64,000 nt of DNA, taken from assembly GCA_015179125.1 (NCBI GenBank), contig WHVA01000348.1:60182-124181 (forward strand), in the 5' to 3' direction. Below, piece after piece: positions 1 through 64,000 of the stretch (position 1 is the stretch's first letter; each line of letters begins with the position of its first letter). The position numbers were made by a program, and so were the translations under genes. Origin of the DNA: Gautieria morchelliformis. Lineage: Eukaryota > Basidiomycota > Agaricomycetes > Gomphales > Gomphaceae. The notes beneath the pieces are model-generated. The model was not told the origin of the DNA and made no database searches. It saw only the letters and a list, made by a program, of their open reading frames with translations.

Positions 1-2500
1 TTCGAGCAGTCGGATGCCGCAGTGAGATGTAGAACTGTGCTATTGATACATTCTCACATACTCTCTTCTGCTGCAATGCAACAGGATATATCCCGGTACA
101 CCTCTATTCGATGACCTGTACGACTTATTCAACGAACGACCAATACAAATTAAGCAGCCAGGGCGATCCAACGATCTAACACAATGCAATTTCACGCAAT
201 TTCACATCACCGAGATGGGCTCGAACCACATGTGGCTTGCGACTCATACTCATCGATCATCCTCCTTCCACAAGCTCGCCCCACACTCGCAATTTTGAAC
301 ACTCAGGTCAGCAAGAAGGTTTGGAGGCAACAATCACGTTGCACCTAGCAGCAGTTCGAGAGAGGTACTACACGGGCTGCTACTTGTAGGCCATCCTGTT
401 CGACCCCCCCTGCCCCAGCAATCTCGCGAACTCGCGTATAACAGGATTTCCGCAGCCAGCGTGGTCCGAGGCAGTCGAACTTCCACCCCATCCGACCCGT
501 CCCCCTCAACAGCCTCACTGCCATCCTTATGATACTATTTGAGCAGTCGGCTCGACATGAGGATCCGGCGGCCATCAATGCATGTTCTCTTTCCCTCAAT
601 TCACTTCCTATTGGCCATCTTTCCACTTGCATGCTCAGGGGAAAGGATTTGTGGAGCATACGCCCACGCCGACAAGCCAGTGTATCCGCACAGCGCCCAT
701 GAATCATGATGGATGCTTTTCGGGCCGCAATGACACGTGCTGTACCTACATCTCAAGCGCTTGCATTCTTCCAAGTTATTATAGTTTTAAGAAAGGCATG
801 CAGCTGATTGTAAGCATGACTTCAGGTTCTAACCCCCCGCCGGCGTCTGGTGGTGCTTGGTCGGATTTGCCGTCACGCCAATAGGCCAGCGTCCCGAGTG
901 GGTTCATCACTACCAGATGTCAAGGCGGGCGGTCGAGCCACTTAAAGAAGGCCGTGGTCGCAGGTGTTGCAGTTGCCTACATCCATGACTGACCCCCCGT
1001 GAGGCGGCACCAGAGCTTGAAAGCGACTAAGATGTCTCCCTCGCACTTGAGCAGGGTCGCTTCGAGACATATCGCGGAATATGTCCGATTACGCGAAAGA
1101 GGGATCTCACTTCCGTCGTCTGAACGACGAGTGGCTAGCGGCCCTTGAAGAAGTACGCCAATTGGTTTTTGAGGACTTCGTGCGCCCTCGCTGCTGAGTG
1201 CTGAAGCTCCAATGGGAAGTACACAACGCGAAGCCTTTGAGTTAGCTAAGACAAGCTTGGCTAATGCACCAGTCAAAGTCTATGCCATCCCAGGACTGGT
1301 CACAGCAAATCAGGCAACACTGGTTGCGCCGCATTAATATTGACTTCGACTCGTGTCCAGCATGTCCACTTGGTGACTGCGCTTGTGGACCTCGTACAAA
1401 TAGCTATTGCGTGGGGGCATTCTAGATCCCGACATGCGCGCGAATAGACGTGGAGTGCAGACTCTGCGTCTATTCGCGCTCATGCTCATGTAGAGAATCT
1501 TGATGCCGGATACTCCATTCTAACGCCCTATGATTTATGAGGCAGACTCTAGCGAGCCGAAACATGACAAGAGTCCCGATCGATGACCAGCGTGACGACT
1601 TCCGAATGGGTTTGCCTTGGGAGTCAGTGACCAACCTGTTATTCGCTCGCTGGGCTTGGCGGCCGGCTGTCCGTGGAACTCCGGGGCAGAACGCAGCTTG
1701 CAGTGGTGCCCCACCTTTTGTTCTGTTCTCAATACACGCAGCGGATGTGCGACGCCGGATGCGGCGCCGGGGAGACCGTGATGCGTGGCTGACTATGTTG
1801 TCGAACACGGCCGACTACTCAGCGACATGCCCAATCCAAGATGGTGGTAGTCATGGAGCCTAAGACACCCAGCCAAACCTCTTGAGTCCATACACCCCGG
1901 AGGATCTGGTTAGATTGGGGTCCGCAGGCGGCAGACATGGGGAGGTTGATTCGCTTACGCGCATTTTGCTTGTCATGGGCAACAACGATAACCCACTGGA
2001 GGGAGTGCTTTCATGCTCCATGATGATCCGTCGAAGGTCCCTCAAATTATGCGTGCCACCCACTCCCAACGCAACAAGAGGGGCGGAAAGACTGCAGCTA
2101 GGAGGCACCCCTGTCCGCGGCGTTGTCTCCACAGGCTAATACTAGTAGTAGCACATGCCGACCACGGTACGTCTCCTTGGATATTCCGTATAGTTTTAAG
2201 GTATATACATGATCGCACTTATACCCTTGGCTTGATGAAACACGTCCAGTACCCTGTCACTTATTCAATCTAGAAACTAAGTCTACTTGTTACCTAGGAT
2301 AGGCGCGGTTACTGCACATAATACACAGGGGAGATACCTAGGATACGGTGAGACATACAGCTCTGACGATCACGGGGGTGACGGTACGGGGAAGTAATAC
2401 GGGAAGTAGAGACGCTGTAAGGTGACAGTGTAAAGTGAGCCGGGGAGCTAGGTAGCATAGGAGGGTGAAAGAGGCCGCGAAAGGAAACTCGCAGACACGG
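1..2500. other. No recognisable gene
   Basis: I see only short overlapping open frames here, none with a recognisable domain or a convincing exon chain. The last few hundred bases would hold the 3' end of the minus-strand bZIP transcript. A tRNA-like B box near 217-227 (minus strand) was considered and not accepted. Confidence 0.5.
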
Positions 2501-3412
2501 TCAGTCATCACCATCCTGTTCGACGGATGGAGCCCTAGAGTGCTGCGCAGTGCCATTTTCCATTGTCTTTTGTGTTGCGTCGGTAGGGGGCGCTGGCGGG
2601 GCATGTGCAGCACCCAGGGCCGCCCTGAGGGCCGCATTCTCGACACGGAGCTGATCGACGAGCGCACGACACTCTTCCCATCTCCGGTTGGCCTCATCGG
2701 CCGATGCAAGTGCGGTGTCGAGGAGCTGGGAGCGCGATTCGAGCGCTTTGACATGCCTGGGAGGGGACGGTGAGTGGATCGCATGAGTGGTGAGTGGCCT
2801 GGTACGTACGCATCTCGGCGCTCGCGGAAGGCCCTCTGTGCTTTGCGGTTCTGCTCGGCGCGCTTACTGGTGCTCAGCTGCCTGCCACCAGGGGCATTCG
2901 ACGAGGGCTGGGAGGGACTCGCATCGGGGGATGTATTGGCGGTCGGAAGCGGGGGCACTGGGTTGCCCTGGCTGTCGACGGGCTGGTGTGGCTGGGCATA
3001 GTATGCCTCGTACTGTGCGTGGGGTGGCGGGGGCGGGGGCGGGGGCAGCTGGTGGGGCTGCTGCTGTTGCTCTGGGGCGGGCGACTGGAGCTTGCGCTTG
3101 CGACTTGGACGGGTGGAGGTGGTGGATTCGGAGGACTGGGACTGGGGCTGCTGGGCAGCGGCAGGGTCCTGTGTTGTTGGGGGGAGGGGGATCCCCTGGG
3201 GATGGACGTACGGCGAATTGGCTGTATTGGGGATGGGTGAGCGGAAGGGAAGGTGGATTAGCTAATGAAAGCGCACATCGCCTCGCGTCGTGGGGTGGAG
3301 GATAGGGCGGATACGGCTGGGACGGGGGCCCCTCCGAGGGATACTGGGAGGGCGGGGCAGGGTGTGGAGGGTGCCCTTGCATCTGGGACGGGTTTGGCGG
3401 ATATCTGTGCAT
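2501..3412 (-). CDS. bZIP transcription factor (fungal AP-1/Yap-like)
   Basis: This is a nuclear DNA-binding regulator of about 267 aa in three exons: 3412-3277, 3221-2810 and 2756-2501, with introns of 55 and 53 nt. Residues 1-150 are Pro/Gln-rich and disordered. The basic region follows, with the motif KRAEQNRKAQRAFRERR. The NRxxQRAFRER form is the signature of fungal Yap/Pap1-type bZIPs. The second intron falls at the end of the basic region. Exon 3 then gives a leucine zipper with heptad Leu/Val positions (VKALES, QLLDTAL, LVDQLRVENAAL) and an acidic tail. The first ATG of the open frame is used because the frame ahead of it is closed. The gene is divergent from the phosphatase gene at 3626. 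The family fits oxidative, metal or nutrient stress responses. Target genes cannot be read from the sequence. Confidence 0.85.
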
Positions 3413-3625
3413 TGGATGGGTGACTAAGAGGGAGGGTTACTTAACAGAGGGTTACTTAACCCGTCGCCTTTTTATCTGTCAGCTTCCTCACTCCGAACTT
3501 CCCACGCTCGTCCATTTCGCGCCCCGCTGCGCGATTTCGAGCCCCGATAGGTCCTGCGTTAACCTCGCTGCGGCCACTCTTTACTGCCCTTTCGCCCCAG
3601 GACTGTTTCCTTTCCAGCCTTTAAA
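3413..3625. promoter_or_regulatory. Divergent promoter region between bZIP and phosphatase genes
   Basis: This is the 213-bp gap between two oppositely transcribed start codons. It contains TGACTAA at 3421-3427, which resembles an AP-1/Gcn4 half-palindrome. It also holds a tandem direct repeat, two copies of about 14 bp with core GGGTTACTTAAC, at 3433-3460. Binding of the adjacent bZIP protein is an inference only. Confidence 0.4.
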
Positions 3626-5493
3626 ATGTCCGCCCTTCCGTCCAGTCCCAAGGACGACCTTTCTCCCCCCCTTCCCGTAGACGTGCTACCAAGTGCTGCG
3701 CCAGTGGCAGCGCACAAGCTCGATCGGAAACCTAGCAGGCAAGGTGTCCAGGCGGCCGACTCCGTTCCCGATGAGAAAGGGAACGGTCATGCCCCGGCAG
3801 ATGACGGCGGTCAGCGCGAGGGCCAGCGCGAGGGCCAGCAGCAGGCAGCGGAGGCGATGCAGCCTCCCAGCGCGGGCGCTCCTGATACACCTGTTGAGCC
3901 TGCCCCGTCGCCCAACCCCTCATTCGAAAAGCCCACAGAGGGCTCCTCGACACACGCCACAAAGGCGGCTCGCCCAGAGTTCACTGAGAAGCCTGCCGCA
4001 GCCGTCGCGAAGCCCAGGGCGTCGCGCCCAAAGAAACCGTCATTCTGGTCCCGTCTATTTCACGCCTTGGTGCCCTGTGCAGGCCCGTCCTCCGCCCACG
4101 TCACACACGATATGCATTCCCCTTCCGCCACTCCCCTCCGCGAGAAGCAGCCCGACGAGAAGAAGGACAAGGCCCAGGAGGCCTCGACCTCCACGGGCCA
4201 TACACACACACACACCGCAGACCCGTCCATTACCGCCACTCTCCCGCCCGCAGACCTCACCCTCCCCTCCCAACCCATCCCGCCAATAACTCTCCCCACT
4301 CCCACCCACGTCCCCGACCCTGATGTCATTGTCCCTCCTTCTCCAAAATCCCATCGTTTGCCTAAAGAGGTAACAGCCGGCGTCACCTCGGGCGCCGTCC
4401 AGCCGCCTGGCTCAACAGGTGCCGCAGATCCCGAGCTGGAGCGTGAGCGCGAAAGCGATCGGTCCGACTCGAGTAGCTTTACAGACGAAGAAGAGCATGA
4501 ACGGGGCGTGTTGAGTCCGAATGTTGGCGCTGGCGCTGGCTCCGTGCTGCACGAGGAAGACTTGGATGATGAAGAAGATCGCTTGATAATGAGTGGTGGT
4601 GTAGGCATTCCTATAGGACCAGTGAGTCTTCTATTTCACGCCCGTAGCGGTAGCCTGTGTCGCGCTTCACATGCATGCTGCGTGCGACTTTGCTGTGAGA
4701 TGTGGCTCAGACTTGCTCTCAACTTTAGGATGGTGTTCCGCGACCACTACTCCCACCCCTAGTATCCCACCACTCTGGCCGGAAATGCCTCGTCCTTGAC
4801 CTTGACGAAACACTTGTGCACAGCAGTTTTAAGGTATGTGATTCAACCAAGAGATCTCATTTCATGTCTCTTCGCTGTTATACCTGATGACTTACCTTCG
4901 CTTCTTACCCTTTACCCTTTGTTTGTCGCACAGCTTATCCCACAAGCGGATTACGTGGTCCCTGTGGAGATAGAGTGGCAATGGCATAATGTTTATGTCA
5001 TCAAACGGCCTGGTGTCGACAACTTTTTGAAGCAGATGGGCGAGCTATACGAGATTGTCGTATTTACTGCTAGTCTCAGCAAGGTATGTGAAAACCACGC
5101 TATCCTCGGATTGAATGCCGACTCGTGTCCACTACAGTATGCGGACCCCGTGCTAGATAAGCTCGACGTACATAAAGTTGTATCCCATCGTTTATTCCGC
5201 GAAAGCTGCTACAACCATAAGGGCAACTATGTTAAAGTACGTATCTCACGCACAGTACCCATATCCGTGCTGATATTTTCGTGCAGGACTTATCTCAACT
5301 CGGCCGGCCATCGTCAGACATGATAATCCTCGACAATTCCCCTGCCTCATATATATTTCACCCGAATAACGCCGTGCCAGTTTCGTCGTGGTTTAACGAC
5401 CCGCACGATACGGAGTTAACGGACCTCGTGCCGTTCCTGGCGGATTTGCGGACGACGGACGATGTGCGGGGTGTGCTGGATGGCGGGTTGTAG
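3626..5493 (+). CDS. PSR1/SCP-type HAD phosphatase (CTD-phosphatase-like)
   Basis: Five exons (3626-4621, 4729-4833, 4934-5083, 5138-5236, 5287-5493) give 518 aa. Residues 1-335 are low-complexity, charged and Pro-rich. The C-terminal 180 residues are a complete FCP1-homology (HAD) domain. The DxDxT nucleophile motif is DLDET at residues 356-360, followed by [33 protein letters not shown] and [14 protein letters not shown] and PHDTELTDL blocks in the expected order. These enzymes remove phosphate from Ser/Thr of protein substrates. Yeast Psr1/Psr2 act at the plasma membrane in sodium stress, and animal SCPs act on the RNA polymerase II CTD. No N-terminal palmitoylation cysteines are evident, so location is uncertain. 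All intron junctions preserve frame and the domain ends just before the stop. Confidence 0.9.
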
Positions 5494-6297
5494 TCGGGGA
5501 TATTCAGGCGCAACTGCCTGGGTTCATTGGACGCTCTGTCTCCCGTTCCACTTCGCCTTGCATGATGACCATACCATTGAAACCATCGCACTCTTCATTA
5601 TACCCACGCATCGCTCAAAAACTGCTGCATCCGCGGTCTACATGTACACCACACTCACACCTCACGCCGGGCCTTCGTTGTCCATCCATTCCACGACTTC
5701 TGCGAGCAAAGGTCTCTGTCGATATATACAATCGTCCCCACGCCCATTTTTTACGCTGTTCATTGCTCTTTTCTGTCTTGCTATCGAAGAGTTCTTCTCC
5801 GCAGCTTACTTTTCTTGCCCATACCCTTCCCGTCTGCACTCCCACCCTAACCCACCCTTTCTTCCCCCCAGCTTTACGACCTTGCTTGACGGCGCGCATG
5901 AATTCATGAATTCTATTCTACCTGTCCCCCCCGGAAGCAGGGGTGCCCCCCTCTCCCTCTGGTCTGTTTGTCCTTTCCATCGAGTGTGTACATACAACAT
6001 CGCGGCATCTGGGTTCTTTTATTTGTGTTCTTTTACGCCCGGACATCCCGGTGTAAGCAAAAATAGCCGAACTCACGCACACACAGAGATGACCACATGT
6101 TGGCAATACCTTACTTACTCAGGTCCGCAGTCTTGTGAACTGCCTCCTCGTTTCGATAGATCAATATAATAGATACACCTTTTGGCGTTATCGCTTGTAC
6201 TGCGCCGCTCCCTCAGGCACGGCGTATTTCATTAGACCTCTCCTGCACTCACGCCCACCACCACTACTAATCCAATCCAACCCACTGCCACTGCTTG
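5494..6297. other. Convergent 3' intergenic region
   Basis: This gap separates the stop codons of two convergent genes and presumably holds their 3' UTRs. It is pyrimidine-rich on the plus strand. An open frame spanning 5462-6169 has no domain and starts inside the phosphatase stop region, so I do not call it a gene. Confidence 0.5.
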
Positions 6298-9046
6298 CTA
6301 CTTGCTCCCGTCCGTCCCAGCCCACGGGTTGAAGAAACTGCGGCGCACGGACTCCACGGGGGGGTCGCGCCGCGGCTCGCCCGCCCAGCGCGGCGACGAT
6401 GTATGCGAGCCGCCCGCGCTCCCGCTTCCACTCCCGCTCCCGTGGCTCGAGACGCGCTCCAGACTCGTGTTGCCCGAGCCGGACCCCAGCGCGCGCTGCA
6501 GCGCCTCACGCTCTGCGGGCGACGGCGCAAACGGGTTGTGCAGCGACGAGAAGAACGAGCCCGCCATGCCCACGCGCGGCGGGGGCGGCGGCGACGACTC
6601 GACCGCGGGGCTGGGCGCGGGGAACACGTCGCTGGCGAAGGTGGCGGGGGTGGACCCACCCGAGTGGGCGCTAAGGGAGGGTGGGCGGCCCGGGAGTGTG
6701 AACTCCTTGGCGTCGGGGTTTAGGCCCTTCTCTTTGGCAGTCGCCGACAGCCAGCGGCGCGGCTTGGACGGCGCGGGCTCGTCCTCTAGCGACCGTGAGC
6801 GGGGCGGGAGCACTGCGCGTTGAGAATCGAAAGGATGAATGTGATATGGGAGCCGGGGCTCGTCAATAGGAGAATGGTGTTCGTCGGATGGAGGGGGGCG
6901 TATTGCAGGGACGCGGCCATAGAAGTGGTCACTACTTGGCAGGGTGGAGCGAGGATTTTCCAAGGGTTGTATAAGGCTGCTGGGTATCAGTGACGAGCCG
7001 ACAGAAGACGGTGGACGGTGGTACGTCGGCGCAGACGGGAGAGGCACCGGCGAGTCTGCGAAGGAGCGGAACTGGGTTGAAGCTGTGTACTGACCGTCTA
7101 GCGTGGTCGCGTCACTACTATTGCCGTTCGCATGCGCACTTGGGGCCAGATTTGAAATGCCGCCGAGGATCAGGGGATTCGGTCGCGGGGACCATGATCT
7201 GCGGAGGTCGGCGGGGGCAGACGGTCGCGCGGTATCTGTTCCCAGCGTAGGAGCTACTTGATGGCTAGCAAACTGGGGATGGGGTGAACTTGGGGCCGAC
7301 GGCAGGAGAGGGGGTGGCCAAGAGCTCATGTCGGTCTGTGAGACTGCAGCATGCCGCTGCCTGCGAGCCTCGGCGTCCGCCTTCAGCTTCTGGAGCCGCG
7401 CCGTCTCCTCTGCAATCTTATCCTCCAGATCCCTTGCCCGCGACGTGAGTGCAGACACGACGTCCTCAGCAACCTTGATCTCCTCCCGCTTTGCGGCAAG
7501 CGTCTCCGAGATCTCGCCCCGCGCCGCATCAGCCTGGATGCGACTCTCCACAGCGCGCACGGAACCGTCCGCCATCTGTCGCTGCAACTCCTCGACTTCA
7601 CGCCCCAGCCGCTCTATCCTCCCACTTGCCCCATCCCGTGCCGCTGTCGCCGCTTTGAGTTTCTTTTCCGCCTCGCGCTTACTGCCGTCAGCTTGTCGCC
7701 TCGCGTCGTCTAAGACCTTTGTCCGTGCCTTAACCTCAGCCCGGCCGGCATCCTCACGTCTTTTCATCACACGTGCAGCATCGACTTCTGTTTGGAGACT
7801 TGCATGAGCGCGATCGGAAGCGTCCTGGAACTCGGCCAACTGAGCGTGCAAGTCGGACGTCGCGCTGCAGGCGGCATCCAGCTGTCTCAGAATATCCGCA
7901 ATGATCGGTGACTGGTCATGCGTTGATGATGCATGTGTACGAGCAGAGGCGCTGATGTCCGGGATGGTAGTTGGTAAAAAGGGCGGGCTATGGTGGACGC
8001 TGTTGCTTCTGCGTGTGTCAGGAGAGGATGGTGAAACCCGTTTCGCATGAAGTGGGAGAGAAGCAGACTTGGGAAGCGGCGGAGGGGTGGTGGAGCGCGA
8101 CGGCGTGTGCGTATGTGCATGTGCGTCACGCCTGTGCGATGAGCCGGTTTGCAACGAGAGCCTCTCGCGAAGGGCCGCCTTGGTGCGTGGAGGTGCAGCA
8201 GATGAAGTCCGACGCGAGGTGTTTGACTTGGAAGCTTTATGGCTAGAGAAGCTTTCCTCAGTCTGACGACTTCCACTGCCCGATTCAACATCATCGCCGC
8301 GCGACCGCGCAAGCTCTCTCTCACGCAAAGCTGCATCATCCTGTGCGGTGAGTCTAACTTGCCGCGGCTGCATGTTCATCTCCAGTCCGAGCCACCACTT
8401 TCCAAAAGCCCCAACAAACCAGGCTCCACGGGTGGAAGGGTTGCTCCACGAGATCGGCTTGGGTGGTTGTGCATGAACATGAGCCGGGTTTGGGACCGGG
8501 ACCGGCGCGATTGCCATTTCGACGGGAGAAGCGATGGCGAAGGTGAGCACGGCAAAGCTGCGAAACTGGTATCCGGGTGTGCGTAGCGAGACGGAAGCCT
8601 TGTTGGCAAAATGAAAAACAATAGGTGTCTCAGTGGTGGACGCAGAAGTGTTTCCGTGGCTGAACCCATAGCCGTGCGGAGTGCCATGTTTCCGTGTGCT
8701 TTTCTGGTCGAGCAGACGACTGCCGTTGTGAGGCCGGCGGTCGTCGTCGTAATCGTCTGGATCGACATCCTGAGCCTCACTGAGACGTGAGAGATGCTGG
8801 CGAAAGGCAAGCTCGGTGAGAAAAGCGCGAAAAGAGGCCTCGGTAGGATTTGTAAAATACGCTGTGGCAGATGAGTGTGTATGCAAAGGAAGGGTCGAAA
8901 AACATACCGATCAAGGCAAAAACGGCCAAGATGAAAGCAGCCAGGAGGATGGATGGAAGATCAAGAAGGCGCCATAAAGAATGAGACACTGTGAAGGGAA
9001 CTCGGAGGGAGATGACGCCAATGCCACCGAGGGCGATGCCCATCAT
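6298..9046 (-). CDS. Membrane-anchored coiled-coil protein, conserved fungal family, function unknown
   Basis: Two exons (9046-8908, 8861-6298; 46-nt intron) give about 900 aa. Residues about 28-48 form one hydrophobic segment (ILLAAFILAVFALIAYF), so the protein is probably anchored by a single N-terminal membrane helix. It is followed by the block TNPTEASFRAFLTE and FRQHLSRL. From general familiarity I believe this block recurs in fungal proteins, but I could not check. A second conserved-looking stretch (residues about 120-180) includes ISWSNPSTRGAWFVG and KWWLGLEMN. Residues about 360-555 are a long Ala/Arg/Glu-rich coiled coil. The last 330 residues are Ser/Pro-rich and disordered. No catalytic motif is visible. 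A tethering or organelle-shape role is possible but only inferred from architecture. Confidence 0.75.
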
Positions 9047-9385
9047 GAGCCTGAGCGAGTCAGACGTCGAGGACGTCTTTGCCTCTGGACGACGATGGGC
9101 AAGCTGAAAGAGTTGCCTAGACAGATTGATTGGGAACCGACAAAACTCAAGCCTTCTTTATAAGAACAGCGCCAACGACAACGACGAGGCAGTGGCCTCC
9201 ACGGTTATCTCCCTTTTTTTCACTCCGACACTGCTGCTTACATACGCCTCTTACTGGCTCGGAACCGCTGTGGGTCAACACCATCACACACACAATTGTC
9301 TGTTTTGATCCAAAGTGGGGCTTGCAATTAAGAAAATAAATGCACAAATGATACAGCTGGCTCCCGTCATCCTCTCGTAAATATC

Positions 9386-10005
9386 TCATGGCTGCGTTGG
9401 GGGATCTGGTGGCGGGCTTTCCTCCTCGGCAACCTTGGCTTCCGCCTCTATGCGTTCCCGCGCCCGGACGACCTTGGACAGCAAATAGTGAGAGTGATCT
9501 GGTGTCTTCGACGCCCGTGTGTTGGGTCGCGGTGTCTCAGCAGTTGCTGCTGGTGGCGAGTTCACTGCGAACAAATGTTCGTAGTTCTGCTCGTTGATGA
9601 TCAACAACTAGCGACGAAAAATAACGCCATTCGCACTTTGACAACTTCCTCCATCGCCTCCCCTCGTTTCAAGTTCAAGATCAAATGCGCCTCGTCGAGC
9701 GTCATCCGGTGTTCTCGCGTGAGCTTGTCCGTAATGGAGCCCGTCGTCGCATTACTCACTCCCGCAACCTCTGACGCGCCTCCCACTGGTCTGTGTTTCG
9801 CATCTGAAGTGATCGGATATCAGACTAGTTAGATCTTGGAGGAAACGGTCCATGGCTCAACTGCGTACGGCCTGCCGACCGGCCTCAAAGAGGGCTTTGC
9901 CGAATATTTGAGAGCCAACTATCAGAATCTGTATGATGACTTTCGGCGCCGACTGGTGAATATGAGTGCCATCCTGCCATACACCATTTCAACACGACGT
10001 ACCAT
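9386..10005 (-). CDS. PAM16: Mitochondrial import motor subunit Pam16/Tim16
   Basis: Four exons (10005-10003, 9952-9862, 9803-9637, 9586-9386) give 153 aa. Pam16 is the degenerate J-like partner that holds Pam18/Tim14 at the inner-membrane TIM23 translocase and restrains Hsp70 stimulation. Visible signatures are a short hydrophobic N-terminus (KVIIQILIVGSQIFGKA) and the J-like core with TREHRMTLDEAHLILNLKRG, then NYEHLF. The HPD motif of active J proteins is absent, as expected for Pam16. The tail has the family block SKVVRARERIEAE. Exon 1 contains only the ATG, followed at once by a GTACGT donor. The gene is divergent from RPA43 with 77 bp between start codons. Identity is firm; the one-codon first exon is the least certain part. 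Confidence 0.9.
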
Positions 10006-10082
10006 GGAAGCCGTACAGAAAATTATTGACCGGCCTATTGACGTAATCACCTGCTTTGGTTTTTGGTTCCGCTCAAAAGCGC
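10006..10082. promoter_or_regulatory. 77-bp bidirectional promoter, PAM16/RPA43
   Basis: Only 77 bp separate the two start codons, so the transcripts must share or overlap their promoter and 5' UTRs. I see no clear TATA box. Confidence 0.5.
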
Positions 10083-11328
10083 ATGTCGACACCTTACCCA
10101 GGCTCCTCTCCCAAGAAACGTAAACATGCGCAAGACAGTAATGCTGGTCCATCCCCCAAAAGGTCAAAAAAGGAGCGAAAACATAAGCACCGACACGGCG
10201 ACGAGGAGTTCGTCCTCGTCAAGGCGTCTCTTGTCGTGTCCATACCTCCCGTCTTCGCGTCAAATCCATCTCAAGGGGTAGAGGAGATGTTGGACTCTAT
10301 GGTCATGCGGTAAGCACTCATCTTCCCTTCCCTGGCTTCCCACTTATGCTCGCGTGTAAGATATATTCCTCCACTGCGTGGCGTCGTCCTCACACACTCA
10401 AACATACGCTTCCTACAATCAACGGCAAATATACAAGGAGATTCTCCCTATGCTATTTGCAACGTTGGCTTCGATGCCACAGTATGGAGTCCGCGCGTAG
10501 GACAACGTCTCAGTGCGTCCTACCCATACTGTCATCGGATCGCTCACACCTCATCCTCACACATGCATCATCACGCTGCCGCTGTCACATCTCAGCCGGA
10601 AAAATTAACCTCTGCTCGCCAGACCACGTATCCCTGCTCGTACACCGTACCTTCAATGTTTCCATCCCCCGCCACCACATCCCCCGGACAGAGTGGGTCT
10701 TTGAATACGGGGCTGCAGAGAATGACCCTGAGTATGGTGCCGGTTCTGCTGCTGCGCGTGATGCAGATTATGCTGCAGGACAGAGGGTAGAAGAGGCCGG
10801 AATAGACACCGTGCCCAGCGAAACGCTGGCGGAAGGTCAAGACGACCATGCTGCAGCAAGTGCTGGTCGGTGGGTCCATGCCGTCACAGGATTGCCGCTC
10901 GGATCCGACAGTGCTACATTACAATTTACAGTCGTTGGGTGCGTATCCTGCCCCGGCTCTCCATCGACGCGCGAGCTGACCTTTGGCACAGTCTAATCAT
11001 TGCGAACCAAATGCTTTCTCTGGTAGGATCCATCCAGCCAGATCCATTCTCTCCAGAGCATGTTGCTCCGGCACAGGACGTCCTCGCGCGTGATGAACAA
11101 CAAGACTCGGATAGTGGAGACAAGGAGAAGGATGATGCAGAAAGCCAGAAGCACAAACGGAAGAAGGGTGAGGAACGTAAGGAACGTAAGCGGAAAAAGG
11201 CTACAGAAGGCAAGCCGCACAAGCGGAAACCGGAGGGCGAGAAGGAGTCAGAGCGAGAGAAAGGGGAAGCTGCGGACTCCAAGGAGAGGAAGCCTAGCAA
11301 GAAGAAAAAGAAGAAAGAAGACGAGTGA
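10083..11328 (+). CDS. RPA43: DNA-directed RNA polymerase I subunit RPA43
   Basis: Four exons (10083-10309, 10361-10512, 10596-10938, 10992-11328) give 352 aa. RPA43 is the Rpb7-like stalk subunit of RNA polymerase I and the contact for the initiation factor Rrn3 in the nucleolus. After a basic N-terminus (KKRKH, KRSKKERKHKHRHG) comes the Rpb7-type N-terminal domain with LVVSIPPVFASNP, GVEEMLDSMVMRYIPPLRGV and an ICNVGFDATVW-like strand. The OB-fold part follows with GQRLTGKINLCSPDHVSLLV and HRTFNVSIPRHHIP. An acidic/Ala-rich insertion (YGAGSAAARDADYAAG) precedes the last conserved strand (ATLQFTVVGL). The C-terminal 90 residues are Lys/Glu-rich, typical of nucleolar proteins. All splice junctions keep frame. 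Confidence 0.9.
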
Positions 11329-12421
11329 GATGCCCGCGGGTTTGCGTACATCTGTGCATCCGCAGGTTTTCTTGCAGTCTGGCTTATTTTGAACGCGTGC
11401 TGTGACTGCTTATACCCTCCAGCTTGGTGCAGGTAGCTGTACCCGGACCCGGGAGGTATGAGGTAGTATGTCTGTCGAACGAAGAAGTCCTACCTCTCGA
11501 TCAATGGTCTCAGGCATATCTGTGCCCAGCAAGGCTTTGTTATCTACTCTCTCGGGGCGCTTTCCATTTACTCGCGTGCAACCTAATACAAGTGGTGGTT
11601 TTGACAAGGGGCGTGCCTGTAGTAACACTGAGCTACTGTTTGCCCCGTGGCTTGTCCTATCTCAATTATCTGGGTCAGCTTTTTCCTACCACGCGCGTGC
11701 ATGGTCGCAGTCAATCATGACAGATGGACATCTGCCAGGCGCCACAGGCCAGCATACAGTAACTTGTTGAACCCGATAATAACAACGTGTCATCCCCAAC
11801 GTTCACGATGGTTCACTACTTCCACCTGTCGCGGGTGCTTGATCACGGATTGATCTGAATCACTGTAACCAGCTGCTAGGCAAACGGGAGCAGGGGTATT
11901 GCATGAACTTGCTCTAAGAATTTGACGTCCGAGGATTCAAGGCGAAACCGTGAGCCGACCACAGCTGTAGATTCACACCGGTCTAGTCTGGTAACTTTGC
12001 ACCATATCATTATCACCAGGAGGCGATAGAGCTTAATTAACCGTAGGCTTCTGAAGTAACCCATTGAAGACTTATAAGTAATTTAAACATCACTGGTTTG
12101 ATCAGTCGGTTTGAGTCGGAGTTTCGGAGATAGGTACAAGTACAGATGATCGAGGATATTCCATGCATACCAGTAAGAATTCGTGAAAGGTCAGTTGACG
12201 TCCTACATTCAAGATATTGTCCCATATTCATGTGTCCCTCAGCTAGGTCTAGGGCCTAGAGCCTGGCCATGCCTAAGTTTGTGATGTCATCGAGGCCGCT
12301 CTGGGTGCGGCGGCCATTCAGTGCGACCACAAGAACGCCCGCGTTGTGGTCGTCCAAGTGAGCCGATAGATTGTACCTTAGAGGAAAAATACTCATTAAT
12401 GCGGAGTCTGCTGAATCTAGG
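11329..12421. other. Convergent 3' intergenic region, no gene seen
   Basis: This is 1.1 kb between the convergent RPA43 and Smr-domain genes. Only short frames without domains or matching splice sites are present. Confidence 0.5.
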
Positions 12422-13447
12422 TTATTTTTCAGACCTCTGCACCAGCTGCTTGATGGCGGGCTCCAATTTCGCAACATGATCTGGGCTGTGGAGCCCCTTG
12501 CCTACATATGCTTCGATTCATTATAATAGATACACCTAGAACGAAACTACGAACCGACGATGAGGCGAATCTCACTGTCTCCACGAGATTGCGCCTCCTG
12601 GATGGCACGTTCGCTGTGGATAATGGCTTCATTCACGTAGAGTCCATGTCTACCCCAAGTCCTACGTTAATACGAGTTACACGCATTCTTTTATCGCTCA
12701 CAGATCAATCTCTCCCGGGTTGCTATCCTGGTGACTAGATAAATCAACACTACAAGGTTGCCGGAAAGCAACATACCGTGTTATTGGCTGCATCATGTAG
12801 TGATGCAAATTAACAGACAAGTAAAACGATCCAGATGACAGTTACCTTTAAATATCCAGTCACTTGCCTGAGCGTTGAGGTTGTTCATCTGCTTCTGATG
12901 AGCACGTCCTTTATTTGACAGCTCCTTGGCTAGGGCGCCATTATGGGCTTCATATGCACTCTTGCTTTCCTTAAAACACCTTGCCATGGCATCCCCCTCC
13001 TCATTTGCACGTGTACGGAGTTGCTTGAAGTGCTCATTGTCTTGGTTAATCAAGTTCCCATTCTATTGAACATCAACGTGATTACTTAGGATTGAGCGAC
13101 GACTCAACCGAGAAATATCCTTTAACATGAACACGCACCCTATACGGACGGTCACTGGGCGGCTCATGCTCTGAAGCACGAATAGGTGGAGATGAAGGTG
13201 GGCGTGAATGGCCTACGGGAGTCACTTTAACTCGAGGTGGACGTGAATGGCCTGTGGGAGCCACTCCAAGTTGAGGTGGATGCGTAACCGTTCCATATGA
13301 AGGTCTGTGCTGCGGACGCTCGTGTGCCTCTGCATTCTGTCCTCCCTGAACGTCGCTTGGAAGGATGCATAGAAGTTGCTGCAGCACACGAAAGACGCTA
13401 CCCAGCAGAGAAGACATCCCCAGAAGTCCCGAAACCGCCTCCGGCAC
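12422..13447 (-). CDS. Smr-domain protein with DUF1771 (putative nuclease)
   Basis: Six exons (13447-13139, 13062-12846, 12787-12777, 12727-12702, 12649-12555, 12501-12422) give 245 aa. Residues 1-105 are variable, Pro-rich, with repeated HSRPP blocks. DUF1771 follows, with LRTRANEEGDAMARCFKESK and NGALAKELSNKGRAHQ. The Smr domain has the two hallmark motifs: DLHGLYVNEAI (DLHG) and VGKGLHS (GxG). Fungal and animal DUF1771-Smr proteins include Cue2/N4BP2-type endonucleases that cleave stalled mRNAs, although this short version lacks visible CUE domains. Exons of 11 and 26 nt are required to keep frame and restore the expected IFKANNTDSNPGEIDLHG order. The start exon is less certain than the rest. 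Confidence 0.8.
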
Positions 13448-13669
13448 TCATAATGGTACTTAACTGATGAATTCAAGGTCAGATACTCCGATTGGACTCC
13501 GTTTACGGTGCTTTTAGACGCCTTAGCTAATGTTGATGGCTACCATATATATTTTTCTCGCGGAGGTAAAGTATTAATCCTAAAGCAGGCCCCTGAGGAT
13601 TTGATGATTGGCTGGAACTACTCTCTACTACATTTTCATCACTGTGAAACTCTGCTGCGCGTTCACGAT

Positions 13670-14853
13670 ATGTTACGCGTCAGACATGGTCAGACTGTTC
13701 GCCAGACATATAGACTGGGGCAGAGACAGACCCATGTCCTGACTCACAACCCAAGGAAGCAAGGTCCAGGGCGCAGTAGCTCCCATTTGCCCAAGGGTTT
13801 CTCACATGCCGCTTCTAAGCTTCCGCCTTTCAATGCGGCTCCTTCGTTTTCTCTAACAGGCCCCCCTAACCCAGGGTGGAAGTATGGGGAAGGGTATGAA
13901 GCTTCCGCAGGAGCAGATGAATGGGCGAAAGGAGAGGAGGGCGGATGGAAGTCGATCGATACTGGCAGTATACCTCCGAGGTATGTCGCAAAGCGAACGT
14001 GTGTCGTCGTGACTTCCACCAGTTCATTTAGAGAATTATATCCTCTAATGATCAGCGGTATCATTCCAAGACCGGTAGCTTTTGTATCCTCTCTATCTGT
14101 CTCAGGCGTACACAACCTGGCGCCATTCAGGTTGGTGGAACCCGCTCGATGCAAGGAAGTTAGGCTCATTTTTTTTACTTAGTTACTTCTCCATGGTATA
14201 GCGTACTCCATGTGTGTAGCCTTCAGCCCTGAATGGATGTAGGTCTCGCACAACCCACCTCTCATCAGCATCTCGTTCCTCCATCCGCGACATAAGGAGA
14301 AGGACACCAGCGAAAACATTCGAGCCACCAAAGGCTTCACGGTTAACATAATATCTGAACCGTTCGTGACGAACGCTAATTTTACGTCTATCGATGCGCC
14401 CGAAGATGTGGATGAGTGGATTGGAAGCGGTCTGACCAAAGAGCCGAGTGTAAGCATGGGATTCTCCTAGTGGTCTCGCCATCACAAATCAACTTGACAT
14501 TACAGACAATCGTAAGCCCTCCCAGAGTCAAAGAGAGTGCATACAGCATGGAATGCGAAGTAGGTGCACACACGGATCATAAGGCGTTGAATGACATCAT
14601 TGTATAGCTCTTCCATCTACACGATCTCTTCCCACCAGGCGCTTCGCAGATGAGCGGGACATTAATTCTGGGTCACGTCCGGGTTATCCACGTCCGAAAC
14701 TCTATCCTCAACGAGAGGGGCACAGTGGACGCAGACAAGCTGCGCCCCGTGGCCCGGCTCGGGGGATTGACGTACGGACGACTGGGTGACTCTTTTGAGC
14801 TTCCTCGGGTGTCTTGGAAGAAGGAGAAGGATGCTGTGCAAGGACTGAAGTAG
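13670..14853 (+). CDS. Flavin reductase-like (FMN-binding split barrel) protein
   Basis: Six exons (13670-13980, 14023-14130, 14183-14195, 14243-14449, 14506-14559, 14608-14853) give 312 aa. The family binds FMN in a split beta-barrel. Members reduce flavins or act as small oxidoreductases. Key blocks are YPLMISGIIPRPVAFVSSLS, GVHNLAPFSYFSM, VSHNPPLISISF, DTSENIRATKGFTVNIIS, DAPEDVDEWIGSGLT, ESAYSMECE and LRPVARLGGLTYGRL, all in family order. A 13-nt exon carries SYFSM. The start is doubtful. The first in-frame ATG near the domain is at 13670, and the frame is open back to 13508. The gene is divergent from the Smr-domain gene. Its substrate is unknown. Confidence 0.82.
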
Positions 14854-15089
14854 AAGGAATGAACCGTGATACGCCAGGCGAGGTATTAACTAACTTAAAT
14901 TTGACAAGTATTTGTGAGAATGAGTCGAAGCCGCAAACACGCGGAACCTAAAACGAGTACCGTTAGGCGTCTCTCATGATCATCGCTCAAGTGACCCTCT
15001 TTAGTACTCCCTCAGTCTTACACACGCGGTTCCCTGCAACTAACCCTCTCCTTAACTCGCAGATCTAGCCTGGATTTGGTGCATCTAAC

Positions 15090-18000
15090 ATGCAGCCCTC
15101 CGACGCTGAACTGCGTGCTGGAGCTGTAGCTAAGCTGAAGCGTGCCACCTCGTTGCCTCGCATCAAGGGTGGCCGCCGTCCACCCATGCTCCCCGAGCCG
15201 CGAGCCGCCAGTGAAGGCGAAAGGAGTAGGGACGGCAGTAGCAGACACGGCGATGACAGCAGCAAGAACGTGACCTCCGATGAGCGCGAGGACGACCAGC
15301 GCGAGCCCACAGATGAGCCTGGACGTCCGGTCGAAGCCGAACAGCCTGAGGAACACGAGCACCCTGAGTCTGACCAACAGCCGTCCTCTCTTCCCCGTGT
15401 CTCTCCCCAACGCAAGCGAAGGTCTAGGTCCCGCTCTCGCTCTCGCTCCAAAGACCTGAAGGATCTCAAACCGTCAAAGACGCCTTCTCCATGTAGCTCC
15501 TCCCCCGAAGCTAAGCTTGACTCCCTTCCCGCCTTCGATGCCATTCCTGTTGTATCCCCGACACCGTCACGTCCTGTTGCGATGCCAGCGGGTGCAAGGC
15601 TTCCTTTTCTCCCGCCCACTGCACCCTCCAGCCCTCCGCCACCAGGCGCTGTGCCTACCCTCCATGACATTCAGCAGCGGGTCGGTGCTGGCCTCCTCCG
15701 GTCTCAAAGTGCCTCCCGCGCCGCCGCCATGCTCAAGCTTACCGGTGCCTCTTCAAATTCCGAGCCGCCCCAACCTTCGCCGTCACCGAAACCACCTTCA
15801 TTATCACGTAGTAACACTGTAACAGGCAGTGAGCGGGCAGTGGCTCGCCAGCGCATGATTGGTCGTCTTCAACACCGCGTGGGTAACCAGGCAGACGAGC
15901 TTATGACAAGTGGTGGCGAAGACATTGCACCTGTCCCGCCAAAGAGGCGGAGGCGGCGTTCTCGAAGGTCATCGGGGACAGGCTCAGCTGCAGGTGCCTC
16001 TGCCATAGTAGACGACCGTGAACCGACGTTCACATCCCCCAATACCCCCATTGTTCCTCCCTCACCCCTGCCTATACAGCAATACCCAGAGTTACCCCAT
16101 CCAGCACTCACTACTCCGACTCTTCTATCGCGGGCGCCGCTCCCACCACTCCCACCTCCCGCTCCGCCTTCTCCCCCACCAGAAGAAGAACGCCCCGTAA
16201 AAGTTGTAGAGTCTCACCCGAGCCCTGTGGCCCTCCAGCAATGGACGTTCCAGCTAGGTTCTCCGCGACGGGATGACGTCGTTATCGAGGATGACGAAGA
16301 ACCTTCTGCTGCTGAATCCGAGCTTTCTCTCCCCCAACCCTCTCCTAGCCCACCTCATACACCCCCACATGATACCCCCCTTGGTCAGGCTGACGTTAAT
16401 GAGCACGATCGGGCTCGTGAACCACACACGTCGGACGCGCCATCTGCATTGACGATATCACCAGGGCATGTTGTGCCAGTAATCATGTCGGCTGACGCCG
16501 TCGCGTCACCCTATAAACAAGATGTTTTCCCCCAAAGCCCCTTCAACACACCTCTAAAGGAACGCACGCGTGATGAGGAGGAGGAGGAAGAGATAGTGTA
16601 CCGTGAGGAGATGAAGGCACGTCGTGTCTGGAGTGAGAAGGTCGTAAATGGTAATGGAATCAAGTGGCCAGGTGATTGTGCGTATAATTACGGTTCATTC
16701 AAGAAGAATGTTTCTGACCATTTTCAGATGCTGCTGAGGAGCCCGTAATTGCTGTTCAAGATGAAGAGGATGAGGACGGAGTAAAACATGGGCCGAACTT
16801 ACCCATGCGTCCTTCACACCGTGATCTTCGCACTACAGCTACACCGTCACCCAATGGCGCGTTCTGTCCGTCACCATCACCCTCCTCTGGGCTTGCTGTT
16901 TCCCGGTCCACTCCAACGCGTGAGTCTGCCGACTCATCCCTTGGGCCATCTCCAGCGCTGGCCAATTTCCCCAATATAACTGGCGTGTTTTCTCAACGAC
17001 CAGAATCTATTACTGACATCGGCACTGACTACGAGGAGGCACATACTGATAAGGCGACGTCAAAGCGTACAGTTGACGGTAACGAAAAGACCACATGGGC
17101 AGCAAAGGTAAAAACGTTCGTGGTGCGGAGTGGTTCTGTGACTGGACGGCGATCTCGAACGAACAGCACAACAAAACGAGAGGAGAAGGCGGTGAATAGG
17201 GAAAGTGGTGCCAGTGGAACCAGCGGAAAAGTAGAACATGCTAGTCACGGTCCTCCTTCAACAGCGCCTCCATCAGCATGGAATTCGCCTGCCGTCTCCC
17301 ACGCACAATTATCGCAGGAACACTCACGCCATTTACCCATGCAGACAACTTCTGCGTCGACATCTTTGCTATCTCTTTCGCCAGTCACTCCTCACCGTGG
17401 TGGTGCTTCGCCTGTTCCTCCTCCCTCTCCAGCCGATTTGGCAAAATATAGTGACGCCAAACTCATGCCCTTCCCTGGACTGGTGAAGCTCGACGAAGAG
17501 CGGAAAAGACAGCGTCCACGGGTTATGTCTGTCTCTGGCTCTGTGTCTTCACCAAATCTGCCGCGCGACGTGGTAGAAACTGTAAATCCCAATAGTGCAA
17601 CGGACACCGAGATTCGAGAACGTAAGCTCTCGCATCAATACTCAGACAGCGGCCTACTGCAAAGATACCGTAATCCTGCGTTTGGTACAGAAACAGAGTT
17701 GTTTCCGACAACCTCAGCACAAACTGCAACTCCCAGCACATCAAGCTCCTCGTGGTTACCCATGTCTCGCAAAGACGTGCGCAAATGGTATCAAGCCAAC
17801 AAGTTTTTCAACCCCCTACAGTCTCCATCATCTTCCATCTCCACGGCTATGATCTCGCTGCCTATCCAAGATGGAAACAGAAGTCTAGGAGCGGAATCTA
17901 GTGCCGCGGTCCAGCAGAAGTTCAATAACTTACTTATGCACAAGCCGAGCAGCGAAAGCACGACGGATTTCGAAGATAGCGCAACCAATACTTCGACGAC

Positions 18001-19879
18001 TCCGAAGGGTAGAGGGAAACCTCGCTTGGCGGACCAGGACACCATGGATCTCCCAGCTGATCCCTTTGCTTCTCCGGAAGTTGTGTCAAGGGTTCAGAGT
18101 CACCAGAGCTCTATCTCGTCAGCCGACAGTGTCTACAAGCGTGATAGCGAGACCGAGGCTGAGGTCGCTTCCCCGGGACCTCCAAATACCAGACCTTCCT
18201 TGTCTATTAACCCAGAACCTGTGACATCTGACCGCTCGTGGACACCGTCGGCCTCACAGACGGATAGCAGCTTGTCATACAAGCCGTCAGACTCGCCAGA
18301 AACACCTGTCCGACCTCCGGACCGCGCTTCAGTAGTGCTTCAACGTCTAGATTCTCTACTATCTCGCGATGCGAATGACCCGAACGCATGGGCGTTTCTT
18401 GAGGACCCTCCACGCAAATTGATTATGTCGTCGTCGGTCACCCAAGTCATCGACTCGAATACCATCCGAGAACGCTTCCTCTTTTTGTTTACCGACATAC
18501 TTGTGGTTGCAAAACCTTTGGAAGCAACGCACAAAGCCATGGATAGGTCATTCATTGTCAAAAGCATCATTGATCTTAACACCGTCCAGGTAATAACGAA
18601 TAGGGATGAAGGCCTGTCTTCTCCTTCTCGACATCCTCTCGTTCAACAGTTCGTGCGCGATTTTGGCATTAATGCAGATAGTGCAGTGACCAACTTGTTG
18701 CAAAGTTCTGGGTTGGATGAAGATCAGGATGCGCTCGGCAAACTCCTGTTCAATACATTCGAGCTTGATCGAACTCGACTCGGTGGTTACCTTAGCAAAA
18801 AGTCCCACAAGGGTGTCTTGAAGTCGTACCTTGATTGTTTCGGATTTTCTGGTGTCAGGATTGATTATGCTCTCCGGACATTCATCTTGTCTATCCGACT
18901 CCCCACTGAGGCTCCAGAACACGCGCAGGAACACCTACTCAATACTTTTGCTAGCAAGTGGTTCGATGCTAATGCCCGAGCTGTTTCCTTTGACAGGGAT
19001 GTCGCGATGAAGCTTGTCCGTATTCTCGTCCAACTGGACAGTCAGATCCACAAAGCGTCCCAAGGCCGTCCAAACGGCTACGATCTCCGAGGCTTAGACT
19101 TCCATGCTGAATGGGAGGCCATAGTTCGAGCGGTCGATCCTCGAGGCTTAATTTCGGACGAATTAATCGATAGTATATATTATTCCCTGCGCGAGGATCC
19201 TCTTCGTTGGGCAGCTGATGCCCAGTACGGTCGCGTGTATTCCATCATGTTCAAGCGACCACCCCCGAACCATTTGGCACATCGTGTGCAATCCGATCCA
19301 ATCACACTACGAATCCCTCATCCTGATCCTCATTTACGCATTCAACTTCACAGTCAGGACGGACTGACGTTCGACCCGCCTGAACTCAACTTTGCGCGGT
19401 CTACGGAGGTAGCCTTTCGTGTGACAGGATTAAGTCTCGGACCCAAGGCTATAATTTTTTCGCTGGTGGGTGCTAATGCGGCGTTTTACATTGGCATCCC
19501 GTTCAGCAAGACCGTGGTGATTGAGCGACACTTTATGCGCAACACATTCCAGGTCGCATTTAGTGACCGACAGGATAGGAAGCGGCGATACATGTTCTCG
19601 GCCGAGGATGCACTCGTTTGCCATCAGTGGGCGTTGTCTTTGAGACAGCCTCGACCAGCGAAGCCGGCACATGATCCAGGCTCGGATGCTGTGCGACAAG
19701 TACAGAAGGCTACCAATGCCTTGTCTCTGGACATCTTGCGGGAAGCAGTGGCAGCACAAAAGCTCAGCGTCCACGACCTCATCGTGATTTGCAAACAAAA
19801 TTCTTTGTTACCCACTGTTCTGCCCAATGTGACAAACGTGAGCAATGCACCCTCTTATGCATCGATGTTTCTCCATTAA
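15090..19879 (+). CDS. Sec7-domain ARF guanine nucleotide exchange factor with PH-like regions
   Basis: Two exons (15090-16671, 16728-19879) give 1577 aa. Such proteins load GTP on ARF GTPases to drive vesicle budding at Golgi, endosome or plasma membrane. Residues 1-1050 are disordered and rich in Ser/Pro, with an RS-like stretch near residue 115. A PH-like segment (about 1076-1155) includes IRERFLFLFTDILVVAKPL. The Sec7 domain spans about 1163-1320 with FNTFELDRTRLGGYLSKKS and LRTFILSIRLPTEAPE. The glutamate in that last motif (about residue 1256) matches the catalytic Glu finger of the usual FRLPGE motif. A second PH-type region covers about 1365-1500 and ends with MFSAEDALVCHQWALSLRQ. The layout resembles fungal SPAC11E3.11c/Syt-type GEFs rather than the large Gea/Sec7 class. 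Confidence 0.87.
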
Positions 19880-20286
19880 CAAAATGAACTCCAGTTGACT
19901 TCCTCGCCTTGATTGCCCTCCATTATTAATTGTGAGCCTCACAATTGTACTAGCATTCTTGACTGTAAGAGTCGCCGTCCTCAACCTAAAAGCTGTGGTT
20001 GATTTATAACCCGCTCCTTTGCATAACAGCTGTACTCCATCGCTGTCTAGTTTTATCATACTTGTCATAGCATCCCTAATTAACTCAGGTGATATGTTTT
20101 CAACGGTCTTACAGTCGACTACTACGGTCTGAACTCGGGGTAATTTATGAGAAATAAACAAGGTCGGCGCTGAAATAGGTGTATACCGAACCCTTTGAGA
20201 GGGGATGGTTATAAAGTGTGTGAAGCCAGCTTGAAATGAGAGGCCAGAGAGATTGCATAATTTGCATTGGCGATAGCGGCTCATTA

Positions 20287-22634
20287 TTACAGTGGATCTC
20301 TTGACCTCCTGGCTTTCGTTCCAGTAGGTTCGGGCCGTAGTGAGCAATAAAGAAAATGCCTTCGTGGCCCGGATGCTGCACCCGCAACGCGGGCACCCAA
20401 AGGGGTTGTATCAGTGCCACTGCCTCGCACGCCCAGACTGAACATACGATCGAATACTACGCGCAGGAAAATGGTTGTTTAAAGAAGTGTGGTATAATGG
20501 AGGGGTAGAGATGAATGACTTACGAGTGGCGGTAAAGCTCTTTGCGGTCGTCTGACAGCTGAGGTGGGTTAACGATAGAGGAGGGCTGACACCTTCCAAT
20601 GTACGCAGGTACCGATACACCATACTTGGCTGACAAGGACCTGATCTGAAATTCAACGACATGCTCGAGACGTCGAAATGTGCTAACCGAAACGAAATAC
20701 TGCGTGGTATGCTTGCTTCCATTTCTCTTCTAAAAGTCTTGCACATATGGCTGAGTCAGGGCAAGTTGAGCACTGTAAAAAAAGGATAAATCCAATGCAT
20801 CGTTTCAGCCAGTCGAGAGAACACCAGCTCACACATTGATATTCCTTGGCCACATTAGTGAGTCCGAGCTTCAACACACGTTCGAGGAACCAGTTCCGTC
20901 TGAGCATGATTTAATGAGCAGCCAGAGTGTTGCGTAGGAATGAAAGACATACCGCTTCTCAAGCTTTAAGAGAGTTTCCTGGGACAGTGTTTGTATCTCA
21001 GAGTCAGACCTTGAATGCATCAGGCGACGACTACTATGTCGCTGAATATAACGCTTACCATCCACCTGGGAGATATCAGCTCTATAAGCACATGCCTACA
21101 AGGTCGCATAACTCACCTGGATTGTCGAGTACAAAACGACTGCTCTCACGATAAAGGTCTTCCTCTTCAAACAATTCTGCTATTCGCATGGCCTTAATGG
21201 GTTTCCCCGCTGCATGCGTAAGGAGGAAATCGAGACAAGCGCGCTGCAGTGATGGTACAACGAGCTTATGTGAAATGTTCATGCTACGAGTCCGAATTAG
21301 TCAGTCAGTAGCCACATGGCCACATGGCCAACCCGGACAAATAGCTTACAGTCCTTCGACGTTATTCCTGCATATAAAGGGTCAGAGTGGGCTCACACGA
21401 AAGGGTAGTGAAGTACCATGTTATTGTGCAGTCGAGGCTAAAAATTTCATTTAGCTTTATGCGGCATGGAAGTAAGTACACGTACTGTGGATATACATAA
21501 CTTAAGAAATCGTGGAACGTGCTTGCCTTGTATCGATCATCAGTATGAATTCATGCGGGGAGGTTAGGCTCACTTTCTCTTCCTTCAGTACAATGATGGC
21601 CTCAGGAACGCGGGAGCTCCTGCGTCGAGGCTGGATTTTAACGGGATGCAAGACAAATTTATCCTTCTCTTCTTCCCTTTCTTCCTCCCTCTCCTTTCTC
21701 TCTTTTTCAGTCGCAGCGTCCTGTGCAGCGATATCCTTCTCCTTTCCCTCCCTACTATACCACCCGCCTTGTAGTTTCACGAGACTACCTACCCGGGCTC
21801 TCTGCTTGGCCTCGTCGTCATTGCTCTCGTCCACAGTCACCTCTGTATCACTTTCACGCTGCGTGTTCCGTGAGGGGTCTTTTATGGGATTCTGACTTGC
21901 TGTGTGTGAGCTAGAAGAGGCAGACGGAGACAAAGGTAGATTATCGGCGGGTGTGTCCTCGAATTGGTCGTCAAGATCATCAACGTCTTCATCTGAGTCC
22001 GGGGCAGGCGCAAAAGTGATACCCTCCGACGGTTCTAGATTAGGTTTGTCGCCAGGAATAACAGGAGGTTGTGAGATTGTGATGACAGAAGACATGGAAA
22101 GTGGCCGTCCTGTTTCTGACCAACTGTGCACGGTGCGTTAATGCTTAATGCAAAACGCGTATGACGACGACACACTTTCCGCTCAACGCAGCTTCGAAAA
22201 ATGGTGACGCAAACAATAGAATATCCTTATGGGCCCTTGTTATCACAAATATGAACAAGAACTCTAGCACAATATGAGTAAATTCACCAAAAAGTTGTTG
22301 ATTCCACAACGATCTTGACAGACCCGGGCCATCTTGCACGCTTCGTGAATGTTTCGTCGATCTCAATAGCAACGTCTTCCAACTCGTCCGTAGACGCAAA
22401 TTCCAGCTCCGAGACTTCAGCAGAGCCACATTCCTCAAGCAGCCATGGCGGTGAGCCCGAGGAGCGAAATACGCCCGAGGCGGCAGCTGTTTCTACCTCT
22501 GGGGAAGAGATGCTACCAACAGATATGTCAGCAGTTGTTGGTATATAAAGTAGTAGCACCAACGAAGACTGTTGTGTGTGGTGTGGTGAACGAGAGTTCC
22601 TGGCTATGAGAATATGGGAGGGGTTAGTAGACAT
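20287..22634 (-). CDS. BTB/POZ-domain protein, basidiomycete family
   Basis: Thirteen exons give 568 aa: 22634-22288, 22235-22176, 22123-21574, 21526-21486, 21437-21417, 21367-21350, 21283-21117, 21065-21059, 21009-20953, 20899-20833, 20772-20688, 20640-20524, 20456-20287. The BTB fold is split by a long acidic, Lys/Glu-rich insertion (exon 3). Its first half has TFWAHKDILLFASPFFEAALSG. Its second half has ASTFHDFLSYVYPHLDCTITW and LMNISHKLVVPSLQRACLDF. A BACK-like helical tail follows (IAELFEEEDLYRESSRFVLDN), then a Cys motif (EYQCCSTCPDSAICARLLEE) and PSMVYRYLRTLEGVSPPLS. BTB proteins often act as dimeric adaptors, for example for Cul3 ligases, but no partner is visible. Exon 8 is only 7 nt. 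The gene is divergent from Mia40 (222 bp apart). Confidence 0.8.
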
Positions 22635-22856
22635 TGGAGTAACTGTGCTCCTTCAAGTACGACGTGGTTCTGACTGTGTTTACGATGTGAACGAGGCTGA
22701 TTAGAGCCCTAGCGTCAAGCTAAGCACGGCCAAACTGCGTCACGGTTTAAAGCTCGAGACGCGGCACATGGCATACATATACAAAGCCGAGACTGACGTA
22801 ATTGTAACTAAATTCGGCTTGCAAAAAGTTAAGAGCTGAGCAAGCCTTTGCCTCTC

Positions 22857-23730
22857 ATGCGGTCTCTTTTACGCCTCCCTTTTCGCCAATCTGTTCGACT
22901 TTTGCATTCTCCGGCTGCACGCCCGCGACCGACACCCGAACGCGCAGCATTAGGGTTTGGAGTGTCAATCGCTGTCGCTGGATATGTTGGTTGGCGAATA
23001 GCAGGGTCCAACCAACACATAGCGTTAGATGCTTTACCAAAAGGTGAGATATCTTCTATTGAGTACCTTCCCTGGATCGACACGGGAAATGGGGTTTATT
23101 TCATAACAGAACCTCCCCAGAACACGAATCATTCCACAGAGCCTATACAGGTCGATGTTCTTGTGGAGAAGGAGAGCGACCGACATTCCAATGGCGAGAT
23201 GGGTCCAGGGTATCCGTCGGGCTCGAATCCCAAGGCAGCTGCCCAGGATGATGATACCGAGCGAAGTCCGCCAAAGAATAGCTCAGCTGAAGAGGAGGAG
23301 GAAGGCCAGAGCGCGTTCAACCCCGCTACAGGCGAGATCAATTGGGACTGTCCTTGCCTTGGGGGAATGGCACATGGACCTTGTGGGCAGCAGTTCCGAG
23401 AAGCGTTCTCATGTTTTGTCTTCTCAGAACAGGAACCAAAAGGTGTTGACTGTATCGAAAAATTCAAGAACATGCAGGACTGCTTTAGAGAACATCCTGA
23501 TGTCTACGGAGAGGGTGAGTCGTTGAATATGCCATCAAATAATGTCTGCGGTTGTTTATGGGCTGATTGCGTGTGCAACAGAAATTGCAGATGACGAGGA
23601 CGATAGTGTTCCCGATCCCTCCGCTGGGGGTCCCAAACCTGCAGATTCTCCTGCCGTCCAGCCCGCATCTGAATTTTCTCGTGACCCCGTCAATAAAGCA
23701 AACGTAGTCATGTCACGGGAAAAACAATGA
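22857..23730 (+). CDS. MIA40: Mitochondrial intermembrane space import protein Mia40
   Basis: Two exons (22857-23514, 23582-23730) give 268 aa. Mia40 is the oxidoreductase that imports and folds small Cys proteins of the intermembrane space, working with Erv1. An Arg-rich presequence ([20 protein letters not shown]) and an inner-membrane anchor ([19 protein letters not shown]) mark the long fungal form. The redox-active CPC motif is C165-P-C167. The twin CX9C helices are C176-C186 and C199-C209 ([11 protein letters not shown] and [11 protein letters not shown]), with FREHPDVYG after them. All seven positions expected in the core are present. ATG 22857 is chosen because it gives the presequence and follows a stop-free but ATG-less stretch. 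The acidic tail is encoded by exon 2. Confidence 0.93.
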
Positions 23731-24032
23731 CAATTGCATACAAAGTAATTTTAATCAAGCTCACCACTCACTCTTCCATCCCTGTTTAGAGGCATCACGC
23801 ACTACGTTTGTCAGAAGAGAGGTTATCATTATTGTGCACGACACCGCAAGGTACAATTCTTTGCCCACATAATGATGAGAGAAGATGAGGCAACACTAAG
23901 ATACAGCGTGGAATCGAGGTGGAATTGATATGCATCGTCAGAAGGGGGAAGGTGATGAAATGTTGAGATTGTTATAATTGGGTTGAGGTTATTGTTGCGG
24001 TCTCGTCTGGTATCATGACTTCCCAGGTCCAC

Positions 24033-25463
24033 TCACGGGTCTTGGCCCATCAAATCATCCCTAGAGAGCCTCCTCCTCTCATTTATTTCCCTGACATACA
24101 GCTCGATTCTCGCGCCAAAGACCTCGCAATCAGTTAGATTCGGGATCTCACCTCTGAGTTGCGCGTCCTGATCCACATCAACCAGTCCCCCAATGTCGAT
24201 ACAATAAAGTATCATTCCAAATGAATATGCATCAGCAATGATGGGGTCCATGCATTCACCACGTAAAATTTCAGGCGCCGTAAAAGGCCGCGTGCCCGGG
24301 TGGATCTGCTCTACCTTTGGGTGCGACAAGCGGGGAGTTGAAGGCGGGGAGGGTGTTGGGGAGCGATCAAGCTTTAAGGTGATGGTATGTCGTTTATCAG
24401 GGATGGTCACAGATTGAGAGGCCGTTCGAGATAAACCAGGGCGCTGTGGGTGAGGAAAGAGCGACATGTCGGGCTCGGGCGGAGGATCGGATGGTGACAC
24501 AAATTTCGAAGTAATACTCGTCGAGCGGCCAAAGTCCAGGATTTTGATAGTGTTGTTTCGAGTGACAAGCACATTCAGGAGTGATAGATCTCCATGCGAG
24601 AGACCGAATGAGTGTAGATAGGTTAAACCATCAAGGAGTTGGTCGTGCATATTACATTTCGTGTTGCGGTCGAGACCACCCGTTAGCCTTGCGTTTGTAA
24701 GAATATCGTGCATACTCCGCCCTTCAATATACTCGAGGACCATCCCGACACCATCGAGGGAACCGAGATAAACGGGAAAATTGCGATGACCGGGCAGTGT
24801 AGAATAAACACGTAGCTCCGCGAGAAATTGTGCTGTGACATCGGGAGAGTTCGTCTGCATTTCACCATTTATCTCCAATTGAACAATATCGGGTTTCTTG
24901 ACGATGCATTTGAAAAGTTCCGACGTAGATCCTGTTGCAACAGGTGCGAGCCGAGCCGTGGGGTTCTGTGGGGCGGGAAAAGGGAATGAGGAGGGGGAAA
25001 CGAAGGCAGCGGCTTTGGGGGTTAGAGGCGCAAAGATTGAGGATGGGTGTAAAGGTCGGTGAAAATATGGTGCAACATCGACTGACGGACGATCAACAGG
25101 ATTTAAAGGCGTTGAGGGTGTCGGTGTTGGTTCTCCTTCCTCCTCAACATCGATCACTAGCACGACATGAGTAGTTGCGTTGGAAATCAAATAAGTAGCA
25201 TACGTACACCACCAGTTACGCTTGCTTGTGAGTGTAAGGCGCTGACCCTTTGGTTTCTTTGCTAGATTAGAGGACCCATGACTCAGCGAGGGTAAGGTAG
25301 GTAGATGGGGAATACTGCTATTGACCATGTTGCTCGTCCCGCTCCACAAGAGGTTTGCGCTAGGTGGTTTGCGCGAGGTAGATCGAAAGTGAGTATCATA
25401 GGCCGCGTAAGTTACTATAGCGCCCAGCACTTCTAGCTGGGCATTAGCTTGGCCACAGCACAA
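24033..25463 (-). CDS. Protein-kinase-like protein with HGD catalytic-loop variant
   Basis: This is an open frame of 476 codons. Residues 1-130 are variable, with Pro-rich blocks. Kinase features follow: FLAELRVYSTLPGHRNFP, MVLEYIEGRSMHDIL (hinge), LTYLHSFGLSHGDLSLLNVL (catalytic loop with HGD in place of HRD and N retained), KILDFGRS (DFG), and PFTAPEILRGE (APE) with IADAYSFGMILY. The activation segment holds a 60-residue Ser/Pro insertion. The VAIK lysine is not obvious, so activity is uncertain. A 51-nt in-frame stretch with good splice sites (GTACGT donor, CTAG acceptor; about 25209-25159) may be an intron; removing it gives 459 aa. The start could also be the ATG at 25328. A GTGAGT at the stop codon could signal one more 3' exon. 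Confidence 0.72.
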   Translation of the reverse strand: MCCGQANAQLEVLGAIVTYAAYDTHFRSTSRKPPSANLLWSGTSNMVNSSIPHLPTLPSLSHGSSNLAKKPKGQRLTLTSKRNWWCTYATYLISNATTHVVLVIDVEEEGEPTPTPSTPLNPVDRPSVDVAPYFHRPLHPSSIFAPLTPKAAAFVSPSSFPFPAPQNPTARLAPVATGSTSELFKCIVKKPDIVQLEINGEMQTNSPDVTAQFLAELRVYSTLPGHRNFPVYLGSLDGVGMVLEYIEGRSMHDILTNARLTGGLDRNTKCNMHDQLLDGLTYLHSFGLSHGDLSLLNVLVTRNNTIKILDFGRSTSITSKFVSPSDPPPEPDMSLFPHPQRPGLSRTASQSVTIPDKRHTITLKLDRSPTPSPPSTPRLSHPKVEQIHPGTRPFTAPEILRGECMDPIIADAYSFGMILYCIDIGGLVDVDQDAQLRGEIPNLTDCEVFGARIELYVREINERRRLSRDDLMGQDP

Positions 25464-26198
25464 TATGCACAGAAATGGTGTCGGATTGACGAGAAAGGGA
25501 ATTACTTCATTATTGACAAGCTGCGTGCAAAAAAATTCAGAGCAAGAACCTCGCTCTAGTGGCGCAGTGCCAATAGTTTCCGCCGAGATAGTAATTTGAC
25601 GTAAATGATCGCCGTGGTATGTACAAACGCTTAAAATAATAAAAGTGCACTCTACACCTCCAAGTCATACGTTTAGGACAACCTGCAGCACCAAATTCTT
25701 TTAATGACAATGCAAAGTTCTCTCAAGTTCAGATGTCGGACTAGATAAACCTTTCCACATTGCGTTCCCGTGTGCAATGCTACGTGCTTGAAAGAATTCG
25801 ATATATTTGCTAGAAAAAGGATAAGTCGGAAGTGGGCGATATATGGTATTGAATATACCCTAGCCCGCACTTCCTGTGATGTGGAAACCCGGTTCTTTTG
25901 ACAATTTGCTGCTCAAACTTCTGGTGATCTCATCTAGCTTGAGCCGGCCGCCCAAGACGGTTAACGCGTCCAACAAACCAAATGATAATATAGAACGGTA
26001 AGTGCACACGAAAGACAGACTTGTGGAGTAGTGGTTGTGTACGAGATCCTGTATGAAGAAGGTATAAAATATAGTCTTCCTCTGTCGTCCCAACTTTCTA
26101 TATGCTCGGTGCGACGACAAGGAGACAGACAGACGGGCGGTAATTTCAATCACTTCGTCTGCGGGAGGGAATGAGAATGGTAAGAAAACACCGCCGTG
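25464..26198. other. Intergenic / cytochrome c 3' region
   Basis: No supported gene was found. A minus-strand frame ends at 25860, but its upstream exon would have to lie in cytochrome c, so it is more likely 3' UTR. Confidence 0.45.
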
Positions 26199-26755
26199 TC
26201 ATAGACGCACAGCTTCTCTGAGGTGGGTGATGAGGTCATTCCGGTCTTTTCCTTTCTTCAGACCAGCAAATGCCATTTTTGTGCCTGGGATGTACTGGGA
26301 GTCGTACAGCGTTAGCACATACTCGCTCAACTTTGGGCATTCAACGCACCTTTTTCGGGTTCTCTGTGAAGCACAGCAGCGCTGTCCATCAGTAGAGTGC
26401 AGGCCGGAATTTACCTCAGCACGCACCGAGGTACTCGAACAATGTGTTCTCTTCCCTGCGCGATACGTCAACAACTGTAGAGGCATACTGTTCCCACAGG
26501 ATAGACTAACCAAACAACGCCTTTGTTAACATTAGCAGCTGTATACGAAAAGCCCTCGACCTGTCCGGTCTTACGCCCAAACAATCTATGGGTTACTATT
26601 AGTACCTACATGGGAGCGCAACCGCTTTAAACCACATACCCGTGAAGATTGGGGCCAACCTTGTTAGGCTCACCAGCACCGAGAGTGTGGCATTGCGCAC
26701 ACCGAGTTTTGAAAAGAGTTGCCCCTTTTGAGGCGTCACCTTCTTGAAAGCTCAT
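26199..26755 (-). CDS. CYC1: Cytochrome c
   Basis: Five exons (26755-26640, 26585-26511, 26455-26427, 26363-26350, 26294-26199) give 109 aa, the usual length. The protein shuttles electrons between complexes III and IV in the mitochondrial intermembrane space. The heme attachment site is C19-A-Q-C22-H23, and the axial Met is M85 in [11 protein letters not shown]. Other hallmark blocks are [46 protein letters not shown] and the C-terminal helix [10 protein letters not shown]. Exons of 29 and 14 nt are needed to keep this canonical order. No other gene in the window depends on it. Confidence 0.95.
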
Positions 26756-27645
26756 TTCTATAGTCTAATATGGAGGAGGGGAACGGGAAGAGGAGAGAGT
26801 GAAGAGGAGAGTGAAGAGGTAGAGAGCGGTGATACGTAGCAAAATTTTTCGTTTCCGGTATCGGCCGACCGGCTCGCCACCTTCGTGACGCCCAGCCGTT
26901 TGCACTCCGGACCCACAACCTAAAATATTTATCACGTGATATTACTACCCATAATTACTGTAACGTGGCCGACAACGAGCAGCTAGTTACTTATCGGTTC
27001 TCAAGTCCCATATAATAAATGAATTATCAATTGTTGTGCAACAATTACTAACATTAATATTTAGTGGTCCATCGACGAAGTGTGAACGGCTGGGTCGTTC
27101 TCGGTGCCACTGTGGCCGGAATTCAATCAGAATATTCGACAACTCATGCGTACCGGCCCGTTCCCCGCAATGAATCAAATCGAACTTCGCCGTCTTCACC
27201 TTTGCAGTCCTCAAAGACTTCCACATCCAAAGTCTAGCATCGAAGAAAGCAGCATATGACTACTTCGATGTCTGGCAAACGATTTCCCGCAGGCTGTTCC
27301 TCTAAGCCACCCTGAACACCATCTCGTGACAAAGCGCCACGTTCCTGTAGAACAGGCACCAATATTTCTTGCATGTGGTACGTGTGGCGCCACCTCACAG
27401 CTCTCAAGCGTAGTGGACAAGCCCACGGCATTGATCGCATACTCGCACATCGAACCCCAGGCATGTGCTGTGTAAGATGCACGGCCTGCCATTAATCCCA
27501 TTTGACATACTGTACCCATGCACAGAAAACTGAAAACCCACGCGGTTCCACTGGGAATCAAAAAGGTATATTGACCAATTAATTAGTGACAGACATATCA
27601 ACGCGAGAAACATTACGAATAGTACATCGAGCCTTTAGGATACAG
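26756..27645. other. Intergenic, no gene recognised
   Basis: This 890-bp gap is AT-rich in its first part, upstream of the cytochrome c start. Overlapping minus-strand frames at 27211-27561 have Cys and hydrophobic residues but no known pattern, and I do not support them as a gene. Confidence 0.45.
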
Positions 27646-29620
27646 CTAACGTCCAGTGATATCCTTCCACAAAGGGGTTATGGCTTGCGCGACTGTGCTT
27701 CCAGCGACGTCCAATAAATCCCTCTCCATGTCGTCCTGGACACTCGCGAGAAGTCCCCTGCTGCGCCACCGATCTGGGTGGAACCTCCTTTGGCTCTTTC
27801 CTACCAGCTCTTTGAATTCCTCTGGGCTGAGTAATACTTCTACCTTTTCGAAGAATACCTCAACAGCGTCCCATTCGATGTCTTGGATCGAGATGGAAGA
27901 ATGCAACACAGGCCAGGGAATGGCAGCAAATGTGACTGGCTTCGCACCTGCAGAGAATTTGGTTGCATCAAAGGTTGCCGAGGTTGTTAAGTAACGTTCC
28001 AGCGCATGCCGGAAAGTCCAGAGCAAGACGCGCGGCGCATGGATGAACATGCGTTTGCTCTGCTCCCTCATACGCGCCTCTCGTTCGCGTTCCAGACGTT
28101 CCAGCTCCCGTTTCTCCTCGCGCTGCCGCCTTGCAGCTTCCATGTGTTGCCGCTCGCGCTCCTCTTCCTCCCTCATCAGTTTTTCTCGCTGACGCAGCTG
28201 TTCCGCCTCCATCTCTCTAGCCCGTCGCATTCTTGCGCTCTCCTCCCAAAGTGGCTTGTCCTTCTCGAGCTCGGCCAACTTTCGTTTGGATTCTTCGATT
28301 CTAGCCAATCGGTCAGACTCTTCCTCCTCATCGTCAGTTGAGGAATCGCTCGGAGCCGTGCATCCATTATCAACTTCGTCCTCTGAATCTTCCGATTCCT
28401 CAGTGTCCACCCAGTCGTTGAAGCCCTGTTGCAGACCAGGGTCGTGCAATGCCGGCGGGATGCCCAATCCGTCCCAGAAAGCCCGATGCATGCCATCCCT
28501 TCGAAGCTTGAACCTGGCTTCCAGGTGAGCCTTACGTTTCCTCTCTCTATTTAGGCGTTTCTGCTGAAGTTCTCGTCTTACTGCTCCAGGGGAACGAGTG
28601 CGAGATTTTTTGGTTGGAGCTTCGTTGTTAGAGATATCACTCACTCCCCGTCTGCATGGAAAAGGACGGGACGATGGGTCTGTAGATACAAACGATTCTA
28701 TATCGGGATGGGAGTCAGGCGTAATGCTATGGCACCAAATGGTAAAATTCCTGACCTCTGCGTCCACGGGTTGTCCCTTTCGGCCCTGCTGCTTCTGAGG
28801 CGTTCATCTCTTGCGAACGATTATGTCCCCTTCTTCGTTTCTTTCCCGCCAGAACATCGGGGACATTCACATGATGTGCCTGGGGGGGAGGAGCGTAGAA
28901 ACTATCCCCGTCTACTGCCATGCGATCTGTTTCGGAAGTCAATGAAGTCAATGTTCGCTCGATGTCCATTGACTTGTATGTTCGCTCTCGGGGAATTCCA
29001 TAGCCTGGATGAGCCGGTGGCGAGTCCTGCTTTGCTTCTGGGGTGGGTGTATTATTGTCCATGGGTGCTGGTGTTCTTCTTGGTGTATCGCACTGATCGG
29101 TTGCCATCGTGCGAGTAATGGTGGTGAGACTCGGAAGTACGCGTACAACACAGTCATATTCAGGATCCAGCTTGTATATATCCCATTGGTCCTGTGTCAT
29201 GCGGACGATTCGGCTGAGAAACATATGTTATTGGGCAAGGAGGCAGAGCAGAAGGTTCTCAGTAGCTTACCCGCACAATTCTACCAATCTGGGAAATGGA
29301 CCTTCTTCTCCTAGCAATTCGGCGTCTACCTTGGCGCGTGGCACAAACCGCCAAGTACAGCTACCACCCTCCGGGTCTGTTTCTATAACGATGCGTTTAC
29401 CATTCGAGCGCGCGATGTTGCTAGGCTCGTCGCGTCCGGGTGATTTTGTCGCGTCGATATGCAGGGAAGAGAGGTTAGGCAATCCGTTGGCACGTGCAGT
29501 GAGTGGATCGAACTCTGCAAAGAACAGACAACTGCTTGGTGTCCTAAGCAGACGAGACGGCTGGGAGGGATCAACTAGACCCGGGGCTGTGCCACTCAGC
29601 AATGGCGGGTCATTGGTCAT
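27646..29620 (-). CDS. Coiled-coil protein with J-domain-like C-terminus, function unknown
   Basis: Three exons (29620-29271, 29213-28756, 28697-27646) give 619 aa. The N-terminal 200 residues contain Trp-rich and acidic parts (GSCTWRFVPRAKVDAELLG, TQDQWDIYKLDPEYDCVVR), followed by a basic KKRRRGH motif. An acidic stretch of about 40 residues precedes a strongly charged single helix or coiled coil (Arg/Glu-rich, about residues 410-500). The C-terminal domain has FAAIPWPVLHSS, then a helix and RRFHPDRW. The HPD recalls J proteins, and the layout recalls the C-terminus of NFKBIL1-like proteins common in basidiomycetes. No other J-domain landmark is clear, so chaperone activity is not claimed. 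Both introns are phase-consistent and join what would otherwise be three separate frames. Confidence 0.72.
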
Positions 29621-30284
29621 CCTGTGTGTTGTCAGATACAATACTAGAAAGAGAGGGACACCTTCCAAGTCAGTCGAGGACGAGTGGCTATGGCCCACAT
29701 GGCAGGCTCGGACTCACCGGCATATAACTCGGCGTTTTCACAAGCTCATCGATATATGGGAATGATGAAGACAAAGGTTTGGATGCGAGGATTATAACGA
29801 GAGAATTGGGTAATTAGGTGAGGTCAAGGTGAGATAGACGAAAGTGGTCCACTCGCAAGAGTAGAATATTATGTAATACTTACTCAGGTTATGTATGTAC
29901 ACTACCTTTTTACGTATTGCAGGGTCGCGTAACAATGGAATGGCTGCATACTTATGTCGCCGGATTTACCGGCTCTTCATTGAGTGCACCTCGAGGCTAT
30001 CTCTCGTACAATTACAGTAAGGCTGAGTTCTGACCATTCAATTGAATATCTTGGACCCCTTCAGCAAATAATTATGTAAAATAATAACTTAGTTCAATCG
30101 CAATCTACACCTCACGTAGCTCGTAAATGAATCAACGATAGACCAAGCATATTTGTATTTGAAAGTAGCAATCTGGTGAGCTTTGAAGCTTTCGAATGTC
30201 GATCGAGCGGTATACAAAGATGAGCTTGTTGTGGATGCATGTGGACGTGGATTGCCACGAGTGACACATCTTGCTTCCTCTCCC
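29621..30284. other. Divergent intergenic region
   Basis: This is 664 bp between two divergent start codons, AT-rich around 29870-30110. No gene or clear core promoter motif was seen. Confidence 0.45.
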
Positions 30285-31766
30285 ATGTACATCCACGGGC
30301 TCACACTCCTTTGCTCTCTTTCTCTTTTACCACTCGCGCATAGCGCCGCCACCAACAAGAATGCCAACGGCTCTTGTTCGGTGTCCCACAATCAGCTCCA
30401 AGCTGGGACGTATCAACTCACCACAGACTGCTCCGACACTATGTATTGTGACCCCTCCTCGAGTGTCTGTAAACCGAAAGGCTGCCGACGAGATGAGTTT
30501 CCCCTTGGGTACTCCCAGGGTGCACAGCTGCCTCCACGGTGTAAAAGCGACGAGTTTTGCCCTGACGAAGGAGATGCATGCCAGCGTTTGCTTCCTGTCG
30601 ACAGCACTTGCCAATTGAACAGAGATGGTGCGGGCTCTCGCTGTTTTGAAGCGATTCGTCTCATTAGGGTAACAGACGAGTGCGCGCCGCCTCCAAACGC
30701 AAAGGAGTTGGCAGACCCGAACTTCAACCACAACGGGAGCGTGTGTATCAACTTCCAGTGCATGTGCGCATGACGGCCCAAGATTAGCAACACACTAATG
30801 TTAGTTACAGGTGGGCAAACGTAACATTGGGCCAGGCTTGCGTCGTCGAGCAGATGCCATATATTGCGTACGGCGTGGGCAACTCCGAATTCATATATGT
30901 CGTATCACGGTGCGGCTATCATTTCTAAGGCATTGTGGTTATGCCCAACGTTATCATGCACAGAGGCAACTGCCGCCCAGGACTTTACTGTGACGCTCCA
31001 AGTAAGCTCTGCATGCAAACAAAGGCATTTGGTGTGTCCTGCACTGCAGATAAAGAGTGAGCTACTAGTACTTTGCCTCGGTTAGTTCGACCTTTAAGGT
31101 GCATCTGCAGATGCCAATCCAACAACTGTCTCTCGAGTCTTACATGTGGCGTCTCGCCCCAAGCGCCCAAGCAATTTGGCATCTGGGTGTATCTCATCGT
31201 TGGTCTGGGAATACTGTTTGGTATGCAGCTGTTCTTAATTTTTATTTTTATTTTTATTTTTTATTACTTTTCCCATGCTTAACTACTGAGTATCCAGGCA
31301 TGCTCGGAACGCTAGTGGGACTGTATTTTCTTCACCGACGGACTCGTGAACAGGAGCGGGAGAAACGAACGCAGTATTGGCGCGAACAGGTGATCCTTTC
31401 ACTTCCTGCAGTCTATCATCCCAGATTGACATTGGTTTTCAGAATGCGTTCCGTCAAAACATTCTGCAAATGCGAGACACTGCGCAAGCGTCCTTACTCT
31501 CGCTGTCGCCCCAGGAGAGCGAGAGTAACACGCCACGATCGACGATCTACAGTGGGAGGGAGCATAATGGTTCAGTGGATAGTGCGATTCCCATGCTGCG
31601 TCGTTCCAGTGGTTTGCGACCGACTATTACTTCCGAGGACGACGGGCAGGACAGTATACATGGGGAGACGCCGATGATATTGCCGGCTGATAGTGAGTTT
31701 GGAGCGTGGAGCCAACGTGCTCCCACGACGATAAATTCGAGAAAGCTATCGAAAGGGCGGCGATAA
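30285..31766 (+). CDS. Secreted Cys-rich, single-pass (type I) membrane protein, function unknown
   Basis: Six exons (30285-30763, 30811-30909, 30964-31056, 31099-31220, 31298-31389, 31443-31766) give 402 aa. A signal peptide (LTLLCSLSLLPLAHSAA) is followed by an ectodomain of about 230 residues with roughly 26 Cys. Its repeated short motifs include YCDPSSSVC, CKSDEFCPD, LYCDAPSKLC and CICRCQSNNC. A membrane helix (FGIWVYLIVGLGILFGMLG plus GLYFL) is followed by basic HRRTREQEREKR, a stop-transfer signal, and a Ser-rich cytoplasmic tail. The Cys spacing suggests several small disulfide modules, and the topology suggests a cell-surface or wall-sensing protein. No enzyme motif is present. An in-frame ATG at 30183 would add 34 residues ahead of the signal peptide and is less likely. 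Confidence 0.78.
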
Positions 31767-31912
31767 GGAGATGGACACCGTCGGGGACTTTCTTTACTTC
31801 CTAAGTACTTAATCATTTTCGGGTAACTAGTTTGACTTGGCAAATATACGTAATGCCTGTTGCAAGTGGCATTATGTAACAATTGTCGCTCTTGAAACTG
31901 TTGCCTCAGTAC

Positions 31913-32991
31913 ATGATGAGCCCGCCACGGGGTGCTCACCAGCCGCTCTCATCTGCATCGCAGCCTTCATCTCCAATTGAGGAGGACCTTGCCCAAGCAT
32001 CTGCATGGGACGACACATCAACGCTGGTGTCACTGAAATCGAAAGGAAAGGGGAAACAACGAGCGGACGAAGACGATGATGATGATGGTGACGACGACGA
32101 CAGTAACACAGTCAACGGCGATAGTATTTCTCAGCAACGGACTGGTGTATACCCACCTATGGCTGGAGAGGACATTGAGTCACGCAAGGTTGAGGAGGTG
32201 AGCCTCTGAACGGAGTCGTCGCCCATTAGTTCACGCTCTTTCGCAGAACTTGAAACGTTGGGAAACGCTCGAAAAGCAGCGACGGAAAAAGGCACGCGAG
32301 TCCCGCACTAGCACCAAAGCTGACTCGCCCTCATCGTCCTCGTCTTTCTCCGTTGTCGACGTGAGCCGGCGCGCGAGCCAGCTCTGGAAGGGCCACCGCG
32401 AACGCCCAAAATCCCGGACCGATCGAATGCACCCGCACCAGGTCCTCGAAGACGCAGAAGAGTCCGTAGCCATGGACGAAACTGGACCGCCGTCAGCGGC
32501 GTCTCCGCCTGATACCCCACGGACGTCTATCGCTGATACCACGCTGCCATCTTCCGCACGCACGCTCGCAGCCGTGCCCGAAAACCCATTCGAGAACCCG
32601 GAGTATGTGGAGGTCCGCCAGGACTCAAGTTCAGTAATGGCTGCGGCAAGCTCGAGCTCGCCTCCCACGACCCCAAGGGGTCTTGCAAATGGAAATAGTA
32701 CGACCGAGAAGCCTATTCTGCAGGTGACAGGCTCATCAGCCCGCAAGCAGCGACCACCACCACAGCCGCTGGGATTACCCCTACCTTTAAGTTCACCGGC
32801 ACCACCTGGGACTGTGCCTCGGCGGCACGAAGTGGAAGATGGTACTGAAGGGAATGCAAAGCCGTGGTGGACAGAGTGGTTGTGCGGCTGCCGAGAGCAA
32901 GAAGCCGATCAGGTGGGTGCCCGAATTTAAGCATGCTAGGCACGTTGACAAAAAGAAATTCGCAGGCGGGTCGTACAAATCCGATGGAATG
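31913..32991 (+). CDS. Disordered conserved protein, function unknown
   Basis: Three exons (31913-32197, 32247-32912, 32965-32991) give 325 aa. The protein is Ser/Pro/charged-rich. Notable parts are an acidic Asp run near residue 60, a charged helix (LKRWETLEKQRRKKARESR), VSRRASQLWKG, NPFENPEYVE and a C-terminal WWTEWLCGCRE block. The very short last exon adds a basic-polar tail ending NPME. From memory, a similar Trp/Cys block with a terminal NPxE occurs in other basidiomycete proteins, but I cannot verify that. It lies 147 bp downstream of the membrane-protein gene on the same strand. No function can be assigned. Confidence 0.65.
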
Positions 32992-33324
32992 AACGCCTGG
33001 ATAGAACGGTGTAGACTTTCTGTTTTGCAATATTTTCACTTACATCATTGCGGTTCGGACGGACAGCTTCATTGCCTTCCAGGGAATTCGCCACTAGCAT
33101 ACGCATACCGAGTCTTTGCATCCCCTACGTAATATCTATTCTGTAGAATCATAGGACGGTTTATATCGTGCTTCAATGTGCAGTATGCAATGCAGCAATA
33201 AGAGCATTTTTTTGTACACTTGTGTTATAGTCGAAATCCATTACGTGACGAAGATATTTAAGTATCTAGATACTGCGAAAACAGATATACGAGTGATGAA
33301 TGTGATAAATATATATTGCGTGGG

Positions 33325-35138
33325 TCACCGCGTCCGATCAGTATGATTCCAGTCTCCGAACTCATCCTCCCGCGCCACACGTGTCGAACCCGACGAACCG
33401 GACACCACCTCATCGTCCTCCTCGTCGCCTTCGTGCATAAGCCCTGTACGCTCGTCTCTGGCCCCCGATTGACGACTGCTTTCTCCATCGTCAGTCCCCC
33501 TATGTGACTCCCGCCTGCGCGGGCGAGGCACGCCCCCTCCTTGCACATGCATCGCATCATCATGCCCGCCCTCTTCGTCACTATCCTCGCCAAGCTGCCA
33601 CACCATCTCATCCTCTCCTGGGTCCATCGGTCTCAAAGCCTCCAGGTCACCTTCGGCTCCCTTGCCATCCTTGTTTTTACGTATACGGGCTGGTAATGTC
33701 GCGAGGCCCATACCCGGCTGCTGCTGCTGCTGTGGCTTTTCAGGTTTCTTGTTCGTTAGTAGCACAACGCCCCCGATAAGCACGGCGATGGATAGGAAGA
33801 TCAAGAAGAGGTCCCACGACGCATAAGCGTCGACTATAGCGCGTGTTGGGTTAGTTAGCGACACGTGGTGCAAGAGTGAGACGGACCCTGATCGTTGAAA
33901 ATGAGTGAGTTTAAGAACCCGCTAGCAGTGTATACACCATAGAAGACGGGGACGACGAGCGTCGAGTCGTAAACGCGCAGTCCGCGGTTTAGGCAAATGA
34001 TCTGAAAGACTGCAGTCACGCCGAGTAAGATAAACGTGATGATGGCAGCTGGATGACCGAACTAGGAGTAGCACGTGAGGGCCAGACAACCATCAGCGAA
34101 GCAAGTCACGCACTTGGTTTCCTGTATTTTGGTGGCTGAGACTTCCTGAGATGAGCTTGACGCTAGAAGTGTCAAGAATAAGCAAGCACGCCAGGTAATA
34201 AGTAAAATGACGCACCCAGACTTTGCAAAAACAAGACATCCACCGGCAAGGCCGCCACCGCAGCACGCCCAGCCAATGCCGAGTGTCCATGCGATCTGTT
34301 TGTCGCCCTTAGCGGCCGTCCAATGCTCTATCCACTCGCGAATCCATACGAGGGTCGCATTGTACTTGAGAGCGACGGCACCGAGGTACGACACGGGACC
34401 CGGCGGCTGTTGCCTAGCACCCGAGCCTGAGGCAGCAAATGGCTCAGAAGGGAGGTCAAGGTCTGAACGGGCTGACAGGACAGCATCTAGCTGACTGGTG
34501 CAAATATATAACACAGAGAGGGTGACGCTCATGAGAAGGAAGAAAGCAAGCCAGCCTGCGCGCGCCCACAAGGCACTGAGACGGGCAATGTCCATCTCGT
34601 TCTCGAGTCCAGAATTGATGGAACCAAAAAGGACGATGCCGATGACGCCAAAGACGATAATGACTGTCCCGTAGATGTCTGTAGAGGTGACAGGAGTACC
34701 GATGAGGATGCTTGCGAAGAGAAAGTTGAAGATGAGGGCTGTGGAGCCAAGGGGAGCGACGTATTCTGCACGCATGAACTCCAGTGCGAGGGTACTACCT
34801 ACTAATTGGGAGAGACTTTGAGACGAAGCAGTATTAGCACAGCCGAGAAGAAATAAACAGGACGGCACACACATGTACAGGAGCATGCCAAGAAGCCATA
34901 GCGGTCGCAACCAGTCACGTCTGCGAGATGATTTTGGAAGAGCTGCTTGACGGGAGTGGTCAAGCTTTGTGAGGTTGAGGCCACCAGCATTCATGAGACT
35001 GGCCCCCAGAATAATGGAGAGGCCAATAATGAAGGCAACCACGGGATGCATAGGCCGCGGACGAGTCGTCTGGCCTGGGTCACCAGGGAGAGAGGTAGCA
35101 GTAGGCGACACCTCTGGTAACGGAGACGTCGTGGACAT
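33325..35138 (-). CDS. NIPA-like magnesium transporter (DUF803)
   Basis: Five exons (35138-34873, 34815-34216, 34162-34114, 34061-33887, 33833-33325) give 532 aa. NIPA proteins belong to the drug/metabolite transporter superfamily and move Mg2+ across plasma or endosomal membranes. Nine or so hydrophobic helices are visible, with family blocks GASLMNAGGLNLTKLDH, SQLVGSTLALEFMRAEYVAP, LGSTALIFNFLFA, GGLAGGCLVFAKSGVKL, SLSHQNTGNQF, RGLRVYDSTLVVPVFYG and NDQVDAYASWDLFLIFLSI. The C-terminal 150 residues are cytosolic, polar and acidic with a short Gln run. It is convergent with the gene ending at 32991. Ion specificity is inferred from the family only. Confidence 0.88.
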
Positions 35139-36201
35139 CTAGAAAGTCGTTGGTTGCCTGTTTGATGAGCCAAGTGCGTGACATATGTGACCTTGCGTCG
35201 TCGAGACGTCATCCACAGCCACCCACGCAGTCATCGACCCATTATAAAATAAGCCTGGGTCCGCGGGGCATGCAAACCGCACAGCCTTGACGAGCAAGGG
35301 AATTAGAGTTGTTGTTGGTCTGCCATCTGTAGGGTGCCCAACCAGTACTGTTTCAAATGGCGAAATACAAACGCAGCTATGAGATTGGAGACTTCGATCT
35401 CCCTCACGTAATTACATCGCGTGGTTGATGACGCAGGCGTACGACACCATCCACGATGACCAGCCAGTTCAAGCTCACACAACGTCAAGACTACTTACCA
35501 TTTTTTACTTCACCTTGCATATGAGTTTCCTGCCATGATAATACTGAGGTCTAAATGCAGTTTCCAAGGTGAGTGCTTATAACCCTGATGGCATTCTTCT
35601 CCTCTGGAAGCATTGCTGCTTCAACCTTCAAGGGTTTTGTGAGTTCAAACACTCACTGCGTTTAAGCCCAATATTTCCGGGCCACGAATAGCTGAGTCTA
35701 GATAGGAAAATATAATGTCTTCGGAGTGATAAGAGGTCACCTTATCGCACGTCTGTTAAGGTCCGTATGACTACGGCTGCGCACGAATATTGTAACATTC
35801 CAGAAACCGGTAAGATTGCCTCTTCACAATTCGTGAAGATGTGGCCATACGACCTTTCCCCACTCCAGCGAGGGCTGTTAACATCATCTCATCGCATGCT
35901 AGCAACCTCAGTTAACCTCATCTCATCGCATGCTAGCAACCTCAGTTAACCTTATCTCATCGCACGCTAGCAACCTCAGTTAACCTTCTCTCATCGCACG
36001 CTAGCAACTTCAGTATAGATGGAATTTACAGATATTAGGTACATCTGCATAGCTCAGAATAGGTCATATATGTCTATATCTGTGCTTTTACACATACATA
36101 TATGTAAAAAGGTATGCGCAAATCCTCGCGGCGGTTGCGGGGCACCTATAATACCTATATATACCCAAGAAAACCCCATACCCTTGTCCTACCGGGCTTC
36201 G
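35139..36201. other. Intergenic, minisatellite-bearing
   Basis: No gene was seen. The stretch marks the change from the gene-rich arm to the retrotransposon nest and contains the 34-bp tandem repeat listed separately. Confidence 0.5.
35878..36013. repeat. 34-bp minisatellite, four copies
   Basis: Four direct, abutting copies of a 34-bp unit begin TTAACCTCATCTCATCGCAT and end CTAGCAACCTCAG. Copies differ at a few positions: A/C at position 6, T/C changes around positions 8-9, GCATGC versus GCACGC, and a C to T in the last copy. The array lies about 190 bp upstream of the start of the disrupted gene at 36202. Confidence 0.9.
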
Positions 36202-36491
36202 ATGCCCGTGCCAGCCGGCGATCCGTTTGCCCCTGCCTGGGCCGACCCCTGGACAGTAAAGGCTGCGACCGTCTGACGTCTGCTGAGAGGACGGAATGGC
36301 TCGAGGCCAATCCCGCTCCACCTGCGCAGCCGTCAGCCAAATCTCCCCCGGTTCAACATCAAGCACGCACCAGACGCAGACCCAACGAGACCGCGTCCGC
36401 GTCCACATCCAAGAACAAGCGCAGGAAGATCGTCGATGTGAGTGCGAAGGCCGGAGGGACCATGGGGAACATGGGAGAGCCGAGAGGTGGC
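36202..36491 (+). pseudogene. Disrupted host gene, fragment 1 (N-terminus)
   Basis: ATG 36202 opens a frame beginning MPVPAGDPFAPAWADPW. A one-base frame offset near 36272-36276 (lost base or very short intron) leads into LTSAERTEWLEANPAPPAQP and a basic KNKRRKIVD ending at 36437. A GTGAGT donor at 36438 starts what looks like intron 1. The first gypsy-1 target site (TGGCG, 36487-36491) lies inside that intron. Fragments 2 and 3 complete the gene (49822-50307, 58731-60151). The KRRK cluster suggests a nuclear protein. Nothing more of its job is visible. Confidence 0.65.
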
Positions 36492-36706
36492 GTGTAAAGA
36501 TGTTGATCTTAGGACCTTGTATCACAAGGGCACTGCAGAACTTGACCAATGAGTGGTATTCTGAATGCTACGTAGTGACAGGTAAGAGTAAGATGCGATG
36601 GGGACCGCTGGCCAGTTCCCACGCATAAACTATACAGTGGGTCCCTAAGGGGCCCACTGGGTTTATGTAATAATTAATGTACATGTAGATACACGGGTTA
36701 TTTACA
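36492..36706 (-). repeat. gypsy-1 copy A 3' LTR (215 bp)
   Basis: On the element strand it runs from TGTAAATAAC to ATCTTTACA. It is closely similar to the other three gypsy-1 LTRs and carries the distinguishing GATGCGATGG variant (shared with the copy B 3' LTR). Confidence 0.92.
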
Positions 36707-36742
36707 CCCTCCCCCTCTATAGATAACTATAGGGGTTAATTA

Positions 36743-37715
36743 CTACTCATAGAGGTCGTCCATGAGGGAGTCCTCTAGAGTGGCCGATACGACGACGACG
36801 ACGTTGTACGGGGCCGGAGGAGCACGTGACTCCTCCGGGGGCACCTCCGCGTCATCGGTGGTGATTGGGTGAGGCTGGTCGGCCTCACCACTAGCGGCGG
36901 TCTCCGCTTGGGGGCTGGGGCCTGTGTCCTCGCGGAGCATGGCCTCAACGGCCGGGTCCTCCGTTTGAGGAGGGGGCCGGAAGCGCGCCAGCTCTTGGTC
37001 GAGCTGAGCGTGAGTGAGGGGTCGTACGTCTTCCAGACGGATGAGTTGGACTCCCATCCATCTGGGACGCCGTACGCAGAGTCGGAAGGTGCGCTATGCC
37101 CTTCCGTTGTTGTTGTTGTCGGGGTCGGCGCCGACAATCGGGACGCTAGCCCCGATGTTGCGCGCGCTGGCAGAGGTGCCGTCGCACGAAGTGATGATGG
37201 CCCGGCCACTGGGTCCGTAGCCGGGTCATGTCGCGGCCTTTTTGAGGCAACGTGGGCCAGGGTAACCTGGAGCTGGGCTGCGCTTAGCTGTTGCTCCAGT
37301 TCCTTGATCCTTGCGCGCTCGGTTGCGAGCACGTCGTCGCGGTCCTCGACCGCGCGTTCCAGCTCCTTGACCTCCTTTTTAAGGTCATGGATGTCCCGGA
37401 GGGGCTCCTCCCGCGCGTCACGCGCGATGCCCCGTGGGAGCCATCCCCAGGCTGCATCGACGGTGTCGCCGATGTCCTCGTCTCGCAATTTGACCTTGTG
37501 GGTCCGGTCGCGGCCCTAAGGTGCGCGGCGTAGTCCACGCATGTTGAGCAATCGTCCGGGTGGACGATGGCAAGGGCGTCCTCCCAGCCCATGATCATCC
37601 AGTGCTCCTGGTCTATTGGAGCACGGAGAATGTCTGCGGCCCCTTGTCTCGGGGCCGATGTCTGCGTTGTGGACGTTGACGGGTCAACGTCCATTCCATC
37701 TTTGGGGGGCATCAT
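36743..37715 (-). pseudogene. gypsy-1 accessory ORFs, copy A, frameshifted and rearranged
   Basis: This region, between the chromodomain and the 3' LTR, corresponds to both accessory frames of copy B. The N-terminus has DGMDVDPSTS, GAADILRAPIDQEHW and GWEDALAIVHPDDC. A one-base deletion near 37510 shifts the frame. The coiled coil (KKEVKELERAVEDRDDVL) and KRPRHD continue in another frame. The middle (about 37060-37200, Thr/Pro/Ala-rich) has no counterpart in copy B. The last part (LTHAQLDQELARFRPPPQ to SLMDDLYE) matches copy B again. No known domain. Confidence 0.7.
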
Positions 37716-37835
37716 CTTTGTGGGTAGATGATGGTGGTTGCTTCCAAGAAGCGATGCGCCCTCGGAAAGATCTGAGGTGAAAATTTAACCGCGCCGTGGC
37801 CGGCGTGTCACGTGGTCTACACGTGACAGACACGT

Positions 37836-40328
37836 CTAGCGGCGTCTGGGGAGGTCGCGTGGCTTGCCCACCCCCCGAAGCTCTAGGTAGCTATCTAGGG
37901 CTTCGAGGTCCTTGCAGGACGACATGGGTTCCCATGTCACATCGCCTAGGGTCCAACGGACCTGGAACTCCAGGTCCATCGAGTTTATCCATCGATGTGC
38001 GATAATCTCGTCGACGAGCCACTCCTCGTCGTCATTTGCTCCGAAGTCATAAAATGACTTGGCCTCGCGACGAGGGAACAATTCGTCGTTGTTAGCCTCG
38101 TATCGCCGCACGAGACTTGAATGGAAGACCGGTGAAATGCGACGGCTTTTCAGTTCGTCAGGAAGATCGAGGGTCACCGTCGAGGCGTCATTGTGAGCCT
38201 CGACGACGCGGTATGGTCTGATGTACCACGGGACTAGCTTTCTGGCTCTTCCTTTCGGGAGAGTTAGGTTTTGTGTCGAAAGGTAGACACGGTCGTTGGC
38301 CGCATACCTGTCGCTCGCCATACGTTTCTTATTTGCGTGAAACATTTGCGTCACTCGATGCTCTATGATTGCATCGTGTGCCACCATCAGGTTCCATTTT
38401 GCCTGATGTGCGAATCGGGCCACCCCTTGAACGGGGTGTCCGCGGATATGTGGAGGTCTATCCGCGGCATATAGCCGTGGTTCAGCTCGAAAGGTGCGAA
38501 TCCTGTGGTTGCGCTGATGTTGCTGTTGAGGGCGACCTCAACCATTGGGCATTTCACTGCCCAATCCTTCTGATCGTCTCTGATCACCGCGTGCAATATC
38601 TGGCCGATCGAGCGGTTTGCCCGCTCGGTGGCTCCATCCGTTTGTGGATGGAAGGCAGTTGACATGAGGAGCTTAGTCCCCATGAGTCGCTGGAGTTCAC
38701 GCCAGAAGATCGACGTGAACTTTGAGTCTCTGTCCGAGACGATGGAGTCGGGAACTCCGTGCAGTCAGATGACCTCTTTCAGAAACAGCCAGGCTACTCC
38801 CTTGGCTGACACGCTCGTCGTGGTTGGCACGAGGTGTACGAGCAACGTTAGTCGGTCGATGACTACCATCAGGTAGTCACAGTCGTTGGACTTGGGCAGG
38901 GGCCCCATGAAGTCGATGCCAATCGACTGCCACGGCCTATCCGGAATGGGTAGGCTGTGTAGTAGGCCTTTGGGCCGTTGTGGCCCGGTTTTCGTCATCT
39001 GACACCTCGCGCACGATGTGCAGAACGCTTCTATGTCTGGGTTCATGCCCGGCCACCAATATGCTCTTCGAACGTAGTTCGAAGTCTTCAGATGGCCGTA
39101 GTGGCCGACTATCTGATGTGCCCGATCAATGATAATTTCGATCAGCCTCCTTCCCCCTTGAAGAACAGAGCGGGGGACGGCAATGACGTCTCTCTTGAGC
39201 TGATTCTTAGTCCAGATCAGCCCGTCCCGGATCCCGAATCTCGGGTGCGCGTCAGGGTGCGCCATGATCTTTGTGAACATGGCGTCCCTATGGTATGCGT
39301 CTCGTAGGACCTTAGACAGGTCTACGCCTTGCTCGACGATCCAGCGCAGGGGTGCGCCGTCATTTCCTGCGGCGATGGCTCTGACGTCCGCGACGACGAT
39401 TGCGGGCTCTGGTGAGCCCTCGTTTAATGTGGCGGATTCCGTTACTCTCGCCTCTGTCTTCTCAGCGAGGCGTTTAGAGCGTCTTGTCGCCACTGTTCGC
39501 AGCTCGACATACCGATCGGTGGGCAATAACTCACCGTCCGGGTCTAAACGCGCATCCGCGTTCACGAAGACGTGGTCCGGGTGATTGTCATCACTCGTGT
39601 CGCTCTCGTAGTAGCGCGACAGGCAGTCCGCTACCTTGTTCTCTGCACCGTCAACATGAACGGTGTTGAAATTGAACCGTGAGAGAAACTCCCACCATCT
39701 GACCTGTCGGTCAGATAGGCTCTTTTGGGTCTCGAAGTACTCGAGTCCCTTGTGGTCTGTGACGAGGGTGAACCTTCGCCCCAGCAGTTTGTCCTCCCAT
39801 TTCATGAGAGCCTCGAGCACCGCGATAGTCTCGTGCTCGTGAGTCCGGTAGTGTTGCTGAGCAACGCTGAACTTCTTTGACAAGAAGCCGGCTGGTCGAC
39901 AAGTTTTCCAGTCAGGACCTTGGCCGTAGACCGCACCGATGCCGGCTTTTGATCCGTCGGTGATCACCCAGATCGGCTCTGGGCACCTTGCGTCTACTGG
40001 ACGCAGGATCGGGGCCTTACAGGCCAACGCCTTAATGCTTTGCCAGCATTTGTCGAGCAGTGGCGTCCATTCGAATGGATGGTTAGTACGTGCACAGCCC
40101 GATAGCGGGGTGGTATATGCGCTAACATCCGGCATGTAGTGTGCCAGATACTGTACGAGCCCGAGGAAACGCTGGACGTCGTTGAACGTCCGTGGCCTGT
40201 GCCACTCGCGGATGCGTTGCATCTTATCCTCGTCGGCATGTACCCCTCGGCCATCGATCATATGGCCGAGGCACTCCATTCGGATGGAGTAGAGGTCCAC
40301 CTTTTTCTTGCTCAGAAAGAGGTGGTTC
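37836..40328 (-). pseudogene. gypsy-1 copy A pol, distal part (RT C-terminus, RNase H, integrase, chromodomain)
   Basis: This continues the reverse transcriptase cut by the copia element. RNase H (WVITDGSKAGIGAVYGQ), the integrase HHCC finger (RAHQIVGHYGHL, CTSCARCQ) and the DDE core (IDFMGPLPK, DRDSKF, HPQTDGATERANRS) are recognisable. An in-frame TGA at 38767-38765 interrupts the core, and a lost G near 38420 shifts the frame before the C-terminal chromodomain (EEWLVDEIIAHRW, FQVRWTLGDVTWEP). It cannot make an intact product. Confidence 0.85.
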
Positions 40329-40826
40329 TGTTGGGTGCATTTATGCTCCTGCACCAAAATCAAGCATAATATATTCGATTTGCTGTATGGTGTTTCAATC
40401 TCTTTTCACATTGTTCTTGTACCATGCACCCATTTCTCTGATTATTTTCGAAATTTTCCAGTCACTCCTTACCTCTCCATTTCATCTTGTTATTTCTATT
40501 TTCACAAGCGGCTGCACCCAGCGGAGTCTGAAATGACTTCGACGCGCGAGCTCTTGGGCGCTAAAGGGCCGGGTAGTAGTACATGCACAGTGAGACAGAT
40601 TTCCCCCTCTCTCAGTGACAACTAAATTCACTGAGAGAGGCAAGTAAATTAGTCTAGTGTTCTTTCGATTTATTGACCTAGAAATCCTCTGTAGTGAATT
40701 AATTTCTAGGTAGTGTATAATATACTTACAGTGACAACTAAATTCACTGAGAGAGTGAATTAATTTCTAGTCTATTCTTTTGAGCAAGCAGTCCATACCT
40801 ACTGCCTATAATCCCTGTCCTCTACA
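40329..40826 (+). repeat. copia 5' LTR (498 bp)
   Basis: It begins TGTTGGGTGC and ends CCTCTACA (TGT...ACA termini). Inside are a 12-bp perfect inverted repeat (40607-40639) and a second copy of the CAGTGACAACTAAATTCACT segment near 40730, which can also pair with downstream bases. Confidence 0.95.
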
Positions 40827-40839
40827 GGGTTATGGGCCC
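40827..40839 (+). promoter_or_regulatory. copia primer-binding site (half-tRNA-iMet type)
   Basis: GGGTTATGGGCCC directly follows the 5' LTR. It is the exact complement of the anticodon stem-loop GGGCCCATAACCC of eukaryotic initiator tRNA-Met, the internal cleaved-tRNA priming known for Drosophila copia and Ty5. The polyprotein ATG (40832) lies inside the site. Confidence 0.82.
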
Positions 40840-43800
40840 CGGAGACACTTCTGAGAAGCTATTGGGTGTTGAGAAGCTTGCTACTGATGGAAGTAATTGG
40901 CCATTGCGGCGAGCCACTCTCATCAGCTATTTCGAGTCCAAAAATCTACTCAAGCATGTAGAAGGGAGAGTCACTCGACCTCCTGATCCTCCAGTTATGC
41001 CCCCAGGCCATATTCTTACAGAAGCTGAGGAAACTCAGATGGATAAGGCTGAGGAGAAGCTGGAGAGATACCTTGCTAGAGAAGGACAAGCCAAGACCCA
41101 AATCATCGTCTCAGTGTCAGAGTCATTAGCTCTGATGCTACAGAAGCAGAAGACAGCAAAAGAGACTTGGGATGCACTGGTCAATGAAATGACCAAAAAG
41201 CCCAAGATGGTCCTCACCAGCCTGCAGAGACAACTCCGCAGTATGAGATGTCCTGAGGATGGAGATTTGAGAGATCATTTGGACAAGGCCCAAGACCTAT
41301 ATGCTCGTCTTAATGAGATGGGAGCCAGAGTTTCCGAAGAAGAATTCATGGACATTATCCTTGCGTCACTTCCACCATCCTATGAGGCAGTCATGAACGC
41401 CCTTACCACTTCGCTTGAAGAATGCGGGATGCCATTAGTCCCTGATAATATTATTAGGGTACTAAAGGCTCAGTATGACAGGAAGAAAACACTCCCGCAA
41501 GAAGAGCAGGTGTTTATTGGTTCATCTACTAAGAAGGACCAGAAGGGGCAGAAGGCGCATATATGCACCAACTGCAAAAAGCCTGGACATTCCATCGAAA
41601 ATTGCTGGGCTAAAGGAGGTGGTAAAGAAGGTCAAGGACCAGGTCAGAAGAAAAAAGCCAAAGGCAAGAAGAAGAAGAAGGGTAAAGCAAAAGCGAATGT
41701 TGCCGAAGAAGAGTCCTCTTCTGAGGAAAGTGGTGATGGGCATCTTGCCTTCACCAATTTCGACGAGTGCTCGAATTTCAATCTGAGAACATCCTCAGGA
41801 GTTATAGTCATACTCGACACCGGAACGACATCGCATATGACTCCTCATAAAAATTTATTGAGGAACTACTGTCAATTCTCACAGCCGAGGACTATCCGAG
41901 CAGCCAACAAAGGCACCTTTGATGCCTTCGGTTCAGGACTGCTCGTATTATCCAATAAGGTTGGAGATAAAACAGTAGAAGTCACTTTGCAACATACATA
42001 CTATGCACCAAAAATTGCTGCTACCCTCGTCTCGATCGGTCGGTGCGATGATGCTGGCTACGACATTCGACTCGGTGGCCAGAAATGCACGATATCTAAC
42101 GCTGTTGGAAAGGTATTGATGCAAGCACCGAAGGTCAATGGTTTATATCGACTAGACCTCCAGTCATCAAGTGCTCAAGCCCATATGTGTTTGTCTGCCA
42201 TGGAAATTCATCAAAAAATGGGGCACATCTCACAGAAGTCCCTACAACATCTGTTAAATCATGGCATGATATTGGGCATTGAACTGAGCTCCACAGGCGA
42301 TAGAATTGTCTGTGATGCGTGTATTCAGGCCAAGATTGCACGCAAACCTCTTCCTCGAGAACCCAGAGACCGAACATCAAAATTCGGTGACAGAATTTAT
42401 TCTGATGTCTGGGGACCTGCAAGACACCTCACGATCGATAAAAATTCATATTATGTCTCTTTTATCGATGACTACTCAAGAGAATCGGTGATCTATCTCA
42501 TGGCGAACAAATCAGAAGCATTTTCAAAGTACAAGCTCTACGAGGCTTTAATGCTTCGACAGAGAAATGTGCGCATCAAGGCACTTGTTTCTGATCGAGG
42601 GGGCGAGTATACGAGCTCTGAATTCGAACAGTATCTAGCCAAACAAGGCACGAAGCATCAGTTGACGGTACACGACACACCAGAGTCTAATGGTGTTGCC
42701 GAACGTCTGAACCGAACTCTCACTGAGAGAACTTGTGCCATGCTGCTGGACTCAGGCCTTCCTAAGATATTATGGGGCTATGCAATACAGCATGCCAATT
42801 ATCTTAGGAACAGGACGCATACAAGAGCTCTACCGGATAAAACGCCCTACGAGATGATCCACCATGAGAAACCGAATCTCAAAGACATTCACGCGTGGGG
42901 AACTGAAGTCTATGTTAAGGTCACTCAGGGAGATAAATTGGAAGCTCGTGCCAAGAGAGCTCGGTGGATAGGAATTTCTGCGCAGAGCCATGGTCATTAT
43001 ATTTATTGGCCTGACTTGCACAAAGTTTCTGTCGAGCGGAATGTTGTGTTTGATTCAGAGATGAAGAAGGGAAAGGTCCCAATCATTTCTATTGAGGAAT
43101 CCAAGCTACCTACGTCTAGAGAGGAGAAGAAGGCCATTCCGGCATCAGTGCCTGTGCCCGGTCGCTTAGTCAGCGAAGAGGCAAAGATCGAAGAAATTGA
43201 TGAAAGTGCACCAGAGGAATATCTTGAAGAGCTGCAACCTATTCAGGGAGTTGATGACAGACCTAGAGAAGCTGAACCGATAAGGAGAAGCGAAAGGATC
43301 CGTCAACAACAAGTGCAGCCGGCCCCATCAGGTCCCGTAACAAGATCTCAGACTCAGAGACAAGCTGGCGCACATATGACTACGCTAGCTTACGAGGATG
43401 TTGAGGACCATAAAGAAGTTTTATTCGACCAAGAATTATCCTCCGAGATTGATGGCATCAATAGCTATGAGTGTGCCATCAGTGCGTTTCCAACCGACGG
43501 TCAAAACAGTGACAAGGCGCCGGATTTGAGTCAAATTGAACCTAGCAATGCAGACGAAGCTCTGAATAATCCTATGTGGAAGAAATCAATGGACAAAGAG
43601 TACGAGGCCCTAATCGACAAAGGAGTGTGGGAACGAGCTAAACCACCTCCTGGAGCCAATATTGTCGGTAATAAATGGGTCTACCTTTGGAAGCGTAATC
43701 CAGAAGGGAAACCAATAATGCCTAAATCGAGAATGGTCGCCCAAGGCTTCACACAGAAGTTTGGAGTTGACTATGATGAGACATACTCACCTGTTGCTCG

Positions 43801-45076
43801 GTTATCCTCCCTACGGATCATATGCGCCATTGCTGCTAGGAATGACTGGCCTATCCATCAAATGGACGTGGACTATGCATACCTCAATGCTACACTGCCT
43901 GAACCTATTTACATGAAGCAACCGTATGGATATGAGTCTGGAGACAAAGACGAAATGCTACTTTTGAAGAAAGCACTCTACGGCCTCAAACAATCTGGAA
44001 GGGAATGGTACAAACATCTAAGTGGTGAATTCCACAAATTAGGATTCACTACGTCAGCCACAGATGGGGCTGTATTTTATAGACGTGGCGGAAAGGGGCA
44101 TGTGATCATTGCAACAGCTGTGGATGATCTCACCATCACAGCTGAGAATCAGTCAGTCCTGGACGAAGTCAAACGAGATCTTTCTCAGGTCTTCAGTATG
44201 AAAGATCTAGGCGAGATTCATTGGCTATTGAATCTTAAAATCGAAAGAGACTGGCAGAAGAAAACCATTGCAATTTCACAACCTGCATACATCGAGAAGA
44301 TCATCAAGAAATTCAATCTCGAAGATGCAAAGACTTATGCTACGCCCCTTGATCCAGCCGTTAAATTATCTAAAGACCAATGTCCTTCTACAGAGAGAGG
44401 CAAGAAAGCCATGTCGAAGTTTCCATACAGGCAAGCCATAGGATCACTGATGTGGGCAGCTGTAGCCACTCGACCTGACATTGCATTTGCGGTGTCATTG
44501 CTCTCGCAATTCCTCGAAAATCCAGGTGGCACACATTGGAATGCAGTCAAACGTGTCTTCAAATATTTGAAAGGCATGAAGCATTACAAGCTCACACTTG
44601 GAAGAAATCAAGACGGCTTGATGGGGTATTCAGATGCGGATTGGGGTTCACAGAGCCATAGGCGTTCGTATTCGGCATACTTATTTCAGATTGATGGAGG
44701 CACTGTTTCATGGAGTTGCCAGAAACAGTCGATAGTAGCCCTCTCATCAACTGAAGCCGAATTCGTCGCCCTGACCCATGCGGGCAAAGAGGCTCTCTGG
44801 ATGCGCCATTTTATTTCTGAAATATTCCAACCACTGAACAGACCCATCCAAGTTTATTCAGACAATCAATCAGCCATTGCCATCACGTATGGCACTCAAC
44901 AACACACGAGAACCAAACATTTCGACATCAGATTATATTTCCTTCGAGATATAATCAAAAATCAACAAGCCAAGCTCGTTTATTTGCCAACCGAACAAAT
45001 GTTGGCAGATATTCTCACTAAAGGACTTCCTAGTCCTAGAGTGAAGATCCTCAACGAGCAAATCGGAATATATTAA
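40832..45076 (+). CDS. copia Gag-Pol polyprotein (1414 aa)
   Basis: A single uninterrupted frame carries all domains in Ty1/copia order. Gag (UBN2-type) fills residues 1-220. A CCHC knuckle follows (CTNCKKPGHSIENC, about 246-259). The aspartic protease has ILDTGTTSHMTP (about 325). Integrase shows the HHCC finger (HQKMGHISQKSLQHLL, CDACIQAK) and core (DRIYSDVWGP, FIDDYSRES, DRGGEYTS, PESNGVAERLN). Reverse transcriptase has VYLWKRNPEGK, MVAQGFTQKFGVDYDETYSP, YGLKQSGREWY and AVDDLTI, where most copia elements read YVDD. RNase H shows DADWGSQSH, LSSTEAEFVAL and DNQSAI. No stop or frameshift is seen, so it is potentially autonomous. The ATG used overlaps the primer site. Confidence 0.93.
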   Translation: MGPGDTSEKLLGVEKLATDGSNWPLRRATLISYFESKNLLKHVEGRVTRPPDPPVMPPGHILTEAEETQMDKAEEKLERYLAREGQAKTQIIVSVSESLALMLQKQKTAKETWDALVNEMTKKPKMVLTSLQRQLRSMRCPEDGDLRDHLDKAQDLYARLNEMGARVSEEEFMDIILASLPPSYEAVMNALTTSLEECGMPLVPDNIIRVLKAQYDRKKTLPQEEQVFIGSSTKKDQKGQKAHICTNCKKPGHSIENCWAKGGGKEGQGPGQKKKAKGKKKKKGKAKANVAEEESSSEESGDGHLAFTNFDECSNFNLRTSSGVIVILDTGTTSHMTPHKNLLRNYCQFSQPRTIRAANKGTFDAFGSGLLVLSNKVGDKTVEVTLQHTYYAPKIAATLVSIGRCDDAGYDIRLGGQKCTISNAVGKVLMQAPKVNGLYRLDLQSSSAQAHMCLSAMEIHQKMGHISQKSLQHLLNHGMILGIELSSTGDRIVCDACIQAKIARKPLPREPRDRTSKFGDRIYSDVWGPARHLTIDKNSYYVSFIDDYSRESVIYLMANKSEAFSKYKLYEALMLRQRNVRIKALVSDRGGEYTSSEFEQYLAKQGTKHQLTVHDTPESNGVAERLNRTLTERTCAMLLDSGLPKILWGYAIQHANYLRNRTHTRALPDKTPYEMIHHEKPNLKDIHAWGTEVYVKVTQGDKLEARAKRARWIGISAQSHGHYIYWPDLHKVSVERNVVFDSEMKKGKVPIISIEESKLPTSREEKKAIPASVPVPGRLVSEEAKIEEIDESAPEEYLEELQPIQGVDDRPREAEPIRRSERIRQQQVQPAPSGPVTRSQTQRQAGAHMTTLAYEDVEDHKEVLFDQELSSEIDGINSYECAISAFPTDGQNSDKAPDLSQIEPSNADEALNNPMWKKSMDKEYEALIDKGVWERAKPPPGANIVGNKWVYLWKRNPEGKPIMPKSRMVAQGFTQKFGVDYDETYSPVARLSSLRIICAIAARNDWPIHQMDVDYAYLNATLPEPIYMKQPYGYESGDKDEMLLLKKALYGLKQSGREWYKHLSGEFHKLGFTTSATDGAVFYRRGGKGHVIIATAVDDLTITAENQSVLDEVKRDLSQVFSMKDLGEIHWLLNLKIERDWQKKTIAISQPAYIEKIIKKFNLEDAKTYATPLDPAVKLSKDQCPSTERGKKAMSKFPYRQAIGSLMWAAVATRPDIAFAVSLLSQFLENPGGTHWNAVKRVFKYLKGMKHYKLTLGRNQDGLMGYSDADWGSQSHRRSYSAYLFQIDGGTVSWSCQKQSIVALSSTEAEFVALTHAGKEALWMRHFISEIFQPLNRPIQVYSDNQSAIAITYGTQQHTRTKHFDIRLYFLRDIIKNQQAKLVYLPTEQMLADILTKGLPSPRVKILNEQIGIY

Positions 45077-45089
45077 GCTTGAGGGGGCG

Positions 45090-45586
45090 TGTTGGGTGCA
45101 TTTATGCTCCTGCACCAAAATCAAGCATAATATATTCGATTTGCTGTATGGTGTTTCAATCTCTTTTCACATTGTTCTTGTACCATGCACCCATTTCTCT
45201 GATTATTTTCGAAATTTCCAGTCACTCCTTACCTCTCCATTTCATCTTGTTATTTCTATTTTCACAAGCGGCTGCACCCAGCGGAGTCTGAAATGACTTC
45301 GACGCGCGAGCTCTTGGGTGCTAAAGGGCCGGGTAGTAGTACATGCACAGTGAGACAGATTTCCCCCTCTCTCAGTGACAACTAAATTCACTGAGAGAGG
45401 CAAGTAAATTAGTCTAGTGTTCTTTCGATTTATTGACCTAGAAATCCTCTGTAGTGAATTAATTTTTAGGTAGTGTATAATATACTTACAGTGACAACTA
45501 AATTCACTGAGAGAGTGAATTAATTTCTAGTCTATTCTTTTGAGCAAGCAGTCCATACCTACTGCCTATAATCCCTGTCCTCTACA
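45090..45586 (+). repeat. copia 3' LTR (497 bp)
   Basis: It matches the 5' LTR except for one T missing in a T run, a C/T change in CTTGGGYGCTAAAG and a C/T change in AATTTYTAGG. Confidence 0.95.
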
Positions 45587-46442
45587 GGTTCTTCCTCAGT
45601 CTGTCAAAGACGATGTAGAGGTGCTCTTCATGCTCTTGTATTGAGAGCGAGAATATGAAGATGTCATCCATGTATACATGGACGAAGCGACCTATGCAGT
45701 CGCGGAAAATGGCTGTCATCAGCCGTTGGAATGTTGATGGGGCGTTACAGTCCCCCATCTGTATCACCTGGCTCCTGAAGGTGCCGAGGATCGTGGCAAA
45801 GGCTGTCTTTGCTACGTGATCCGGATGGATCCGGATCTGCTCGTATGCTTCTGACATATCGAGTTTAGTTCGATATCGGCAGCGAGCCATGTCGCTGCAT
45901 ATGATATCCTGATCCGGGAAGGGCGTGACGTCCTTCACCGTGTTTTCGTTCTGCTGGCGCAGATCGAAGACGGTTCTCAACGTACCGTTCTTCTTCGGCA
46001 CACACAGCATGGGCACTGCCTGCTGCGCTACTGCCGGAATCCACCACTTTGCAGTGGTGTATCGTTCTATCTTTGCCGACAGTTCCTCTCGGAAGTGTTT
46101 GGGGCATTTCGGTAGTCGATACCGCATGTGCTTGTTGGGATCGATGAGGTTGATCTCATGGTTGATCTCCCGCAGTGGCGGGAGTTCTAATGGAATTCCA
46201 CTGACTAGGTCAGTGATTCTTTCCATCCATTCCTCGCGGAGGCGAGGAAGGTCATCATCCGTGAGGATGATGGTAGTGGTTGGCTTAGGTGCCATTAAGC
46301 GCTGTTGGCGTCTATTAGGTCCTGCGGCGCACGGGCCCGCTTTCCACTTTCTTATCGCTTTCACTGTTAGGTGAGAGCGTCTCTCCCTACGACCGTAGGG
46401 TGAGTTCGAGGACGAGTCGTCTCGCGACTCGTCCTCCTGGCT
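45587..46442 (-). pseudogene. gypsy-1 copy A pol, proximal part (RT N-terminus)
   Basis: This is the front of reverse transcriptase, with MLCVPKKNGTLRTVFDLRQQN, TKLDMSEAYEQIRIHPD and the active site VYMDDIFIFS. It stops at RLRKN, where the copia element entered; the next residues (HLFLSKKK) resume at 40328. It is in the same frame as gag and protease, separated from protease by a TGA. It has no ATG near its 5' end. Every residue of the 260-codon open part appears identical to copy B. Confidence 0.88.
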
Positions 46443-47285
46443 TCAATGAGCCAGCTTCGGCCTCGGCGCTTGGGTGATTCTGCTCACCCGTGGCCCCTTG
46501 TCCTTGTTCTTCGATTCGTCGTCGTCGAATGAGACCTTGCCCGTGGGGATCACCTCGTTTCCCTTGCGGATCGTCCCTGGGCTCGAGAAGTCCAGGGTTA
46601 TGCCGAATCTCCTTATGAACGGTGTCCCTAAGATCGCGTCGTAATATTCGACATTTGCTACGTCGAAGTATTCGTCGTATGTCCCGCGACCAAACTTGAT
46701 GGTCGTGTTCATTCCATAGTTGATCATGGAATGGCTGCCTACGCAGGCTAGCTGCAGCGTGATTGGTTGCTCCAGGGAGAATGTCTTCATCCCTGTAGCT
46801 CGCGTGAATTCGGGGGACAGCAGTACCCCTTCGCTGCCGCTATCTAGCAGGCAGTGGGCTTTTACGCCGTTTATTTCCCAGTACCCCGATAGGGTACGGT
46901 TCTCACTACGCGGACACGTTGGCCGCGTTCTGTGTTTGCTTCGGTGGTGATACACTGCGCTGGACCTGTAAGCGGTGTCCTCCACCTCTTCGTCCCATTC
47001 ATAGTATTGGGACGGCTCAGGGTCCCACTCTTCAGCGGGCGTGTCTCCGTTGTCTGGAGTGTCGTTGGTTTGGGGATCACCCTCCCCCTCTTCATCAATT
47101 TGAGGGAGAGAGCTTTGAATGGGATCTGTCTCCGGATTCTCGGCTTCACCGTCGTGCCTCACGGCCGCTGTCCTTATACCGGACCTAAGCCGGGGGCATT
47201 CTGCCTTCTTGTGGCCAGGTTGGCCGCATTCAAAGCATGCGGTGTTGTTTTGGCTGCCGCTGGGCCTGTCATTGGGCCGGCCCAA
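46443..47285 (-). CDS. gypsy-1 copy A CCHC zinc knuckle and aspartic protease
   Basis: A 280-codon frame between two in-frame TGA codons. The nucleocapsid-type knuckle is CFECGQPGHKKAEC and the protease active site is LLDSGSEGVLL. The frame has no ATG before the knuckle, so it can only be made as part of a larger polyprotein or by reading through the preceding TGA. It appears identical at protein level to 52843-53685. Confidence 0.8.
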   Translation of the reverse strand: MGRPNDRPSGSQNNTACFECGQPGHKKAECPRLRSGIRTAAVRHDGEAENPETDPIQSSLPQIDEEGEGDPQTNDTPDNGDTPAEEWDPEPSQYYEWDEEVEDTAYRSSAVYHHRSKHRTRPTCPRSENRTLSGYWEINGVKAHCLLDSGSEGVLLSPEFTRATGMKTFSLEQPITLQLACVGSHSMINYGMNTTIKFGRGTYDEYFDVANVEYYDAILGTPFIRRFGITLDFSSPGTIRKGNEVIPTGKVSFDDDESKNKDKGPRVSRITQAPRPKLAH

Positions 47286-47318
47286 TGTTTTCGTCGGTGG
47301 GGCAGGTCGCGGGGACGA

Positions 47319-49469
47319 TCATGACGCTTGAGGCTGTTTAGCTTCAGGCGGGCGTGAGGGCGGTATCCGTTGACCTGTTCCGCTTCTTGCGAACAGGCTG
47401 GGCCTGGTCAGGCCTGTTTGTGTCAACGGCTTGCTCCCTGTGAGCCGGGCGGCACTAGCCGTTGCTGCTGCGCTTTCTGCGCGGCGCATCCCCATGTTAT
47501 ATCGGGATGTCTCCTCGATCATCCGGGCCGTCTCGAAGAGTTGCTCTATTGAGCTGCTCTCGGCATTATAGCCCTTTTTGAGGACCTCGTTGCGCAGCGT
47601 TTCGCGTAGCGCAGATACGAACCGTCTCCGGAACGTGTACTCGTCTGGCGGCTGTATCATACGTGCCGCGTATTTCGTGAGCTTGTTCAGCATCTCCTGA
47701 ACGGTTTTCATGCCTTGCATGACCGCGTCGAACTTATTCGAGGCGTGATGGTATGTCAGTGTGTGCAGGAACCTCTTTTGAAGGCCTTGCATCACTGATT
47801 CCAGCGTCCACATGCGGACCTGGCGATCGAAGCGTTCAACGTTTCGAAGGAACCATTCTTGGGCTTCGCCGGTGAGGCGAGTGCCCACATAGCCGACCTG
47901 CATGTCGATGCTGGTTGGTCCTAGGAGGCAATTCATTTTCAGCCATCGTAGGATGGCTGCCACGAAGATTTCAAACTCTTCGAGGTCCGATCCCCCTGCA
48001 TATGGCTCGGGGTGGGCCAATTTTACACCGGCCTTCGCTAGCACAGACTTCTCCGGGTCTGTGTCCGCGGCGTCTGCCAACGCCACGTGGATCATCCACG
48101 TGATCCCGTCGTACGGCTCCATTGGTACGACGTCGGCCTGGTCAGGGATTCCCTGGCCTTCCGTTGGGGCCATGGATCGCTTGCGCGGTTGTGACGCCGC
48201 GCGGGGTAAGCTGTTATATGCCCTGACGGGCCCCGGGCCCGGATCAGGCTCGGGATCGGGAGCATTTTGTGCTCTCGGTTCCGGGGGCGTTTTGTGCCTG
48301 GTGTCCCCGGTCAGCCCCGCGTTGCGGATCTGTAGCCTGCTGTTGTAGGCAGCGCGCGCTTGCCGTGCGTCCTGTACGGCTTGCGTGAGCTGCTCGTCGG
48401 GCAGCTGAGCGGTGTGGCTGTGGGCCACCGTCTCTTCGGCGTTCTTGGCTAGTAGCTCGAGTGCCCGTGTGTGGCGGCGCGCAGCTGCGGCTTCCTTACG
48501 CTGCCAGTGTGCGACTTCGAGCTCTAAGCTCTCGGTCGTCGTTTCAGAGTCAGGCTCTGAGGCGACCTGATCCCTAACAATCTGTTGGATCGTTTTACGG
48601 CTGTCCGTTGGGGCAGCCGGTTGCTCCTGAGGTTCGTTCCCGAACCTTACGTCCTGTTCGACCGGGATGGCTGGCGGCGGCATTCGCTGCTTGTCTCGCT
48701 CATTTCGGCACGCATCGCGACTGCGTTCGTTAGCTGCGGACTGTCGTGAGCTCGGACGAGTTGCGTCGCGTTCCCCGCGTGGGCGGAGTGCTTTCTGGAC
48801 GTCCTCCAGCGTGGCTGCATCTTGCAGCCTGATCTCCTCCGCCTGGTGGAGTTCCTTGCCGATTGCCATTAGGGCGGCGGTGGCGTTGTCGAGCTGCGAT
48901 GCCAGCTGATCGTGCTTGTGGCGCGTCAGCGTGCTTCGGTGCAGCGCAGCCTGCACCTGTTTGTTCAGGGCCTCTGCCATCTCGTGGTCGATGGCGTGAG
49001 CCCTCGAGCTCTTGCGACTAGAGCTTGAGTATTCCGAGTCCTGACCATCGTCTGGGGCTCGTCTCTTTTGCCGTCGTCCTCCTTCAGGGACGATCGTCGT
49101 CGCTCTACTTCGAGAGCGTCGGTTTGAGTCGTGGCTTTGTGCCCATCTCGACATTGTTGCTCTACCGTCTGACGACGGCGAGACTTCTCTGCCCTTTCCT
49201 GTGTCCTCGGGCAGAGGGAGATGGGGGGGCAGTGCCGGCTCATCACTCGGCGTCGTCTCTTCTTCGGCCACGCTCGACGAGACGTGGTCGGGGTTTTCCT
49301 CGTTCTCTACTGAGGGGACGAGGGCGGTGAGATCAACGATCTCTCCGTCTTCTATCGTCCTGGTCTCTTGGTCCAGGATAGCGTCAGCCGTCGTGTTGCT
49401 GGGCTGCGCCTGGGGTGTGGACCTCGAGCTCGTCGCTTGTGTCCGTCTTCGACTGCGTGGAATCATCAT
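47319..49469 (-). CDS. gypsy-1 copy A Gag (716 aa, intact)
   Basis: A full Gag frame from ATG 49469. The N-terminal half is disordered and charged. A coiled-coil stretch (EALNKQVQAALHRSTLTRHK) follows. The C-terminal half is capsid-like, with WMIHVALADAADTDPEKSVL, FVAAILRWLKMN, GEAQEWFLRNVERFDRQVR and DEYTFRRRFVSALRETLRNEV. The zinc knuckle lies beyond the in-frame TGA that ends the frame. Copy B has the same protein, broken by one missing G. Confidence 0.85.
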   Translation of the reverse strand: MMIPRSRRRTQATSSRSTPQAQPSNTTADAILDQETRTIEDGEIVDLTALVPSVENEENPDHVSSSVAEEETTPSDEPALPPHLPLPEDTGKGREVSPSSDGRATMSRWAQSHDSNRRSRSRATTIVPEGGRRQKRRAPDDGQDSEYSSSSRKSSRAHAIDHEMAEALNKQVQAALHRSTLTRHKHDQLASQLDNATAALMAIGKELHQAEEIRLQDAATLEDVQKALRPRGERDATRPSSRQSAANERSRDACRNERDKQRMPPPAIPVEQDVRFGNEPQEQPAAPTDSRKTIQQIVRDQVASEPDSETTTESLELEVAHWQRKEAAAARRHTRALELLAKNAEETVAHSHTAQLPDEQLTQAVQDARQARAAYNSRLQIRNAGLTGDTRHKTPPEPRAQNAPDPEPDPGPGPVRAYNSLPRAASQPRKRSMAPTEGQGIPDQADVVPMEPYDGITWMIHVALADAADTDPEKSVLAKAGVKLAHPEPYAGGSDLEEFEIFVAAILRWLKMNCLLGPTSIDMQVGYVGTRLTGEAQEWFLRNVERFDRQVRMWTLESVMQGLQKRFLHTLTYHHASNKFDAVMQGMKTVQEMLNKLTKYAARMIQPPDEYTFRRRFVSALRETLRNEVLKKGYNAESSSIEQLFETARMIEETSRYNMGMRRAESAAATASAARLTGSKPLTQTGLTRPSLFARSGTGQRIPPSRPPEAKQPQAS

Positions 49470-49607
49470 GCTCGCAGCCGACAGTAGAGGGTCTACTGGA
49501 GGGTCTCAACGATGTTTAGTCGTCGACGCAGCGATCTTTTTCAAGATTGCTTCGAATCCACTATCGGTTGGTCGTGTGGTGATCAACCGCAGGATAGTTC
49601 AAAAAGG

Positions 49608-49821
49608 TGTAAAGATGTCAATCTTAGGACCTTGTATCACAAGGGCACTGCAGAACTTGACCAATGAGTGGTATTCTGAATGCTACGTAGTGACAGGTAA
49701 GAGTAAGATGTGATGGGGACCGCTGGCCGGTTCCCACGCATAAACTATACAGTGGGTCCCTAAGGGGCCCACTGGGATTATGTAATAACTAATGTACATG
49801 TAGATACACGGGTTATTTACA
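49608..49821 (-). repeat. gypsy-1 copy A 5' LTR (214 bp)
   Basis: It has TGTAAATAAC...CTTTACA termini on the element strand. Its GATGTGATGG variant is shared with the copy B 5' LTR but not with either 3' LTR. The base after it on the plus strand starts TCTTG, the reverse complement of the CAAGA that follows copy B. Confidence 0.92.
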
Positions 49822-50307
49822 TCTTGCCACTCGCTTGCCTCGGTGACCCCGACTACGGAACCCCCTCGAAGAATCAGCAGACTCGCTTCGGTCGCTTGCG
49901 CTTACAGCGGTAAGCTTCGAATTTGCCTGTCGCAAAACTGCTAGCTCATCCCTTATCCCCTGTAGCTCCGCGGACATTGTCCCTGATATTGCTTGCGTGA
50001 CCTGAGTACTTATCCGTTCAACCATTCTCAGCTGCTGATCTTCTTGATCTTCTTTTAACAGCGCCGGATCCAGATTACTTTGATTGGGCACAACTCTCGA
50101 ATGCACGTGGGGATCAACGCGCCTACTAATACACAGGTAATATGAGGGTGTGCACATCAATAGAATGCTTACGCTTGATTCATCAGGTCGTCCAAGGTAT
50201 CTGGAAGCCTATAATAGCAGGTCAGCGTCAGGGATGCTTCATAAGGTGAAGGTACGTACTCGTCTGCATCTGGGTGCCCCATATTTTGCTCATGCGCATG
50301 GCCGCCA
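49822..50307 (-). pseudogene. Disrupted host gene, fragment 2 (inverted spacer)
   Basis: The 486-bp spacer between the head-to-head gypsy-1 copies is coding on the minus strand, opposite to fragments 1 and 3. Predicted exons are 50269-50256 (14 nt), 50208-50173 (36 nt) and 50122-49822. They give a helical, charged region including PALLKEDQEDQQLRMVERI and MSAELQGIRDELAVLRQANS. Splice phases continue from fragment 1 (...KIVD) and run without a stop into fragment 3 (VAR then GPARNADDD) once the TSD copies are removed. Its ends, TCTTG and CGCCA, are reverse complements of the far flanks of copies B and A. Confidence 0.72.
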
Positions 50308-50521
50308 TGTAAATAACCCATGTATCTACATGTACATTAGTTATTACATAATCCCAGTGGGCCCCTTAGGGACCCACTGTATAGTTTATGCGTGGGAACC
50401 GGCCAGCGGTCCCCATCACATCTTACTCTTACCTGTCACTACGTAGCATTCAGAATACCACTCATTGGTCAAGTTCTGCAGTGCCCTTGTGATACAAGGT
50501 CCTAAGATTGACATCTTTACA
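50308..50521 (+). repeat. gypsy-1 copy B 5' LTR (214 bp)
   Basis: It begins TGTAAATAACCCATG and ends ATCTTTACA. It is preceded by CGCCA (50303-50307), the reverse complement of the TGGCG flanking copy A at 36487-36491. Confidence 0.92.
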
Positions 50522-50659
50522 CCTTTTTGAACTATCCTGCGGTTGATCACCACACGACCAACCGATAGTGGATTCGAAGCAATCTTGAAAAAGATCGCTG
50601 CGTCGACGACTAAACATCGTTGAGACCCTCCAGTAGACCCTCTACTGTCGGCTGCGAGC

Positions 50660-52809
50660 ATGATGATTCCACGCAGTCGAAGACGGACACAAGCGACGAG
50701 CTCGAGGTCCACACCCCAGGCGCAGCCCAGCAACACGACGGCTGACGCTATCCTGGACCAAGAGACCAGGACGATAGAAGACGGAGAGATCGTTGATCTC
50801 ACCGCCCTCGTCCCCTCAGTAGAGAACGAGGAAAACCCCGACCACGTCTCGTCGAGCGTGGCCGAAGAAGAGACGACGCCGAGTGATGAGCCGGCACTGC
50901 CCCCCCATCTCCCTCTGCCCGAGGACACAGGAAAGGGCAGAGAAGTCTCGCCGTCGTCAGACGGTAGAGCAACAATGTCGAGATGGGCACAAAGCCACGA
51001 CTCAAACCGACGCTCTCGAAGTAGAGCGACGACGATCGTCCCTGAAGGAGGACGACGGCAAAAGAGACGAGCCCCAGACGATGGTCAGGACTCGGAATAC
51101 TCAAGCTCTAGTCGCAAGAGCTCGAGGGCTCACGCCATCGACCACGAGATGGCAGAGGCCCTGAACAAACAGGTGCAGGCTGCGCTGCACCGAAGCACGC
51201 TGACGCGCCACAAGCACGATCAGCTGGCATCGCAGCTCGACAACGCCACCGCCGCCCTAATGGCAATCGGCAAGGAACTCCACCAGGCGGAGGAGATCAG
51301 GCTGCAAGATGCAGCCACGCTGGAGGACGTCCAGAAAGCACTCCGCCCACGCGGGGAACGCGACGCAACTCGTCCGAGCTCACGACAGTCCGCAGCTAAC
51401 GAACGCAGTCGCGATGCGTGCCGAAATGAGCGAGACAAGCAGCGAATGCCGCCGCCAGCCATCCCGGTCGAACAGGACGTAAGGTTCGGGAACGAACCTC
51501 AGGAGCAACCGGCTGCCCCAACGGACAGCCGTAAAACGATCCAACAGATTGTTAGGGATCAGGTCGCCTCAGAGCCTGACTCTGAAACGACGACCGAGAG
51601 CTTAGAGCTCGAAGTCGCACACTGGCAGCGTAAGGAAGCCGCAGCTGCGCGCCGCCACACACGGGCACTCGAGCTACTAGCCAAGAACGCCGAAGAGACG
51701 GTGGCCCACAGCCACACCGCTCAGCTGCCCGACGAGCAGCTCACGCAAGCCGTACAGGACGCACGGCAAGCGCGCGCTGCCTACAACAGCAGGCTACAGA
51801 TCCGCAACGCGGGCTGACCGGGGACACCAGGCACAAAACGCCCCCGGAACCGAGAGCACAAAATGCTCCCGATCCCGAGCCTGATCCGGGCCCGGGGCCC
51901 GTCAGGGCATATAACAGCTTACCCCGCGCGGCGTCACAACCGCGCAAGCGATCCATGGCCCCAACGGAAGGCCAGGGAATCCCTGACCAGGCCGACGTCG
52001 TACCAATGGAGCCGTACGACGGGATCACGTGGATGATCCACGTGGCGTTGGCAGACGCCGCGGACACAGACCCGGAGAAGTCTGTGCTAGCGAAGGCCGG
52101 TGTAAAATTGGCCCACCCCGAGCCATATGCAGGGGGATCGGACCTCGAAGAGTTTGAAATCTTCGTGGCAGCCATCCTACGATGGCTGAAAATGAATTGC
52201 CTCCTAGGACCAACCAGCATCGACATGCAGGTCGGCTATGTGGGCACTCGCCTCACCGGCGAAGCCCAAGAATGGTTCCTTCGAAACGTTGAACGCTTCG
52301 ATCGCCAGGTCCGCATCTGGACGCTGGAATCAGTGATGCAAGGCCTTCAAAAGAGGTTCCTGCACACACTGACATACCATCACGCCTCGAATAAGTTCGA
52401 CGCGGTCATGCAAGGCATGAAAACCGTTCAGGAGATGCTGAACAAGCTCACGAAATACGCGGCACGTATGATACAGCCGCCAGACGAGTACACGTTCCGG
52501 AGACGGTTCGTATCTGCGCTACGCGAAACGCTGCGCAACGAGGTCCTCAAAAAGGGCTATAATGCCGAGAGCAGCTCAATAGAGCAACTCTTCGAGACGG
52601 CCCGGATGATCGAGGAGACATCCCGATATAACATGGGGATGCGCCGCGCAGAAAGCGCAGCAGCAACGGCTAGTGCCGCCCGGCTCACAGGGAGCAAGCC
52701 GTTGACACAAACAGGCCTGACCAGGCCCAGCCTGTTCGCAAGAAGCGGAACAGGTCAACGGATACCGCCCTCACGCCCGCCTGAAGCTAAACAGCCTCAA
52801 GCGTCATGA
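50660..52809 (+). pseudogene. gypsy-1 copy B Gag, one-base frameshift
   Basis: It is the same Gag as in copy A, but a GGGG run has become GGG near 51811, so the first frame stops at 51817 after 385 codons. The capsid-like part continues in the next frame to the TGA at 52807-52809. Otherwise the protein differs from copy A at only one position that I noticed (QVRI versus QVRM). Confidence 0.88.
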
Positions 52810-53685
52810 TCGTCCCCGCGACCTGCCCCACCGACGAAAACATTGGGCCGGCCCAATGACAGGCCCAGCGGCAGCCAAAACAACACCGCATGCTTTGAAT
52901 GCGGCCAACCTGGCCACAAGAAGGCAGAATGCCCCCGGCTTAGGTCCGGTATAAGGACAGCGGCCGTGAGGCACGACGGTGAAGCCGAGAATCCGGAGAC
53001 AGATCCCATTCAAAGCTCTCTCCCTCAAATTGATGAAGAGGGGGAGGGTGATCCCCAAACCAACGACACTCCAGACAACGGAGACACGCCCGCTGAAGAG
53101 TGGGACCCTGAGCCGTCCCAATACTATGAATGGGACGAAGAGGTGGAGGACACCGCTTACAGGTCCAGCGCAGTGTATCACCACCGAAGCAAACACAGAA
53201 CGCGGCCAACGTGTCCGCGTAGTGAGAACCGTACCCTATCGGGGTACTGGGAAATAAACGGCGTAAAAGCCCACTGCCTGCTAGATAGCGGCAGCGAAGG
53301 GGTACTGCTGTCCCCCGAATTCACGCGAGCTACAGGGATGAAGACATTCTCCCTGGAGCAACCAATCACGCTGCAGCTAGCCTGCGTAGGCAGCCATTCC
53401 ATGATCAACTATGGAATGAACACGACCATCAAGTTTGGTCGCGGGACATACGACGAATACTTCGACGTAGCAAATGTCGAATATTACGACGCGATCTTAG
53501 GGACACCGTTCATAAGGAGATTCGGCATAACCCTGGACTTCTCGAGCCCAGGGACGATCCGCAAGGGAAACGAGGTGATCCCCACGGGCAAGGTCTCATT
53601 CGACGACGACGAATCGAAGAACAAGGACAAGGGGCCACGGGTGAGCAGAATCACCCAAGCGCCGAGGCCGAAGCTGGCTCATTGA
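52810..53685 (+). CDS. gypsy-1 copy B CCHC zinc knuckle and aspartic protease
   Basis: This lies between the TGA codons at 52807 and 53683, in the same frame as the capsid part of gag. It contains CFECGQPGHKKAEC and LLDSGSEGVLL. No ATG is available upstream of the knuckle, which favours an original gag-pro-pol fusion. Confidence 0.8.
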   Translation, partial: SSPRPAPPTKTLGRPNDRPSGSQNNTACFECGQPGHKKAECPRLRSGIRTAAVRHDGEAENPETDPIQSSLPQIDEEGEGDPQTNDTPDNGDTPAEEWDPEPSQYYEWDEEVEDTAYRSSAVYHHRSKHRTRPTCPRSENRTLSGYWEINGVKAHCLLDSGSEGVLLSPEFTRATGMKTFSLEQPITLQLACVGSHSMINYGMNTTIKFGRGTYDEYFDVANVEYYDAILGTPFIRRFGITLDFSSPGTIRKGNEVIPTGKVSFDDDESKNKDKGPRVSRITQAPRPKLAH

Positions 53686-56600
53686 AGCCAGGAGGACGAG
53701 TCGCGAGACGACTCGTCCTCGAACTCACCCTACGGTCGTAGGGAGAGACGCTCTCACCTAACAGTGAAAGCGATAAGAAAGTGGAAAGCGGGCCCGTGCG
53801 CCGCAGGACCTAATAGACGCCAACAGCGCTTAATGGCACCTAAGCCAACCACTACCATCATCCTCACGGATGATGACCTTCCTCGCCTCCGCGAGGAATG
53901 GATGGAAAGAATCACTGACCTAGTCAGTGGAATTCCATTAGAACTCCCGCCACTGCGGGAGATCAACCATGAGATCAACCTCATCGATCCCAACAAGCAC
54001 ATGCGGTATCGACTACCGAAATGCCCCAAACACTTCCGAGAGGAACTGTCGGCAAAGATAGAACGATACACCACTGCAAAGTGGTGGATTCCGGCAGTAG
54101 CGCAGCAGGCAGTGCCCATGCTGTGTGTGCCGAAGAAGAACGGTACGTTGAGAACCGTCTTCGATCTGCGCCAGCAGAACGAAAACACGGTGAAGGACGT
54201 CACGCCCTTCCCGGATCAGGATATCATATGCAGCGACATGGCTCGCTGCCGATATCGAACTAAACTCGATATGTCAGAAGCATACGAGCAGATCCGGATC
54301 CATCCGGATCACGTAGCAAAGACAGCCTTTGCCACGATCCTCGGCACCTTCAGGAGCCAGGTGATACAGATGGGGGACTGTAACGCCCCATCAACATTCC
54401 AACGGCTGATGACAGCCATTTTCCGCGACTGCATAGGTCGCTTCGTCCATGTATACATGGATGACATCTTCATATTCTCGCTCTCAATACAAGAGCATGA
54501 AGAGCACCTCTACATCGTCTTTGACAGACTGAGGAAGAACCACCTCTTTCTGAGCAAGAAAAAGGTGGACCTCTACTCCATCCGAATGGAGTGCCTCGGC
54601 CATATGATCGATGGCCGAGGGGTACATGCCGACGAGGATAAGATGCAACGCATCCGCGAGTGGCACAGGCCACGGACGTTCAACGACGTCCAGCGTTTCC
54701 TCGGGCTCGTACAGTATCTGGCACACTACATGCCGGATGTTAGCGCATATACCACCCCGCTATCGGGCTGTGCACGTAATAACCATCCATTCGAATGGAC
54801 GCCACTGCTCGACAAATGCTGGCAAAGCATTAAGGCGTTGGCCTGTAAGGCCCCGATCCTGCGTCCAGTAGACGCAAGGTGCCCAGAGCCGATCTGGGTG
54901 ATCACCGACGGATCAAAAGCCGGCATCGGTGCGGTCTACGGCCAAGGTCCTGACTGGAAAACTTGTCGACCAGCCGGCTTCTTGTCAAAGAAGTTCAGCG
55001 TTGCTCAGCAACACTACCGGACTCACGAGCACGAGACTATCGCAGTGCTCGAGGCTCTCATGAAATGGGAGGACAAACTGCTGGGGCGAAGGTTCACCCT
55101 CGTCACAGACCACAAGGGACTCGAGTACTTCGAGACCCAAAAGAGCCTATCTGACCGACAGGTCAGATGGTGGGAGTTTCTCTCACGGTTCAATTTCAAC
55201 ACCGTTCATGTTGACGGTGCAGAGAACAAGGTAGCGGACTGCCTGTCGCGCTACTATGAGAGCGACACGAGTGATGACAATCACCCGGACCACGTCTTCG
55301 TGAACGCGGATGCGCGTTTAGACCCGGACGGTGAGTTATTGCCCACCGACCGGTATGTCGAGCTGCGAACAGCGGCGACAAGACGCTCTAAACACCTCGC
55401 TGAGAAGACAGAGGCGAGAGTAACGGAATCCGCCACATTAAACGAGGGCTCACCAGAGCCCGCAATCGTCGCCGCGTCCAGCGACGACGACGATGACGTC
55501 AGAGCCATCGCCGCAGGGAATGACGGTGCACCCCTGCGCTGGATCATCGAGCAAGGCGTAGACCTGTCTAAGGTCCTACGAGACGCGTACCATAGGGACG
55601 CCATGTTCACAAAGATCATGGCGCACCCGGACGCGCACCCGAGATTCGGGATCCGGGACGGGCTGATCTGGACTAAGAATCAGCTCAAGAGAGATGTCAT
55701 TGCCGTCCCCCGCTCTGTTCTTCAAGGGGGAAGGAGGCTGATCGAAATTATCATTGATCGGGCACATCAGATAGTCGGCCACTACGGCCATCTGAAGACT
55801 TCGAACTACGTTCGAAGAGCATATTGGTGGCCGGGCATGAACCCAGACATAGAAGCGTTCTGCACATCGTGCGCGAGGTGTCAGATGACGAAAACCGGGC
55901 CACAACGGCCCAAAGGCCTACTACACAGCCTACCCATTCCGGATAGGCCGTGGCAGTCGATTGGCATCGACTTCATGGGGCCCCTGCCCAAGTCCAACGA
56001 CTGTGACTACCTGATGGTAGTCATCGACCGACTAACGTTGCTCGTACACCTCGTGCCAACCACGACGAGCGTGTCAGCCAAGGGAGTAGCCTGGCTGTTT
56101 CTGAAAGAGGTCATCTGACTGCACGGAGTTCCCGACTCCATCGTCTCGGACAGAGACTCAAAGTTCACGTCGATCTTCTGGCGTGAACTCCAGCGACTCA
56201 TGGGGACTAAGCTCCTCATGTCAACTGCCTTCCATCCACAAACGGATGGAGCCACCGAGCGGGCAAACCGCTCGATCGGCCAGATATTGCACGCGGTGAT
56301 CAGAGACGATCAGAAGGATTGGGCAGTGAAATGCCCAATGGTTGAGGTCGCCCTCAACAGCAACATCAGCGCAACCACAGGATTCGCACCTTTCGAGCTG
56401 AACCACGGCTACATGCCGCGGATAGACCTCCACATATCCGTGGACACCCCGTTCAAGGGGGTGGCCCGATTCGCACATCAGGCAAAATGGAACCTGATGG
56501 CGGCACACGATGCAATCATAGAGCATCGAGTGACGCAAATGTTTCACGCAAATAAGAAACGTATGGCGAGCGACAGGTATGCGGCCAACGACCGCGTCTA

Positions 56601-57048
56601 CCTTTCGACACAAAACCTAACTCTCCCGAAAGGAAGAGCCAGAAAGCTAGTCCCGCGGTACATCGGACCGTACCGCGTCGTCGAGGCTCACAACGACGCC
56701 TCGACGGTGACCCTTGATCTTCCTGACAAACTGAAAAGCCGTCGCATTTCACCGGTCTTCCATTCCAGCCTCGTACAGCGATACAAGGCTAACAACGATG
56801 AATTGTTCCCTCGTCGTGAGGCCAAGTCATTTTATGACTTCGGAGCAAATGACGACGAGGAGTGGCTCGTCGACGAGATTATCGCACATCGATGGATAAA
56901 CTCGACGGACCTGGAATTCCAGGTCCGTTGGACCCTAGGCGACATGACATGGGAACCTATGTCATCCTGCAAGGACCTTGAAGCCCTGGATAGCTACCTA
57001 GAGCTTTGGGGGGTGGGCAAGCCACGCGACCTCCCCAGACGCCGCTAG
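53686..57048 (+). pseudogene. gypsy-1 copy B pol: RT, RNase H, integrase, chromodomain
   Basis: The frame is continuous apart from a TGA at 56116-56118. Reverse transcriptase has VYMDD (about 54450-54464). RNase H has ITDGSKAGIGAV and TDHKGLEYF. The integrase finger is RAHQIVGHYGHL plus CTSCARCQ. The core has IDFMGPLPK (first Asp), DRDSKF (second) and the HPQTDGATERANR block (with the Glu). A chromodomain ends the protein (EEWLVDEIIAHRW, FQVRWTLGDMTWEP), the mark of chromoviruses that target heterochromatin. The TGA stands where relatives have Arg (KEVI-x-LHGVPDS), consistent with CGA to TGA. No ATG exists before residue 24 of the open frame. Confidence 0.87.
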
Positions 57049-57174
57049 ACGTGTCCGTCACGTGCAGGCCACGTGACGCGCCGGCCACGGCGCGGTTAAA
57101 TTTTCACCTCGGATCTTTCCGAGGGCACATCGCTTCTTGGAAGCAACCACCACCATCATCTACCCACAAAGATA

Positions 57175-57759
57175 ATGCCCCCCAAAGATGGGATGGATGT
57201 TGACCCGTCAACGTCCACAACGCGAACAACGGCCCCGAGACAAGGGGCCGCAGACATTCTCCGTGCTCCGATAGACCAGGAGCACTGGACGATCGTGGGA
57301 TGGGAGGACGCCCTCGCCATCGTCCACCCGGACGATTGCGCAACGTGCGCAGACTACGCCGTGCACCTTAGGGCTGCGACCGGCACCCGCAAGGTCAAGT
57401 TGCAGGATGAAGACATCGGCGACGCCGTCGATGCAGCTTGGGGATGGCTCCCAAGGGGCATCGCGCGTGATGCGCAAGAAGAGCCCCTCCGGGACGTCCA
57501 CGACTTCAAGAAAGAGGTCAAGGAGCTAGAATGCGCGGTTGCGGACCGCGACGACGCGCTCGTAACCGAGCGCGCCAGGATCAAGGAACTGGAGCAGCAG
57601 CTGAGTGCAGCCCAGCTCCAGGTTACCCTGGTCCACGCTGCCTCAAAAAGGCCGCGACATGACCACAGCTCGCAATCCCAAAAGGGATTGTCTCGTGATA
57701 GCGGGCGGTACCCCACACGACATCGCGGCCATTCTAAAGGGTTGGATACACAACCCTGA
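57175..57759 (+). CDS. gypsy-1 accessory ORF 1 (copy B), unknown function
   Basis: A 194-codon frame begins 127 bp after pol with a good ATG. It has an N-terminal part with GAADILRAPIDQEHW and two Cys in HPDDCATCADYA, then a coiled coil (KKEVKELECAVADRDDAL, RIKELEQQLSAAQLQ) ending in a basic KRPRHD. Its N-terminal part is conserved in copy A. No domain is recognised. Standard gypsy elements have nothing here except env-like genes, and no signal peptide or membrane segment is present. Confidence 0.6.
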   Translation: MPPKDGMDVDPSTSTTRTTAPRQGAADILRAPIDQEHWTIVGWEDALAIVHPDDCATCADYAVHLRAATGTRKVKLQDEDIGDAVDAAWGWLPRGIARDAQEEPLRDVHDFKKEVKELECAVADRDDALVTERARIKELEQQLSAAQLQVTLVHAASKRPRHDHSSQSQKGLSRDSGRYPTRHRGHSKGLDTQP

Positions 57760-58480
57760 AGGAATCCCCTCCGCCATCCGTGACAACGCGGATGGCACCT
57801 TCAACCTAGACGACATGGACGTCTGGATGTGGTTGAAGGCCCTTGCACCCCGGGTCAAAGGGGTCGCATCACTGCTCAGGGCGAGGCTACTCGACCTCTT
57901 CGGCTCGATGGACCAATGGTCGAGCCTCGTTGACGCCAGGGAATTGCTGACGCCTCAGAGCACCACCCTGCGGCTCTCAATCACGGGCCCATTCCCTGTG
58001 GAGGGCCGGGCTGGCCCCGACATCCCACTCGCGGATATCGCGAGATGGTTGGCCCGCTACGCGGGAGTCACTCGTGAGCAAGCGGCGTGCATTAAACATT
58101 ACGTTCAGCGCAGCATCACCGGCGCGGCATTCAGCGCCGCCGCCCGTGAGGGCCAACAAAATGTCATTGAGACCAGCCACGTGAGGGCCGCAGTGCCGCG
58201 ACCCCTCACTCACGCTCAGCTCGACCAAGAGCTGGCGCGCTTCCGGCCCCCTCCTCAAACGGAGGACCCGGCTGTTGAGGCCATGCTCCGCAAGGACGCG
58301 GGCCCCAGCGCCCAAGCGGAGACCGCCGCTAATGGCGAGGCCGACCAGCCTCACCCGATCGCCACCGATGACGCGGAGGTGCCCCCGGAGGAGTCACGTG
58401 CCCCTCCGGCCCCGTACGACGACGACGTCGTCGTATCGGCCACTCTAGAGGACTCCCTCATGGACGACCTCTATGAGTAG
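57659..58480 (+). CDS. gypsy-1 accessory ORF 2 (copy B), unknown function
   Basis: A 273-aa frame overlaps the end of accessory ORF 1 by 101 bp in another register. From ATG 57659 it contains GTPHDIAAILKGWIHNPEG, a Trp-containing WMWLKALAPRVKG, a helical IPLADIARWLARYAGVTREQ segment and an acidic tail ending SLMDDLYE. The tail and LTHAQLDQELARF are shared with copy A, while the middle 500 bp are not. It may be translated separately or by frameshift from ORF 1. No known domain. Confidence 0.55.
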   Translation: MTTARNPKRDCLVIAGGTPHDIAAILKGWIHNPEGIPSAIRDNADGTFNLDDMDVWMWLKALAPRVKGVASLLRARLLDLFGSMDQWSSLVDARELLTPQSTTLRLSITGPFPVEGRAGPDIPLADIARWLARYAGVTREQAACIKHYVQRSITGAAFSAAAREGQQNVIETSHVRAAVPRPLTHAQLDQELARFRPPPQTEDPAVEAMLRKDAGPSAQAETAANGEADQPHPIATDDAEVPPEESRAPPAPYDDDVVVSATLEDSLMDDLYE

Positions 58481-58516
58481 GTGTTAACCCCTATAGTTGT
58501 CTATAGAGGGGGAGGG

Positions 58517-58730
58517 TGTAAATAACCCGTGTATCTACATGTACATTAGTTATTACATAATCCCAGTGGGCCCCTTAGGGACCCACTGTATAGTTTATGC
58601 GTGGGAACCGGCTAGCGGTCCCCATCGCATCTTACTCTTACCTGTCACTACGTAGCATTCAGAATACCACTCATTGGTCAAGTTCTGCAGTGCCCTTGTG
58701 ATACAAGGTCCTAAGATTGACATCTTTACA
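58517..58730 (+). repeat. gypsy-1 copy B 3' LTR (214 bp)
   Basis: It has TGTAAATAAC...CTTTACA termini and is followed by CAAGA (58731-58735). The purine tract AGAGGGGGAGGG abuts its 5' side. It carries the GATGCGATGG variant. Confidence 0.92.
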
Positions 58731-60151
58731 CAAGAGGACCGGCACGAAATGCAGATGACGACATGTGGGATACTGAGTGTCAGCCAGGAGATTGGGAAGT
58801 TATGAAAGAGAGAGGGCTCACCGGGCAATATAAAACTTTCAAGAAGGAAATCCTGGTGAGCTTCAGCATGCCTGAATGCCAGTGGTTGATGTCCCTATCA
58901 GCACGTACTCCATCGATGCATGATAACATCGATTGGAATGGAAAGCAGAAAATCACACTTACCTGATCCCCGTGCCCATGGAGAGCCTCCACGTTGTGAT
59001 CCCGAATCGAGAGAACCATACATGGACGTGGATTTCACAAAGGATATCACCGCGGCTGTAAATGTGCGTCTGTTGCAGAGGGCACGTGATGCGGCACGTG
59101 ACGAGATCGAGGATGTAAGTACAACCCCCGATTATGGTAACACGCTCACCTGTTAGGCGTCAGTCCGATACATGTCCTTCAGAGATGAAGGATGCAGGTT
59201 ACAGGCCTGATAGCAAATGCCTGTATGAGCTGGCCAAAACCACTTGGCGCATGCTCAAGGACCGGTACCTGAAGCAAACGGACCCACGGAAGAAGAAGAT
59301 GGGACAGAAGAACCAACACACCGCGAGGTGGGTGAGTAGGCGCAACACGGTAAGTTCCCGAACTTTTCACGACTTATTCACATGTTATGTTCAGAAGGCA
59401 AATTGGAGGCGATCTGCCATCGTTACGTTCCAAGATATGTATGGCTTTGATCCCAGCCCATTGCTCCATCAAGATTATCAATCGGACAAGGCTTCAGGGC
59501 CAGAAGATGACCTAATAACCGAAGAAAATGCGACAGACATGATGGCGTTGTGGAAGCGGAACTTGATGGAGATCGACGGACTTGAGGGAAGTGTGGATAA
59601 GTTTAATTTCTTTGAGGTCATCCATCCCACATGGCGCTCACATTGCGTAAGTGCTTACCTGCTCGCATGCCGGGTTCTGTGCTCATGCCGTGCAGGCAAC
59701 CACAATACTCCATAAACTGTCAGATATCAGGGATGCAGCACTGACAACAAAGGATAAGGCAGCCATCTGTCGGATTCGCGTGTACACGTCCCGTTACAGC
59801 AACGTGCTGCCGCCCACTGCACCTTACGATGCAATGATCAGCGATGAATGGTGGGAGAAATTCAGCAAGGATTGGGACATCAAAGACTGGAAGACATACG
59901 GGAACCCGGAGACGCTAGAACCATTTCTTGAGCTTCCACTGGTCCTGGTGCATCGCAAAGGCAAGGGCAATGAGGAGCATGAGGTAGGGGACGAAAGCGA
60001 TGCAGGAGAGGTGGAGATGATAAAAACCAAGGCGAGGGAGGGGGACAAAGGCAAGGGTGATGAGGAGCGTGAGGTAGAGGACGAAAGCGATGCAGGAGAG
60101 GTGGTGATGATGAAAACAAAGGTGAGGGAGGGGCTTGAGCAATGGATGTGA
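58731..60151 (+). pseudogene. Disrupted host gene, fragment 3 (C-terminal part)
   Basis: This picks up the frame left at 49822 (fragment 2). The first exon runs to 58855 (NADDDMWDTECQPGDWE, LTGQYKTFKKEIL) and ends at a GTGAGC donor. Later exons include DVDFTKDITAAVNVRLL to 59115, then KTTWRMLKDRYLKQTDP to 59349, then KANWRRSAIVTFQDMYGFD to 59646, then ILHKLSDIRDAALTT onward to the stop at 60149-60151. Introns at about 59116-59157, 59350-59395 and 59647-59695 fit GT-AG. The C-terminus has two copies of a 30-residue charged repeat. The family looks like an uncharacterised basidiomycete nuclear protein, and I cannot name it. Confidence 0.65.
59957..60136 (+). repeat. 90-bp coding tandem repeat, two copies
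   Basis: Two imperfect copies with period 90 nt (30 codons) each begin KGKG and contain DESDAGEV. They form the C-terminus of the disrupted host gene. Confidence 0.85.
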
Positions 60152-60615
60152 GATAGGTTTTGACACCACTCGTGAACAGCCAACCACGACTCATGTGTAG
60201 CAGCTGTTCATCGCTGTCTTGTCCTGTCGCTATCGCACTAGTTAGATGCTTTCTCAGTAGAGTTTTTCAATAACAATTTCGATTTTGTAGTATCTGAGCA
60301 GGAGTTGAGATGCAGTTAGACATGCACATGGTGTACCGGAATGGGCGCATTAACACACCTCTATGTAATCACAACTCGACGGCTCGCAAAGCACAAAAAC
60401 TGAGATATTAATGTTGAGTCAAATAAAGGTGCAAACCTCAGTCCGGGACGTGGCAATGCTGCGTCAACTTGCATTGAGTCTCAAAGTAATATAGGAGGAA
60501 TAACGGTGTGCGTACCTTGTCAAGGGCGATCATAATCCACAATTTGGGGTTGTCGTCTTTCATTGTAGCCCTGGCCAGACGACAATCAACCCAACTTGCA
60601 GGTACAACAGATGGC
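60152..60615. other. Intergenic, nothing recognised
   Basis: AT-rich sequence between the broken host gene and the gypsy-2 LTR. No gene is supported. Confidence 0.5.
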
Positions 60616-61297
60616 TGTTACGACCGTTCATTTCCGACTTCCAACCCTCAGTTCCGCCACTCCTTCCGCCCCTCCAATAGTTCCGCACAACGTTCCGCCC
60701 CTCCGACATTTCCGACATTCCGCCCCTTGTACATTTCCCTTGTTCTTTCGACTCTATTACTCGGACCCACCGGACCCACCTCGCCATCCATCAAAACCAT
60801 ATATCCGGTCACCCTTGTAGTTCGTTGTCAGATATGTTTTCCCGACCCCTTGTTCTTTGCCATTGTTCTACCTTACCCTGAACCCCCCTTGTGGTCCCAT
60901 TGTTCCCAATTAGTTAGTTCCCACACATTGTACTCGACTTCCGCTTCCTCCGGAATTTGCTTAGTACAACACCATTACTTGTTGCTCTGCGCTTTGTATA
61001 AAAACCCCCTCATGTATGTCTGTTATTCTGCAATCAGATAATCACCTTCGATACTTGATTTCCTTCGCTCCATCTCCTGTTCTTAGCACAGCGAGTCTAG
61101 CAAGATCTCAGTCTCTCCGTCTTCCGCTTTCCGCCTCAGTTCCGCCTCAAGTTCCGACCAAACCTTTGGCTCAGTACTTTCCAACTTCCGACTCATTTCC
61201 GAAATACCTAGGACGATAGTTCATTGGGGGCGCAACCTATAAGTTGAAGCCGCTGTCCTTTCCAGTTCCGACTTAGTGGAAATCTCGATACGTAACA
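60616..61297 (+). repeat. gypsy-2 5' LTR (682 bp)
   Basis: It starts TGTTACG and ends CGTAACA, a perfect 7-bp terminal inverted repeat. The partner LTR and right target duplication are outside the window, so the limits rest on the termini and the primer site that follows. Confidence 0.75.
60997..61042 (+). promoter_or_regulatory. gypsy-2 TATA box and predicted transcript 5' end
   Basis: TATAAA at 60997-61002 is followed 28-33 bp later by GCAATCAGATAAT (61030-61042), the segment complementary to the primer site. A start of transcription at about 61029-61030 would put that segment at the RNA 5' end. Confidence 0.6.
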
Positions 61298-61299
61298 GT

Positions 61300-61312
61300 A
61301 TTATCTGATTGC
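61300..61312 (+). promoter_or_regulatory. gypsy-2 self-priming primer-binding site
   Basis: ATTATCTGATTGC lies two bases after the LTR and is the perfect 13-nt complement of 61030-61042. This is the arrangement of Tf1/sushi elements, whose mRNA 5' end folds back as its own primer. Confidence 0.7.
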
Positions 61313-61330
61313 CACCCGATAACTATCACT

Positions 61331-62757
61331 ATGCCTCCTCGTACCACAGCTACTTCAGCTCGAGCAGGAGCTGTCGAAGCTCTCTCTTATTTTGGCAGTC
61401 TTAGATCCGCAGCACCAAGGCACGCGGAACCCTCCAGCAGCTCTCGTGCCGACGATGAGCTTTCCGATGCTTTTCCGCAACGATTCGAAGAAGTTCCCGA
61501 CGCTAATCCCGACGAAAATCCCAACTACGACGGGAATTCAACGAGTAGCAGCGGCGAACAAACAGCAGCGTCATTCCGACGCCCAGCCCCACCACCACCA
61601 CCTCCACCAGGACCACCTCCAGGCGGCCCTCATGGCGGCCCACCCGGCGGTCCCCAGGCGGTCCTCCCGGCGGTCCTCCACCTCCAATTCCACCTCAGAT
61701 TCCCGCCAACCCAGTTCCGCCCGTGCCAGTTCCGGATCTTGCACAAGCCATCGCCATGCTAGCCGGACAACTCCAGCGCCCGGCCCAAGCACCACCACGC
61801 CCCAAGACAAAGGTCCGCGAACCAGATCAGTTCGACGGTTCCGACCCCAAGAAGCTCCAGCCATTTCTGGTTCAGCTTCAACTCAATTTCCGTGATCGTC
61901 CCGACGCCTTTCCCGACGACGAACGAAAGGTCAATTATGCCCTTTCCTATCTCCGAGGCACGGCGCTCGACTACTTCGAACCCGCCCTCATGGATCCGTT
62001 CGCTCTCGTCGACTGGGCCGACGATTACCCCAATTTCATTTCCGAACTCCGCAGCAACTTCGGACCATTTGATATGGAAGCCGATGCGGAAAACGAACTC
62101 GATAAGCTTCGCATGAAAGACACTCATAAGATAGCTAAATATATCGTCACGTTTCAGCAGCTCGCTCCTCGAGTCCAATGGGGAGAAGCCGCACTCCGAC
62201 GCCAGTTTTACATGGGCTTGCCATCCCGCATCAAGGATGAAATTGCCCGCGTCGGAAAACCCGCCACCCTTACCGACCTCCGCAACCTCGCCCAATCCAT
62301 CGATTCACGCTACTGGGAAAGACACTCCGAGATTGCTCGTGAAACTTCCGCCCAGAGCAAGAACGACAAGTCTTCCGACAAGAAGTCTGATAGAGACAAG
62401 AAGAAGACCAATTCCAGAAACACCAACTCCGGAAACAACAACAACAACAGTTCCGGATCCAACTCCGGCAACCGGAACAACAACAACACCCCTCGGAACA
62501 ACCAGGCCTCTGGTTCTAACACCAACGCCCGGAAGAGTACCCCGGATCTTTCCGACAAACTTGGGAAGGACGGAAAACTAACCCCTGTAGAACGCCAGCG
62601 TCGCATGGACAACAACCTTTGCCTCTTCTGCGGCAAAGGAGGTCATGTCGCTCGCGACTGCACTCGCGCTTCCGCCTCCGCTGCTAAGGCCAAGGGCCGC
62701 GCAGCAAAGACGGAAGAGAAATCCGAAGCGGTTCCCGCTGCGGATTCAAAAAAATAG
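61331..62757 (+). pseudogene. gypsy-2 Gag with one-base frameshift
   Basis: The N-terminus (MPPRTTATSARAGAVEALS) is followed by a Pro/Gly-rich stretch. A lost C in that stretch near 61650 shifts the frame. The capsid-like domain (REPDQFDGSDPKKLQPFL, ALSYLRGTALDYFEP, GLPSRIKDEIARVGKPATLT) and an Asn-rich linker follow. The zinc knuckle is LFCGKGGHVARDC. Gag ends at TAG 62755-62757, directly after seven A. Confidence 0.8.
62748..62754 (+). promoter_or_regulatory. gypsy-2 gag-pol -1 frameshift slippery site (A7)
   Basis: Seven A residues, read A-AAA-AAA in the gag frame, abut the gag TAG. A -1 slip continues into the pol frame (ATA GTC AGC...), which stays open through protease and into RT. Confidence 0.6.
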
Positions 62758-64000
62758 TCAGCAGTCCTCCGGCCTCCGCACGAGCTGAGGGCTGTGTTGA
62801 CCCCATTCGTGCGACAAACGAGGTTAAACTCAACGCATCCGCTCTTTCGTCCTCCGACTCTCTCTCTGTTCCGCTCACTTCCGACACCATTTCCGCACCC
62901 CCGTTTACAGCATTGGTCGACTCCGGTTCGACTCATTGTTTCCTCGATTCCGACTTTGTTTTGAAACATAAACTTCCGACCCGCAACATTCCGACTATTC
63001 CGCTCCGCCTTTTCGACGGGTCTTCCAACACGGGAATTTCCCAAGTTGTGGATCTGTCTATCCGTTTCGCTACTGGGGACAACCATGAAGTTACGTTTTA
63101 CGTTACTCCGCTAGATGCTAGCTGTTCCGTTGTACTAGGACACAATTGGCTCACCCGATATAATCCGTCGATTAACTGGGCATTGGGTCAAATACAGTTC
63201 CGTACCCCGGATCAACTTCCGTCTATTCCGACGTCTTCTGCAAAGATGGCTCAGGCCTCTTCTGCAACTCCGCTCGTGGATTCAGTTCCGCACTCCGGTC
63301 CCGCTTTAGCACCTCCGCCCCTCGAAGCCCCTCGAATTGCGCTCGTTTCCGCCACCGCTTTCCGCGTATTGCAACGGCAAGATGATACGACCGTCTTCCA
63401 GCTTCACCTCTCCGATTCGGCTTCAGTCAAGGCTCGTTCCGCCTCGACTTCCGCTCCGGTCGACATGAGCTCAGTTCCGGAGGAATATCGTGACTTCCCG
63501 GACGTGTTCAATAAGGCCAAAGCCGACAAACCTGCTGAACATCGACCTTACGACTTGAAGATAGATTTGGAAGAAGGAGCATCTCCGCCCCTTGGACCGA
63601 TCTACTCTCTTTCGCAAAGTGAACTCCTAACTCTCCGAGAGTTCGTCGATGAACATCTCAACATGGGCTTTATCCGCCCTTCGCTGTCTCCGCACGGCGC
63701 TCCGGTCCTCTTCGTCAAGAAGAAGGATGGATCTCTCCGCCTCTGCGTCGATTTCCGCGGACTCAATGCCCTCACTAAAAAGGACAATATCCGCTTCCGC
63801 GCATTTCCGACTTACTCGACACTCCCCGCAGGGCGAAGATCTACACCAAAATTGACCTCCGGCACGCTTATCACCTTGTCCGCATCCGGAAAGGTGACGA
63901 GTGGAAAACCACCTTCCGCACCCGCTACGGTGCCTTTGAGTGGACTGTCATGCCTTTTGGTCTAACCAACGCTCGCCGCTTTTCAGCGATTCATGAACGG
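62754..64000 (+). pseudogene. gypsy-2 Pol, N-terminal part (protease, RT), frameshifted
   Basis: In the -1 frame the protease has [16 protein letters not shown] and a C-terminal [14 protein letters not shown] follows with [41 protein letters not shown] and [19 protein letters not shown] lost base near 63786 shifts the frame. The next RT blocks ([25 protein letters not shown]) are in another register, and a further two-base loss occurs near 63968. Confidence 0.8.

Follow-up and report, generated by a model that had tools for sequence, protein, structure and literature searches.

Inversions of Galileo in Drosophila buzzatii are described, in excerpts of Delprat et al. (2009; PMC2775673), as lying between copies of opposite orientation that have exchanged target-site duplications, and a passage of PMC3355041 voices the same expectation. 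In those excerpts Galileo is a DNA transposon, the inversion is a natural chromosomal one, the copies are clearly chimeric and the crossover was mapped to 141 bp. A second relevant system is provided by the palindromes of the willow W chromosome, for which part of PMC7023750 reports arm-to-arm gene conversion; these are sex-chromosome palindromes that contain genes.

Here we describe a locus of the truffle-like fungus Gautieria morchelliformis (GCA_015179125.1, contig WHVA01000348.1, 60,182-124,181 of the forward strand; these 64,000 nucleotides are the window, to which all positions refer). As in Galileo, an inverted segment lies between two oppositely oriented copies whose target-site duplications have been exchanged. 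Here, however, the copies are LTR retrotransposons, the segment is 476 bp long, and the inner arms of the two copies differ at too few places for the crossover to be positioned. As in the willow palindromes, inverted arms appear to have been kept alike through arm-to-arm conversion, except that here the two retrotransposons themselves form the arms. The elements are like fungal Ty3/gypsy in having TG..CA LTRs, a purine-rich tract, RT-RNaseH followed by an integrase zinc-binding domain, and 5-bp duplications, and nothing about them is unusual but the rearrangement and, in copy A, a nested copia element.

Inversion mediated by transposable elements through ectopic recombination is a known process, of which this is a very clean and unusually well documented case that leaves the view of the mechanism unchanged. 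It offers an unusually complete natural record, with crossed duplications at four ends and five unoccupied targets in the same genome, and its arms look converted where they adjoin the spacer but diverged at a greater distance from it. We consider it highly probable that two insertions were followed by gene conversion of the inner arms and by a crossover that inverted the spacer. The inverted state itself is present in the assembly; we infer that the organism, and not the assembler, produced it.

Two inverted retrotransposons with crossed duplications

The features of the locus, in order along the forward strand, are as follows.

35651-35653, no strand: ACT, presumably the DNA transposon's 3-bp target-site duplication on its left side (the right partner lies outside the window)
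35654-35669, plus: left terminal inverted repeat (TIR) of the interrupted DNA transposon, CACTGCGTTTAAGCCC
36488-36492, plus: TGGCG, target-site duplication 1, left copy (single copy in paralogues)
36493-49821, minus: Ty3/gypsy copy A, broken by the copia element
36493-36706, minus: 3' LTR of copy A, the outer one, 214 bp
40324-40328, no strand: GGTTC, left-hand duplication of the nested copia
40329-45586, plus: Ty1/copia element inserted in A, with LTRs at 40329-40826 and 45090-45586
45587-45591, no strand: GGTTC, right-hand duplication of the nested copia
45589-49821, minus: inner arm of A, apparently homogenised
49608-49821, minus: 5' LTR of copy A, adjoining the spacer
49822-49826, plus: TCTTG, target-site duplication 2, the reverse complement of CAAGA at 58731-58735
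49827-50302, minus: inverted spacer, 476 bp (read on the minus strand, the transposon ORF has its ancestral direction)
50303-50307, plus: CGCCA, target-site duplication 1, the reverse complement of TGGCG at 36488-36492
50308-58730, plus: Ty3/gypsy copy B
50308-50521, plus: 5' LTR of copy B, adjoining the spacer
58517-58730, plus: 3' LTR of copy B, the outer one
58731-58735, plus: CAAGA, target-site duplication 2, right copy (single copy in paralogues)
58731-59833, plus: right flank collinear with the empty-site paralogue C415 (98% over 1,103 bp)

Copies A and B are homologous, lie in opposite orientation and occupy one end each of the inverted segment. Each LTR is 214 bp long and reads TGTAAATAACCC...TTTACA, with TG..CA ends, and a polypurine tract precedes the 3' LTR, as in Ty3/gypsy elements. 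The domains of copy B follow the Ty3/gypsy order (RVT_1, RT_RNaseH, Integrase_H2C2); the integrase core (rve) was not listed for the frames of this copy, and Ty3_capsid and Retrotrans_gag matched only under curated cut-offs. A scan of the window against Rfam at gathering scores returned nothing.

When the four 5-bp flanks were compared in all six pairings, none matched directly and two matched as reverse complements, namely both crossed pairs. The initial annotation had stated that neither copy has matching ends, that the flanks are instead crossed reverse complements, and that two such matches are very unlikely by chance, and it was right on each point: simple arithmetic puts the chance at about 4^-10, near 1 in a million. 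Its positions for TCTTG, CGCCA and CAAGA hold as well, and the one for TGGCG (36487-36491) is off by one base. The spacer measures 486 bp, as it had given, with the 5-mers counted and 476 bp without them.

The interrupted transposon and its empty sites

A search of the genome with the spacer led to six places (all six first-look candidates were scored), one of them the window itself. In each of the other five, left flank, reverse-complemented spacer and right flank follow one another with no insertion, the alignment is gapless across both junctions, and both 5-mer sites occur once each; they are exact in four of the five, and C892 has TGGTG instead of TGGCG. Since all five empty sites are un-inverted, the inversion of the assembled spacer coincides exactly with the ends of the two retrotransposons. 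These empty sites belong to paralogous copies of a mobile sequence in the same genome rather than to this locus in a second strain; in that form they supply the comparison with an unoccupied site that the initial annotation had proposed, and they show the un-inverted, uninserted order. An allelic empty site was sought too, and no other full copy of 34000-35645 turned up in the assembly. Right-flank collinearity extends farthest in C415, as listed above, and ends at 58934-58939 in the other four. These sites also refute an accidental origin, in which two ordinary elements with decayed duplications would carry the 5-mers crosswise by coincidence. We found no point in its favor. All five paralogues have both 5-mer sites and a spacer of opposite orientation, and with the arithmetic above this makes the probability of such an origin negligible.

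The flanks and the spacer had been taken for parts of a host gene. This reading was abandoned, given that they occur at five further places, three of which share terminal repeats and 3-bp duplications: the target is no single-copy gene but a dispersed TIR DNA transposon with an orphan reading frame, degenerate and CACTA-like. Its left TIR has its sole match in the window at up to 3 mismatches and occurs at 45 places genome-wide at up to 1 mismatch, the backwards control giving 0. Both ends, with matching 3-bp duplications, are present in three of the five paralogues examined (C193, AAT; C349, ATT; C415, ACT), and the right transposon ends were not identified for C176 and C892. The termini CACTG...CAGTG and the 3-bp duplications are those of CACTA/EnSpm (CMC) elements; for fungal EnSpm, a passage of PMC12730594 gives CAC..GTG ends and 3-bp duplications. 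Unlike in that group, the frame carried by the target is an orphan, and no EnSpm-type transposase was found in the two annotated paralogue proteins; the copies may be non-autonomous.

An assembler could in principle have produced the same picture by flipping, between near-identical inverted arms, a spacer that truly has its ancestral orientation and matching duplications. Such a flip would yield crossed 5-mers exactly like those of a real inversion, and the arms beside the spacer are indeed alike enough, with only 3 differences over 4,233 bp. However, only A contains the copia element, 4.2 kb from the spacer, and linking the two takes reads of only ~5 kb, which is short for PacBio. A wholesale collapse would moreover look different, given the three differences between the arms and the patchy way in which divergence rises past them, and the window has no N bases. 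We therefore regard a misassembly as improbable. The genomes of the data set were built, by a set-wide statement in part of PMC7550596, from Illumina and/or PacBio reads with ALLPATHS-LG plus PBJelly, Falcon or Celera.

Inner arms, outer halves and proposed history

The inner arms of A and B are separated by 2 substitutions and one 1-base indel, and the 3' halves by 56 substitutions in 2,777 aligned bp (54536-57335). The difference in divergence is highly significant (Fisher P 1.3e-20, with everything past 57335 left out of the count for the 3' halves). Divergence rises patchily past the inner arms and drops again near the outer LTRs (3-6%). Across 52500-54530 the two copies are 100% identical, and among 38 other copies compared there (40 of 1,292 candidates scored, including A and B) none exceeds 98% on a long piece and none is unbroken across 53170. 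An 84-bp deletion within this interval is common to A and B and absent from all seven other copies fetched; the inner-arm haplotype carrying it was not seen among the other copies scored or fetched.

The outer halves have other affinities. For the 3' half of B, C815, C626 and C379 match at 97%, and that of A is not among the 40 scored of 1,363. The 3' half of A is matched at 98% by C1003 and at 94% by B (40 scored of 1,888); B ranks 39th by score, partly through its shorter alignment, and by rounded identity only 7 other copies among those scored surpass it. In the 318 bp of A adjoining its outer LTR, B is the nearest of the copies scored (95%, followed by C329 at 93%; again 40 of 1,888), a match that counts against the outer halves being wholly of different origin, as does the lower divergence near the outer LTRs. 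As judged from sequence comparison, an exchange is indicated by the different nearest relatives of outer and inner halves together with the almost identical inner arms.

A new LTR-element insertion normally carries two identical LTRs. In A, however, 6 of 214 sites distinguish the outer LTR from the inner one, whereas a single site separates the inner LTR of A from that of B, and a variant at LTR position 111 is found, among the four LTRs, only in the two inner ones. Both this pattern and the deletion haplotype argue against the identical 5' halves predating insertion, whether through related sources or through template switching during reverse transcription, in which case no conversion after insertion would be needed. 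That explanation has a precedent in the mosaic elements of fission yeasts, ascribed in part of PMC10085805 to inter-element recombination between integrated copies or during reverse transcription; for this locus we find it rather implausible.

Five of the variants in A's outer LTR are in none of the other three LTRs, and among 40 scored of 1,768 nothing besides itself matches this LTR at more than 98%. They are either old subfamily marks or later mutations, and they faintly suggest that B's original copy may have been the donor of the conversion and A's the recipient. For the markers at 55290-56570 that were examined for this direction, the C379 piece did not align over the first part. Because the two LTRs of A seem no longer to be of one history, LTR divergence cannot date such elements.

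We therefore favor separate insertions followed by conversion and crossover, in view of the near-identical inner arms and of outer halves that are mostly nearer to other copies. A degenerate CACTA-like transposon would have received two members of one Ty3/gypsy family, inserted 481 bp apart and oppositely oriented; that each generated a 5-bp duplication of its own is shown by the empty sites. Homologous recombination between the inverted copies would then have made the inner arms alike, presumably by gene conversion given their identity, and a crossover somewhere within these arms would have inverted the spacer with the adjoining duplication copies, so that each element holds one duplication half per original site. 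The initial annotation had anticipated the two insertions with 5-bp duplications and the flipping of the spacer by recombination between inverted copies, which the five empty sites strongly support. It had named only a crossover; alone, this would predict chimeric yet diverged inner arms, and their near identity requires the added conversion step.

The same history may be extended to arms that recombine repeatedly, so that both orientations coexist, the segment flipping within the mycelium, within the dikaryon or across the population. Near-identical arms of at least 4.2 kb around a short spacer are a good substrate, and the homogenisation would imply repeated or long exchange. The assembly, however, contains this locus in one orientation only. 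Coexistence is a minority possibility in our estimate, although, as an extension of the favored explanation, it has odds that overlap with those of the latter. If such a switch exists, spacer orientation would alternate between nuclei or strains through ongoing conversion and crossover, and the increase in divergence between A and B away from the spacer would mark the reach of the exchanges.

The orphan reading frame

A protein search with the frame carried by the transposon (1,632 candidates) returned two relatives, each a hypothetical protein from G. morchelliformis. Neither of these annotated relatives has a Pfam family above cut-off, and a match to Zeta_toxin (E 0.062, 13.2 bits versus a cut-off of 22.3) was taken as chance. 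The initial annotation had also read an open, phase-correct exon chain through the re-inverted spacer; in the window copy a one-base deletion near 36263 shifts the frame relative to all five paralogues. The supposed 87-nt intron was rejected: from the GTGAGT donor to CACCCAG there are 88 nt, and the annotated proteins of two paralogues continue across this stretch as coding sequence. With the 88-nt intron one other frame also stays open, so that the rejection rests on the annotated models and the paralogue frame. Substitutions in the stretch number 3, 4 and 3 by codon position, too few to discriminate. C349 and C193 have an in-frame stop inside it in the read-through frame, as is expected of decayed copies, although such stops count against a strictly conserved frame.

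Crossed duplications and empty sites

The source fungus is placed in Gomphales, and its genome comprises 122 Mb in 1,113 contigs, one of which (C391) holds the window. Two Ty3/gypsy copies, A and B, lie there in opposite orientation around a spacer, together with two further retroelements:

Retroelements of the window
36493-49821, minus strand: Ty3/gypsy copy A, with 214-bp LTRs and gypsy-type domain order
40329-45586: Ty1/copia element inside A, with its own GGTTC duplication
50308-58730, plus strand: Ty3/gypsy copy B, with 214-bp LTRs and gypsy-type domain order
about 61549-64000: additional retroelement with gag and aspartyl protease domains (61549-63962), truncated by the contig end

A is flanked by TGGCG and TCTTG, and B by CGCCA and CAAGA. 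Neither copy has matching ends, both crossed pairs are reverse complements, and comparison of the six pairings of the four 5-mers gave no match beyond these two. The crossed target-site duplications claimed in the initial annotation are thus borne out, its first coordinate (the start of TGGCG) being one too low.

We found the spacer at five other places (contigs C193, C349, C415, C176, and C892), with both flanks adjoining in each. All five run from the left flank through the reverse complement of the window spacer into the right flank, with no insertion, and each 5-mer site is single in every one of them, the first with a one-base substitution in C892. When the window flanks and spacer were rejoined and put into a multiple alignment with all five copies, neither junction contained a gap. 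This arrangement shows two separate insertion points and shows that, in the assembly, the spacer plus one half of each duplication is turned round. The empty-site comparison proposed earlier is provided by these sites, which are paralogous rather than orthologous. The main remaining doubt is technical: the assembler may have flipped the spacer with no real inversion, which would give the same appearance as a true one.

The interrupted target

The target had been taken for a host gene; this reading fails, since what is interrupted is a dispersed TIR transposon with 3-bp duplications. The left end is common to the target copies. Those on C193, C349, and C415 span CACTGCGTTTAAGCCC to GGGCTTAAACGCAGTG, with duplications AAT, ATT, and ACT, respectively; right ends were sought for the C176 and C892 copies and not identified. 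The terminal repeat CACTGCGTTTAAGCCC occurs at 45 places in the genome, one of them 35654-35669, when up to one mismatch is allowed; 26 of the 45 match exactly. A backwards control gave 0 places, and a search of the window found no right terminal repeat. Its ends, CACTA/EnSpm-like and comparable with those in a passage of PMC12730594, mark the target as a family of DNA transposons rather than a host gene; no transposase was seen in its two annotated proteins. Members bounded by a pair of repeats are ~1.6 to 3.3 kb long; internal deletions appear to distinguish the copies.

A hypothetical protein is annotated for the target's frame in two copies (C892 and C415), and a single protein search returned relatives only within Gautieria morchelliformis, making it an orphan. 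The annotated frame continues uninterrupted over the TGGCG junction of left flank and spacer, so that the intron postulated there is not needed. The window copy carries a one-base deletion near 36263, shifting its frame relative to all five paralogues; the remaining copies are also decayed, to varying extent. Two target copies lie within a larger 3.6-kb unit (C176:168812-172449, loci L057-L058, and C892:20619-24271, L059-L060), which is 93% identical between these contigs and whose boundaries differ from those of the TIR element.

Similarity and exchange between the two copies

Where the two copies face the spacer, their inner 5' arms show three differences in 4,233 bp. The copies are identical over 52500-54530, a stretch for which none of 38 other copies scored gave an unbroken alignment. 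They share an 84-bp (28-codon) deletion, near 53170 in B and at the corresponding place in A, in the stretch linking the zinc knuckle to the protease region; it is missing from all seven other copies fetched. The inner LTRs differ at one site and alone among the four LTRs share a variant at position 111, whereas the outer and inner LTRs of A differ at six.

The outer halves behave differently. Substitution rates per 200-bp bin are 0-0.5% for 800 bp past the copia insertion site, patchy (0-3.3%) to ~56535, and 3.5-15.7% up to 57735; an unalignably different block follows, and then 6.4, 5.5, and 3.1% up to the outer LTR end. Over 57336-58200, B differs strongly from A: there are insertions and a block that aligns poorly, as if different 3' modules circulated in the family. 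Most of the 3' half of B is 97% identical to C815, C626, and C379 (A was not among the 40 copies scored), and that of A is 98% identical to C1003 versus 94% to B, a value exceeded by seven of 38 other copies scored. Thus, among copies scored, most of both 3' halves has nearer relatives elsewhere than each other; a contrary point is that 318 bp of A adjoining the outer LTR is closest to B (95%).

Because the inner arms are near-identical and most of the 3' halves has nearer relatives elsewhere, we read A and B as probably not recent sisters, their inner arms having been made alike after insertion. The LTR pattern agrees with this reading. Gene conversion and crossover between the inverted copies would explain all observations; the crossover point cannot be placed where the inner arms lack differences. 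The core of the original proposal, two insertions and a recombination inverting the spacer, stands, shorn of host gene and intron. Exchanged duplications as the sign of an inversion were earlier applied, in a passage of PMC2775673, to the Galileo inversions of Drosophila, and the locus is a clean new example of an already known kind of rearrangement.

The copia element is present only in A, 4.2 kb from the spacer; its LTRs are 99.4% identical and enclose a single long stop-to-stop frame of 1430 aa. The LTR of the retroelement at 61549-64000 may, at a guess, start near 60616.
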